From: Scenedesmus sp. ARA3
Lineage: Eukaryota > Chlorophyta > Chlorophyceae > Sphaeropleales > Scenedesmaceae
DNA length: 64,000 nucleotides
Assembly (NCBI GenBank): GCA_004335835.1
Contig: RWJK01001508.1
Location: 27,943 to 91,942 of the forward strand
Direction: 5' to 3'
The notes under the pieces were generated by a model that was given only the letters and a program-made list of their open reading frames with translations, did not search any database and had not been told where the DNA came from. Made by a program: the position numbers and the translations under genes. Shown here piece by piece: positions 1 to 64,000 of the stretch (within the stretch, counting starts at the first letter, position 1; each line of letters starts with the position of its first letter).

Positions 1-293
1 CCCTGCTTGCCAATCTGCGCGCTGTGTTGCTTGTTTGGTGACTGCTCAGAATACTCCTGACCATGGCGAGCGGCTGGCAAAGGCGGCGGCTGCTGCTGCT
101 GCTGCTGCTGGCTCTGCTGTGGTTGCTGCTGCAGCTGCTGCAGCAACCAGGAGCGGCCCCAACCACCACCAGCTGCTGCTGCTGCTGCTGCGCCGCCATC
201 GTCAATGGGGCGTCCCTGACAGCTGCCAGGCGAGCGACTGCCGCTGTCCGCCGTCACCGCTGCTGCCCCTGTGCCTTTGCCCACCCGTTTGTG

Positions 294-327
<34 letters not shown>

Positions 328-1952
328 GGGCATGCAGCAGTCCTGGGCTTGTGCGTGTCAGTGCTCCTGCTGCTGGCTGCAGCACGATTGCCCGCGGCCA
401 CAGCAGTTGTCAGAGCCAGTGGCTTGAGAGCAGCCGCACTAAGCTGCCCTGCTGCTGATGCTGCACTGCATCCTGCATGCTGGGCAGCCGCCACCGTACC
501 TCTAGCAGCCTTGGGCGACTTGGGTGTTGGGCTCACACTGCTGCGTATTAGCTGTGGCACATCACCATCTGCTGCTGCTGCTGCTGCTGTCATGTGGCAT
601 GCAGGTGAGCCAGTAACTGCCGCTGATGCACCTCCCAAGCATGTGTAGCCTGCACTGCTGCTGGCAGGGCAGCTGTATGTAGGGCTCAAGCTGGTGCCAC
701 ATGCACTGTTGATAACTTCACGGTGGCCCTCGCGCACAGTAAGGAAGCCTGCTGCACCTGCACCATGGGCTTTCCAAGCTGCTGCTGTGGGTTTGCTACT
801 TGCCCCCTTCGCGCCACGTACAGGCGACCTAGGCTTAATGCGTGTGCCGCTGGTGACTGCAGCGTCATAGCTTGCATACACACTCGCAACGCTGCCGCAG
901 CTGCTGCCTGCATGCTGTTCAAAAGGCGAACATGCTTTAACTGTGCTTGCCGCCGCTGCTGCTGCTGCTGTTTTGATGGGGTTGCTGCTCCCAGCCTGCT
1001 GCTGCTTTCCTGACCTAATGACACTGTTGCTGCCGTTCTTTGACTTGCGCTGCTGCTCTAAGCTACCTTGCCAGTTATCACACCAATCTTTGTGCAACAC
1101 AGGAGCAGGCTGCTGCTGCTGCTGCTGCTGCTGCGGAGGTGATGCACATTTATGTTGTCGTCGCTGTGCTGCTGCCTGTCGCATGCCGAACTCCTGCAGT
1201 TGCAGCTGTTTCTGTGTACCAACCTGCTGCCTCTCTGCAGCTGCAGCAGCAACTGCAGCACGCGCTGCAGCTTTTTGCTGCGCAACTTCAGCAGCAGCAG
1301 CACGTGCAGACATGCTGTTAGGTGCAGCAGCCCAGGCAGCAACAGCACTGCTCCTGCTGCTGCCCCTGCTGGCAACTGGCTGCCACCTTCCCACCACCGT
1401 CTCCCTCCCAGCTTGCTGAACATCACCTCCTCCTGCTGCTGCTGCTGCTGCTGCGTTCCTGCTGCTGCCATCATTGCCAGATCCAGCTGCTGCAGCTGCT
1501 GCTGCTGCATCCTGCTGCGCCTGCTGTGCAGCAGCAGAGATCTCCTGCAGCTGCCCCTCCAGTGCACTCCTGATGTTGCGCTCCAGTGCAAGAGCAGCCC
1601 GTGCTGCTGCCAGCTCAGCTTGAAGTGCACGCTTGTCAGCACCAGCTGCTGCTGCTGCTGCTGCTGCAGCGCTGTCGTCAGCCTGACGGCCTGTGCTGTG
1701 CTCCGAGCCGCCGCCGCTGTCTCCTTCTTCCAGGTTTTCAGCTGTCGGTGGTGCAGGCTCTGCTGCTGCTGCGCCTGCTGCATCCAATGCTGCTCTGTGG
1801 CTGGACCCAATGCTGCTGCGTTGCTGCTGTGCGCTGCCACCTGACAGGGGGCTGCGCCGCTGCTGCTGTTGAGCTGCGCCCTGTTGTACGGCCCTGTCGA
1901 GCTGCTGCTGCTGATGCTGCCGCTTGCGCTCATCATCAGCAGTTGACTTGAC
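1..1952 (-). CDS. Last visible kinesin exon: long low-complexity tail, open to the window edge
   Basis: Reading from an acceptor ending in CTACTAG just above 1952, one frame stays open for about 650 codons to base 1. It joins the preceding exon (end 2365) in phase 0. It begins with a charged Gln/Arg segment, then a short likely coiled coil containing DKRALQAELAAARAAL and LEGQLQEI (about 1670-1540). After that come Ala, Gln and Ser runs with scattered basic SP-type motifs such as KPRSPVRG and SPTPKSPKAARG. No stop codon is seen, so the C terminus lies left of this window. A competing frame is open over 1058-2128, but it ignores this junction and lacks the coiled-coil pattern. SP motifs in kinesin tails are often phosphosites; whether that holds here is inference. 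Confidence 0.75.
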
Positions 1953-2426
1953 CTAGTAGTTGACCTTGCGCGGCTGCCTGGTGAGCTGATTGGTGCAAAG
2001 GGCGTGCTGGGGCTGCTGGGTGGCAGCAGCAGAGCCAGGCTCTGCAGGGCAGGCTCCTGCATATGCAGCAGCAGAAACAGAAGCACGTTGGCACAGCAGA
2101 AATCCCTTCTGTGGCATATAGATGCCACCTTCTGACATGCATGTGATCAGAATGTACTGTGCAATGTAGGTAGAGGCGGTGGGAGAGTAAAGTCTTTTGG
2201 TGTGACTTGCCGGTGCTGCAGGGGCCAGCAGCTTTGTTCCCTGGTTACTGTTACGATGTAGGGGCAACACACCACACACAATTCACGCAGCCACCTCCCC
2301 TATGCCGTTACATCAGCCCCACACATCGTCAGCAACGGAAACACCTGCGCATGCATGTCCTCACCTGCTGCTGGTCTTCCTTTACGCACTGCTGCTCAGC
2401 GCCGCCCTCGCCGCCTTCAGCACCCC

Positions 2427-2458
<32 letters not shown>

Positions 2459-2852
2459 AAACTGCTGTCCAGGCTGCGCAGGCCCCCGCCTGCTGAGGCG
2501 TAGCTGGCCAGCAACGCCCTCAGGCGCTGGATTTCCCTCTCCTGCAAATCAGCGCAGCCAGCCAGCAACTATCATCATCACATCAGCAACATCCGTGGAG
2601 GCTGCTGTGGTGCAGTTGTATGCTTCAGCCAGCAAGCTCCGCAGGCAAGGCACCTGTGTTGTCAGCGTTGCAGCAAACCACACGCATAGCAGTCGATGCA
2701 CATGCCTGTGTTTTGGCGCACCCATCGCCTGTCTCACCTTGATGGCTAGGATGGTGTCTGTGTCGTGCGCGCTGTTCACCACCGCCCTGTTGGCGATGTT
2801 GCGGGCCCTGTCGGCGAAGCGCAGCGTGGCCAGGCTCTCCTGGAAGGCGTCT

Positions 2853-2950
<98 letters not shown>

Positions 2951-5900
2951 GAGACCTCATTGCAGCAGGGGACAGCAGTGTGCGGCCACAGTCGCAACCA
3001 TGAAGACCACAGATGAGCCAGGACATCCTATCGCTGGTGTGAGCCACTCCGTGTCATCCAGATGGGAAGGAAGTCATAGCATGCCCTGTTGCCAGTACGC
3101 TAGCATTCACTGCTTGTGTCACATGCCGGTCGCCTCACCTGCGCAGGGCGCCAGCGTGACGATGAGGCTGGTGCAGCAGTTGCCGCCCAGGCTGTCCTGC
3201 AGCAGGTGCGTCAGCCGGCTGGACCTGCACGCAGTGTGGCCAGGCAGGGATGCAACCAGACATCATGTCTGTATGATACAGGCATTGGGCCGCTTGCAGC
3301 ACTGCCAGGAAACTCAGTTTCAAGTTGAAAGAGATGCTAGCACCACAGCTATTGGAGGGGTTGTGGTGCTGAAGCAGTTGTAAAGCAACAGCTGGTGATC
3401 ACGACAGTGTCATTCTTGGGGTGTGTCCAGGTGCCCCCAGCAGTGTCATGCCCTACGTCATCCCTGAAGGCATACACCTGATTCATTCTTGAGGGCAGCT
3501 ACAGCGCGCACTCGCATGCGTCTTGCAAATGCAGCAGCGCTAGCAGCTACGTCGCAAACAGCACCATGCCGATATGCTTGCCCTGCACAGCCTGCACGCT
3601 ATGACAGCATCAATAACACAAGCGTTGCGCAGCTGCTCAAAAAGCCTACAACAAACCCACCTGTAAGGCACATGCTTGGCGCTTCGGTCTGTCAGTGCCG
3701 CCACCACCTGCGCCAGCGCCGACAGCGAGTTGTTGATGGAGGTGAGCTCGCTCACATTGCAGGCAAGCGGCAGCAGCAGCAGTAGCAGCAGCAGCAGCTT
3801 TGAGCCAGGCACTGGATGGTTCTGTGGCGCTTCTTCAGCCAATGTGTTGCTGATGCAGGTGGCGGCAGAAGGCAGCCGCGGCAGCTGTGAGCAGGTGCTG
3901 GACAGCCCTGTGCTGCTGTTACAGCCACAGTGTTATGGCTGATGGCAGCTTAGCCTGCTTCGAAGCTTCATGCAGCACTATAACTTTGAAAGAAAGAAAT
4001 TGTGTGGGGAACATCCTGCATTTGGCGGCTGCAAAACGAGACATTTGACACAACTTTGCCGCCCCCACTCACAGCTTGCCGCCCTCTGCCTCTGTGTGCG
4101 CCTTGCCCCAGCGCTCGCTGCCAGCCAGGTCCACAAAGTTGAGCTTGCTGCGCACCACAGTGCTGTCGCGGGCCGCAGCAGCGCCTGCCGGCGGCCGCTG
4201 CTCCAGCCAGAACTGCAGGATGGCGTGGCTGCGGCTGCTGTGCTGGTTCCTGTCTGTGGATGGGATCCAACACGCACAAAAGTAGGTGGAAAGCAGGCAG
4301 GCAGGCAGGCAGACAGGAAGGGCGGCAGATGGACAGGCAGGCCGGCAGGCAAGAATGCTGCTGCGGTGCGCACAATGACCGGCAAGTTTGCCGGCAGCAG
4401 CAGCTGATTGCACCAGTGACATGGCAGCGCAGGCCTGTGCCGTCCCAACTGCTGTCTGACGATCTCACCTGGCAATAGCTGTTGCGTTTGCTGCCAGTAA
4501 CACCCATGCGGCATCAGCTTTAGCTGACACAAAACTGCTCCAGAGGCTGCCCTGCGGACCCGCGGCTGCTACTGCTGTTGATGTACCAACACTCATATCT
4601 CCTTGCCTGGCATGCAGTACGCATGCGCACCTGCGCACCTGTGTGGGCTGTTGCCCGGTTGCAGTTGCCTGCCGCCACCAGCTGCAGCACCTGCCCGCTG
4701 CTCTGCACATCCACATACAGCAGGTTGGGCACGTGTGTTCCTGCAAGCGGGTCCTCGTGCACCTCAAGGCTTGTCTTGCCGACAGCCAGCCGGCAAGGGT
4801 CCCTGCGTGTAAAGTCAGCATTGTGTGCAGACACGATTGCTACACAAAACATGTAAAAGCTACTATACACCAACATGCCATGCAATAGTGTGTGGCAGAA
4901 GGATGGGTTGCTATGCGTGTGGCCAGGCAGTCGCTTGGGCACGTATGCACACAGCATCAGCTGCGTTTGGAGTTGTCTCACAAGGCGGAGCTGCGCACGC
5001 CATGTGCTGTGCTGTTGCTGCAGCCAGGTCTGCCTGTCCTGCAAGCAGTAAGCTCTTTGTGTCCCCTGCATGCTGTGGATGTTCCGGAATCAACTTCCCT
5101 GACATGCTGCTGCTGCTACTGCTGCGACTGCTGCAACAGCCATTCCCACATCATACTAGCTGCAGCAACTGCTGTCCATTGCAAAATGCCTGGCCATTCC
5201 TGCAGCCAGCGCACCTGCTGCTGCCGGGCTTGTAGGGCTGCAGCAGATCATACAGCCTATCATTGTAGATCTCAAGGTAGCTCAGCACCAGCTTGGACTC
5301 CCCTGCTGCTCCGGCAGCAGCTGACCCACAAGCAGCGCTGCGCCGCTGCTGTAGCGCTTGGAACAGCGCATGCGCTGCGCGTGGCACGATGCCATGGCCG
5401 CTGCTGCTGCTGGGTGTGCTGAGTGCTTCTGCAAGCGTCATGTTTGGTCAGCCAGGATGGTGTATGTCTTGCCGCTGCCTGTCTGGCCGCTGCAAGGTTG
5501 AAAGATACCCACGGCAGCGCATCACTATCCAATTACCAATCAAGCCATAGCAACTGGCGCCATGGGCAGTGTATGACGCAGCAATGACACACGATGCCAG
5601 CATTGGATGAAACCAGCACTCAACTACAAGCTGCACTTGCACCATGTTTGCAGTGTCGCAGTGTTGTTGCCGGTCCTGCAAGCATCAAAGAGCCTTGCCC
5701 GCTGCTTGTCTGCTGTACATAACATGTTCGTGTGGCGCAGGGCAGGCGGAGCAGCACCGAGAAGCACACTCACTAGGCCATCAGCGTATTGTTGTATCCT
5801 GCAACCAGTGATGGCACACACTGGCGCACTTGGCTGTACACTTGAGCTTGACTGGCACTGTCTGGCAGCACACAGTCGTACACTGACTCATAACTCTGCA

Positions 5901-6514
5901 GGGTGCTGCTGCTGCTGAGCCTGATACGCGTGGCCTGCAGGACAGCAGTGGAATAGCAGCCACAGCAGGAGGAACACAGATGGTCAACGGCAGCTGTGTC
6001 ACAACGCTGCAGTCTGCCCAGTCAGTCTGCCCTGCGGCACGTTCATATGCTAGTGGCACAGCTGCAGGCCATAGCAGATCGCTGTATGTCTTGAAGAGCT
6101 GTTTTGCGACGTTTGAATGGTCCTGCAAGCCGCACCACACCAGCATGCATGCAAGCCTGGGGCCCAGGCCAGCTCAGCTACGTTTGGCAGCGCTGCTGAT
6201 TAATCGTGGTGGGGCTGCATGCTCACCTCCAGGGCCTCAGTCGCCTGCTCATACTGATACTCCTGCGGCTGCGCGGGTCTGACCCTTGCCAGCACCCGCA
6301 CATTGCTGCTGGTGGACACCATACTAGCACGACATAGGACAGCACTGCTGCTCCTGGCCTGACGCTTACTGCTACTTCTGCAGGCACTGCTGCTGCAATT
6401 ACTCGCTGTTTGTTGAGACGATGAAGCGATTGACACTCGTGGGAACGATACATTGAGCCTGAGAATGACGGGCACTGTACATGAGCTCCGAAAGACAAAG
6501 CCCCAGGACTCCAC
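1..6514 (-). CDS. Kinesin-like motor protein, 3' end off the window
   Basis: An N-terminal motor is split over ten exons (minus strand): 6322(or 6514)-6227, 5934-5774, 5489-5215, 4802-4639, 4253-4073, 3750-3661, 3224-3139, 2850-2738, 2541-2365 and 1952-<1. Visible kinesin motifs are SNVRVLARVRP at the start, GYNNTLMAYGQTGSGKTYT (P-loop, split by an intron inside the Tyr codon), SYLEIYNDRLYDLL, SSRSHAILQF (switch I), DLAGSE (switch II), TSINNSLSALAQV and LLQDSLGGN. Phases agree at every junction, but there is a one-base frame break just after the P-loop, near 5441-5447. The start at 6322 puts the motor seven residues in; the ATG at 6514 would add 64 residues that may be 5' UTR. A short charged and Gln-rich neck follows the motor, then the long low-complexity tail described separately. 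It should be a microtubule motor; I could not assign a kinesin subfamily. Confidence 0.9.
2854..2949. repeat. (CAG)32 tract, intronic, abutting a kinesin 3' splice site
   Basis: There are 32 uninterrupted CAG units on the plus strand. On the sense (minus) strand this is (CTG)32 ending in CTGCAG, immediately before the exon that starts at 2850. The tract therefore occupies the place of the polypyrimidine tract of that intron. A tract this long is likely to be length-variable. Confidence 0.95.
4290..4355. repeat. GGCA-type microsatellite in a kinesin intron
   Basis: Imperfect GGCA/GACA tetranucleotide units run through the intron between the exons starting at 4802 and 4253. No coding role is seen. 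Confidence 0.7.
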
Positions 6515-7952
6515 AAAAGGACGCGTTCAGATACAGTCACAGATAGACGGGTCTTCCACCATAAAATAAGTTGCACTAAACGTTGCATGGCGGCATTGCA
6601 CTTCCGCAACGAGGGTTTGGGTCGGTTGCCTGGCAGTACAGGTGGGTGCACAGCAACATCAGGTCGGAGGCTGCCTCGCAGAAAGCTTGCCCATGGACCA
6701 TCGCGTATTATCACTCCTTGGCCACAGTAGGGAGCAGCAGTCACAGAAGTGCAAGCCCTGCCATGTATGGAGCAAAAAAGCTGCTGCATTGGAGCACGCA
6801 CCCGTGCTGGTTGCTCAACGGTGAACCCTGCTCTATGGTGATTGCAAGCCATCATCATCATGTTACTCATCAAGCCATAGCATCAACGCCATCGTGATTG
6901 CAAGCCAGTGTCTTGCACACCACAAGCAAACCTGCCATGCCACAGACAACACATGCAGCTGCCGCGTGTCATCTAAACAAGTAACAGGACGCACAATGCA
7001 CGACGCATGACGCATGTCACGCAGCACGGCATGCAACACACGTTCCACCGCCCCCCATGAACTTGTCACCACATCAGCAACAGCAGCAGCAACGAGCTCT
7101 TGATTCACAACCTTCCACAGACATGAAAGTTGTGCGTTGGCTGATGATCTGCCCGCACGAATGCCCTGTCTCTTAAATGCCGTAAAGTACAACACCGTGT
7201 GACACCCGGCAGATGCCGCAATGGCAGAAACTGCCATAATATCACACAACGACTCACACTCTGGGCAGCCTGAAAGCAAAATACACCTGTTTGTAGCATG
7301 GCACATGCCGCACGCGTGCAACCCACACGCATGCTACAATGCCATTTTGAAGCCGCTTCTGTATAATGAACTGTCCTGCAGACTTGCGACAAGCCTTGCC
7401 AGACCCTTTGCATCCTGCATCAGCTGCCGCTGGCGGCTGAAGTACAAAAGGTGTCTAAAACCGTTCCCATACAAAATGGACATGCAGCATGATGCACATG
7501 AGCATGCCTGACTTGCCATCAAGCTGAGGGATTTTGAACTGAGCCTGAGGGAGACAGAAAAGACAGGACGGCATGCAGACTGCCTATGCAATGCTGGCAG
7601 CCGTGCCTGCAGAGGCATGTAGCAGATGCATCTGGTTGAAGCGAGAGACCAGCTCGTGGTGCAGGCACAGCTGATACTGTGTGCCTCCTCTTGCCATGTA
7701 ACACAGGCAGCTGCACGAATGCTCGCATCGCCCGCTGCTAGGCGCATAGCTGCTGAAGCAGAAAGGCCTGTGCATGCCCAGACAGCAGCTGCTGTCAAGT
7801 GGCTGTGTCCAGCCCTAGCGGCGTGCTCTTTGGTATTACTTTATTCCACCCCGTCACGCTCACAGGCACGTGTTGAGCCCCCGTCGCATGCGCTGCTGCT
7901 TGCTGTTGGCCGCAAGGTGCTTCTGCGAAGCTGCCAACCCCTTGCTGGTGAC

Positions 7953-7987
<35 letters not shown>

Positions 7988-7999
7988 AAATGCTCGGCT
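6515..7999. other. Intergenic, no supported gene
   Basis: This lies between the kinesin start and the end of the small membrane-protein gene. It contains several open frames on both strands, but none has a recognisable domain or a coherent set of splice sites. A (CTG)11-type run at 7954-7986 would be sense CAG and probably sits in the 3' UTR of the small gene. Confidence 0.5.
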
Positions 8000-8841
8000 T
8001 CAATCGTCGTCATCCAAAGTCTGGAACCTGCCTACCAGCAGCTCCGCTGCCTGTAGGGAGCAGCAAGGACATCAGAGCACGCAGCCGTCCGCGGCACAGA
8101 CCGGTCAGTCACAGTAGTGCCTCATGTTTTATTTGATAAACCCGGAAGCCCCGTTCCCAGCAGCACGCACACACACATGCCACCTCGGCTGCATTACTTG
8201 CTCCGTTCCTGTGCTTTTCGGCATGTGAAGTCGGTATCTGCAATTGCTGTAGAGTGGTGCTGCAGCACCCAGCACTTGATGCATTGCTTACACGTGCCTG
8301 CGCTCCTGCGTGGCTTGCACGGCTGTCAGGGAGAACTTCTGACGAACAGATGTATGCCATCATGATGTTGCGCTACTTGCCACTTGCGCCCTATGCCTCT
8401 TGCGGCCTATGAATGCATGTAATGCATCAGCTGCTCTTGTTCCCATGCATGCCTGCCATCTGGACAGGGGCAACATGCAAGTGTGTGCGCTGGTTGCAGC
8501 CTGTGTCTCACCGAGTCTGCTGCAAGCAGCCCAGCGCCACCAAAAAACAGAATGGCCCCCACAGTGAGCCATCGCTGCTTTGACACCTGCAAGACAGTGG
8601 CATAGCATCGGTTGCCGCAGTGCTCACAGGCAGGCCTGATGTGGGGACCACCCTCAGCATGCAGCTGCTGCTACGGTCTGATGGTGAAGTGGACACAATT
8701 GATGTCACTGAAACTGTAGCGACGAGTATTCCGTACTGCATGGGGTCACACCTTTTCTAGCACCTTCATCATGGCACTCTGCTGCTGTGCTTCAAGTGGA
8801 GGTGGTGGCTTGAGCCGAGGAGGCTGCTGCACGCCCTCCAT
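8000..8841 (-). CDS. Tentative small single-span membrane protein, four exons
   Basis: Proposed exons are 8841-8752, 8586-8512, 8338-8298 and 8027-8000. The first starts at an ATG and encodes MEGVQQPPRLKPPPP and a short helix, ending at a GTGTGA donor. The second encodes SKQRWLTVG followed by a hydrophobic stretch rich in Phe, Gly and Leu that would span a membrane once. The third gives KFSLTAVQATQERR. The last ends in FQTLDDDD and TGA. Lengths sum to 234 nt, giving 77 residues. The third intron would need a GC donor (AG/GCACGT). If the nearby GTGTAA is used instead, the protein ends a few residues later in another frame (VPDFG, stop). The size and topology resemble small organelle assembly factors, but no family is recognised. 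Read as a hypothesis. Confidence 0.45.
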
Positions 8842-11800
8842 AACTCACGTTGAAACGCTGTTAAGTAGAAGTGTTTCAAGAAGCAGATCAGGGGTGACAC
8901 AGTGTGGCGCTGTCTTGAGAGTGCCTGATAGCTTGCTTGGTACACGCACGACGAGAGCTGTGTTTGCCCAACGAGCAAGGTGAATTTGAAGCTGCCATCT
9001 GCGGCGGTAAGGAGCGTTCGAAATGGCTTACGTACGCACGGTCACCAATGCCGAGGGTTAGAAACCCTGCCAGGTTGTAGGGCGCGGTTCAAACGCCAGT
9101 GACAGTGGCAGGCGAACAACACGGCGCTGTGCGTTTGAACTGGTGTTGCGCTTTTCATGAAACACTTCTGCAGCAACTCCTTATGACGTCCGGCCCCAAG
9201 TGCCAAGATGGTGATAATGCAGGGTCGGTACGACAGGCACATCCAGAACTGAGCCACATGGCGGATTTGATCACCAATTACAGCCGGTGACATGACAAAA
9301 TTGTTGTCAAATGTGTCCAAACAACAGAGCAAGCAACCTCTGCTGCACATCCAGGACCAAGCTGCCTCAGCCTGGCACCACAAGCAACATGCCAGCCCTC
9401 AACAGCAGCTCGGCAATTAAAGCGAACAATCGCATGCATCAGACAAATGTAAGACAATTGCCATCTGACAGAACGACCGCGAACCTTTGAAAACGTCTGA
9501 GCAACGCTTTATTGTCGCACCTCAAGCTGCAGTGCACCACAAGTAAGAAAGAGCACGCCAAGTGATTGGTGCATGACGAGCAGCTGCCAGGCAACATGTT
9601 TGCACAGGAATGCCTGATGCCGCCAAACAGCAACGTCACAAACGGAGGCTCACCTTCCTGTGTTCAAAGCACAAAGCAGACTATGCACTGCAGGGCAGGT
9701 GCGACACAACAGGCAGCTGGGCTACGCTCTGCATCGAGAAACGACACATGCAACATCCGGCGACACGATCGGCACTGCAAGAATGCAGCCGCAACACGCG
9801 ATGCGTAGCCTCACAGACAGAGCCAACACACAGTGCCTCACACTCTGGGCAAGTGTTGAAGTGAGATAACACTGCACGGCTGTGCCAAAGCGCTCATGCA
9901 ATGCGGGCAGTGGGGCACAGCCAGCCGCCGCCCGCCAAGTGACATGTATCCGCTCGAAGTTGGTGTAGCATGAATGAAAAGCAAGACAGATCAGCTGCAC
10001 CACAAGGAGCTGCTTGCACAGCCCCATGTGCAGCAGCATGAACCGATTCTTACAACCCAGCACTGCACTGATGCAGCAGCACACAGCCGCAATACCGCCT
10101 GTAGTCGCTGTGTGTGCTGCAATACTGCCACAGCAGTGCAGCTTCTTTGCGACCTCAAAGTCCGCCGCACCTTCCACTACTACCAGATGCCCTGCCATGT
10201 AAGACATCACACGCAGATCCCAGACACTGGTAGCGCCTCGCCGTTCGAAAAAGCCAAAGCGCAAGAACAGCTAGCGCGCGCTGCCCCGCAGCTCCCACAC
10301 CCGCAGCTGCAGCAACAACCACATACGGATGGGTGCAGCTTGCAACCAAGACCAGCCAGCTGCCCTTCTGCTCAAGCCAAACAATGGCCATGCACCAAGT
10401 GCCTGCAGCACGGCAACATTGCCATTGCCCGCAACCCTGGCTGCTGCCACGCCACACCACCTCCAGGGCAGCGGCATGTTGTCATAACATGCAGCGGCAT
10501 GTTGTCAGAACATGCAGGGCAGCCCGGATCAGATCATCATGCCAGGCAATGCCCTGCCACAGGAGCACAGAACAACCCGCTTCACACCACAAACCAAGCA
10601 AGCAACCAACCAAGCAACCAAGCAACGTAGCAGGCAGCCGATGCCGAACAAAGCCGGCTCGCCGAAACACAGCCTGAGGCGACGCAGAAAACAATGTGTG
10701 TGAGAGTGCTGGGCCGCCTACCACGCCCGGCACCCCGCAGGCTCTCAGCAGGGGCCCAAGCAAGTGCCGCAAGCTGCATGACATACCCACCACACGCGTT
10801 GAGCACAGTGAGCGCAGTGACCCAGCCCGAGGTTCTGTGGCGTGCAGCCTGAGGCACGGCTACGAGGCCTACACACATAGCCCAATCAGCTGCGCACAAC
10901 AATTGAAGAGCAGTTGTCGGCAATATCCACGTGCACAGCACGACACAACTGCCACAGCTGGGCCCCAAGCAGAGAGCATGAGCGCAGTTAAAGGGGGAGG
11001 AAGGCTAGCAGAGTGCAGCACGGCGCCGGCACGACAAACGCCATGCCGGGCCTGCAACAATCCAGCGCTGCACCGCACCCGCGCCTGTGGTTATGTTGAA
11101 ACCGAACCGCTCGTAGATCAGGCAGACCAGGCAACCAAAGAAAAGCATACCATGCCAGCGGTCAGCAGTACACACGTGAGATGCATATTGCTCTGCTGTG
11201 CCCCCATGCTCTCAGAAGAGGCAGTGTCATGCATTCGCGGCAACTCACCACTGTGTCTACAGTTTGGCGCCCCAGCCAGCCGCAGCAAACCCCGGAGCTC
11301 CCGCTGCAGCTGCCATGCAGATGTGCACGGCGAGCCAACCACCAAACAATGACGGGCCCCCAAAACGGAGCCTTGCAAGTGCTTCCAGAATGCCAGTGCC
11401 CGCATAAGCTGACCACAGCTGCCACTAAACATGCGCGGCCAACAGGCAGCAGCCTGCGTTGATACGCCAGCTGCAGATGACCGCTGCCTGCGTGCCGCTC
11501 GCACACCACCACTACACCACGTCGGTTTGCAGCCAACAGCCCAGCATTAGCGAAAGCAGAGCACACAGCCTGATTGACACACAGCGCGACAAACAGCACA
11601 CAATGCCATCAGTGCGGGCCTACGCCAGCCGCAGCGAAGCAGCAGCCAGGCAGCTTGCTCGGCAGCGCGCACAGCCACCACCTGAGCAACGGCATGCCCA
11701 TCGTACAAACAACAACACACGTGCCGAGCCGCCGCAGAAACAGGCGTGTGTGCATTTGTCATGAGCTGTGTTTTGTACTTCACTCAACATGCATCATCGC

Positions 11801-14800
11801 CACAAGCAGCAAGCAGGTGGTTCCAATGCAGTTAAGGCATGCCTTACGAACAACAAAACGCATCCGCAGCCGGCATGATTGTTGAACCTGTAAACGTCGA
11901 CTGCAATCAAAGCCCCAAAGACCGCACAAGGCATTGCCACAGGAGTCGACACACACGTACACCAAGGCAGACTATGCTAAGGCAGACACACCCAGTCTCG
12001 CACCTTTAGCTGACATGCCTCAATGCCTACACCCAGCCTCGAAACGCCGAGTTGGACTGGAGCATTGTCACCGCTCCAGCAGCAATGCAGCACCAAAGAC
12101 AGTTTTAGTTTTTTTGTGATATCATATCTGCATCGAACCTGCGCGCCAACATCAGTAAAAACGCGCACTCAGCAAACCCATCCGGTGGGAGCTCCTGCCT
12201 GCTGCTCTCCACATGCCACAGGAAGAGAGCAGCAGTAGCAGCACCACCAGCCTGCTGTTTCGCCTTTTGCACCACTTCCAGAATCAAGGCATCATACCAG
12301 CGGCGGCGCTGGCCAGCACAGCATGTGGATGCCGCCCGCCACCGCCGCATTCACACGCAATTCACTGCATCCCAGCATGACAATGCATTTGACTGCTGGA
12401 TGCAACGACCCAGGCGCCACCAAATCCCACACACTGAGGTTTCAAAAACAACATTGGGCGGCGCGCCACCCCCGCCTGTTTCTTGTTTCCTCGGTGCGCG
12501 TCGCTGTGAAGTGCAAGGGAACAGCCTCGTGCTTTCTCATGCGTGCATCACACATGCAAAGCAGCACCAGGGCATGAAAGGCAACCAAAAGCGTCACGCG
12601 TCAGTCTGAGACAGCTCGTCGCGTTGTGTGCACCTGGCCACAGCATACAGCTGACTCACACAACTTCCCCCGATGCTGAACGCAGTCGTTGGTGAACGCA
12701 GTCGTTGGTGAATGCAAGTCAGGATGACTCAGTGCCGTAAGCTGCTATTGCTGCCCATGCAAAAAGGGATCCCACGACCAGTGCAAACAGAACTATGCAA
12801 CACACACATACACACAAACCAGGCTGATGCACAGACACACACAGTTACACACACTGTCATGACCACCGTTTGTACTGGCATATTGACCCTGAACACCACA
12901 CACCGCAGACACGCAGCCGTTCAGCACGCGGCATTGCTCAGCCCCCTTGCACACAGCGCTGAAGCGCGGCCACATGGGTTATGCCACGATAACAGCGTGT
13001 TCCACTAATCTTGACCTAGCTAGACCCTGCACGCCAACACGCACAGCATCAGCGCACCAGCCACCGAGGCCGGAACACGCACAGCAAAAGCAGAGTTGAA
13101 AGCCACACACAACAAGTTGTTGTCCTGTTGGTGAACATGCGCTTTGACAAAGCCAGCTGTGGGCAGCGAGCATGTGCACATGCGGCGCTCACAGCGCAAC
13201 GCACACACATCACGCCTGCAACCAGAAGTGCCAGCAAGCAGCTGAGATGGTAAAGCCACGCGCGGTCAGCAACAGAGCCATGTACATCTGCCCAGCCGGC
13301 TATGCTGCGCAGAAACCAGGCAAACCAACACACGCGTCCCTGCGCGCACGCTGCAACTCTGCTGCACACCTGGCTGCTGCTGCTGCTGCCGCTGCTGTCG
13401 GCTGCGCTGTGTTGCAAGCACGTGCGTGCACGCGTGGCTGCCCCCAAGCGCCACACCACTTCCAAACTGCAAACCCCTCCCACCCAAACCTCCCCTGCTG
13501 CTGTGCCAAGCCAGGCCACGCACACACACGCACACATGCGCAAGGCGTACAGACACGCGCATGCACGGAGCAACACCAGAGCGGCAGCACAACCTAGCAT
13601 GTGGCATGTGTGTGCGTATGTGGCAGGAGAGCTTCACGCGGGGGAGCAGCGGGACAGCCCTGCTGGCGCCTGCCAACTGCAGCAGCATGCCTCCCTGGCA
13701 AGAAAAGCCAGCAGGACACGGCAAGGCCGCCCCACGCCACAGCCCCCACCAGGATACGATTGCAGGGACCAGCAGTGCTGCTAAGGTGTGGCAATTAAGC
13801 TGTGCGCGAGGCCCCCTTCAAAACCTTGCCGCGCCTGCAATGGCAATACAAACCCTATAAGATGCGTAATGAAACCCCCGCCATGCACCAGCAGCGCAGT
13901 GTCAGGCGCCGCCGCAGCGCCCGCAAGCTCCCACTCCAGCCAATGAGGGCCGCCAAAACCATAAACCAGAGTTGGCTCGCCAAAGCAATTGCCGCCACCG
14001 CATCCCTGTCCGCAACTGACAGTGCCACCAAATCTGCATGTTTGTGTGTTTCATGGGATGCACCTGACGAGCACATGCGGTGGTTCTGCACCAGCCACGG
14101 CAGTCGGAAACGAAACAAACGCGCTGTCTAGTCCTTCAGAGGCAGGGCCGCGGGCGTTGCCAATGCACCGCAGCCTCCACACACACCGACATACTGACAT
14201 ACTGAGACACTGACAAAATGCATACTCGCTTTCAAGCTGCCGACCAAAGCGGAGTGAGCAAAACCTAGCGCGGCGCAGCAGGCAAAGGCCGCTGACAGGC
14301 TGCGCTGCTGAACTACATCAAGGCCGCAGCGAAACTAAAGGCAACACAAGCAACACGATAACCAAAGCCAGAAGCGCGCGTGCCGCTACATCGCAAGGGC
14401 AACACAATGCTGCCCCTACAAAACACAGCCACCACAGCCAGAGCACCTGTACTACGCAAACGGCGCAGCGCGGGAGGCGCTTGCAGCACACAGGTTGTCA
14501 CGAGGGCCCAGCAGGCCTAGCGGAACCTGCTCACAAACTGGCGCAGCGCATTGCCACAGCTCGCTGCCACAGCTCACCGCAACAGCTCACCACAACAGCT
14601 CACCACAACAGCTCACCACAACAGCTCACTGTTATAGCTCACTGCCACAGCTCGCTGAGCCTGGCATGATCCTGCCAAAGCTGCGCCTGTGCAGCAGCCT
14701 GCATGCACGCATGCAACACAAAGCTGCACGCCAACGCAGCCGGCTGAAAGGCAACGCCTAGCAGCACGCCTGAGGCCAACACTGACAAGGGGGGGGCCTC

Positions 14801-15103
14801 GCGCCACTCAGTCGTGCTGTGTGCATGTCGCGCAGCCGCACCGCAATTCGAAACAGAAACAGTCCCCGCACCCTCATCCGCAAGCAGCACTACCAGCAAA
14901 GCCCCAGCACAAGCAACGCAACATCAGCAGACGGCACGCGCTCGCGGCAAACCTCCGCGCAACCTGATCCGCACACACGTCAAACGCCATCGGCAGGAAC
15001 TCAAATCGCCATCAGGCATCAGCAGAAACTCCAAACGCCATCGCCAGACACCAAGCCTGATCAAACCAGATCAGCACAGCCCGCGCCAGCCGCAGGCGTG
15101 CTA
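8842..15103. other. About 6 kb without a confident gene; plus strand A/C-rich
   Basis: The plus strand is rich in A and C and poor in G over long stretches (for example CA runs near 12800-12900 and 13500-13560). This differs from the CTG/CAG-rich genes on either side. Several minus-strand segments look protein-like but could not be joined into a model: a helical segment near 12150-12310 (YDALILEVVQKAKQQ), hydrophobic segments near 10780-10830, 11110-11160 and 13910-13990, and a segment near 9180-9330. These may be exons of a poorly recognised membrane-protein gene, or chance. Confidence that a gene exists here is low. Confidence 0.3.
14556..14660. repeat. 13-bp tandem repeat
   Basis: About eight copies of a 13-bp unit close to CAGCTCACCACAA lie head to tail, the outer copies diverged. 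It lies in the gene-poor stretch downstream of the zinc-finger gene. No function is visible. Confidence 0.85.
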
Positions 15104-18100
15104 TCACTGAATGCCCCAGCCCGCCATCTGCTGCGCGATCTCGTCGACACCAGGAGGGCACGCCGCGCTGCCGCCCTGCTCCACAGGGCCTTGGCTGCTG
15201 CCAGGCATGCTGCTGCAGGCAGCCTGCTGCAGCATGCCTGCGGGGCCAGCTGCCATGACTGTGTACGGGCCCCCTTCCAGCTGCCCCCTGCCAGGCGCCA
15301 GCTGCCCCCTGCCAGGCGCCAGCTGCCCCGAGGGCGTGAGGATGTATGTGCCTTCCTGCTGCTGCCGCGAGCTGCCGGCAGCTACCCCAGCGTCCCCGGC
15401 ACCCTCCGGCACCACCAGCTGCAGCTGCTGCTGCTGCGAGTGCGGTGCGTGGTGCGCCGCGTGCTGCGACAGCCGGCGCTGCTGCTGCTGCTGCTGCACC
15501 GGCATCACCATGCCCGGCAGCAGCACGTGCGGCGGCGGCGGCGCGGGCTGCTGCTCCTGCCCGCCCCACTGCTGCATCGCCACGCCGCCGCCGGGCGCCG
15601 CAAACACGGGCGCATACGCAACCTGGGCGCCCTGCATGCCGCCCGCGTGCACCGCAGCGTACTGCTGCATGCCGCCGTCGCCAGGCATCTGCACCAGCTG
15701 CAGCGGCTGCCCGCCGCCGTAGCTGCCGCCCAGCAGCTGCACGCCCGGGGCCACCAGCATGCCGCTCGAGTACTCCTGCGAGGCTGGCCCTGCTGCCACT
15801 GCTGCGCCTGCCGGCTGCACTGCATAATACCCCAAGCTGCCGCCGGCTGCTGCCTGTCCTGCAGGCACCAGCACCAAGTTGCCGCCGCCGGAGCCAGCAG
15901 CAGCCCACTGCTGCGCCGGCCCCTGCAGCGCCGCGGCATGCCCGTGCGCTTGCAGCGTGGCAGCCTGCGGCGCAGCAGGCATGTACACCACCTGCATGCC
16001 TGACAGGTCGGCTTGGCCCAGCAGCTGCTGCTGCTGCTGCATGTGCTGGTGCTGGCCGCCGGCGGTGAGCATGCGGCCGCCCTGCACAGGCACCAGCTGC
16101 GGGACCTGATCAGGGTACAGGGCATAGCGCGTCTCAGGCGCGACGCGGCCCTGCAGGTAGGGCGCCCTGCTGGCCACTGCGTCTGCTACCACAGGCTCGC
16201 TAGGGATGCGCAGCTGCTCCTGAGTGTGCGCGAAGAAGCAGATGCGGCGGTTGCAGTCGGTGCCGAAGCTGCACAGCTGCGCGCGGAACCTGAACACAGC
16301 AGCAGCAGTGGCAGCAGCACAGGGTTGGCCGCAAGTATGGCAGCGCTGGCAGCGAATGCACCCCTTACAATAGTCTGCCAGAACCGCACAAACCACACTG
16401 CGCTGAAGCAGTCGAGGTCACCACAAGCAGCACATCTGTATTCTCCATTAAGCAGGCATTCTGCTGTGTTCTGTCGTTCCAATGTGCAGGCTCAGACGCT
16501 GCAGGACCCCTCAAACTGGCACACAACCCTTCCCTGGACAACAGCAGCAGGCAAAAGCCACCGCCTAGCACACCAGCATCAGGCAGCTCACCTTGCAGGG
16601 TGCATCCAATACTGCAGCAGCAACACACGCGGCGGCAAGCAGCAGCACCAGCGCACAGTGTCAGCACAGCGTGACATCTTCACAAGTGGCTTAGAGCTGT
16701 CAGGCACAGCCTGCAGGAACAACACTCACGACAGCAAGCGGCAACAAGTGTGGCAGCAACGTCCTGCAACAGCAGTCTAGCGCTGTGCGCCCTAGCTGCT
16801 GTGTGTTGTGTTTACACACCACGCCCACAGCACGCCAGCGCATCCATAAGCACATGATGCCATGTGGTACTTGCCCTCACATACGCACAGCTACACTCGG
16901 CGCCAGCATACCTCGAAGATGCTGTGCGAATACGGGCACACATCGCCGCGAGGGCAGGCCTTTGACTGCAGCAGAAGCGGCAGCAGACAAAAGCAGGACA
17001 ACAGCAAAGTGGAGTCAGGCGATGACCCTTTGACTGTTTGACAGCAAAACTTGCATGGTAAGCTACAGCTGGGCTGCTGTCGTGCAAGCATGATACGTTC
17101 TTGCGGGCTGCGGCTGCTGCTGTCGTCCTGCAAGCAGAGCCGGCTGTTCCACTGCGCCGCTGCCCGTGCTGTCCTGTTCTGCTGGCATGCGCTGCCCTGT
17201 GCAGCCGGCCTGTAACCTAAACCAGGCCTGCACTGCTGCTCTACTGGCGGTTCAATGGTGCGAGCATGCTCCTGTGTGCTGCTACGTGTCCTGCAAGCAC
17301 ATGCTGCCCTGTGCTGCTGCCTGTCCTGCAGGCACATGCTGCTCTGTGCTGCTACCTGTCCTGCAGGCACATGCTGCTCTGTGCTGCTACCTTTCCTGCA
17401 AGCACATGCTGCCCTGTGCTGCTACCTGTCCTGCAGGCACATGCTGCTCTGTGCTGCTACCTGTCCTGCAAGCACATGCTGCTCTGTGCTGCTACCTGTC
17501 CTGCAAGCACATGCTGCTCTGTGCTGCTACCTTTCCTGCAGGCACATGCTGCTGATTGTGCTGTGCTGCTGCTGCTGCTGCATGCGCAGACCGTCCAGGG
17601 CGACTGCTGCAGCTGTCCTACAATAGTGCCACTTGAGCTGCAACCGCTGGCGCAGCATGCTGCGAAGCTGACCTGCCGCGTGTCCGGGCACACGATTGAC
17701 GAGTAGCGGTATAATGCCGGGCAGCGCCTAGTGGCCTTCTCTCCTTCATGCGCAAACGGGCACTCTGCACACACAGAAGCAGCAGTAGCAACAGCACAGG
17801 CAGCAGCAAGCGGGCTGAGCAGTGAAGCGCGCGAAGGGCAGACACATAGGCAACATAGATTACTGCTGCAGCGCAACTAATGGAGGTGCAGCCAGAACGA
17901 AAAGAAAACCTCCTATCAGTGCAACCCCACAGTGTGCAGGTCACTCTCACAACAGCTGCTGAGATGCTGCATGCATGCATGCTGCTCTGCTTTCTGCCCA
18001 GAGCCACGCCCGTTGCGCATACGGCGGATGCTGCAGTAACATACCTGACCAGTCGTGCCCGAACTGCACGGCAGAGAAGGACGCAGCAGCAGCAGCAGCA

Positions 18101-18872
18101 GCAGCAGCGCACAAGCAAAATGAGTGCCAGTTGTGCTGCACACAGACACACTTGATGTAACAGACGTTGCTCACTGGCTTGGACTGTGGGCAGCTGCCAA
18201 GGTGCGCAAGGCACTTTGTGTTTCTCTTGCATATAGCTACAACTTTTATGATCAGCTGCAGCACCAACCAGGCTCATCAACTAAGAAGTGCCTGGGCAGC
18301 AGAGCTTGCTCTCTGCAGGCCCAGGCCCTGCGACCGCTGCTTGCTACATAGGCTGCTGCCGCCTGAGACAGCCACGAATGCTGCGTATGTATGTGTATGA
18401 TGCATCAAAGCATGCACTGCCTGATGCACATGGCTGTCCTGGCCGAATCATGGCGTGTAAAGGAGGGGAGGGGCTGCTGCTGCCTGCCTGCTGCTGTCCT
18501 TCGCCTGCTCAGCAGCCCGCAAGCTGCCTGCGCATTGCTGTAAGCATGCTGTACATGACAGCGGAGACACTGCGTAGCGCTGGCATGCAGGCCGGCGCAA
18601 GCAACGTCAAACAGTCGCTGTCTGGCGCACTAGTCACCTTTTTTGCGCATGGCACGATCCTGCGGAACGCAACACCAGCAGGATCTTTAGTAAAAGGCTA
18701 ATGTGAGGCTATAGAAACCTGTCAGGCACCTTTACGCTGCTTAAACGCAGCCAGCAAGGCGAAAGCAGTGCAGTGCTATGGGCATCCCCACCACGAGCTA
18801 CACTCACTTGTATACATAGATTTTGAAACTGTTGCTCTCCAGGTTCGACAGTTCACGTCCCGTTGCGGCCAT
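15104..18872 (-). CDS. Arginine-rich tandem CCCH zinc-finger protein (plant TZF type)
   Basis: Seven exons, all in phase: 18872-18808, 18659-18638 (22 nt), 18063-18045 (19 nt), 17764-17673, 16965-16912, 16611-16592 (20 nt) and 16289-15104. They total 1,458 nt, giving 485 residues. The start MAATGRELSNLES leads into SFKIYVYKIVPC, then HDWSECPFAHEGEKATRR, SIVCPDTRQSKACPRGDVC, PYSHSIFEYWMHP and FRAQLCSFGTDCNRRICFF with its closing AH. This matches the plant arginine-rich region followed by two CCCH fingers. The C-terminal 390 residues are Gln-, Gly- and Ala-rich, including a duplicated QLAPGRG. Plant members bind RNA and shuttle between nucleus and cytoplasmic granules (family knowledge). An out-of-frame ATG lies 8 nt upstream, at 18880. 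The CWLHP-type motif of relatives is YWMHP here. Confidence 0.9.
16592..16611 (-). other. 20-nt micro-exon of the zinc-finger gene
   Basis: The bases TATTGGATGCACCCTGCAAG sit between CTGCTGCAG and GTGAGC. Joined to the neighbouring exons they supply YWMHPA plus two bases of an Arg codon, exactly the linker between the two zinc fingers. Without it the second finger would be out of frame. Confidence 0.85.
17285..17568. repeat. 35-bp minisatellite in the large zinc-finger-gene intron
   Basis: About eight copies of a 35-bp unit lie in the intron between the exons ending at 17673 and starting at 16965. On the sense strand each unit carries CCTGCAGGACAGGTAGCAGC or a close variant, which looks like an acceptor (CTGCAG) and a donor (GTAGC) separated by five bases. 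The unit is not a multiple of 3, so no frame stays periodic. Confidence 0.9.
18045..18063 (-). other. 19-nt micro-exon of the zinc-finger gene
   Basis: The exon encodes FGHDWS plus one base and lies between CCGTGCAG and GTATGT. A short sense CTG tract lies upstream (18081-18107), within the preceding intron. It supplies the HDW motif that precedes the ECPFAH block in this family. Confidence 0.85.
18638..18659 (-). other. 22-nt micro-exon of the zinc-finger gene
   Basis: The exon lies between CCGCAG and GTGACT and encodes (K)IVPCAKK. It joins exon 1 (ends with two bases of a Lys codon) to the 19-nt exon in phase. The Cys is the conserved one of the FKVRRC-type motif. Confidence 0.82.
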
Positions 18873-20594
18873 TGAGGCATCCTGTTGCGACTACTTTCCC
18901 AACATGAGCGCTACACACTGGCTGGTTACCCAGCCGCCTTGACGCCCACCCGCTGCTGCTAGTTACCTTCAATACTAATCACGATCAGTGCGCGAGACGC
19001 TCTGCAACAACAGAGGAACGCCCACTGCCAACAAGCAAGGTTAGAGCCCACCAATTGTTCTTTTGCAAATATCAAGTCCAGACCATGATTAAACAAGCTG
19101 GGGGCGCAGGGAGAGGAATTGTCGGTTGGAATGGCAGCAAAAACCGGCAGTGACAAAGTCCTGGCAGAACTGGGGGCGTGCAGAGCTGTAGAAGAGATCA
19201 ACAACCTGTAACATGTCTGATAGGATGCGATTAAATAATACGGAAATTCAACAAGTGCAAGCGCCAGTAGCACGCTGGCACTGTTGCACCAGGAGATGGC
19301 CTCGCTGGGCCACAGCAGACGGCCACCAGCTGTAACTGTTTCCAGCATTTTAAAATATGCTACACGCCTCAGTATCGCTGCTCCGGCAACGAACGTCATT
19401 TACTTCCTTTTAGTAGACCCCTTACAGTATCTCGTTGCAGCACCGAGACCCCGCTTCAAGCTCTCGTGTAGCTTGAGCAAAGGTTATGCTTCCTATTAGA
19501 CGCTGTGCATGCCAACTATAATTCCTTTTGCACTTACTGCCTGCGGGTGTTTTGGGCTGTCATCTCCTGTCGCCCGATCTGACCAGGAACTTAATTTCAA
19601 CGATGTATTATTTCTGCAACCGAGCCACACATGACGCCTCCAGGGCATCTGGGCGGTGCGTGATCCTTTTGTGTCGTACAAGGTACAATGTGTGCAGACC
19701 CACGTGCATCGCTGCCCTTCGTTTGCTGAGCAGAACGCCCCCAATGGTAAACGTTTTTGGTGCTGCACGTCTGATACTGTTATCTACAGGTTCTGGATGA
19801 CCCAGATACATGCACCACTGCAGCAGTAGAACTCATCAGCAACTCTCCAACACTTGCTGGGCAGTTGTGCCTGGCAGGCACCCACGAGGCACCCAAGACA
19901 TGCTAACATTCGTTTCAAACACGGATATGCTAAGGTGTATCAAGGCTAGGTGTCTAGCATGTCAGATGCATGTGCCACATCTCAAATGCGTCCCTTTTAC
20001 CTATGCGACCGTGGCACACTGAGCCTCAGTGTGGCGCCCCGACTATGTGACTTTGCAGTGCAGGGACTCTATGTTAACTGGCACTGCCTTTTTGTTACCA
20101 GGGGGAGGCTCGCCAAGGCAGTGCCAGTAGGGTTTCGCTCCCCCTGGAAACAATAAGCTGCCGGGCAGCGGGCTCCCTGCAGGAGCCACATGCTGACCTG
20201 GCACGCCTTGTACGGCATTGCTGGGTCTCAGCCTGGCTGCAGGCTGCAGTGAGCTTGGTGCATTCGAGAGATGAACGCCACCAGCAACCGCTTTGCAAGC
20301 CTATGTGGGGTGATACCCAGGATGAAGTTGGGTAGTGTGAGCATGCCATTGGCTGAGCCATTGCCATCCTGTTGACAAGCGCAACCTTGCGCAAGGCTCA
20401 TCACTCATGCATTTGAGATTAAATGCACTTGCAATTGACAAGCGGAAGATCAGCACCGCGATGCAGCCACAGCACCTGAAGGAGAGCCTGTTACACCTGG
20501 AACCGGCGCACGTATACACCACATACCATCAGTGATCATGCTGGTACCACCGGTGTCCATTGCATTGCTTGACAAAGATCTGCGATTTTAGAAG
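18873..20594. other. Intergenic between zinc-finger gene start and APC1 end
   Basis: About 1.7 kb, lower in CAG/CTG tracts than the genes around it. It should hold the promoter of the zinc-finger gene (right side of that gene on the plus strand) and the 3' UTR of APC1. A minus-strand open frame at 18959-19399 has no recognisable domain. No promoter element could be named. Confidence 0.5.
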
Positions 20595-21687
20595 CTATGT
20601 GCCACCATGCTGGCGAGCAACAGCAGCCGCCACTGCAGCCAGTGCCGAGCCAGACAGCCCAGGCCCTAGGCGTGCTGCCAGCACAGGCATTGCTGCTGCC
20701 ACGTCAGACAGCGCAGCCGGCCCCACACCTGCTGCTGCACCACTGCCACGCTGCTGCTGCTGCAGCTGCTGCAGAGCCGCTGCGGCTGCACACTGCACAT
20801 CCACAGCGCTCGGCATACTCAGCATGGCTAGACAGCTGCCGAGCAGCTGCTCCAGCACTTCGGCACGCCCAGCAGCAGCAGGCGGTGCTGCTGCCGCCGC
20901 TGCTGCTTGGATGCTGCCTGTGGCTATGTAAGCCTCCAGAGCGCTGCCCTCACTGCTGCTGCTGCTGCTGCTGCTGCTGGAGAGGCCATGCACAGCTGGC
21001 AGCAGGCGTGCTTGCCGCCACTGCTGCTGCAGCGCCTTCCACAGGCCATCGCAGAAACCTGGCTGCAGCAGCGGCAGCCAAGATAAGGCCTCAACTTGCC
21101 ATGCCTCTTGCTGCTGCTGCTGCTGCTGCTGGCCAGCTGCACTTCCACCCCTGCTGCTGCTGCTGCTGCAAGTATGCACTGCTGCTGCCCTGCACAAGCC
21201 GGCTGCTGCTGCTATGCTGCTGTTGTAGTACCCTAGCGCCAGCAGAAGGTCCTGCAGCTGAACCCCAGGGCTTAGCGAGCTGCAGCCCCAGCTGAACCCT
21301 GCACCGCCCAGCAGTGACAGCTGCTGCAGCTGGCCGCTGCTGCTGCTGCCTGCTGCTGCTGCACATACCCTGTGACCTAAAGAGTACAGCTGCAGATACC
21401 ATGGCAGCACTGATGTCTTCTCCTGTACAATGCATTCATACAAAGCGCCATGGCAGAATGCAAGGAAAGCTGCTGCTGCAGCAGCACTGCTGCCAGGAAC
21501 TGCAGCAGCGGCAGAGCCAGACACAGCAACAGAGCCACCTAGACCGCCTGCACACTGCCGCAACTGCTTGCTGCTGCTGCTGCTTGTGTGATGAGCTGCT
21601 GCTGTTGCTGCGCGCAGCACCTGAGCAAATCCTTGTATGTCAGGGTCAGCTGAGAAGGTGCTACACAGGTGCACGATGTCAAAGGCA

Positions 21688-21726
<39 letters not shown>

Positions 21727-22261
21727 GCCTGGCTGCCACCGTCTTCGCCTGGCTCTTCATCTTCTGCATCAGCAGCCGCGCTGCTGCCAATGCTGCTGCT
21801 GCTGCCGCCAGAGTAGAAGGCCTTGAACAGTAGTGACTTCACGCCTGACGGGTCATCCACATACAGCAAGCTACCTGCCTTTTTCTTCACACAGATGCGC
21901 TGCTGCAAGTACAGACTGCTCCAGCCGCCCCTACTGCTGCTGCTGCTGCCGGGCGCTGCCACTTGGATGGGCCAGTAGCGGGGGCCGCACACTCGCATAG
22001 ACACCAGATGCTGCCGCTCCGGCAGTAGGCAGGGAGCATGCCGGCGGAACTGCACCAGATCAAGCCCTGCTGTTGCTGCTGCTGCTGTTGTGCTCTCTGC
22101 AGCTGCGGGGATCTGAGCAGCAGCAGGCATACTCCCCGTACCCTGCTGCTGCTGCTGCTGGTGAGTCTGTAGCAGCAGCTGCCGCGCTGCACCGCGTCGG
22201 CCAGCACTAGGCGACCACAGCATTGGCTCCACACCTTCCTTACCAGGACCCTTGGACCCAC

Positions 22262-22299
<38 letters not shown>

Positions 22300-25200
22300 G
22301 CAGCCATCAAGCTCTGCACCCCATGCTGCTGGCTGGCGTGGGCCGCCTTTGCCTGCGCTGCTGCTGCTGCTGCTGCTGCTGGCTGGGGTCCCACCATGCC
22401 GTGCTTGTGTGCGGTGATCTGCAGAGGCACCACCACCTGCTGCCTGCTATGCACGTCTACTGCTTGCAGGCAGCGCGGCTCGGCAGCTAGCACGTACAGA
22501 TGCCGGAACGCCTGCAGGCACGCGTACACACAGCCGGCAAAGGTCTGAGTCACTGATCCAAACAACCCACACCCACGCACCGCAGAATAGTCAAAGACAC
22601 TCTTACTCCCAGATGGACTTACTGTTGCAAACACGTGCATGATTGAATTCATTCCGCACCATTCTTACCGCAGGTGGCAGCACTGGTCACCGGCGCTGTG
22701 ACGCCGCCGCGTCGCACACCACCGCAACAGCTTACTGCACAACAAGCACAGCAATTCTTCGAACCCCATCCCAAACGATCAGAACACATCATAAATGTAG
22801 ATCTCACCTGCAGGTGGCAGCGCTGGTCTGTGGGGCTATGAGGCCACACCGGATACAGTGCGATCAGCACACCCAACTGCACAACAAGCACATCAAACCT
22901 TCCCGTCCGTATAAACCATCACCATTCTCACCTGCAGGTGGCAGCGCTGGTCTGTGGGGCTGTTAGGCCACACCGGGTGCACCGCAACCACACACCCAAC
23001 TGTACAACAAGCACAGCAAACCATAAATGTATACAAAAAGCCTCGCCACTTGCAGCTGCAGGTGGCAGCGCTGGTCTTTTGGGCCGTTGAGCCACCACAC
23101 TTTAGACCAACTCAATGCGCAACAAGCACAGCAAGTCTTCACACCCAAATGATTCCAACTTGATCGCAAATCTCACCTGCAGGTGACAGCGCTGGTCTGT
23201 GGGGCTATTAGGCCACACTGGGTACAGCACGATCAGCAGCGCCGCAACTGCCTCGTTGCTGCTGCTGCTGCTGGCGCGCAACACAACAAAAAAACACCTT
23301 ACTGCACAAAAAGCATAGCAAACCTCCACATACAAATGCATGTCATCATCCACCCATCTCACCTGCAGGTGACAGCGCTGGTCTGTGGGGCTATTAGGCC
23401 ACACCGGGTACAGTGCGATCAGCAGCGCCGCGACCGCCTCGTTGCTGCTGCTGATGCTGGCGCGCCCCGCACTCAGGAACAGCAGCCCTGCAGCCAGGCT
23501 GGTGGCAAGGTGGTGGCCGTAGCTGACCTGCATTTGATGCAAAATATTATGTTTGTTTGCAGTTGTTGTGTCGGTGTCAGCAGCGGAGATATAGGTGTGC
23601 AGAGGTTATCAAGGCCAGCACGCCAGCAGCCAGGCTGGTGGCGAGGTGGTGGCCGTAGCTCACCTGCAAACAATTATAACAGTCTTTTGTAAGCAACGCC
23701 TGTTGGCATTCCATCATTAGCTGACATGTATCTAGAGTTTGTTTGCAGCTGATTGCAGTTATAGTGGTGGTGTTAGCACGAGAGATAGATAGGTGAAGGT
23801 CAGAAGAGAGCACACAGCTCTTGTGCGCAGGGTGACATGATGGCTTGCGCTGTTGAACATAGAATGGACAATGCCGGGTGTGTGCAATGCTGCTGCAAGT
23901 TTGATGGCGGTCCCTGCCAGTCACGCACACAATGCTGCACATCCTTCGTGCAGCAAGCTGCTGGCAATTGCAACAGCCACAGCTGACTAGCTACAGAACG
24001 ACACATGCTAATGACAATCACACAGGCTGCAGACAGGACCGCTGGCCTATCATCATGGTTCAACATCAAATCATTGATCAAGTGGCTCACCTGGCCGCTG
24101 CCAACACATGCGAATGACACTCACACATACTGCAGACGGGGCAGCTGCCACATATTCATGGTTTCATGATTGATCAAATGCTGTCATCAGGTGTCTCACC
24201 TGGCCGCAGCCCACCCCAGGGCCCGACAGCAGTGCAGCAATGCCGCCTGGCGTCTGGCCCTCAGCGCCTGTCGCGCGCAGCGGCCCAGCGCTGCGGCGGC
24301 TGAGCACCTGCGGGCAGCATTGCAATCGTTGTGATTGCTGTTATTGACGTATTGGCATGTGTTTGTTTGTTACAATGCTGGAGGGTGATACGGGCCATGC
24401 ACTTGTCTCCTGCAAGTGCGGCACCGCTGTTGCTACAAGTACAACCATGCAGCCATGCAGCCAGCAGCAGCAGCGCACCTGAATCAGCCGAAAGGTAGGC
24501 AGGTGGCCGCTCCCTGCCATGACCAGCGCCAGCGCCAGCAGCACCACACTGATGCAGTTCTCAATCACACCCTTATCCAGCTGCCCAACTGACCCAGCAG
24601 CAGGAGCCACCGCAATGCCAACGCCGGCCCCATTTGCTGCAGCAGCGGCAGCAGCAGCAGCCGCCGCAGGCGCCACAGACTGCTCGTTGGGCCCGCCGGG
24701 AGCCCGCCGCTTTGCGTGCAGCAGCTGCAGTAGGTGGTGCCGCAGCAGAGCCTCTGCGCCTGCATTGCAAGTTCCTGCAAAGCGCAATCCGATCGCAAAG
24801 CAGGCGCCAGCTAGTGCGTGCACATGCGCTAGGCCCACGGCGCCCCAATCTACTGCTGATGCGGCATGCCCTGCAGGGCCCCTGAGGCTGCCGCTGCCGC
24901 TGCGTGCTGCTGCTGCTGCTGCAGGTGTGCTGCCGGGTGTTGCTGCTGCTGCTGCTGCTGCTGCTGGAGGTGCCAGCATTGCATCCAGTATCTTGAGCAG
25001 AGGCTGGTCTAGCAGCGGCGGCAGCTGTGCACTGATCCACTCCTGCAGCAGCATACATAACACGTTGTCAGACACTTGCATGCAGTAGGCATGTGCACGA
25101 GATGATGGCAAGACCACAATTGCCATGCGTCGGCTCGTTGCAGTCAGCATCTTGCCGACTATCAGCCACACTCAGCCTTTTCCCACATGTGACAACAAAA

Positions 25201-26019
25201 TGCCAATCATCACCAGCATGATCCGCTTTACATGATTTGCCAACAGCAGATAGTAACAGATCAACTCACCTGTGTTGCGCTGATGCCCTCCCACAGCACC
25301 AGGGCCCTGCCCAGCACCATCAGCAGCTGCACCCTTTCCCTCAAACATGTTACAAACAGTTGTCACTAACGTGTTATGTACCAAGGTCCAGCAACAGTAA
25401 CAGATCAGCCCACCTGTGTTGCGCTGATGCCCTCCCACAGCACCAGGGCCTTGCCCAGCACCATCAGCAGCTGCACCCTCTTCTCTTAAACATGTTATGA
25501 CCATTTGTCACTGACATGTTATGTAACCAACGCGATCAAGCAGCACCAACAAGTTGTTCTTGCCCACCTGTGTTGCGCTGATGCCCTCCCACAGCACCAG
25601 GGCCTTGCCCAGCACCATCAGCAGCACCAGTGAGGGCCGCATGTGGTCCAGTGCATACACACTGTCAGGCACCTGCATGCATTGGAGTGGCACACGGTCC
25701 GAGTTGTACGATTCACAGGCAAGGCTGAGTTTTCAAGGTGATACTGTGCGGCTCGCTTGGCCCATCAGTTGCAGGTGCATCTTTTAAGCCACATGCAGTT
25801 GCAGCCGCCTGTGGCCAGAGCCAAGCTTCCTCAACATCGCTTTCAACTTCACAGCCGGCTGCCGTGAACTTCACAGCCGGCGTACACTGAACTTCACCTT
25901 GAAGCGTGCTGCCACGTCAGCGTCACCCGTCTTCAGGTACATCATCATCAGCGCCATGGCAGCAGCAGGGCCAGTGACAGCGGTGTTGCCGCCCTGACCT
26001 TCAAGCACCACCTGCAGCA

Positions 26020-26055
<36 letters not shown>

Positions 26056-26118
26056 TAACGCCATCAGCAGCAGGGCCAGTGACAGCAGTGTTGCCGCCCT
26101 GACCCTCAAGCACCACCT

Positions 26119-26154
<36 letters not shown>

Positions 26155-27133
26155 TAGCACCATCAGCAGCAGGGCCAGTGACAGCAGTGTTGCCGCCCTG
26201 ACCTTCAAGCACCACCTGCAGCAGCAGCAGCAGCAGCAGCAGCAGTGGGATAGCACCATCAGCAGCAGGGCCCGTGACAGAAGTGTTGCCGCCCCCGACC
26301 TTCAAGCACCACGTACAGCAGCAGCAGCAGCAGCAGCGCCATGGCAGCAGGGCCAGCAGCAGGGCCAGTGACAGCGGTTTTGCCGCCTTGACCTTCAAGC
26401 ACCACATGCAGCAGCAGCAAGCAGCAACAGCAGCAGCAACACAGCAGCGCCAGCTTTGGCCGAGTCAACAGCAGGAGCTGCCCACAATGCATGCAGCAGC
26501 AGCACACCTGGCAGCATGTCCGCAAACCACAAGTCCGCCACACGGCAGCAAGCAGCGGGACACAATGTACAGCAGCACGCACGCCCCCACCACTCTCACC
26601 TGTGAGATGCCGTACTGCTGCATCAGGTCTGCATCCAGCTTCACCCCACCACCACCACCACCAGCAGCAGCAGCAGCGCCGCTGCCCAGCCCACTGGGGT
26701 CCTCCCCCAGCCCACCAGCAGCAGCATCCCAGCCCACCACGCCTGTCCCAAGCACAGCATCTAGCACACTGCCAGGCCTGCTGCTGCCATACAGGCCGGC
26801 AGCAGCAGCAGCAGCACTGTTGGGGCCTGCTGCTGCTGCTGCTGCTTTGGCTTTGGGTGGCTGCTGGGGTCTGCGGGAGAGGCTGTGGGGCTGGCTGGAG
26901 CCATCCATGAGGGCCCTGCGAGAGTGCAAATATTACGGTTGTGGCAGTAATGGCAGCAGCAGCAGCAGTGGCAGCACGAATGAGGCAGCTTTAGCCATTG
27001 GATCTGAGTGACTGATTGAAAATGTGCTTGGGAGGCTGTGGGGCTGGCTGGAGCCATCCATGAGGGCCCTGCGAGGGTGACCGCATCGAGGTTGTGGCAG
27101 TGGTGGCAGCAGCAGCGGCAGCAGTAGTATTGA

Positions 27134-27170
<37 letters not shown>

Positions 27171-29966
27171 GGTGACTTTGTCTTGCTGGCTGATGCAGTG
27201 TGCAGAGTTCAATAGCTGGCGTATTGAACTGCTGCAAGTGAGACTGTAGGGCTGCAAGGTAGCGTTATGCTTTTGGTGAGGCTTGGAAGAGGCCATGCTG
27301 CATGTAGTGGCATGACAGCATTGCTCAATGCTGCGCCAATGTGTTCGCAGACGCGTAGACCAAAGGAGCTAACAGCATTCACACTTGCACAATGCCACTA
27401 CAATCTGTCCTGTCACTCGCAGACCCTAACACTATCTTCATCACATAAACACACCTGCGCATCAGCTTATCCTCCAAGCGTAGATCAGCCAGCCAGACAC
27501 ACTGGCAAACTTACTGTGCACTTTGCCATGTCTTTTCTTTGCATTTTTTTCACATAAGAATCACAGATAACCCGCACCTCAGCGTATCTTCCAGGTGCAA
27601 ATCAGCCAGCCCAGGCGCGCTCCTGCCCTGCCCCAGGCAGATCAGCCCCAGCCCCGTGTGACTATTGCACACTCCAACATACCCACACCTCAGTTTCATT
27701 TTCCAAATGCAGATCCGCCAGCGCAGCCAGACCCGCACACTCCAACTGACACTTTGCAAATGTCAGCATCTATCTTCAGTAGCCTATCACACAACCAATG
27801 CATCCTGCGCACCTCAGCTTATCCTCCAGGTGTAAATCAGCCAGCCCAGGCGCACTCCTGCCCTGCCCAAGGCAGATCAGCCCCAGCCCAAAGCCAGCCG
27901 CAAGCGCATACCCCTCCCTGTCCTGCATCACACACATCAGCGATGACAGGCTCGCGCCAAGCCCTGAACCGCCGCCGGCCTCGGCGCCTAAACCGCCGCC
28001 GCCGCCAGTGAGGCTGGGGTTTACGCCCGGGGTTCTGGTAATCTCCTCGAGCATGATCTCTGACATGAGCCGGTGGCAGGAGCCCTGGTACAGCAGGCCC
28101 AGGCCCAGCAGCGAGGCGGCCTGCAACAGAAAAAAACAAAAAGAAGCCGCAAAAAGCGAATTTGCTGGAGTGTCCAGGAGCGCAAAACACAATAAAGTTG
28201 CATTGAAGCGCTACGTTGACACTTGTGGTAACGAATTGATGTTAATGTTTTTTTAGGGTGGTGGGGTGGTGTTGAGCCGGTGGCAGGAGCCCTGGTAGAG
28301 CAGGCCTAGGCCCAGCAGCGAGGCGGCCTGCAGACAGAAAGGGGATGAACACAAACGAGTCACTTTAGTGACGGAGAGTTGAGGAGCACAGAATGCCATT
28401 TCTATCAATAGCTCTATCTCCGGCAGCAGCTGGAGTGGCGTGCCACAGACTTGTGCGACATCATCCAGTCGCTGCAGAACACAGCATGCTGCGCCACACA
28501 ACACAGCACACAGCACAAGCAAAGTCGTATCCTTGCAGAAAGCTGTCATAGTCAGCCACCGTACCTGCACCACAACGCACCACAATGCACATACACAAAC
28601 ACACACCTACAGCCATCAGACCATAAACAAACAGCTCATCACCTGCACGTGCGGCGACAGCTCTATTTCCGGGAAGCAGCTCGGGTGGCGTGCGGGCAGG
28701 TGCAGCAGCAGCATGCGCGCCACGGTGGTGTCTGCCGCCCCTCTGCTGCAGGCCGCCATGCCCAGCAGCACGCCGATGGTGGTGGGCTCGTGCTGATCAG
28801 ACAGGTACCTGCAGGGAATGCAGGCGGCCATAACACAATGGGAGTGGAGTGCGGCAAATCTAAAACAAATGGAGCTACAACACCGAAGTAAAGCCTATTT
28901 AAAACTCCAGTCATGCAAGTGGCAGAGCAACAGTACTTGCGTGCTCTTTGTACAACGTCTGTGCACTGCGTGCTGCTGCCGCTGCTGCCACGGCTCACCT
29001 GTACAGGTCAGTCCATGAGAGCCGGTCCAGGTGCCCCGTCAGCCCCAGCGCCAGCAGCACCCCGGCATGTGCATAATTAGGCACCACCGGCTTGCTGTGC
29101 GGCAGCCAGGCATCTGCCAAGCTGTCTGCACTGCTGCTGCTGCTGCTGCCAGGCTCAGGCCTGACAGCCCCTTCAGCAGCAGCACCAGCCACTGATCCAG
29201 CAAGGCTAGGAGTAGCCCCTTCAGGAGAGTTAGGGTTGGGGGTTTGGGATCCGTGCTGGGGTGCGGCCACGCCAGCTTGCTGCTGCTGCTGCTGCTTGAG
29301 CCGGTGTCGCCTGCGAGGGGCGATCTTGATGCCAGCCGCCACTCCGTTGTGAAACTCACACCAGGCCGTGACGTCAGCTGCCGCGCCGCCGCCTGTGAGG
29401 TAAGCACAGGTTGGAAGAAGGCATCTGCTGTAAAAACAAGATTACCTCAGGTGCTCCTGGCACTCAGAACTCTACATGAGGCCGTCATGTCCACAGCCGC
29501 GACCTTGCGTGAAGTTGTATGCAACTGTCAGCATAAAGTGCTCCCAAGGCAGCGGCTGTGCTAGCGTTAGCAGACACGCCTCAACAGCCACCTGCACTCT
29601 TGCACTGCCGTGAAAACTTAAACACACCAAACACATCCTTCCGAATCAGACACACCAAACACACCCTTCGGGAATAGACACACCAAACACACACTTGCAA
29701 TTTTGCCTACCTGGTGCGGGCTGTGCATTGGTGAGGTCCAGGTTCACCAGCACCCTGCCGCCCGCTCCCCCCTCAGGCCCCGGCCCAGGCACCACCCCAC
29801 TCAGGCACAGCAGCGGCACCCCCAGCTGCTCCCCAGGCAGCGGCTGAGACAGCCCAAGCGTGAAGGCACCACGGCCCAGTGGCAGCGCCATGGTGCGCAG
29901 TGCGGAGGAGAGCAATGCTGCCTGCTGCTTGGCGGGAAGATCTGGATCACTGTCTGGCCCAGGGAC
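20595..29966 (-). CDS. APC1: APC1 exons 15-25: proteasome/cyclosome repeat region and C terminus
   Basis: Exon 15 begins VPGPDSDPDLPAKQQ and contains RTMALPLGRGAFTL; exon 16 has WCEFHNGVAAGIKIAP. Exons 17-24 carry the PC-repeat ring: TTIGVLLGMAACSRGAAD, ASLLGLGLLYQGSCHRL, AAGFGLGLICLGQGRSA, MMMYLKTGDADVAARFK, LDHMRPSLVLLMVLGKAL, ACFAIGLRFAGTCNAG, and HHLATSLAAGLLFLSAGRAS. Exon 25 (22511-20595) reads RHLYVLAAEPRCLQAVDV and then PRYWPIQVA, LYVDDPSGVKSLL and VLPWYLQLYSLGHR, ending VARQHGGT and TAG. PC repeats form a closed helical toroid in APC1 and proteasome Rpn1/Rpn2 (family knowledge). Confidence 0.92.
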
Positions 29967-30987
29967 CTGCAGGGGACAACAATGTGGATGCATGGCACAA
30001 GCAGAGCAGGGATCACATGTTGAGTAGTGGCAGCGCCATCGTGCGCAGCGCGGAGGAGAGCAGAGCGGCTTGCTGCTTGGCGGGAAGGTCTGGGTTGCTG
30101 TCTGGCCCTGGGACCTGCAGGCAAGGGGACAGGCAGAAAAATGTGTAAAGGCTTTAGAAACGAGCCACAACACAACAAGGGTCCAGGTGTTGTAATAGCG
30201 CCATGGTGCGCAGCGCGGAGGAGAGCAGGGCGGCTTGATGTTTGACGGAAGGATCCAGGTCACTGTCTGGCCCAGGGACCTGCGGGCAAGCAAACAGGCA
30301 GAAAGATGTAAAAAGTTCGGAAACGTGCCGCAGCACAACAAGGGTCCAGGTGTTACAATGATAATAACGCTGCCTGTTGTTAGGCAGGAAGATCCGGGTC
30401 ACTGTCTGGCCCAGGGACCTGCAGAAAGATGGGGAGTATGGTCATATGCGGCAGAAACAGAGCAGAATCAGAAAGGGTGAAGGCACCACGGCCCAGTGGC
30501 AGCGCCATGGTGCGCAGTGCAGGGGGAGAGCAGGGCGGCTTGCTGCTTGGCGGGAAGATCCGGGTCACTGTCTGGCCCAGGGACCTGCACATCACGGGTC
30601 ATCACGATCATCACGGATTGATGGATCAGTCGCACAGCATCGGTTGAGACTATACTCCTTGATTTACACAAATCACAAAGGAATTGTCCGGTTGGTGCAG
30701 CACAATGATAGCTCAGCAATATTTGACAAGCGATGCCAGGGTGGAACGTGCATGCCGCCCCACTCATCGTGAGCACCACGGGCATGTTTGTTCCCAGCAG
30801 GCTCTGCACCTCAGCACCACACTGCTGCCACTGCCACTGCTGCTGCTGCTGCTGCTGCCACATCTTTATTGCCAACAGCTGCTGCTGTCCCACTCATCGT
30901 GAGCACCACGGGCATGTTTGTTTCCAGCAGGCTCTGCACCTCAGCACCACACTGCTGCTGCTGCTGCTGCTACATCTTTAATGCCAA

Positions 30988-31018
<31 letters not shown>

Positions 31019-31474
31019 CTTGTTAACGCCAACTGCTGCTGCCACCCCACTCACCGTGAGCACCACGGGCATGTTTGTTTCCAGCAGGCTCTGCACCTCA
31101 GCACCACACTGCTGCTGCTGCTGCTGCTGCTACATCTTTTATGCCAACTGCTGCTGCTGCTGCTCCCTTGTTAACGCCAACTGCTGCTGCCACCCCACTC
31201 ACCGTGAGCACCACAGGCATGTTTGTACCCAGCAGGCTCTGCACCTCGGCCAGCCGCTCATCACGGCCAAAGCGCAGCGAGGAGATGCCGCCTGCAAGGT
31301 AATGAACACAGCAAGGCAAACACACAGCGAAAGAGACTTGAACCACGGCGCTGTATTCTGTTGTAGAAGCACAGTTGCTTCTTTCCCGCGCGTGATGCAA
31401 AAGCATGCAAGTTCCAGGTGTGGCCAACGTTTGGGCAGGAACTCAGAACGAAGCTGACCATCATGGTTCAAACT

Positions 31475-31507
<33 letters not shown>

Positions 31508-32020
31508 CCAGCAGCAGCAGCAGCAGCACTTCGCGCCTCACCTGCCACGCCTTCCATTCCGTCAATTGGCAGCCCCAGCTCAGCCCAGTCCACGTCCATG
31601 AGCTGGAAGACCCCATCAATCACCTAAGCTATGATATCACGCAATACAAAGCAGCAAGTGCTGGGCCAATCATACCAAACAAACGCAGCAGCAGCAGCAG
31701 CAGCAGCAGCAGCACCATCCACCCACCCGCCACGCCTTCCATCAATTGGTAGCCCCAGCTCCCCTGTCACCCCCACGATGATGTCAACTAAGAAGGCACT
31801 TGATGGGCGAAGCATACTAATCAAACTCAGCAGCAGCACAGAAGTGCCTTTCACGCACCTGCTACGCCTTCCATGCCGTCGATTGGCAGCCCAAGCTCTC
31901 CAGTCACCCCAGCATTGCTGCTCTGACCAATGCCGGCGCCAAATGCGCCGCTGCTGCCAGCAGCAGCAGCGGCAGCCGCCGCAGCAGCAGAACCCCTCAG
32001 GCCCCTACCCCCTCTCCTTG

Positions 32021-32051
<31 letters not shown>

Positions 32052-32274
32052 TTTGCCGGCTTGCTGTGAGGCTCCACTGAGGGGCCTTGAGCTGAGCTGC
32101 TGCCCGGTCAGGCTGCAGCTGCTGGGCAGCAGCAGCCGCTGCTCATACGGCAGCAGCACGTGCTGCTGCTGCTGCTGCTGCCGGTGGGGCGCTGCATGAC
32201 TAGTAGCTGCAGCTGCTGAGGCGGTAGCAGCAGCAGCAGTGCCACTGGGAATGGCATCGCTAGCGCAGCAGCTA

Positions 32275-32305
<31 letters not shown>

Positions 32306-35300
32306 AGTCGTTGCTGGCCAGTGTTGCTGCCACATCCTCCCTGCCAATGAGCGCATACGCCATGATGGGCCAACCTGCAACAAATGACAGCGAACATCAT
32401 TGGAGCTCCGTGCTATTTTGATGGTACAGACTGCCTCAACACACTTGACAATTACCGCTGAGTTTAGTGCCCTTTCAGCGGTTCATCAGCAGTTCACAAA
32501 AAGTTGACAAAGCGCAATCCCTCACCTGCGGGCGGGTTGGTCCTGCACCTTGCAGCAGCCTCTTTGAGTGGCAGCGCAACTCCCAGCGGCAGGCCATCCA
32601 GCGCCAGCACATCCCAGCCCTGCTGCACCAGCAGCAGCACCAGCCGGTGACTGCCCAGCAGCAGCAGGTGCTCCAGCTCCGCTGCCAATGCATTGTTTGG
32701 ATCTGCTGCACTGTTGCCGGACTGTTTAGCTCCAACGCCGCCCGGGGACTGGTTTTGTGTGCTGCTGCTGCTGCTGCTGCCTAAGAGGCCAAAGCCGGCA
32801 AGCGGCTGCAGCAGCAAACTCCCCTGCTGCTGCTGCTGCTGGTGGCCGCTGCTCACTGCTGCTGCCACTGCTGCTGCGCAGGCGCGTGTGCAGCTTGACA
32901 GCAGGCGGTACGCCTCCAGCAGCTGACATGAGCGCAGCACGCAGCTGCTGCCTTTACTGGCCAGCCATGGAACATAACGCTGCTGCTGCTGCTGTTCAGC
33001 GGCGCCTGACAGCAGCGGGGACAAGCAGCGCAGAATGTCTCCTGGCGGCTGCTGCAGCTGCATAAGCTCAACGCTGCTGCTGCTGCTGCTGCCAGCACCA
33101 TCCAACTGCTGCTGCTGCTGCTGACCCTTCTGCGAGTGCCACTGCAGGGAGGCCGCTGCAGTAGCAGCAGCAGCAGCAGCAGCAGCAGGCTTGCCAGCAA
33201 GGCCGGCAGCAGCTTCCAGCAGCTGCTGTGCTGCAGCTTGCAGTCCAGAGGGCGAAGCATCTCTTTCATAGTGCTCCTGGTATGCAGCAGCACCAAGCAG
33301 TTTTGACAGCAGCCACAGCAGCGGGCCCAGCAGCTGCAGCAGCTGCCGGCGCAGCTTGTAGAGCTTACAGTCCTCGTACACGGAATGCAGCGCCAGCAGC
33401 ACTGAAGCCAGCTCCTGCCTGTGCTGCTGCTGCTGCTGGGGCGAGCCAGCAAGGCCTTGCCAGCCAAACACAGCATCTTCAAATGCTGCTGCTGATGATG
33501 TGGTGTCAACGGCCTGCTGCTGCTGCTGCTGCTTCTGCTGCAGGAATGGTAGCGCCTTGAGGAGCTGCTTGCTCTCTTGACTGCCCAGCAGCAGCAGCAG
33601 TAGCATCTGCTGCATGCAAGCTTGCTGCTTGCGTGTCTGCTGCCCTGCTGGTGTGCTGCAGCTGGCCGAGCCTACTGGCTAAGCGTGTGGTGCTTACTGA
33701 CATGGGGGTACCACTCATAGACATAGGTGTGCCGGATGCTGCCCTGCCACCCCTTGCACCCGCTGCTGCTGCTGCTGCTGCTGCAGATGCTGAGTCGACT
33801 GACATAGACATGGACATATCTGAGTAAGCAGATCCCGGCGTCTGCTGCTGCTGCTGCTGCCAGCCCGTCGGTAGCGCAAAAGGCATCGTGGCAGCAGCGC
33901 CTGCTGCTGCCGCCCGTGCAGCAGCACCTGTCTCAGGTGTAACCATGTCCATGTCATCACTGCCACCTCCAGTTGCTGCTGCTGCTGTTACAGGACTGCC
34001 AAACTGCCCTGCTGCTGCTGCCTGTGCAAGCTGATTGTCTTGCTGAGCTGTTGGAGGTGTGACCATGTCCATATCATCACTGGCACCCCCTGTTACTGCT
34101 GCTGCCGTCACAGGACTGCCAAACTGCCCTGCTGCTGCTGCCTGTGCAAGCTGGCTACCACGCTGAGCTGTTGCAGGTGTCACCATGTCCATGTCTTCAC
34201 TGAGACCCTCATCACCTGCTGCTGCTGCTGCTGCTGCTGGTGTTTCTGCCGCTCCGGCTGTTACAGGGCTCCCAAACTGCCCTGCTGCTGCTGCCAGCGG
34301 GGTTGTCTGCCCTAGCTGCTGCTGCTGCTGCTGCTGCTTGAGCTGCGAGCTGTGCACCTGATCCAGTGTGCCTGGTTTTATGGCCCAGGCAATCAGCACG
34401 GAGGCGATAGCACGCCACTCGCTGCCGAGGTGGCCGCAGCAGGCACCTGCACAGGATGAGACATGCACATGATGACACGTGCAGATGACAAGAAAACGCA
34501 CATGATGACACATGCAGCTGACAACACATGCACATGATGACACACGCACATGATGACACATGCAGCTGACAACACATGCACACGGTGACACATGCAGCTG
34601 ACAACACATGCACATGATGACACATGCAGATGACAACACATGCACATGATGACACATGCAGATGACAACACACGCACATGATGACACATGCAGCTGACAA
34701 CACATGCACAGGATGACACATGCCGAGGTGGCCGCAGCAGGCACCTGCAGGGGGCAGCAAACAAGATGTGACACATGCAGATGCGAAGTGCATTCCATTG
34801 CCAGGCATTTGACTTCAAGAGCCACTGAACTAGTGAATGCACACATCAGGCGCGACCAACCATACGACCAAATAGCCTTTGACACATCACAAACGACATG
34901 GAATAGGCCCTATCTGCAACCTTGGACTCGCCCGGCTGCAGCAGGCAGGCCGCCAGCAGCTGCAGGTGCTACTGCTGCCCCAGCGCCTCATGCAGCGCGA
35001 TTTTATTAACGGCACATACTAATGCCTGTGGGCGAAGCATGCACTTGCTGTTCTGGTCACGTGTCCAGCCACCTTGCGGCATGATGCACACAACAAAGAC
35101 ACAAGCAGGCGTAGTCTGTCACACCACCATAACGTAGAAACCGCTTCTGAATACACTCAAATGCGCTCGCCTGGCTGCAGCAGGCAGGGCCCCAGCAGCT
35201 GCAGGTGCCGCTGCTGCCCCAGCGCCTCATGCAGCGCCATAGTGAAAACGGCACATACTCATGCCTGTGGGCAAAGCATGCACTTGCTGCCTGGTCAGTG

Positions 35301-35881
35301 TCCCAGCCACCTTGCGGCATGAGGCACTAGAGTACGAGATACGCAGGCGTAGTCAATCACATCACTATACAGCCCAACAAACTTGTACCCAGGTGCACCC
35401 ACCTGGCTGCAGCAGGCAGGCCCCCAGCAGCTGCAGGTGCCGCGTCTGCCGCAGCGCCTCATGCAGCGCCAGAACACAAGGCATCACTCGTACTGAAACT
35501 GCTGCGCATGGCATGCAGTCGCTGCCCAGCCACCTTGCGACACGAAGCACAACCAAGACACAAGCAGGCGCGGTCTATCACACCACCATACAGTGGAAAC
35601 CATTTCTGAGTGTACTCAAATGCGCTCACCTGGCTGCAGCAGGCAGGCCGCCAGCAGCTGCAGGTGCCGCTGCTGCCCCAGCGCCTCATGCAGCGCCTGC
35701 AGCACCTGCCCCGGCAGTGACGGCAGCCACGACAGGCCCAGCCGCACACGCACAGAGGCACCTCCAGCAGCAGTACGGTTTGCTGCAGAGGCAGCAGCAG
35801 CTGGTGCTGCTGCTGCTGCCAGGTGCAGCTCAACGCTGAACCTGTCGCCAGCTGCGCAGCTCAGGCCGGTGATGCTGACAC

Positions 35882-35924
<43 letters not shown>

Positions 35925-36966
35925 GTCGGGCGTCTGCTCAGCCTGCAGTGAACTGCCGCCTCCTTTCACAACAGAGCCTGCAGTCCAAGTCACACAGCAT
36001 GTGCAATATGTCATGCTGGGGTGCTCGTAAGCAAGCCCTGTTAGCACACGCTGTGCCTGATTGCAGGGCCAGTACACATCCTGCAGTGAGCTGGGACCTC
36101 CTCTCAGAACAGAGCCTGTTGCACAAGTCACACAGCAAGTGCAGTATGTCAATCTGGGGTGCTCGTCAGCCAACCCTGTTAGGAGAGCTGCGCCGATTGC
36201 AAGGCCAGTACACATCCTGCAGTGAGCTGGGACCTCCTCTCACAACAGAGCCTGCAGCACAAGTCACACAGCAAGTGCAGTATGTCAATCTGGGATGCTC
36301 GGAAGCCAGGCCTGTTAGGAGCGCTGCGCCTGATTGCAAGACCAGTACACGTCCTGCAGTGAGCTGGGACCTCCTCTCACAACAGAGCCTGCAGCACAAG
36401 TCACACAGCACGTTCAAAGGCTTTTAAGGCAACCCTGTTAGGAGCGCTGCGCCTAATTGCAAGACCAGACACAGCCTGCAGTGAGCTGGGGGCTCCCCTC
36501 ACAACAGATCCTGCAGCACGCGTTGACCAACACAAATGCTGGATGACAGCAGCCCAGGTGGTAAAGATCGACTGCACAGCAATGCGTCTGCAGGTGAAGG
36601 CAATGCTTTGCTGTGCGCCAAATTGACTAGCCGTCGTGCAAAAATGATATTCATTCTGTTATAAAAGTAACACACCAACCCACCTGGTGACAGCAGCATG
36701 TCATCCGACTCATCCCCTCCCGGAGAGCCATCCGACATAGACCAACACCCCAAACTGCCCGCAGTGCCCGGCCTAACACCTGCTGCTGCTGCTGCTGCTG
36801 AGCCCCTGAGGCCCTGCCCCTGCTTTCCTGCTGCTGCTGCTGCTGCTGAGGCAAGGCGCTGCAAGCAGCTGCTGGGCAGTGTGAGCCCCACGCTGGTCAG
36901 GGGGGTGCAGCCGCGGTGCAGCAGCAGCTGCCCAGAGGGATGCAGCACCAGCAGGTCCAGCAGCTC

Positions 36967-37005
<39 letters not shown>

Positions 37006-38242
37006 AGGCAGGCTGAAGCCGGTGGCGACTGGCACTGCTGCAAGCGCTGCAATGCTGAATGCTGGCTTGACTACAACATGGCTGCTGCCGCTGATCCTGC
37101 TGCTGCTGCTGCTGTCAGCCCTGCACGACACCGATTGAGTGGGACAATGCAAACACGAACAAGCAGCAGTTGGTGTAATCGGCTGCTCTTGTTACGTGCT
37201 ACCCGCTCACTCCGACACATAACCTTGCAACAGCCGCACAACCCAACCAACGCAAGCAAACTAACCGTACTTGCAATGGTTTTGTTGCCCGCTGAACCAC
37301 TCACTCTGCCAGCCGGAAGGCCACCAGCCCCGGACTGCTGCCGCCTTTGCACAGCACGCACAGCAGCGGCACGCCATCCGCATCCGTTGCCAGGCAGGCC
37401 TCTGCAGGTGTGGCCCCGCCTGTCAGCTGCTGGCAGCAGGCCAGCTTGAAGAGCACGGGAGGGTCGGGGCCTGGCAGCAGCAGCGCCTGCTGCGCCTGCG
37501 TGGTGTTGCTGCGGCAGCAAGGGAGCAACACGGCAGCATGCAGGAGGCGTGTGTGCTGGAGCTATTGGCGCATGGGGTGTAGGCTTGTAGAACACCTGAA
37601 GCAGGGCCGCAGCACACCCAACGCACCCAGGCCGCCCGGCTCAGGCGCTTGGCTGCTGCCAGCAGCCCTGCACGCATTACTGCCCACAAACGCCCACACA
37701 ACAGCCTGCACAGCCTGCATCATGTTTTGCGGTGTTCACTCGCTTTTCTCTGGTTTCAGACCATGTGTTCACCCTGTTGTCGCTTATACCATCTGAGATG
37801 GTGCCAGGACCCACATGTCACTGCCCTCTCTCAAAGACACTGCTGCGGCTTCACCTGCAGCAGGGCCGCAGCACCCCAAGCGCCCCCAGGCCCTTGGTAT
37901 ATCACCTGATAATTACATTATTTAATTATATTTATATATAATATTATACATGTACAAACAGCCCCACCTGAAGCAGGGCCGCAGCACACCCAGAGCCCCC
38001 AAGCCGCCCGTCCAGGGTGCCTGGCTGCTGCCAGCAGCCTTGCATCAAGCCTACGCACAACAACCTTCTTAAAGCCGTTGCAACTGCTATGCCGCCAACC
38101 TCATCAACAGGCCCCACCTGAAGCAGGGGCGCAGCACTCCCAGCGCCCCCAGCCCCCCTGCCCAGGGTGCCTGGCTGCTCTGCTGAGGGGTGGGGCTGAA
38201 GATGGAGGCGGGCAGGCAGCCTTGGGGGGTGCGCAGCGCAGA

Positions 38243-38277
<35 letters not shown>

Positions 38278-40962
38278 GTCAAAATTGCAGGTCCTGGCCA
38301 CGCACACCAGTCAGACAAGTTTGTTGTGATGGGTGGATGCTGTATGTGCCGCGGCAGTGTTCCCTTGCCAGACGGCATGTCTTCTCACAATCTTGTCGCA
38401 GCTGCTGCCTTGCAAACTCTTCAGCATGCACCACCCGACAACACCCGCAGCATTCAATTGCCACACCTGCTTTACTTTCAGCAAATACCAACCACACATC
38501 AAGATACTTCTGTAACACTGCTGCCCTCGCTGCAGCAGCGCCGCACCTCCGAGCAGTCGATCCAGCGCCAACAGACATCGCACCATACTTGCCGCCACCC
38601 CCGCCAGCAGTCCTCGGCGTGCCACCAGCCACAATAGGACCCAGCAAGCTACTGCTGTACGCAGCAGCACCCGTAGCGCCAAAACCCCCGCCGCCGCCGG
38701 CACTGCTAAACCCCGCGGTGCTTCCTGCAAAGCGCCCGGCGCTGCCAAAGCCGCCAGCGCTGCCGCTGAAAGGGCTTCCGTACGCGCCTGCTGCTGCTGC
38801 TGCTGCTGGTGTGCGGTGCTGCAGCAGCCCTAGGGGGCTTACTACAGGCAGGTCAAAGCTGCTGCCGATGCCTGCTGCTTCTGGAGGCAGGGGGCGCATG
38901 TGCCAGATGGACAGCCTGCCTCGCGCCTGCAGCAGCAGCCGGCAGGAATGCGGGCGTTGCATTTCAAACATTGCAAGTGTAAGACAAGTCATGGCGACAG
39001 GAGCAGGGACACGACTGAAGCAAAGGAAAGAGCCTGGTTGCTGCTGCTGCTGCTGCTGCTCGTACCTCATTGTATGTTGCAACAAACGGAAGCTCCCGGC
39101 TCGTCCACACCACGCTCTCCTGCGACCAGCCTGCATAGGCTGCCACATTGCTGCGGCCACTGCTGCTGCTGCTGCTGCTGCTCAAGGCGCAGTCTGCCAC
39201 CACTGGGGAAGGCTCCTCCAGGGGGTGACTCAGCACAGACGCTGAGGAGTCAGCGGGACCCTGCAGCAGCTGCTTGCAGGAAACCCGTTTGAATGACCTC
39301 TGCTTTCAGGGAATGTGATCAAGCAGCCAATCCCTGCCTTGCTCCTGCCCTACCCCGCGCTGCACAATGCAGCAGTCTCATTTGGTTGGTCAATCACAAC
39401 ACAATTCTAATTAAGTTCAACATGACAGCTGCAGCAGCGCCACCCACCACCAGCAGTACACCAGCTGTTAGCGGCCACAGCGCCGTGCATGGCTGCAGCA
39501 GCGGCGTCTCAATCTGCTCCCCAGACGGGTAGATGCATGTGATGCTGCTCTTCTGCAGCAGACAAAGCACGCACTCGTCCACCCCTTGCGGCACAGGCGC
39601 TGCTGCAGCTGCAGCTGCTGCTGCTGTTGCAGCGCTTGCAGGAACAGTTGTGCCAGTTGCTGGTGTTGCTGCCGTGCTGCCGCCGGGAGGAGCAGGGTGG
39701 CCCGTGCTAGCATCAGCTGCTGGTGTAACAGCCGGTTGCTGCTGCTGCAGGCGCCATGTGGGTGTGGCTGCTGCTGGTGTTGCTGCTGGTACTGCTGCTG
39801 CTGCTGCAGCTGATGCGCTGCTGCTGTCGGCAGCAGCCTGGCTGCCTGTTTGGCTGGTGAAGTTGACCCAGCATGCCTGCAGCATGTAACATGTCACATC
39901 ACGTCTGAAGCATGTTATGACAGGCTGTACGCGCTGGTGCAGCAGCGACAACTTTACTGGTACAGGCAGTTACACAAACCAAAAACAGAGAATAAGTGAG
40001 GCTCACTAAGTGTGGCTGCAGCAGGATGCTGCAAAAATCAAAGCGCTGCCAAACCATAACAGCAGTTGCAGATGCTCCACAACAATGCCTGCATGGCATG
40101 CTGCTCATGACCACGAGCTGCAGAGAGCTGCGGTGCTTGCTGTTGCAAGGTATTGACCATGCTTGGAGCACAGTTGGTGCTACAGCATTTGGCGGCAGTT
40201 GCTGGACCTGACTGCAAGCTGCTGTTGTAAGCGGGCAACTGCGTGTGCGCTGCTTAGTGATTGTGCTTGTCTGGTCTGTAGTGTCTTTGCTGTGCACATC
40301 ATTGCTTCAAGATTGTCTCTGCTGCAGTGTCTTTGCGCAGATGACAGCGCACCTGCAGGATGTCTGACTCCACAGTGAAGCGCTTGCGCACTGAGCGGCC
40401 AGAGGTCCATACAGCCCTGCAGGAAGCACAGAGGCACACAGGCTTGCCACATACGAATACATACACAGGATGCTCTGGCCACACAGATAATCTGCTGGAT
40501 TAACTGCAGCTGCAATTGTGCAGTGAGTTGCCTGCCATATTTTGCTGGAGCTTGCAGCTGCAGGAGAGTGCATGCTGTTGCACAAGGGAGCATGCACAGC
40601 ACAACTGCGCTGTCGTGCACCTCGCGCCAGTACTAGCCAAGCTGCTCATACAAATGTGTATTTGTTAATGTTGCGGCTGTATCTGCTCACTTGTTTTCAT
40701 AGATCACCACACACTGTTCTGATGCAACGCCGGTACAGCCGCTGCTGCCTGCTGCATACAGCACTGTGCACTTCTCAGGGCAGAAGGGCACCTGCATGGG
40801 CCACCAAGTACGATCATTGCTTGCAAACATATATGTTATACTGTTATTTATGATGTGGTTTGAATTTACCTCCTGCAGCTCTGCCTCCTGGCGGATCAGG
40901 GCCAGGCCATAGGCCTCCCACTGCTGCTCGCCCTCAACCAGCTGCAACTGCTTGCCCAGCAT
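20595..40962 (-). CDS. APC1: Anaphase-promoting complex subunit 1 (APC1/Tsg24), 25 exons
   Basis: APC1 is the largest scaffold of the APC/C ubiquitin ligase that triggers anaphase and mitotic exit. Exons: 40962-40870, 40791-40691, 40416-40353, 39876-39448, 39260-39066, 38926-38547, 38243-38118, 37508-37305, 37120-36684, 35977-35630, 34446-33698, 33609-32526, 32374-31859, 31291-31203, 29966-29711, 29392-28999, 28808-28643, 28120-27813, 26915-26600, 26011-25898, 25672-25568, 25042-24479, 24307-24200, 23527-23363, 22511-20595. They sum to 9,228 nt (3,075 residues), far longer than human APC1 (about 1,940), because of Gln, Ser and Ala runs. All phases agree. Family-specific blocks include EFHNGVAAGIKIAP, ALGLTGHLDRL, GLGLLYQGSCHRL, DREGYALAAG, ENCISVVLLALALVMAGSGH, and CHLQ/AFRHLYVLAAEPR across the last junction. 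The true N terminus may lie further upstream. Introns are crowded with exon-edge copies, listed separately. Confidence 0.93.
22668..23280 (-). repeat. Five decaying copies of the 3' edge of APC1 exon 24
   Basis: Downstream (gene order) of the intact exon 23527-23363 lie five partial copies at about 23177-23275, 23056-23100, 22929-22985, 22808-22870 and 22672-22735. The best keep PVWPNSPTDQRCHLQ plus the GTGAGA donor. The copy at 23056 has lost the donor (CTGCAG followed by CTGCAAG). The last copy has changed CAG/GT to CGG/TAAG. Spacing is about 120-135 bp, longer for the first copy. The copies plus their intron pieces make up most of the final intron. Confidence 0.9.
23610..23665 (-). repeat. 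Copy of the 5' edge of APC1 exon 24
   Basis: Upstream of the intact exon, TTGCAG/GTGAGCTAC... repeats the acceptor and first codons, encoding VSYGHHLATSLAAGVLA, then diverges. It therefore offers a second 3' splice site about 136 bp upstream. Confidence 0.88.
23985..24215 (-). repeat. Duplicated 3' edge of APC1 exon 23 with its intron segment
   Basis: A segment ending GGCCAG/GTGAG with about 100 bp of following intron occurs twice, once at the true exon end (24200) and once near 24088-24110. The second copy keeps a GT donor (GGCCAG/GTGAGCC) but has almost no coding sequence left. Confidence 0.75.
25262..25480 (-). repeat. Two copies of the 3' edge of APC1 exon 21
   Basis: After exon 25672-25568, two copies end at about 25413 and 25268. 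Both encode LLMVLG(K/R)ALVLWEGISAT plus a final Gln codon, followed by GTGGGC or GTGAGT. Each is preceded by GGTGCAG, so each could act as a 57-nt in-frame cassette exon. Confidence 0.9.
26050..26410 (-). repeat. Four copies of the 5' edge of APC1 exon 20 with CTG acceptor tracts
   Basis: Upstream of exon 26011-25898, four units repeat a sense (CTG)n tract, a CAG acceptor (lost in the most distal ones) and about 50 nt of exon encoding VVLEGQGGNTAVTGPAA. They begin near 26117, 26219, 26311 and 26403. The tract lengths differ between units. Confidence 0.9.
27030..27080 (-). repeat. Copy of the 5' edge of APC1 exon 19
   Basis: CGCAG/GGCCCTCATGGATGG and about 40 following bases occur at the true exon start (26915) and again near 27075, about 160 bp upstream. 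Both carry an acceptor. Confidence 0.88.
27435..27750 (-). repeat. Three copies of the 3' edge of APC1 exon 18
   Basis: Copies end near 27690, 27582 and 27450. The middle one is nearly perfect (GLICLGQGRSAPGLADLHLE, then donor GTGCGG). The other two have drifted, though one still ends AAACTGAG/GTGTGG. They make up part of the 0.9-kb intron between exons 18 and 19. Confidence 0.88.
28262..28326 (-). repeat. Copy of the 5' edge of APC1 exon 18
   Basis: TCTGCAG/GCCGCCTCGC and about 60 nt of coding sequence (AASLLGLGLLYQGSCHRL) are repeated about 200 bp upstream of the true acceptor at 28120. Exon 18 is thus flanked by copies of both of its edges. Confidence 0.9.
28385..28455 (-). repeat. Diverged copy of the 3' edge of APC1 exon 17
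   Basis: The copy reads LLPEIELLI against SCFPEIELSPHVQ in the exon ending at 28643. The donor region is lost. It is the most decayed recognisable copy in this gene. Confidence 0.65.
30018..30592 (-). repeat. Four copies of the 5' edge of APC1 exon 15
   Basis: Upstream of exon 29966-29711, acceptors with the start VPGPDSDPDLPAK recur near 30115, 30283, 30418 and 30586. The copy at 30586 extends about 110 nt into the exon. Spacing is 135-170 bp. Confidence 0.9.
30765..31125 (-). repeat. Three copies of the 3' edge of APC1 exon 14
   Basis: Copies of EVQSLLGTNMPVVLT (GAEVQSLLETNMPVVLT in the copies) end near 31058, 30895 and 30770, separated by triplet tracts. The first keeps the donor GTGAGT; in the other two it reads ATGAGT and should not be used. 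Confidence 0.9.
31203..35977 (-). CDS. APC1: APC1 exons 10-14: middle region with low-complexity inserts
   Basis: Exon 10 holds a Gln run, VRVRLGLSWLPSLPGQVLQA and HLQLLAACLLQPG. Exon 11 continues with HLGSEWRAIASVLIAWA, the counterpart of the PGG...SEW motif. It then holds three near-identical 40-residue repeats with QFGSPVTA and DDMDMVTP. Exon 12 contains a helical core (LLALHSVYEDCKLYKLRRQL) and ALDGLPLGVALPLKEA. Exon 13 begins WPIMAYALIGREDVAA and ends GELGLPIDGMEGVAG. Exon 14 gives SLRFGRDERLAEVQSLL and NMPVVLT. The exon 11 repeats and Ala/Gln/Ser runs explain much of the excess length over other APC1 proteins. Confidence 0.88.
31530..31790 (-). repeat. Two copies of the 3' edge of APC1 exon 13
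   Basis: LGLPIDGMEGVAG with its donor recurs at about 31534-31600 and, in altered form, at 31722-31790. The copy near 31534 has different upstream codons (MDVDWAELGLPIDG), so it could be an alternative exon end. Confidence 0.82.
34447..34750 (-). repeat. Copy of APC1 exon 11 5' edge plus a 32-bp minisatellite
   Basis: A second acceptor with GTGCCTGCTGCGGCCACC lies at about 34746-34718. Between it and the true acceptor at 34446 are about eight copies of a 32-bp unit close to ACATGCAGCTGACAACACAT plus GCACATGATGAC. The minisatellite therefore sits exactly inside the duplicated interval. Confidence 0.88.
34925..35480 (-). repeat. Three copies of the 3' edge of APC1 exon 10
   Basis: LHEALGQ..RHLQLLAACLLQP with splice end recurs near 35399-35470, 35167-35237 and 34930-35000. 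The first keeps GTGGGT. The other two read GCGAG, a GC in place of the GT donor. Confidence 0.9.
36060..36520 (-). repeat. Four copies of the 5' edge of APC1 exon 10
   Basis: An approximately 140-bp unit ends in an acceptor and the first 40 nt of exon 10, encoding GS-x-x-x-GG-x-SSLQ-like sequence. Copies start near 36117, 36252, 36393 and 36513. They are more than 90% alike by eye, so recent. Confidence 0.9.
36684..40962 (-). CDS. APC1: APC1 exons 1-9: N-terminal propeller-type region
   Basis: Exons 1-3 give the short N terminus and WTSGRSVRKRFTVESDILQ, which matches the block before the first strand segment of APC1. Exon 4 adds WVNF, a long Ala/Gln/Thr insert, and CVLCLLQKSSITCIYPSGEQ. Exon 5 carries VLSHPLEEPSPV, the equivalent of the HPLDE motif. 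Exons 6-9 contain RLSIWHMRPLPP, Gly/Ala-rich inserts, LCVLCKGG and DLLVLHPSGQLLLHRG. Known APC1 structures fold this part as a WD40-like propeller (family knowledge). The ATG at 40962 follows a GTG in frame at 40974; no better start was found nearby. Confidence 0.85.
37588..38035 (-). repeat. Three copies of the 3' edge of APC1 exon 7
   Basis: LGALGVLRPCF(R) plus donor recurs at about 37970-38030, 37858-37900 and 37595-37650, after the intact exon 38243-38118. All keep a GT. An AT-rich patch (37910-37950) lies between two of them. Confidence 0.88.
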
Positions 40963-41069
40963 GCCGAGCAACACGTCACACCGCTAACACTTTTGATAAC
41001 GACTTATAAAACATTGTGTTTACGCGCCAGCCCTGAAACGTCGTACACTGTCACAGCAGGCAGAAGGAG

Positions 41070-41683
41070 ATGCGTCACGAGTGCAGAGGGCTCCAATATC
41101 AGGCACTACTAGTCGCCTCATGCTTTCATTCCTCGCCAATCCAACTGCAACTCTACACATGTGCGTGCAGCACGCCTGATCATAATTGCATCCAGCAGGT
41201 TTCAGAAATCAAAGAGGCAAGTGACATCCTCAATAACACACCAGGGGTGACAAGTACAACTTGCGTTGTGCATCATTTCAAGCGCGGAAAACTACTGTCA
41301 TATTGATTGGGATGTTCATGGACTTATGCTGCACAGAGGCAGCTGCAGTGTCTTGCCTGCAGTTGCACATCAGGCCCACTGGGTTCCCAGTTGACTTATG
41401 AGTTGGGTTGATCAGCTCGTGGCCGGCACCATAACAGCAGCGGGGTTCTCCTTTTCAGCGAAAGAATGAGGCACTGCAAGCAGTGTCGCAAGCAGACCTT
41501 GAGATTACCTCTGCGCAAAGACCATTCATGGCCCCTGTGCTGCTGCACAACACGCTTGCAGACGCCGACTGTGTTCGCTTGCATAGCCTGCAGGTCAAAG
41601 ACTTCCCTAAGCTCTCAAAGGCAGCATTAGGACTGCCTTGGACGCTGCTCAACGCCGTCAACAACCACACCTGGCTGCCTTGA
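41070..41683 (+). CDS. Possible small plus-strand gene, last exon 41459-41683
   Basis: A good acceptor (GGTTCTCCTTTTCAG) precedes an open exon that reads RKNEALQAVSQADLEITSAQ, later KDFPKLSKAALGLPWTLLNA, and stops at TGA. A possible upstream exon near 41201-41250 contains VSEIKEASDILNN. The exons could not be joined with certainty and no family is recognised. It would be the only plus-strand gene in the window. Confidence 0.3.
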
Positions 41684-42119
41684 ACATCACAGAAAAATGG
41701 TTACACTGTCCAAAACGTCACTCAAAACGCAAGCTTCGTGGGTACAACCCCAACACCCAAAACCACCTAACGCATGGGGCCAACACTAGATGCTACCCGA
41801 CTGCCAGCAACTGCTAGCAGCAATTGAAATGACAATTATGCGTCGCAGCTGCACAATGCCGTGCACTCATGCCATCCTGCAGCAGCTGCTGCCACAAAGC
41901 AGCAGCCAGAAGCTTCTGCCCTGCTAGCTGCTAGCTAGTAGCACTTCACGCCAAAGCCGCACACCTGCAGCTCCATACATGTGTGCGAGCATTCTGTTGT
42001 GCATTGTGCTTCTGCAAAGTGTGTAAAATGACGAATTCTAGGCAAAGCCAGGATACCGAAGTGTGTTTCCTGCAGCTCTTCACACACACCTGCAGCTGGG
42101 CCTGGCACCCCCTGCACAC

Positions 42120-42345
42120 CTAGCCTGCTGCCACCCACAGCACCGCTCTCACTACTGCTATAGCTCACCCCTGCTGCTGCTGCTGCTACTACTGGCGCCC
42201 TGCTGCTGCTGCCGCCCACTTTCGCCCGCTGCAGCCACACCTGTCACTATAGCTGTGGCTGACTACTACTGCTGCGGCTGCTGCTGCTGCTGCTACGACT
42301 GGCGCCCTGATGCTGCTGCCGCCCACTTTCGCCCGCTGCAGCCAC
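42120..42345 (-). repeat. 107-bp tandem duplication at the OPR gene 3' end
   Basis: The segment encoding WLQRAKVGGSS..RAPVVAAAA occurs twice, with starts 107 bp apart (42341 and 42234 region). As 107 is not a multiple of 3, the OPR frame enters the second copy shifted and stops at 42189. In the second copy the original frame stays open a further 80 or so codons to about 41935. Confidence 0.85.
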
Positions 42346-43087
42346 ATCTGCCCTGCAACCGGATCTAGCGCAGACAACCCATTACTGAAGCACTGCTGCT
42401 GCCACTCGGTACGGAAGCACCCGCCCTGCTCCGCTGCTGCTGCTGCCTCCACAAACGATGCCAGCCAGGCGTCAGAAGGCACCCAGTTGAACCCCGACAG
42501 CGCAACAGCAAGCGCTGCAAGCGCCTGACCATCCAGATCCGGCATTAGCAGATGCAGCCGCGCTGCTACTGCTTCTAGCCAGGCACCTGGCGGGCTCACT
42601 ACACCAAGCTTGTGCACTGCATACAGCAGCGCAGCAAGCTCACTGCTGCTAAAGGAATGCAGCTCCTGCAAGCTGTGTGTGTAGAGCTCCTGCAGAAGCT
42701 GCACGCCAGCTGGGCAGTCTGAGAACGGCAATGCTGCTGCCAGCGGCTGCTGGAATGCAGAGATCCCGCTGACCTTACTGCTGCTGCTGTCAGCTGTCTT
42801 GGAGCTGCCCAACCCCTTTCTGCTGCTGCCGGTGCTGCTACTGCTGCTACTGCCGGCGGCTGCATCACTGCTGGCTGCTGGCGGCTGCATTTGCAGGCCC
42901 ACAGGGGCCAGCTGAGACACCCCCCAGAACAGCAGCATCACCTGAGTTGCAGAGCACTGCTGTAGGCAGCCATTCATGTGCTTTACTAACTCACACAGTG
43001 CTGCTGCAGGCACTAGCCGCTCGCCCTGCACTGCCGACGCCTGCTGCTGCTGCTGCTGCCAGTGGCTGCTGGCCCACCTTAGCTCTA

Positions 43088-43128
<41 letters not shown>

Positions 43129-45306
43129 TGGGCTCTGGCCGGTGCCGCACCCAGTGCTGCTGCTGCTGCTGCCTTGCTGCGCTGCTGCAGGAGCAGCTGC
43201 CGCTGCTGCAGCAGCTGCTGCTGGTAGCTGCTGCTCTCATCGAATGAGGAGACAGGCGAGTGGCCAGCAGCCGCCGCTGCTGCTGCTGCCAGCTGCCGCA
43301 ACATCAGCTGGTTCTGCCGCTTGTTGTGCTGCTGCTGCATCTTCCCGAGCAGATACAGCAGCTGCGCCAACTGCTGAGCTGGCATATGCCGCGCGTTCCG
43401 GCGCACCGCTGCTAGCAGCGCGGCGCACGCAGCAGCAGCAGGCGTGTGCCGATAGAACACGCAGCCGCGCAGCAGCAGCAGCAGCTCCTGGGGTGCTGTA
43501 GCCGCCAGCCTACTGCTGCTGCGCTCTGACAGTGCGGCCTGCAGCAGGCTTAAGCCCCGGGGGTGGTTTAGCCACACTAAGCCCTGCAGCGCTGAAACCA
43601 GCTGGTAGCTTGACAGCTGATCGATCAGATCAAGGCACTGGCAAGCCACTATGTCGATCCAATCGCTGCTGGGTTTGACGTGTGTGCAACACACAAAGCG
43701 CCCCGCACCCCAAAGGAGGCTTGATAGCTCGTGCCCGCTGAAAGATGAGAGCTGCTGCGCAGATTGCTGCTCCAATGCTTTCCAGAATGCTGCTGCGGGC
43801 GACCAGCTGCTGCTGCTGCTGCTGCTGCTGCTTGCGGCCTGCAGCTGTACATCGTCCATGCTGCTCATACTGCTGCTGCAAGTGCTGCTGCTGCTGCTTC
43901 CAAGCTGCTGTGAGGAGGCATGCAGCACTGTCCCCAAGCCCCATAGGGTCATGCTTATAGCGCTGCTGGCCATATGCCCCCGCTGCAGCTGCTGCGCTGC
44001 TGCTGCCATGAATGATTGCAGCCAGCAGGCGTCAGGCAGCACCAGCTGCTGCTGCTGCTGCTGCTGCTGCCAGCAGTACCTGCCAAGCGACCACGCGAGC
44101 AGCGACAGGTCCTGCGCATTGTGCTGTTGCAGCTGCTGCCCTGTGTGGCTGCAGATCGCTCCAACCAGCTGCGCAACACTGCTGCTGCTGCTGTTGCTGG
44201 CAGCACTACCAGAATCAGCAGCAGCAGCAGCAGCAGCAACCGGCAACTTGCCCTGTGAGCCCTGCAGCTGCTGCATTGCTGCTTCAAGCGTGGCCGGCCA
44301 GTCAGAAGCTGAGCACTGCTGCAGCTGCTGCCACAGCTGGGCCAGCAGCACCTCTTGCTGCTGCTGCTGTTGCTGCTGCAGACGGGTCAATGCATACAGC
44401 AGCAGCGCAGTGCTGTGCGGAGTGAAACTGCCCTGCAGCTGCTGCACCCTGCGCACTGCTGCATCCAGCATCTGCTGCGGCAGCTGCTGCTGCAGGCCTG
44501 CAAAGGCCCACAGCATAACTGCAAGCTCCTGCTGCCCAAACTGCTGCAACTGCCTGTGCCAGGCTGCTGCTGCTGCTGCCAGCCATGCCACTGGCGGCTG
44601 CTGCTCTAGCTGCACCAGTGCTGACAGCACTGCTGTCAGCTCCTGAGGATTGAATGAGGATTGGCTGTCCCGCAACCCCTCACTATAGCTGCTGCTGCTG
44701 CTGCTGCTGCTGTTTGGTTGCTGGTCCTGCCTTTGCTGCTGCCTACTGCTGCCATTGCCATGCTGCTGCGCTGCCCTGTGCTGGCTGCTGCTCTGCTGCT
44801 GCGTGCTGCTTCTACTACCGCCGTTGTGTGTATGCTGCTGCATGGCCTTTGGCAGCAGCATGGCCCAGCTGCTGCTGTAGAACTGCTGCAGCCAGGCCTC
44901 TCCAGGCTGCTGCTGCAGCACTGCAAGGGACCAGACACAGCACGACATCGCCTGAGGATCGCAGCTCGGCAGCTGCTGCTGCGTATGCTGCAGCAGCTGC
45001 TGCACGATGTCATTCCCCTCCTGCTGCTGCTGGTTGCCGTTGCACCCCGGCAGCTGCAGCTGCAGGCGCGCCGCACCGTGCAGCAGCATAGCAGTCACGC
45101 GAGGGTTCAGGCGCACTACACCGCTCAATGCGACATGCAGCAGCTGCTGCCCTAGTTGCTGGCTGTACTGCTGCAGATCTAGCGACTGCAGCTGCCCTAA
45201 GCTCCACACTATGCTAGCAGCATGGTGCGGCTGCTGCTGCTGCTGCTGCTCAAGCAGCAGCTGGATCAACTGGTCTGCCAAGACCCTAGCTTCTACACTA
45301 CTGCTG

Positions 45307-45337
<31 letters not shown>

Positions 45338-45719
45338 CGCTGCTGCAGCCCCTGCTGCTGCCACACAGGCGTGCCAGCTGCACCAGGGCAGCCTTCACAT
45401 GTACTGCTGAAAAGCCGCACTGCAGCCACTGCACAACTGCAGACAGCTGCTGCACATCGCTACATGCATGGATGCCAGAAAGCACATCCTGCTGAGACAG
45501 CTGCAGCACTATCGGCTGCAGCTGCTGCTGCGCTGCCTGCTGTTGGTCACTACTTAATGTCTGCGGCACCAGCTGCTGCAGCGCAACCAGCGTCTCTTTG
45601 AGATATACGCTGCTGAGGCATGCTAGCGGAGGGTTGGGGTAATAGCTGCTGCCATGAGACAGTAGCTGCAGCACCTGCTGCACAAGCTGCTGCTGAGATG
45701 TGGTGTCCCCGCTCGACGA

Positions 45720-45773
<54 letters not shown>

Positions 45774-46436
45774 AGGAGCCTCCCCAGCAGCTGTGAGCAG
45801 CGCAGCCATTACAGTGAAGCGTGCGGCATGCAGCTTGCTGCCTGTGCTGGCTATCTGGCTGCACAGCTGCAGCAGCTCGGATGGTTTCCTGCAAGCTAGG
45901 ATGCGTGCTGACAGGTCATCACGCCCTTGCAGCTGTAACAGCTGCCAGGCGTCGGCTGCTGCAGGGGCCTCAAGCGGTTGCCAAGCAGCAGCCTCACCTG
46001 CTGCTGCTGCTGCTGCTGCTGCTGGTGTGTGCAGGCGCACAGCATGCTGCACCTCAGCTGGCAAGTTGTGCAGCACCCCATGTTGAGGTTCTGCGCCATT
46101 GTGCTGCTGCTGCTGCTGCTGCTGCCAGTGGCTTGCAATCACTGAAAGGCCATGCGCAGCAGCAAATGCCTCCTGCTGCTGACAGTCGACGGGCGTGCCG
46201 TTGCTTGCTTGTGAAGTTGTGCTGCTGACTGTGACAGAGCAGCAGCTGCGTGTGGGTGTCACATGGTGCAGCCGGCTTGCAACTGAGGGCACCAGGGGCA
46301 CCTGAAGCTGCTTTTTGCTTGCTGGGTGTGCCAGCGGTGTGCACTGCTGGGCCGATTTCACACTGCAGTGCAGTGGCCAGCAAAGCAGCAGCAAGTCAGG
46401 TGAGGGTCGCCTGCTGCGTACAGCACCGCCATGCAT
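42189..46436 (-). CDS. OPR-like (Tbc2-type) organelle RNA-binding protein
   Basis: A single long exon encodes 1,415 residues. The N terminus (MHGGAVRSRRPSPDLL) is Arg/Ser-rich and lacks acidic residues over the first 20 or so, as expected for a chloroplast or mitochondrial transit peptide. Repeated helical units resemble octotricopeptide repeats: FNPQELTAVLSALVQL, FGQQELAVMLWAFAGL, FSGHELSSLLWGAGRF, FSSSELAALLYAVHKL, often followed by PP..WL. OPR proteins bind organelle mRNAs and are expanded in chlorophyte algae (family knowledge). Ser and Gln runs interrupt the repeats, including about 18 Ser encoded at 45721-45773. No RAP domain was seen. The last about 17 codons are read out of frame through a 107-bp duplication (see separate entry). 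Confidence 0.78.
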
Positions 46437-48400
46437 GATGCCAGCATCGTTTAATTGACGTAAGAACGCACCTGCAGCGCCCAGGATTCACAGCAGGGGT
46501 ATGTAAGGCCCCTCTCACAGACATCATTGCCCCATCATGCCACTGCTGCAATGCTTAGGCCGTTTCCTTTGGACTATTAAGCGATCTTCTCAACAAGAAT
46601 GCATGTAAGCAGCGCGAATGCGTCAGTGGTTCATGCTCTGGCCTGGCCGAGAGACAGCACAGCAACGATAGACCCCGACGAATGCTAAACTTGTCCATTC
46701 AACGAAACTTTTTGAAACGATGGGTTTAGCTCACGCACCTGTAAGCAAACCAGCTTGATCTTAACTGTTACTTCGCTGAGCTGCCGTGCGAACATACAAG
46801 GTGTGGTTGGTTGTGTCTGTAGACCTTGTTGTAGTAACCACAGGACGTCTGTGTGCTTGGATTCAAGTTGCCTGCTGGTGCCTTGCTTGAAGTGCCACCA
46901 GCCTGGCAAGCGCCAAGTGTCCAGCTAGTTGCTTTGTGGCGAAGAACAACGGGGCTGTCAATACGCGGTTATCTCACATTGGTGCCCTTTTTTAAAATCA
47001 CTGCATGTTTACGCGTGCAGCTGCTATTTCTGGAAATTCAGGGGCTGACTGTGGCTGCTCACGTCAGGCCAGGCAGTACACCAATTGGGTGGCCAAGCCG
47101 TGTGCGTTAAGTCGCGATTGAAGCCCAAGGGACATCTGCATACACAACCAGATTGTCGAACCATGGGTTCTAGCACAAGCGTAACTTGCCACAACGCCAA
47201 CAAGCGCCAAACAGTCTGCAACCGTGCACATGTCTCAAATCTGATGTCTCAGTCTCAGCCGGGCCCTGCCTTTGACAACTCTCTGACAAGGTGGTTGATC
47301 CTTGCCAAAGCAATAGATACAAAACGGGCTACGTAAATGGTAAATTGCATTATTCATCTCATTAAAGAGTTTGGCTGTGCTGAATGGACTGCTAACAGCA
47401 GATCACCCCCACTGCTGACAGTCTGAGTCAGACCCGCGAAAGGCAAAGGCGCTAGGCAGCGTGTCCAAGACAGACACCTGCAACCCACAGGCCTAAAATC
47501 GCCCAGCAGCCGTTATAGCAGTAGAGCATCTGATGAACGGCAGTGAATCGTTGTCAGTATCATTAGCTATGTGCGATGGCACCGTGCCACATAGGCTATG
47601 TGCGCGCCCTCTGCCCGCTGCGTAGTTTACCCATGGCCCCTTCGTGCAGTGCCACCTGTAGTGCCAGCCGCCTGACACACAGACTGCACAATACTGGTGA
47701 AGCTACAGTACGTGGAATGCAGCTGCAGCAGCTGCGACGATGCAGTGCAGCACGCATGCGCACATTGCTGTAGCACACCAAGGGGGTGTGGGGTTTCAAC
47801 TCCCCCGCTTATTTTTTGGTCCGGGCGCTGGGCACCTCCGGTATAGGGTGTTGTGACGTGTTCTGCTGGTGAGGCATTGCCTCCCGCTCCCGGCAGTTGG
47901 GCTTGCCCAATTGTGCTGTGGTAGCGAGCCAGTAGGATTCCGTCCCCCTTGGTAACCACAAAAAAAAAGCATGTGCGCATTGCTTGGGGACAACACCAGG
48001 CTGACGCAACAAGGATCCGGAGCAGCCGGTTCTCAGCTGTCAAATGAAGAGCAGGCTGCGCCGCGCAAATGTAGACAACTGTGCACGCTGTGCATGGCAT
48101 AACTATTGACAACAACAGTGCTGGACAAACCGTCCTGTGTCTGTTCCCAAACACATCCATGCTGATACCAACCAAAGTGGCAGCGGCTGAAGACGTCAGT
48201 TCCGAACTGCATACTACGGCGTAGTATGTAGTAAAGAATCAAGCTCAACCTACCAAGCTAGGTTTCACACACAACAAGATAACGCGCCCGCGCGCACACT
48301 CGTGCAGCAACACAAATGCAGCAACACAAACACGTACGGTACGTTGTGACAATACATGATACGCACCTACATACCTCCTAGAACATTACTGGACACACTA
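46437..48400. other. Intergenic upstream of the OPR gene
   Basis: About 2 kb with few triplet repeats. It should include the OPR promoter. Several short open frames occur on both strands without recognisable domains. No gene is supported. Confidence 0.5.
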
Positions 48401-48404
48401 CTAC

Positions 48405-48690
48405 CTTACTAGGGCCTCACACAGCATCATGCCATGTCATCGCCTGCTTGGCGGCAGCGCCAGCATTTCCCGTTGGCTGGCAGCCGCAATGCCCCGGCAC
48501 TACTAGTGGTGGTAGTACCACCTAGGACACACACATAAACCCGAACTAGGGCCTCACACAGCATCATGAGTCATGTCATGTCATGTCATGTCATGTCATC
48601 TCGTCTCAGTTCATCGCCTGCGCGGAGGCAATGCCAGCATCCGGCGCCGGCCCGCCGCCGTAGCGCCACTAGTGCCCCACTGCCGGCCAG
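48405..48690 (-). repeat. Duplicated 3' end of FkbM gene A with (TCATG)6
   Basis: The motif CTAGGGCCTCACACAGCAT and about 100 bp next to it, including the end of the last exon (GCTGGCATTGCC..CGCAGGCGATGA), occur twice, at about 48410-48515 and 48546-48690. Between the shared parts of the right copy is a six-fold TCATG repeat at 48571-48600. The left copy is diverged and no longer codes for the same tail. Confidence 0.72.
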
Positions 48691-49653
48691 CCGGCCACAT
48701 GATGTTGTCATACCCTGCATTCTGCGTGGTGTAGCCCAGTGCTTTAAGGAAAACTTCAATGTTGAAGTCCTTCACGTGCTGCGGCAGGTGTAGCTCTGCA
48801 TCGACTGCTGCTGCCATGGCAAGTTCCTGTTTCTCGTATGCAATGACTGGCAGGTTGCGCCTGCGTGGTGGTGGTGGGCAGCAGAGGTTGCCAGCATTTT
48901 AGTCAGTAGGTGATCGTCGGTGGACAGCCGCAAACGTATGACAAGCTGCTGTGTTGCTCAGGGTGCACTCCAGCCAATGCACATTAGCTTGAGTCACTGT
49001 GTACTACAACCGCAGCAACTGTCTGCCGCTGCTCACTTGATGGTTTCCTGGGCGCCGTAAAACATCGGCTTCTCAGCGCCCTGGATGTCCACCTGCACGC
49101 CCAGATCAGATCAGAACTAGATCTCAAATCAGAGATTTGTGAAAGGAAGTATCAGGCGTAGTGACTGCTATGCCTGCCTGCCTCCTCAGGCAGTTGGTTG
49201 TGCGCATCTGGCCACGTAGTGCCAGCAACCAGCATGCACCACAGTGCTACTGCGACTGGCATTTTCTGCAGTGCCAGCGCTTTGAAACAGTGCGTGCTGC
49301 TGCATGCAGCTGCTGTGGCGGCTGCTGCTGCATGCGCTGCTGCAGACTGCCTGCACACGTCGTTGCAGGCACTGCTAGACGCAATGCTGTGCGCTTCAAG
49401 ACCACAAGCAGAAAGCGGCAGGGCACCGTACACTGCTGACGCACCTTGATCACATGCACATCAGTTTGGCGCTGCATGCAACTGCTGCTGCATGAAATGC
49501 TGTGCTGTGTGGCGACAAGCAGCAAAGTTGAGGTCACTGTCTGAGGCCACCTGCTGCTGCCGCACCTTGATCAGTGACACGTCGGTCAGGTTGAGGCTGT
49601 CCAAGGTTATGGCTTGCACAGTCTCGCCACCCACACCTAGCCGCATGCCACCT

Positions 49654-49701
<48 letters not shown>

Positions 49702-49751
49702 NNNNNNNNNNNNNNNNNNNNNNNNNNNNNNNNNNNNNNNNNNNNNNNNNN

Positions 49752-49809
<58 letters not shown>

Positions 49810-51409
49810 TGAGTAAGCAGCAGCAGCAGCATAAGTAAGCAGCAGCAGCAGCATAAGTAAGCAGCCCGCTGGGACATCGCCATGTGAGCAATAGCAGGCA
49901 GCATGATGCTTTTGCACTCTGGACATTGCCTCCCATGCACAACTTGTACCAACAGAACCGATGAAACATACAGCAATCGCTATGCATGATGCACAATGCG
50001 CGGCAGCTGCAGGTCACCATAGTTGATGTCCACCTTCTCGTGCCTGTCATGTCTTGATCAGCATCGCTGTTACCCATGCCTCCCGCTGAGTGGCACAGCC
50101 TGAGCATGCAAAGATTCACACCATAACAGGCTGTGACAACGCACCGTAGTTGAGGTTCACTTTGTCGTTCCTGTCAGCGTCCTTGTAGGCCATGCCGCCT
50201 GCTGAGCCATCTGTGACCTTGCCGCTTAGCTGCAGCTGCCCAGGCTCATGGCTGAGGGCGTTGCGCATCGGCTGGATCTGCAGCAGCCCACTGCAGCAGC
50301 AGCAGCAGCAGTGACTGAGCACGGCATGCCAGGATGCTCGGTGCATTGCGCATGGGCTGGAGTTGCAGCAGCCCACTGCAGCAGCAGCAGCAGCAGCAGC
50401 CAGCCGGATCTCATTTGAAGACAGCTCAGGGCTGCAACGTACCATCAATTCAAAACAGGCCTTGCAGGTATATGAGCAGTTCAACCTTCTACACGTTGTA
50501 CACAAGACTGCACAAGCTCGGCGCTGCTGCACTCAGCTGTTGCACATTCTGCAAATGTCTACGTGACATCTGGCGGTTGCTCCAAGCTGCCGACACAGCC
50601 TGTGTGTGTGATGTCTTGCAGGGGAGTGCTCAGATCATGTGCGCTCACTTAATGATCATGTTGGTGCACAGCAGCTGGTACATGCGCGCCTGAGGCTCAA
50701 AGGCATACACTGCGCCAGTGGGGCCGGCAGCTGCTGCAAAGAAGATCGTGAAGTCGCCCATGTTAGCACCTGGCAGCAGCAGCAGCGATTAGTGAGGTAG
50801 GATCAACAATGTGTAGCTGCCTGGTAGTACCATTTTGGTGGGTATGGATAGGATAGTTACTTGTGGGGCCTGCAGGCACCATCTCAGACGGTAACCGTAT
50901 GCCCCTGCCTCACCTGCGTCCACCACGGTGCTGCCTGGCCTCACAGCATCGAGGATGCTACTGGCACCCACCGTCTGCGCTGCCGCTGCTGCTAGCCACC
51001 TGTTGCAGCCACATACGCCGGCTCACCTGCGTCCACCACCACGCTGCCCTGCCTCACGTCATCCAGCAGCAATGACCGCATCCCCGCCTTACGTCATCCA
51101 GCAGCAATGACCGCATCCCCGCCTCACGTCATCCAGCAGCAATGACCGCATCCCCAGCATCAGAAAATCAATGCCTGACTCTTGCAACTGGAGAAAGCTG
51201 CGTTACCTGAGTTACTTAGTTTGGTCATGAAACAGCTGGGGGCGCCCACCTGCATCAATCACAGTGCTGCCTGGCCGCACTGCATCCAGCAGCGGCCCCA
51301 CTGGCAACAGGTCCGCCTGGAAGGGCGCCCACTACCACATTGCTATGGTCAGGCAAACTCACCACCACCACACGCTATGGCCAGGCAAACTCACCAAACC
51401 ACTGCCTAC

Positions 51410-51471
<62 letters not shown>

Positions 51472-52410
51472 TGCCGGGCTCAGGCCCACCTGCGTCAATC
51501 ACGGTGCTGCCTGGCCGCACAGCGTCCAGCAGCGGCCCCAGCAGCTCAGCCTGAAAGGGCGTCTTGGTTCTGAGGATGTGCTTGCCCACAAACTCGCTGC
51601 AGCAGCACACGAGTACATGAAGTATCTGGTGTAATGGCAAGACAGAGTGCACTTGACAGGTGGTTGTGCTGGTCACATACTAATGTATATGTGCTTTCAT
51701 CATTGTATCACTTGCAATGTGAGTGGGTTGCTTGCAGCAGCTGGTGCTGGGGGAGGCCCAGCAGCATGAGCACAGTTCACGGCTTTGGATGTGCTATGCA
51801 TGACAGGCGCAACAGCAGCTGTGTTTGTTTTTTTGCTGCTCACATCTGCATTGCTTACGAACGCATGGTCACAAGAAAACCCCTTTTCAAGGTGAAACGC
51901 AGACTTGCCTTCTTCCACACTTGACGTCTGATACTTATTCCTCCGCAGCCGCTTGCAGGCTGAAAAAGAACAGAGTGCTGCTGCTCAACTGTCCTGCCGA
52001 TATTGATGAATTGCTGCTTGTGATGCAGCTGCTACTGCTGCAATGCTGTGCATGCGGCATGTGCCAACTCACTCATTTGCCAGTGCAACCACTGTCAGCT
52101 TGTGTCCTTTAAAATCCACAGGCACAGACTGCACCAGCCCCTTGTTGATGTTCTGCACGGCAGCTTCTGTTCTATGCGGGGTGGCAGCAGCAGCTGCCTG
52201 CTTATGCCTGCGGTGCCGTTGCCCAGCTGTCCCGTTGTGCGCACGTGCTGCTGTGCTAGCCAGCAGGCTGGCTATGCGTGCGAGCTCTGAGGCTAGGGCA
52301 ATTATCGAGCTAGGACGTTCTTTTACCATTGTTACTGCATCTTCTTGTGCGTGCAGCAGAGGGCTGCCGAACAAGAAGCAGAGCAGCACGCACGCGAAGG
52401 TCCTCATCAT
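48611..52410 (-). CDS. FkbM-family methyltransferase, gene A (intact)
   Basis: Seven exons: 52410-52073, 51596-51490, 50769-50649, 50290-50145, 49651-49566, 49092-49037, 48860-48611. They sum to 1,104 nt, giving 367 residues. The start MMRTFACVLLCFLFGSPLLH looks like a signal peptide (a second ATG follows at once). The SAM-binding fold is clear: GKHILRTKTPFQAELL, then VIDAGANMGDF and VYAFEPQARM, with NMIIKNGL. A later part reads TLDSLNLTDVSLIKVDIQGA and GAQETIK, matching the family's VD..G.E...L.GA motif. The C terminus is basic (GRRRMLALPPRRR). FkbM enzymes are SAM-dependent, mostly O-methyltransferases, often acting on sugars; the secretory location is inferred. Its broken sister lies directly upstream. 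Confidence 0.87.
49440..49475 (-). repeat. Copy of the 3' edge of FkbM-A exon 5
   Basis: LQTDVHVIK followed by GTGCG repeats the exon end SLIK/GTGCGGC at 49566. About 120 bp separates the two donors. Confidence 0.7.
49655..49806. repeat. CAG tract with 50-base assembly gap
   Basis: CAG units run from 49655 to 49701 and resume at 49752 after exactly 50 N (49702-49751). On the sense strand it is a CTG tract ending against the acceptor of FkbM-A exon 5 (49651). The true repeat length is unknown and is probably longer than read length allowed. Confidence 0.95.
50340..50400 (-). repeat. Copy of the 5' edge of FkbM-A exon 4 with CTG tract
   Basis: CTGCTGCAG/TGGGCTGCTGCAACTCCAG repeats the acceptor and start of the exon at 50290. 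It encodes GLLQLQPMRNA. The upstream copy carries its own short CTG tract. Confidence 0.82.
50905..51330 (-). repeat. Three copies of the 3' edge of FkbM-A exon 2
   Basis: After exon 51596-51490, copies of VRPGS-V-V-DAG with their GT donors end near 51250, 51027 and 50914. The codons upstream differ between copies. A 33-bp subunit (CCTCACGTCATCCAGCAGCA) is itself repeated three times at about 51052-51140. Confidence 0.85.
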
Positions 52411-52413
52411 ACC

Positions 52414-54600
52414 TCGTCACAGGCGCATGCAGCAGGACTACATTGAGCTTGGAGAACAAAGCGTACATTCAGAAGTTACCCTACATCCTCAGGGTGAGCG
52501 TGGTAGCGGAAGTAGTTGCGGGTGCCTCCGAGTGATATAACCGTCACCAAGGTTGCCGGACATCCCGCCCGGCGATGGCGGGTGTTGTTTACCAGCAGCT
52601 CGTTCCTTAGCACCAGTTTCAACCGTGATTATTAAATATAATTGACTGTTTAAGTACTGTCCGAGGTTGCTTCATGGCCGGCCGGTCATATTTGAAGCCA
52701 CTGTACAGCTGTTGCGCAACAAGGCATATGCCTGGCATGGCATTCCTGTCTCTTGGTAATCGTGCAGCTAAGGGCCGATACCAATACCAACGGATTACCC
52801 ATATCAATACCAATACCTAAGCGCATGTGATTACATTTTCGGGCGACAAAGCAGGCGCGCCGGCCCAGTTGGTACGCATAGATCGATAAAACGTGTGAAA
52901 CAGAATCCGTCACAACTTTTCGATTGCGCTGCTGGCCAATATAGGCGTGGCTATCGCCAAATTACCAAAATACCATTACCAATAGTAATACCAGCACAGT
53001 ACCAACGAAAGCCTTAGCTGTAGCTGCACAATCCTGGGCTGTGAGGAATACCATGGAAGGCTGCATGTCAGGTGCACGGCGCATGTTGTTGATGATGGTT
53101 TACCAACGTTTTGTTTATCATACTCAGACTCGCTTTCTTATGAAACAACGCGTTCCATCCTGGCGCACAAGGGTCTGGCACCTGCAGCTTTGCACACAGC
53201 TCAGCCTCAGGCTGCAGCGCTGCAGCTGCTGACAGGATGAGCTCATAGCCAATGCTGAGCACCATACTACACAGCAGCCCTCATAGGCTCATATTGTGTG
53301 TCTGAGAGCATGTTTCTTTGCATGAATGGCAGTAAGATCAGCGCGTGGTGACCCGGGAGACAAGTTCAGGCCGCCTCAGGCCGGACACGGTGTCAGGTGC
53401 GCATGTAAAATCGTAACTGGGGCTTGTAAGCTAATCTCACGTTCAAGACCTGTTAACAGGGAGTTTGCAGAGTTCATAACATGTAAAGCAAACGGATGGC
53501 CTGTGCTAGGCAGCGGCTGTGAATGCTGTTCTGTCACTGAAACATCATCATCAAGAACATGTTACCATTACAGCCAGCTCAAAAGCTGCACAAGTCCGCA
53601 ACAGTCAGAAATTTTGACTGAACTGATTTTACCACGCTCGCATGCTGGCCCAGCCCACCCAGCAGCGCAGCCACGAAAGACAATAGAAACTGTAGAAGGA
53701 CAGATCTGGTCCGCATAGTGACTCACTCGCAGTGATTTAGATGCAGCCCCGAGTATCAAGCATGTGCATGGCACACCTGCGCATGCATATCACATGCGTG
53801 GTTACGAAGCACCACCAGCGCAGCTCAGCGCTGGGCTGACGGCCGGGCTACGTGTTGCTATGCATCCATGGATGCCCCCACAGGCCCCACACATGGGTCA
53901 AACAGCTGCAGCCCACTCAGCACTTCAGCCAGAACAACACACAACAACCCACACCGTCCTGAGTATGCCAATTCACCAACTCTGACCCTGCAGCCAGAGG
54001 CGCACAGCACTTGCTGATTCCCAGACACACCAACCCAGACTAGGCTCATGGGATGCATGCATATGCGCCCCTTCAGACTCGGCTGCAAAAACCCCGCTGG
54101 CCACGCAGACCAACCACCGGCATGTTTAAGGCAATGCAAACTTTCGGTTGATGAATGCAACATCCAGGCGTGAACACACCTTGCAGCATGTCAGTGAGAC
54201 CCTGCCGGGCTCGACGTTGCGTGTAACATGTTATAACATCTGTCAGGCACAACCCAGCTCAAGTGAACCTGGTGTAATTTCAGCTGCATCATCCGCTCCT
54301 GCCAGGTGCTGTCATTGTCATACACATGCAGCAACTTGCACCAGCCGCCATTCAGGTGCAGCAGCAGGCATTTGCATGACACAATTGACAAGCTCTGCTG
54401 ATCAAGACACACAGGCAGGCGGCCTGAGCTAAGGCTGCCTGATTGCTGCAAAATTGGAGCGCTGCCGCACTCCCGGGCTCTGACTGGCTGGCTGCAGCAG
54501 CTGTGTAAGGAAACTGCATATTGCAGCCGATGCAGACACCCAACACTTGCATAACTGCATCCATAGTTGCAAAACCCTTGCGATTGAAATCACAAGCCAC
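52414..54600. other. Spacer between FkbM genes A and B
   Basis: This holds the gene A promoter on the left. A stretch at about 52760-53010 carries irregular CCAATAC-like repeats. A short minus-strand open segment at 53265-53185 (SIGYELILSAAAALQ) ends at a GTGCCA donor-like site but has no partner exons. A plus-strand open frame at 53326-53718 has no known domain. No gene is supported. Confidence 0.45.
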
Positions 54601-54615
54601 ATCCATTACTACTGC

Positions 54616-54835
54616 CTCCTGCAATTGGGGGGCACAGCAGGAACACGCCGGCGGCTGCCGCCGTGTAGCATCCTGCGCCGGCCGCCAGCCGTTGCTTTGC
54701 CGGGCGGCGTGCCGATGTTATCGCTGCCGTACAGCTGCACGTCGTACCCCAGGCCCATGAGGGAGGCCTCCATGCTGAAGCCTTCAGCAAGCTGCGGCAG
54801 CTGCAGCTCTGCTTTGACTGCATCTATCCATCTGT
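54616..54835 (-). repeat. Extra copy of FkbM-B last exon
   Basis: Downstream of the gene B stop, a second version of exon 7 reads DAVKAELQLPQ, then LYGSDNIGTPPGKATAGGRR and NCRRQ with a TAG stop. It shares the Arg-rich tail with the copy at 55128-54864 but has different middle codons (MEASLMGLGYDVQ). It could be an alternative last exon or a remnant. Confidence 0.8.
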
Positions 54836-55229
54836 TGGTATTGTACTAGGCCGCTGCACTCGGTCACTGCCGCCTGCGATTGGGCGGCACAGCCAGGATG
54901 CGCCGGCGGCTGCCGCCCTGAAGCATCCTGCGCCGGCCGCCGGCCGTTGCATTGGCGGGCGGCGTGCCGATGTTGTCGCTGCCGAAGACCTGCGTCGTGT
55001 AGCCGAGGCTCTTCAGGAATGTGTCCACGTTGAAGTCTTTGACATGCTGCGGCAGCTGCAGCTCTGCGTCGACTGCTGTGGCCATGCCGGCTTCTACTGA
55101 CTCGTACGCGACCACTGGCAGGTTGCGCCTGTAACACGGTGAGGCAGGCAGGCAGGCAGGGAGGGGACCGGATGAAGTATGTTTAGATGCTGTTGTTCAG
55201 GCGTTACACGCGCTGTATGACATGCATGT

Positions 55230-55272
55230 CTAAAAGTCACTCGTACGCCACCACTGGCAGGCTGCGCCTTTT
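55230..55272 (-). repeat. Copy of the 5' edge of FkbM-B exon 7
   Basis: AAAAGGCGCAGCCTGCCAGT repeats the acceptor side and encodes RSLPVVAYE, against RNLPVVAYE at the true exon. Confidence 0.75.
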
Positions 55273-56302
55273 GTAATACAAGGCAGCAATCACAAGCAAG
55301 CAGTAGTCAAGCGGCACACGTGCAAGCGGGCAGGAGAAGCACAGGCAGCAGGGGGCACATGTAGCCGCCGCAGCAGAATGAACAACATGGGATTGCCAAC
55401 ATGCTGAGGACTAGAATGATGTAAGAATGCGGCAGATGAGGGCACAAATGATGCAATAGGTGTCAAGTGCCTGCTGCTCACTTGATGGTTTCCTGGGCGC
55501 CGTAGAACATCAGCTTTTCCGCTCCCTGGATGTCCACCTGCAGGAGCAGCACAGGCAACAAATAACGCTGCGTTATGATGCGCCGCTGAAGCAGCGACGA
55601 CAGTGACATTATCTAGTAGCACTATCCTGCATAACAACATAGGTCTGCTGATTTAGCCGAAGCACGGGCACTCAATTTGCAAGCAAGCCCTGAAGCAGCA
55701 GCATAGCGGCAAATCACTGGACCACCAGATGCCCTGCCCCCATGCTCGCAGCATGCGCCAAAGGCCCGGCTGCATGCATCTGCTGCTGCTGACCGACACA
55801 TGCGCGCAACCATCTAAGCCCACATGCGGCTGCAACCCACCTTGATGACGGACACATCCGTGAGGTTCATGCTGTCCAGTGTGATTGCTGGCACCGTCTC
55901 GCCACCCAGGCCCAGACGCATACCACCTGCAGCAGCAGCAGCAGCAGCAGCAAAAAGAGTTGCAAGAGCAGTAGTGGAGAGGCCCATGCAACATGCTCCT
56001 GCTGCCTAGCCTACAGCAAGCACTGCAAACTTGACAGCAGCTCAAACACGCCACACATCACTTGCATGCAAAGCTTCGCAACATCATGGGTTATGACTAG
56101 TAATGACCCTGATCCTAGTATTGACCCTAAACCATAACCCACCATAGTTGATGGTCACTTTGTCGTTCAAATCCGTCCTTGTACTCCATGCCGCCTGCAG
56201 AGCCATCTGTGACCTTGTCGCTCATGTGCAGTTCTCCAGGCTCGTAGCTGAGGGCGTTGCGCATCGGCACCATGTGCAGCAGCCCGCTGCATCGCCATCA
56301 TT

Positions 56303-56306
<4 letters not shown>

Positions 56307-56351
<45 letters not shown>

Positions 56352-56420
56352 TGACTGAATATGGCATGTACGAACCAAGTAGCGCAGATGCAGGTCGTGT
56401 AGCAGCCCGCTGCATCAACA
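56307..56420. repeat. (CAG)14 and copy of FkbM-B exon 4 5' edge
   Basis: Fourteen CAG units at 56307-56348 (sense CTG) lie just upstream of exon 4. Near 56400-56420 the acceptor motif GATGCAG/CGGGCTGCT is repeated. Confidence 0.8.
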
Positions 56421-56676
56421 TGTAACAGGAGCTGTTACTATCCATGTAGTGGATGATTGATTGAACATTTGTGACTCACACCTACGTGTGAGGCACGCGG
56501 CAGTCAATGTGACATTGTACCGCCTTGTTAGAACTACGCGTGCCTTGCAACGTAGGCGGCCTTTACCAGCTATCGCTGGGCCTCAGGCTTATCATTGGTT
56601 TACTAACCTTCTTTTACATTACGCTTCCACACACGTTATACTCAGGCCTGCTACACAACACGAACGGAGCTTCACA

Positions 56677-56679
<3 letters not shown>

Positions 56680-56730
<51 letters not shown>
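56680..56730. repeat. (CAG)17 in FkbM-B intron 3
   Basis: Seventeen perfect units, sense CTG, inside the intron between exons 3 and 4. No splice site adjoins it. Confidence 0.95.
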
Positions 56731-56731
<1 letters not shown>

Positions 56732-57074
56732 GGCTGATCAAGCTGCGGCCTTGGAGGCTCTTTGAACAGCTCGGACCATGAGACTGCCAGCAGCTGCCGC
56801 AAGCACCTAGGCACTCTGCTCAAACCAGCTGCCAGCCTGCTTCCTTGCCAATGCTGTTGGTGCAAACTATTGCCAGGCATATGGGGCAGCTGCTCTGGTG
56901 CTGATATGCAGACACCTACACTGCAACCCATCAGCTGCCAGCGCAGCCGCTCACTTGATGATCATGTTGGTGCAGACAAGCTGAAACATGCGCGCCTGCG
57001 GCTCAAAGGCATAAACTACTCCAGTGGGGCCTGTTGCAGCTGCCAGGAAGATGGCAAAGTCACCCATGTTGGCA

Positions 57075-57079
<5 letters not shown>

Positions 57080-57124
<45 letters not shown>
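57080..57124. repeat. (CAG)15 against the acceptor of FkbM-B exon 3
   Basis: On the sense strand, (CTG)15 is followed by CCAG and the exon start at 57075. The same place in gene A has only about four units, so the tract expanded or shrank after the duplication of the gene. Confidence 0.92.
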
Positions 57125-57125
<1 letters not shown>

Positions 57126-57849
57126 TGTGTTGAGTGGCGCGCACAGCATCATCAGCCGCAAAAGCCGCAGACTCCCAAGCTGCCTCCCAGAAGCAGCAGC
57201 CCCTGCTGTAAAACCAGCAGCAACAGCAGCAGTGGCAGCAGCAGCAGCAGCAGCAAGGGGTACAGCAGCCACGCCACTCCTGACAGCGAGTTTGCATGCA
57301 GCATGTAATCACCCTGAGCACTCTCGATCGGAATGGGCGTCGAAATCATCATCTGTGATACGCAGGGCATTGAGCTACCAGGCGCCAGCTATAGCACTTC
57401 AAAAGTGGCATGACTAGCGCGCTTGCACACACTTGCTCTGTGGCAGCTGCTGCTGCTGCTGCTGCTGCTGCTACTAGCCCATGCCAGGCCTCGACTACGC
57501 TGCATGCCTGCTTTTGCCATGCTTGCAGCAGCTCTAACACCACCCCCACTTCTGCTGCTGCCGTTGCTAGCGTTGCTGCCTGGCCTCACACGCTGGCTGG
57601 GAACATGCTGTGGGCAGCCTTGGGCTGAAATACAGGCTGTACTCCACGCGCCTTTTACAACAAGCAGCTGTTGAGGTGTAAGCATAAGAATGCTTGTTAC
57701 ATCTGGTGTCAAGCAAAGACATTTGCAAAGTGCAATGCAAGGCCACCACCAGAAATAGAGGATGCCTAGCGAGTTGATACAGCAAAGCGCCTGAAGTCCC
57801 GACACGACGCACCTGAAGGGTAGTATTGGAGAGCTGTTATGTGTTGCGC

Positions 57850-58010
57850 GCGGGCCCACCTGCGTCCACCACCACGCTGCCCGGCCTTACTTTGTCCACC
57901 AGCTGCCCCAGCAGCTGCGCTCAAACTCACAGCAACAGCAGGTGCGCTCAGTGCCAGGCTCACCTGCACCCACGACCATGCTGCCCGGCCTCGCAGCATC
58001 AAGGCCGCTA
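57850..58010 (-). repeat. Two copies of the 3' edge of FkbM-B exon 2
   Basis: VRPGSVVVDAG-type ends with GT donors recur near 57860-57905 and 57962-58010, after the intact exon 58199-58093. Confidence 0.85.
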
Positions 58011-58199
58011 TGCACCCACTGCCTACGCTGCCACCGCTGCTGCTGCTAGCCCGTCTAGGTGTCGCATGATGCAGCCACATACGTTGCCTCACCTGCGTCC
58101 ACCACCACGCTGCCTGGCCTCACTTTGTCCATGAGCGGGCCCAGCAGGTCGGCCTGCCAGGGCGTGCGCGTCCTCAGGATGTGAGAGCCCACGTACTCG

Positions 58200-58445
58200 C
58201 TGCAGCACAGTGCAGCGCAGTGTATTGCAAAGCAGCGCAAGACAGCATGCATGGCGGTTGACAAAGATGTTGCTTGTTGCATGCGCGTGCTCAACGTGTC
58301 GAAGCCCACGTACTCGCTGCAGCGCAGTGCAAAGCTAAGCAGCGCAAGACAGCATGCATGGCGGTTGACAAAGATGTTGCTTGCTGTAGCGCGTGCTCAA
58401 AGTGTGGAAGCCCACATACTCGCCGCAACACACTGCAACGCAGCT
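58200..58445 (-). repeat. Two copies of the 5' edge of FkbM-B exon 2
   Basis: An approximately 115-bp unit ending in a TGCAG acceptor and the codons for EYVG is repeated twice upstream (about 58305 and 58425). The second has a mutated acceptor (TGCGGC for TGCAGC). Confidence 0.85.
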
Positions 58446-59179
58446 AAGAGCACAGTTCATTATGGGGGTTGGTCAAAGGTGCTTGCAGGACAAGGACTGA
58501 CTCCACAGCTGCCCTATTGCAAGGGTGGCTGCAAATTTGTATGTGTTGGCAGAGGATGCAGCAAAGCAGCTGCAAGCAGCTGCTGTTTCTGCAAGCTGCT
58601 GCAGCATCACATCAGGAAGCAGTGCCATAACTGCCCCTGCAATGACAGCTGACGCAGCAAAACTTGCTGCTGGTGATCACATGTACTGCTTTTTACCCGA
58701 CATCAGTTACACATAGGCAGCAGACCTGTTGGCGCTGCAGGCGCCACACAGCAGTTGCATGGGCACAAGCCCAAGCTAGTAGACTATGTATTTAGAAAAA
58801 TTATGCTTGTTTGACCAAGCTAGCATGCTCCTGCAAGCTCCAGCACTGCACTCACTCATGTGACAGCGCAACAACAGTCAAGTTGTGCCCTTAGAACTCC
58901 ACAGGCACAGACTGCACCAGCCCCTTGTTGATGTTCTGCACGGCAGCTTCCTGTGTTTGCGGTACAGCAGCGGCTGGATGGGGCCTCCGATGCCTGATGT
59001 GACCTCCTAAGCTGCCGTTGTGTGCTGCTGCTCCAGCTAGTCTGCTGGCGATGTGTGCCAGCTCCGCGGCTAGCGAGACTATAGCAACTTTTGTGGTTTG
59101 CTGCTCATCATTGATCTGTTCCTGAGCGTGCACGGCAGCCCCGGGCCCGGCTAGCAGCAGACATGGAAATGCCCTCATC

Positions 59180-60006
59180 GTACGTGAGCCAACCCGTATA
59201 TGCAGCTTGCTCAGAGCTAACCTAGTTCAAATCTTGACAATAGTCTTTGTACAGCATTGCGAAGGGGCGCACGCTGATTAATGCGCTGCCAAAACTTCGG
59301 TTGCAGTGTCACTTTGACGCTCAACGCAACCCGCGCAACCACCAAGACCAATGATGGCCACCAAGAGCACACCTGAGCCAGCATGCAATCGATCAATTAG
59401 TACCAGATTGACTTGAAAGCTGGATGTGACAGGTTCCTGCAAGCTGGTCGACAAACGGTCTTATGTCAGCAGCAGGTGACTTGAACTCAACACTGCACAT
59501 TAACAGCCTGCCTGCAGGCTGATACTGAAAAGCTCCGACGCCGTGCACTCAGCTCGCAATTAAGTACAAACGTAATTGTGACAGCTGGGCTTTCCAGAAC
59601 AGCCGCAAATTGTTAAACAACAATGTTTTGTCAGCTTCCCGGGCAACTGACTGCACCATTCTAATGGTCAGCGTGCTGAGAGCACAGTGTGACAGTGCGC
59701 TGGCATTACAGGGTGCAGCAGCAGCATTGTTGTACAAGTATGTAGCTGTTGCTGCTGTTCAACAGCAAGTTGGCATAGTATTGTCGGCCCTGACATGCTC
59801 TACATATGCGCCTGTGTGACAGGCAGCAAGATAAATGGACAGCACACATGTCGATGCATGGACAGGACACCATGAGCAAACCCTGTACGCTAGATGTGCA
59901 CAGCAGGGGTAAGCATTCCTTATGGGTGTGCGCCTAGCCACCAGCAAAACCATAGCACCAATTGCAATGCATGTCCCTAGTCATAAGCACAACTCAAGCA
60001 CCAATC
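59180..60006. other. Intergenic between FkbM-B and the exostosin gene
   Basis: About 0.8 kb that should hold the FkbM-B promoter and the exostosin 3' UTR. No gene or notable repeat is seen. Confidence 0.55.
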
Positions 60007-62943
60007 CTACTTCTGCCGCCGCTCCGTCGTCACGGCCGGCCCATTGCTCAGCCGAGCATGCTGCTTGCTCCTCGCACTCGCAGGGTTGTAAGGGTGCAGC
60101 ATCTTATGCTGCAGCCACTGCATGAGTGTGGTGAACGCATCATCAACTGCTGCCTGCGGCTGCCACACCCGCATTTCCAGCAATGAGGAAACCTTAGCCG
60201 CATGCTCTCTGTCTTCCTTGCTCGCCTCCTCTGCATCAGTCTGCGCTGCTGCTGCTGTTGCTGCTGCCGTGGCTGCTTTGCGTCGCCGCCCCATATGACT
60301 CAGCGCATGCTGCTGCTGTAGCTGCTGCTGCGCCAGCTCATCCTGAATGCGCGGGCTACTGCGCATGTTCTCTGCCACCAATGCAGCAGCCTGCTCCCGC
60401 ACCATCGGGTGACTCAGCCACGCCATGCGCTGCCACCACTTGGCAATACTCCTCCTAAACCCTGCCTCCTGCGCCTCGCTTATACCGCCGAGGATACTCG
60501 GCAGGTTCGGCAGCTCCTCGGGCCGCACCTTCAGCACGGCGGCCGACAGCCGCAGCACCGCACTGAACGGCTGCGCGATCGCGCCCATGTCGCCGCCGGA
60601 AACCACGACGGGGATGCAGCCGTGCAGCACAGCGTCCTCAAACAGCCCCGGCCAGCCGTCGCGAGGCACAACGAGGCAAAACCGGCTGCGCGACAACAGC
60701 ACCGACGCGTCGCCCTCCAGCTCCGCCTCGCTGCCAATCCATATGCGGTGCTGCTCCTTCCAGCGGCCGTCCTTTGCGAGCTTCGCGAGGCTCTGCCGCA
60801 GCCCGCCGCTGAAGGCGGGCGGGCGCGCGTCGCCTAAGTCAGTGCGCAGCAGCGCGAGGATGTCGCGGCTGCGGGCGTCGCCGCCCATAAAGGGGCTCGC
60901 GTGGAAGCGCGGCGGGGGCTTGAAGGCAGGCAGCACGAGGTCCTTGCCTGGCGTGTAGCAGGGGTGGGCGCCGATGGCTGCTTGGTAGCCGCGAGGCATG
61001 GCTGGATCATCCTTGTCATCGCCCTTGTTGAAGTTGTACTCCCACCTGCAGTAGCAGAAGTTACAACACAATATGCAGAGGTGGAATGTTGTTGAGCCAG
61101 ATGGCATGGCTGGGTTGTCCTTGTCATCGCCCTTGTTGAAGTTGTACTCCCACCTGCAGGAGAAGAATTACGAAGAAAGCAATATAATGCCTTTGCTTTT
61201 GGTATGGCAGCGCTTGGGGGCTTTGATGCAAAGGACGGCATGGATGGGTCGTCCTTGTCATCGCCCTTGTTGAAGTTATACTCCCACCTGCAGGAGGGGA
61301 CAATTTTGTCAGATGCTGTTGTTGACCACGGCGCAGCCAGCCATGGCACCGCTAACCACAGCCGCCACATACTTGACAGCAGCTGCAACAAGGGGAAGCA
61401 AGCTGAGATCAAACCTCACCTGCTGGTGCTGCTGTTGACCATGCTGCCGCCTTTCCCAGCCACCGCAGGCAGCCGCCCCCACTGGCTCAAGATGATGGAG
61501 GCGTTGTAGATCTCCTGGGGGGCCCAGCAGGCGCCCTCACCACAACTTCAGCCAAAATAAAGCTATACCACAAAGAGAAAAGCTTGTTCACATACACTAC
61601 AGCATCACACAGAAAAGCTGAAGCAAGGTATCTCACCTGCTGGTGCTGCTGTTGACCATCCCGCCGCCACCATCCCTCTTGTCATCACCGCCAGCCGCCG
61701 CAGGCAGCCGCCCCCACTGGCTCAAGATAATGGAGGCGTTGTAGATCTCCTGCGGGGCCCAGCAGGCGCCCTCGTCATGCGAGAAGAGCCAGATGTGGTT
61801 GGCGCCGCGCGTGGCGTTCCAGTAGGGGTACGCGGTTCGAACCCAGCTCAGCGCGTCGAGGTACATGGCGACGCCTTGTTTGACCATGGAGCGGCTACAG
61901 TGCAAGAGGGCAGGGACATCCGGTGATATGTGGATGTGTTTGACGCTGTATGATCAGCTTGATCAGTAAACAAACTTTGGCATGATGTGTAACATGATGT
62001 ATACAGTTGATGCAGTGCGTGCAGGTATGTTGCCACACCTTGCTTCACAATGGAGCGGCTGCAACATTCGGACAAACAACAGAGCGACGGAAGGAATCAC
62101 AACTTCAGGGATTGCAGGCGCGTTGCGGTAGACACCGCATGGTGATATGCTGCAGAGGCGAGTGGGCGGCATGTTTTGCTGCTGATGAAGTGCACACCCT
62201 GGCAAGCAGAGCAGCGTAGCCTCCAGGAGTTGTTGCCACCTGCGTGATTGTGCTGTATTAATGTCTCATGAGTTCTTGTGCTGCACACGCCACGCTGCTT
62301 GCACAGTACAAACTATAGATGTCAGGGTCAACAGTTGCTCCGTGCATTGCACATCCGCCTCACCTCTGCACGCCCCACCAGGGTGCGTCAGCCCAGCCCG
62401 CCACTGCTTCCATGAAGCAGGAGGCATACACAGGCACGTAGAAGAAGTCGGCCTCTTCTGGATCTAGCGTTCTGTGAGGGCTCTGTAGCAAGAGCTCGTG
62501 CAGGTGGCTCTCCAGGGGATAGCGCCACGCACTGGAACCTGCAGACAAAGCACAGCAGCCGCGCACAAGCATCAGTACCAGCAGCACCTCATCAGCACGA
62601 CACCATTGGTGTTACACCAAGGTCAACACAGTCGCAAAAATGTGGGCGGGCGTGGGTGGCTGCCAGTTTAAGTGTCTCAAGTGGGTTGCTGCGCGCGCTG
62701 GCGCCTGTGGAAGAGCAGGGGTGGTGGGTGGTTGTTTGGTATGCAGTAGTCAAAACAACATGCCCTGTCACGCCAACAACACAGTCGACGGCTCTGCTCA
62801 ACAGCACTGGCTCCTGCTGCTACTGGTGGGTGTTGTGACTCACTCTCCGTGGTGGTGTACAGCGAGAAGTTTGACTTGCTGAAGATGCGCCAGGTGCAGG
62901 TCTGCTTGCTGGGCCGGTACTGCAGCAGGCGGCCCACAAACCT

Positions 62944-62999
<56 letters not shown>

Positions 63000-64000
63000 T
63001 CAACTGAAGCCGTTGAGCACGTCGCATGTGCAATCATTTGGCAGGTGATGCAGCTGGCGGCCTGACCAACCTGCAGCTACAGCACAACAGAATCTTGGCT
63101 CTATTGGATGCCATGCAGCGCAATGCATGCCTCTGCACTTTTGCGGTGGTAGCTGCTCATGCTCACCTGCTGAGCATGTCATACACGAAGATGGTCGCCG
63201 CGCCTTGCTGGCACCTGCCCCAGCCCCCGCTCCACCAAACAGCAACAACACAAGACCCCAAACAAACCACAATCACAACCTCACCTGCTAGGCATGTCGT
63301 ACACAAAGATCCGCGGTCTTCTGGCTTTCCCTGTCGGCACCTTTCCCAGCCCCCGCTCCACCAGGTGCCGCCACTCCAAACACAACACCAAGAACTTACA
63401 CTTTTGATCAATTGCAACCTCACCTGCTGGGCATGTCGTAGACAAAGATGCGTGGCCGCCGCGCCTTGCCAGCCGGCACCTCACCCACCCCCTGCTCCAC
63501 CAGGTGCCGCAGCAGCACCCCATCAGCCACAAAACAAATGATAATGTGCTGTGCTGCTCCCTCGCCTGATTTGCCAGCCGGGAATCCCTCAAGCGGGCCG
63601 GCAAACAGCTACACCAGACACCCTCAATCACGACTGCCTGCAACCCAAGTCTCACGCTCACCTGCTAGGCATGTCGTACACAAAGATGCGTGGCCTCCGT
63701 GCCTTGCCAGCCGGCACCTCACCCAGCCCCTGCTCCACCAGGTGCCGCAGCAGCACTGCGATTCCCCTTCCAGAACAAAGGTCATACAGCGCTGGCGTGA
63801 TTTGACAGCCGGCATTTCCTCGCGCCCTACAACGCAGCACACTCTCTATACCACACACCAACACACACACCAACACGCAACTGCTCTTCCTCACCTGCTA
63901 GGCATGTCATACACAAAGATCCGCGGCCTTCTGGCTCTCCCAGCCGGCACCTGCCCCAGCCCCCGCTCCACCAGGTGCCGCAGCAGCACCCCATCAGCCT
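60007..64000 (-). CDS. Exostosin-family (GT47) glycosyltransferase, 5' end off the window
   Basis: Visible exons: >64000-63895, 62941-62844, 62538-62364, 61894-61637 and 61045-60007, all in phase. The first reads RRPRIFVYDMPSR, the usual opening of the GT47 domain. Then come CTWRIFSKSNFSLYTTTE, LESHLHELLLQSPHRTLDPE, EADFFYVPVYASCF, YPYWNATRGANHIW, FSHDEGACWAPQEIY and, in the last exon, SRFCLVVPRDGWPGLFEDAV and HGCIPVVVSGG, the nucleotide-sugar binding end. These enzymes build cell-wall or surface polysaccharides in the Golgi (family knowledge). A Gln/Ala-rich tail of about 130 residues follows the domain. Any membrane anchor would lie to the right of the window. The first-listed exon has several donor-bearing copies downstream. 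Confidence 0.9.
61095..61300 (-). repeat. Two copies of the 5' edge of the last exostosin exon
   Basis: CTGCAG/GTGGGAGTAC.. encoding WEYNFNKGDDKDDP recurs near 61155 and 61289, upstream of the true acceptor at 61045. The following codons (AMPSG, SMPS) differ. Confidence 0.9.
61425..61550 (-). repeat. Copy of the 3' edge of the exostosin exon 61894-61637
   Basis: EGACWAPQEIYNASIILSQW-like sequence through NSSTSR with a GTGAGG donor is repeated about 210 bp downstream of the true exon end, with a short deletion. Confidence 0.85.
62000..62062 (-). repeat. Copy of the 5' edge of the exostosin exon 61894-61637
   Basis: TTGCAG/CCGCTCCATTGTGAAGCA repeats the acceptor and RS-V-KQGVA-YL, with different codons later. 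Confidence 0.85.
62945..62998. repeat. (CAG)18 against an exostosin 3' splice site
   Basis: On the sense strand this is (CTG)18 ending CTGCAG/GTTTGTGG at the exon that starts at 62941. Confidence 0.95.
63160..63765 (-). repeat. Four copies of the 3' edge of the exostosin VYDMPSR exon
   Basis: Copies with donors end near 63662, 63425, 63292 and 63167. The first three keep GKARRPRIFVYDMPSR and GTGAG. The fourth is frameshifted and altered (VYDMLSR). Each unit extends up to about 95 bp back into the exon, to LLRHLVEQGLG. Confidence 0.92.

Follow-up and report, generated by a model that had tools for sequence, protein, structure and literature searches.

In a green alga very near Tetradesmus obliquus, introns carry partial copies of the adjacent exon which are polarised with respect to it. 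Copies upstream of an exon bring its acceptor and 5' codons, while copies downstream bring its 3' codons and donor. The initial annotation had described this pattern in a 64,000-nucleotide stretch of DNA (the window), and the observation of polarised half-exon copies is confirmed and proves wider than first thought. Moreover, the copies change like coding sequence in their exon halves but not in their intron halves. What had been proposed about duplication, intron growth and occurrence beyond the window stood, and the coding signature of the copies was unforeseen.

Polarised copies at exon edges

Gene models for APC1, OLA1 and PAN2 were obtained by spliced alignment of proteins from relatives, and that of the exostosin gene was read by hand and scored over exons 2-5 only. 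Each exon was compared with both flanking introns (E<=1e-3), and low-complexity matches were removed and do not enter the polarity counts of these four genes. Edge contact means within 6 nt for APC1, exostosin and OLA1 and within 8 nt for PAN2. The pieces of APC1 and exostosin were named via Pfam; the names FkbM, kinesin and zinc finger come from the initial annotation, and CDPK and sulfotransferase are names given on the author's reading alone. The copies in FkbM-A and FkbM-B were recognised by eye and stand outside the scored set. The following arrays lie in the window, all on the minus strand.

37596..38243 (-): APC1 exon 38243-38118 with donor-side copies 38029-37968 and 37657-37596 (scored) and a shorter third, 37892-37853
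34932..36510 (-): APC1 exon 35977-35630, preceded by four acceptor-side copies (36510-36077) and followed by three donor-side ones (35470-34932)
33934..34230 (-): repeat inside an APC1 exon, in frame, with a period of 120 bp, or 40 codons
31542..31953 (-): APC1 exon 31953-31859 with two donor-side copies
30768..31291 (-): APC1 exon 31291-31203 with three donor-side copies
29711..30584 (-): APC1 exon 29966-29711 with four acceptor-side copies upstream
27461..28327 (-): APC1 exon 28120-27813 with one acceptor-side copy (28327-28273) and two donor-side copies (27654-27461)
25898..26405 (-): APC1 exon 26011-25898 with four acceptor-side copies
25270..25672 (-): APC1 exon 25672-25568 with two donor-side copies, identical at 58/58 and 57/58 bases
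22808..23663 (-): APC1 exon 23527-23363 with one acceptor-side copy (23663-23616) and four scored donor-side copies (23279-22808)
50912..51550 (-): FkbM-A exon end with three donor-side copies (by eye, unscored)
57852..58339 (-): FkbM-B exon with an acceptor-side copy near 58316 and two donor-side copies (by eye, unscored)
54611..55076 (-): FkbM-B coding end and its copy past the stop codon (54821-54611)
61045..61287 (-): exostosin acceptor-side copies 61287-61237 and 61153-61103, ahead of the exon starting at 61045
61420..62058 (-): exostosin exon 61894-61637 with acceptor-side copy 62058-62013 and donor-side copy 61538-61420
63153..64000 (-): exostosin donor-side array, interrupted by the contig end (by eye)

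The four scored genes, APC1 and exostosin in the window and OLA1 and PAN2 outside it, contain 72 exon-like matches in flanking introns. The claimed polarity holds for 67 of them; four touch no exon edge and one is contrary. APC1 contributes 33 matches (17 donor-side downstream, 14 acceptor-side upstream, one contrary, one edge-free) where about 39 copies had been counted, some recognised copies falling under the cut-off. All matches conform in exostosin (4/4) and OLA1 (11/11), and in PAN2 21 of 24 do so, with three edge-free and none contrary. The contrary APC1 match corresponds to “exon 8” of the public model P0001 (35533-35403, minus strand). “Exon 8” is apparently a donor-side copy that was mistaken for an exon; the true exon is 35977-35630, and its reading frame is open down to 35630.

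Repeat cover is 0.370 over 22601-39500, 0.113 over 48601-59200 and 0.295 over 59201-64000. It is 0.000 over 39501-48600 and over 1-22600, which includes the kinesin and zinc-finger genes, already noted as lacking obvious copies. In a test independent of gene models, the donor motif stood at the expected block end 12 times in 12 other loci, where chance would give 3.3, and 30 times in the window, where it would give 1.8. The acceptor motif was not enriched at its expected end (61 against 59.0 in the other loci, 38 against 40.2 in the window), but this comparison cannot discriminate because CAG is too frequent in this DNA. Sampling of the whole genome by pattern or by promoter-like statistics gave no yield.

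The T. obliquus OEZ85 proteins P0001 (APC1) and P0045 (OLA1) contain segments that align to copies in this genome; the copies therefore cannot be put down to an artefact peculiar to this assembly, and a check against an independent assembly comes out positive at the protein level. The process had been called possibly lineage-wide: it does recur elsewhere in this genome and, at the protein level, in OEZ85, the two assemblies covered. A whole-genome search with the OLA1 protein P0046 hit nothing beyond its own gene and a pair of diverged paralogue loci, so the OLA1 copies are local. Two legible residues in OLA1 copies agree with the OEZ85 exon and not with the exon of this genome. A second haplotype was not found in the assembly with a 4.9-kb APC1 query, which matched one place at full length and otherwise gave short partial matches.

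Probable tandem duplication and intron length

Local repeat pairs are direct in all cases, with 62 direct and 0 inverted in the window and 69 direct and 0 inverted in ten nuclear loci that were picked by position. When successive units are compared, their intron parts align better than a shuffled null in 8 of 10 APC1 families; in two families (exons ending at 38118 and 27813) alignment of the spacers is at chance level. Periods in the measured arrays are about 90-270 bp. Since the pairs are only direct and the spacers of most families homologous, tandem duplication across the coding border is the likely source, as had been proposed, and we hold firmly to the reading of these sequences in which units of roughly 90-270 bp spanning the border were duplicated. 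The polarity consequently calls for no special process, the geometry of border-crossing tandem duplication being sufficient. The FkbM-B copy past the stop codon implies that the duplicated border is not necessarily a splice site. In plants, duplication by paired nicks and patch repair is known.

A preference for borders over intron interiors was not established, 55-59% being already expected by chance, and unconserved repeats lying wholly within introns are harder to detect, which bears on this comparison. In locus L003, a 116-bp unit is repeated with 100% identity over 178 bp, which suggests that duplication has been active recently. When the arrays are collapsed, the introns of APC1 and OLA1 become 46-47% shorter and the median APC1 intron drops from 522 to 250 bp (with array lengths assigned by hand), in line with the earlier claim that the copies lengthen introns.

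Coding imprint on the exon halves

Among 67 copies in 33 families, dN/dS is 0.17 (0.11-0.26) between real exon and copy and 0.31 (CI 0.23-0.44) between copies. Simulated dead copies gave 0.54 and 0.86, respectively, and the observed values were reached in 0 of 200 runs. Controls gave 1.55-2.64 in shifted frames and 0.87-1.07 in intron-derived parts, and the bias was further checked against base composition, CpG sites and codon frame. Two APC1 arrays illustrate the effect, with 10 synonymous and 0 nonsynonymous differences between exon 31953-31859 and its copies, and 31 and 8 for exon 29966-29711. Gap openings per 100 aligned bases number 0.22 in exon halves versus 4.78 in intron halves (12 families; these and the intron-derived control were picked for alignable spacers). 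At the donor junction, 12 nt suffice for ungapped identity to drop from 0.95 to 0.41; indels also depress this measure. Eight families (A7a, A7d, A18a, A19d, O4d, O5d, P8a, P9d) show no coding bias, and changes unique to whichever copy lies closest to the exon, the cleanest small test, show only a modest excess (11 synonymous, 9 nonsynonymous). The edge-free APC1 match was left out of all these counts and of the splice-site analyses.

The AG is kept in 30 of 32 acceptor-side copies and the GT in 22 of 29 donor-side copies, or 22 of 30 if PAN2 copy 3155-3232, whose donor is lost, is counted. These counts omit six PAN2 copies: the three edge-free ones, 3155-3232, 6300-6357 (beside an N) and 4966-5009. 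A second splice site exceeds chance in neither class: in donor-side copies, YAG occurs near the inner end in 17/29 (null 18.4) and in frame in 10 (7.5 expected), and in acceptor-side copies GTRNG occurs in 1/32 (null 5.5). Duplicated whole (cassette) exons find no support on this ground. Rejoining at AGGT finds none either; with the three edge-free PAN2 copies excluded (64 of 67 left), any matching AGGT is present in 17/64 copies and one with a donor-like GT in 1/64. P0046, a transcript-like OLA1 protein from a 1,695-bp contig, includes no copy; P0045, the OEZ85 genome model, includes an in-frame 19-residue one. Direct translation of the copies is thus doubtful, given P0046 and second splice sites that do not exceed chance. 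The rival splice sites that had been predicted are retained to the extent given above and have apparently misled gene prediction, but P0046 uses none of them.

Origin of the imprint and relation to known systems

It is unlikely that the copies are in use, with alternative transcripts translating them and their exon halves under direct protein-level selection. The copy-copy dN/dS, the retained AG, the P0045 model and a potato gene that employs a similar upstream copy (PMC4974935) speak for such use. However, second splice sites and AGGT rejoining give it no help, P0046 lacks a copy, and donors and stops look unconstrained. The latter features (six in-frame stops in 1,407 codons of copies, and donors that have been lost), together with the unbiased changes of some families, would suit a model of tandem duplication alone, in which dead copies simply decay neutrally. 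This model is quite improbable, since the observed dN/dS lies outside all 200 simulations, the rate of gap openings in intron halves is about 20 times that in the corresponding exon halves, and identity drops sharply at the donor junction. The same sharp change is what favours an origin from RNA or splicing (reverse splicing, mobile introns, cDNA), which is nevertheless hardly credible: the units include intron sequence, as the homologous spacers show, the OLA1 copies are confined to their own gene, and what the FkbM-B copy spans is a stop codon instead of a splice site.

Constraint without translation would also be expected, in agreement with the indel and dN/dS patterns, if copies recombined into the working exon often enough for damaged copies to be purged from the population. 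Such second-order selection is improbable. Incompatible site pairs reach 27/57 against a null of 3%, a recombination-like signal, but a harsher null gives P = 0.10 and 0.15, and by our own estimate the observed divergence permits too low a rate of exchange, save at very high diversity. Simple gene conversion in one lineage was simulated and rejected: dN/dS was 0.56 and 0.73 at dS 0.15-0.19, never below 0.5, so simple exchange is insufficient.

The explanation that we consider probable as a whole combines border-crossing tandem duplication with a particular origin of the imprint. Short segments of about 90-270 bp would be duplicated in tandem in this genome, and genic duplications would survive where the message is unchanged, that is where they span an exon border or coding end or keep the frame within an exon. 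A unit over the acceptor would leave an acceptor and the initial codons ahead of the intact exon, and a unit over the donor would leave last codons and a donor downstream; repeated duplication would build arrays and lengthen introns. The copies would not be translated as such. Their sequences may derive from functional exon edges or have been swapped with such edges, which would have diverged at a time when they still coded and could belong to other alleles or lineages or be earlier working edges. The copies would have gone out of use only in the later part of their history. This origin of the imprint is tentative, somewhat short of an even chance. If the copies are indeed disused now, their lost donors and stops are as expected. 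Copies diverge up to pS 0.4, which would need very diverged alleles and would weigh against a diverged-allele origin. Some eukaryotes have high silent diversity.

Introners, which spread between genes, resemble these copies as repeated intronic sequence, but the copies stay beside their own exon, as seen for OLA1 by whole-genome protein search. In a potato RdRp gene, a tandem duplication over an intron end and exon start crossed the border and inherited its acceptor, as here (PMC4974935). That single duplication made a new, used intron, whereas here arrays occur at both exon edges in several genes, bear a coding imprint and are missing from the one transcript-like protein checked (OLA1). The Rogers model of intron gain via AGGT-bearing exon segments (PMC3443670, PMC4974935) shares internal tandem duplication handled by splicing; unlike it, the present units cross existing borders and seldom carry AGGT with a donor-like GT (1/64). 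Dual-specific AGGT splice sites (PMC10809524) also place splice signals in tandem arrays, but delimit whole coding repeats and not half-exons with one splice site. In Chlamydomonas and Volvox, likewise green algae, tandem repeats in introns concentrate near intron-exon junctions (PMC3887541); there, repeat density and short motifs were described, here exon-edge copies. The pattern was not found described in the open-licence literature searched, which is no proof of its being unpublished.

The mean intron measures 462 bp in T. obliquus versus 230-302 bp in three other Sphaeropleales (PMC5966456, Table 1), and the arrays make visible one way in which introns may become long. In such genomes, gene models can include copy-derived exons, of which P0001 and P0045 are apparent cases. 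That sequences apparently excluded from the message bear a coding imprint was not anticipated, and it suggests exchange, isoforms that escaped notice or alleles of unusual divergence. It is possible, if rather doubtful, that the exon-edge arrays form a standing reserve of coding-competent half-exons under protein-level selection, direct or via exchange. If so, the introns of this lineage would hold spare exon edges even though these lie outside the mature message.

Polarity and spread of the exon-edge copies

The window forms the terminal part of a contig of 91,942 bases in a genome of 87.27 Mb and 1,567 contigs. Of the 1,711 residues that align, gaps excluded, between the predicted APC1 product and P0001, a public Tetradesmus obliquus OEZ85 protein model, 1,689 match, and the organism is therefore T. 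obliquus or a very close relative. Spliced alignment of P0001 yielded an APC1 model of 25 exons, corrected by merging at two places where P0001 looks wrong. The segment given there as "exon 8" looks like a copy, i.e., a duplicated half-exon lying in an intron, and 34446-32526 seems to be essentially one coding stretch with a short intron at most.

Comparison of each exon with its flanking introns gave 33 matches in APC1: 17 donor-side (last codons plus donor) lie downstream, 14 acceptor-side (acceptor plus first codons) lie upstream, one runs against this rule and one is edge-free. All four exostosin matches have the expected polarity, and FkbM-A and FkbM-B, judged by eye, follow the same pattern. 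The polarity claimed for these four genes in the initial annotation holds for 31 of the 33 APC1 matches and for all four in exostosin. Repeat cover is nil in window 1-22600 and 39501-48600.

The phenomenon also extends beyond the window. Local repeat pairs, 140 in total and all direct, occur in 12 of the 15 loci fetched; none is found in L004, L008 and L015, and the repeat load is therefore uneven. Repeats cover 11.2% of 94,140 bases across the ten nuclear loci that were selected by position, and exceed 2% in seven of them. OLA1 (locus L005) has nine exons and 11 copies, all of the expected polarity, while in PAN2 (L003, a locus sited around a sequence-pattern match and not picked at random) 21 of 24 matches are as expected, none is against and three are edge-free. 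A gene-model-free test on 12 other loci placed 12 donor motifs at the expected repeat-block end vs 3.3 expected; it was uninformative on acceptor motifs. Further features are these:

window 63153-64000: exostosin donor-side array running to the contig end, as if the array had halted assembly
window 42171-42350: 107-bp unit duplicated in tandem, lying at the 3' end of an open frame of 1,432 residues
window 34444-34723 (16/32 bp, APC1 intron) and 17265-17553 (35 bp): shorter-period tandem repeats, not exon-edge copies
window 35533-35403 and L005 7579-7635: copy-derived segments that appear to have been taken as exons by the OEZ85 models P0001 and P0045 (OLA1), respectively
L003 ~6250-6295: N run adjoining an array with units 100% identical over 178 bp
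L008 8067-8597: open frame that reads like a putative non-LTR reverse transcriptase
L012: 24% G+C, possibly an organelle contig, likewise with four direct local repeat pairs

Probable tandem duplication, and intron growth

Single duplications crossing an intron-exon border are already known (PMC4974935). In contrast to that single case, the present arrays occupy both exon edges in several genes and carry a coding imprint, a combination of which our literature search found no description.

The proposed origin is that DNA segments would duplicate in tandem, selection then filtering which duplications remain. In eight of ten APC1 families the spacers that separate successive copies align better than a shuffled null (no better than it in the other two), OLA1 copies are confined to their own gene, with lower-identity matches at two paralogue loci only, a copy of the coding end of FkbM-B lies beyond the stop codon, and a repeat within an APC1 exon has a 40-codon period. 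All of this agrees with selection-filtered tandem duplication at the DNA level. The two paralogue loci, G000 C764 and C825, hold OLA1/YchF paralogue exons at 47-68% identity. When units are placed at random in array-free APC1 and OLA1, 55-59% of the two tolerated kinds cross a border; short introns therefore account for much of the border concentration. No long-period repeat lying wholly within an intron was seen by eye in APC1 or OLA1, such repeats, which lack a conserved half, being harder to spot.

Collapsing the arrays, with lengths assigned by hand, reduces the APC1 intron total from 10,629 to 5,725 bases and that of OLA1 from 4,386 to 2,328. Border-crossing tandem duplication and intron lengthening, both advanced in the initial annotation, are thus supported, the former by the spacers and the uniformly direct repeats.

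Splice sites in the copies

GT is retained in 22 of 29 donor-side copies and AG in 30 of 32 acceptor-side copies. The idea that copies create rival splice sites stands as far as these signals go, and P0045, a genome-derived model, contains one in-frame copy segment; against it, P0046, a transcript-like OLA1 protein of 429 residues, comprises the nine exons without any copy. P0046 probably derives from cDNA, because its contig, no longer than 1,695 bases, cannot hold the 5.7-kb gene. Acceptor-side copies at L005 8416 and 8662 and at window 23663 start CAG/GTGAG, where real exons start GCGAG or GTCAG, and these copies would therefore be possible recursive splice points.

A coding imprint and its possible sources

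Across 67 copies in 33 families from APC1, OLA1 and PAN2, dN/dS is 0.17 (bootstrap 0.11-0.26) between intact exon and copy and 0.31 (0.23-0.44) among copies, 0.7% of the latter bootstraps reaching 0.5. A null simulation in which a constrained exon successively emits dead copies gave 0.54 and 0.86, respectively, and attained the observed values in 0 of 200 runs. Controls gave 1.55-2.64 when frame-shifted and 0.87-1.07 on intron-derived parts. The third-position excess persists outside CpG and with the mutation spectrum matched, and gap openings per 100 aligned bases number 0.22 in exon halves vs 4.78 in intron halves. Detection by total similarity alone should, by argument, leave the codon-position split unbiased.

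Constraint acting on the copies today is counted against by six in-frame stops in 1,407 codons, by lost donors and by families free of coding bias such as A7d (one synonymous vs eight nonsynonymous differences). Direct use of the copies in messages is hard to see, because a second splice site is no commoner in them than chance and a usable AGGT is rare. Simple exchange within one lineage fails in simulation, and a sign of recombination in two copy families is not robust. In OLA1 copies, two readable residues agree with the exon of the OEZ85 strain and differ from this genome's own exon; these copies therefore predate those changes. The readings left are that the copies descend from edges that were still functional when they diverged, whether in other alleles or in other lineages, that exchange weeds the copies where the population is large, or that unseen isoforms use them.
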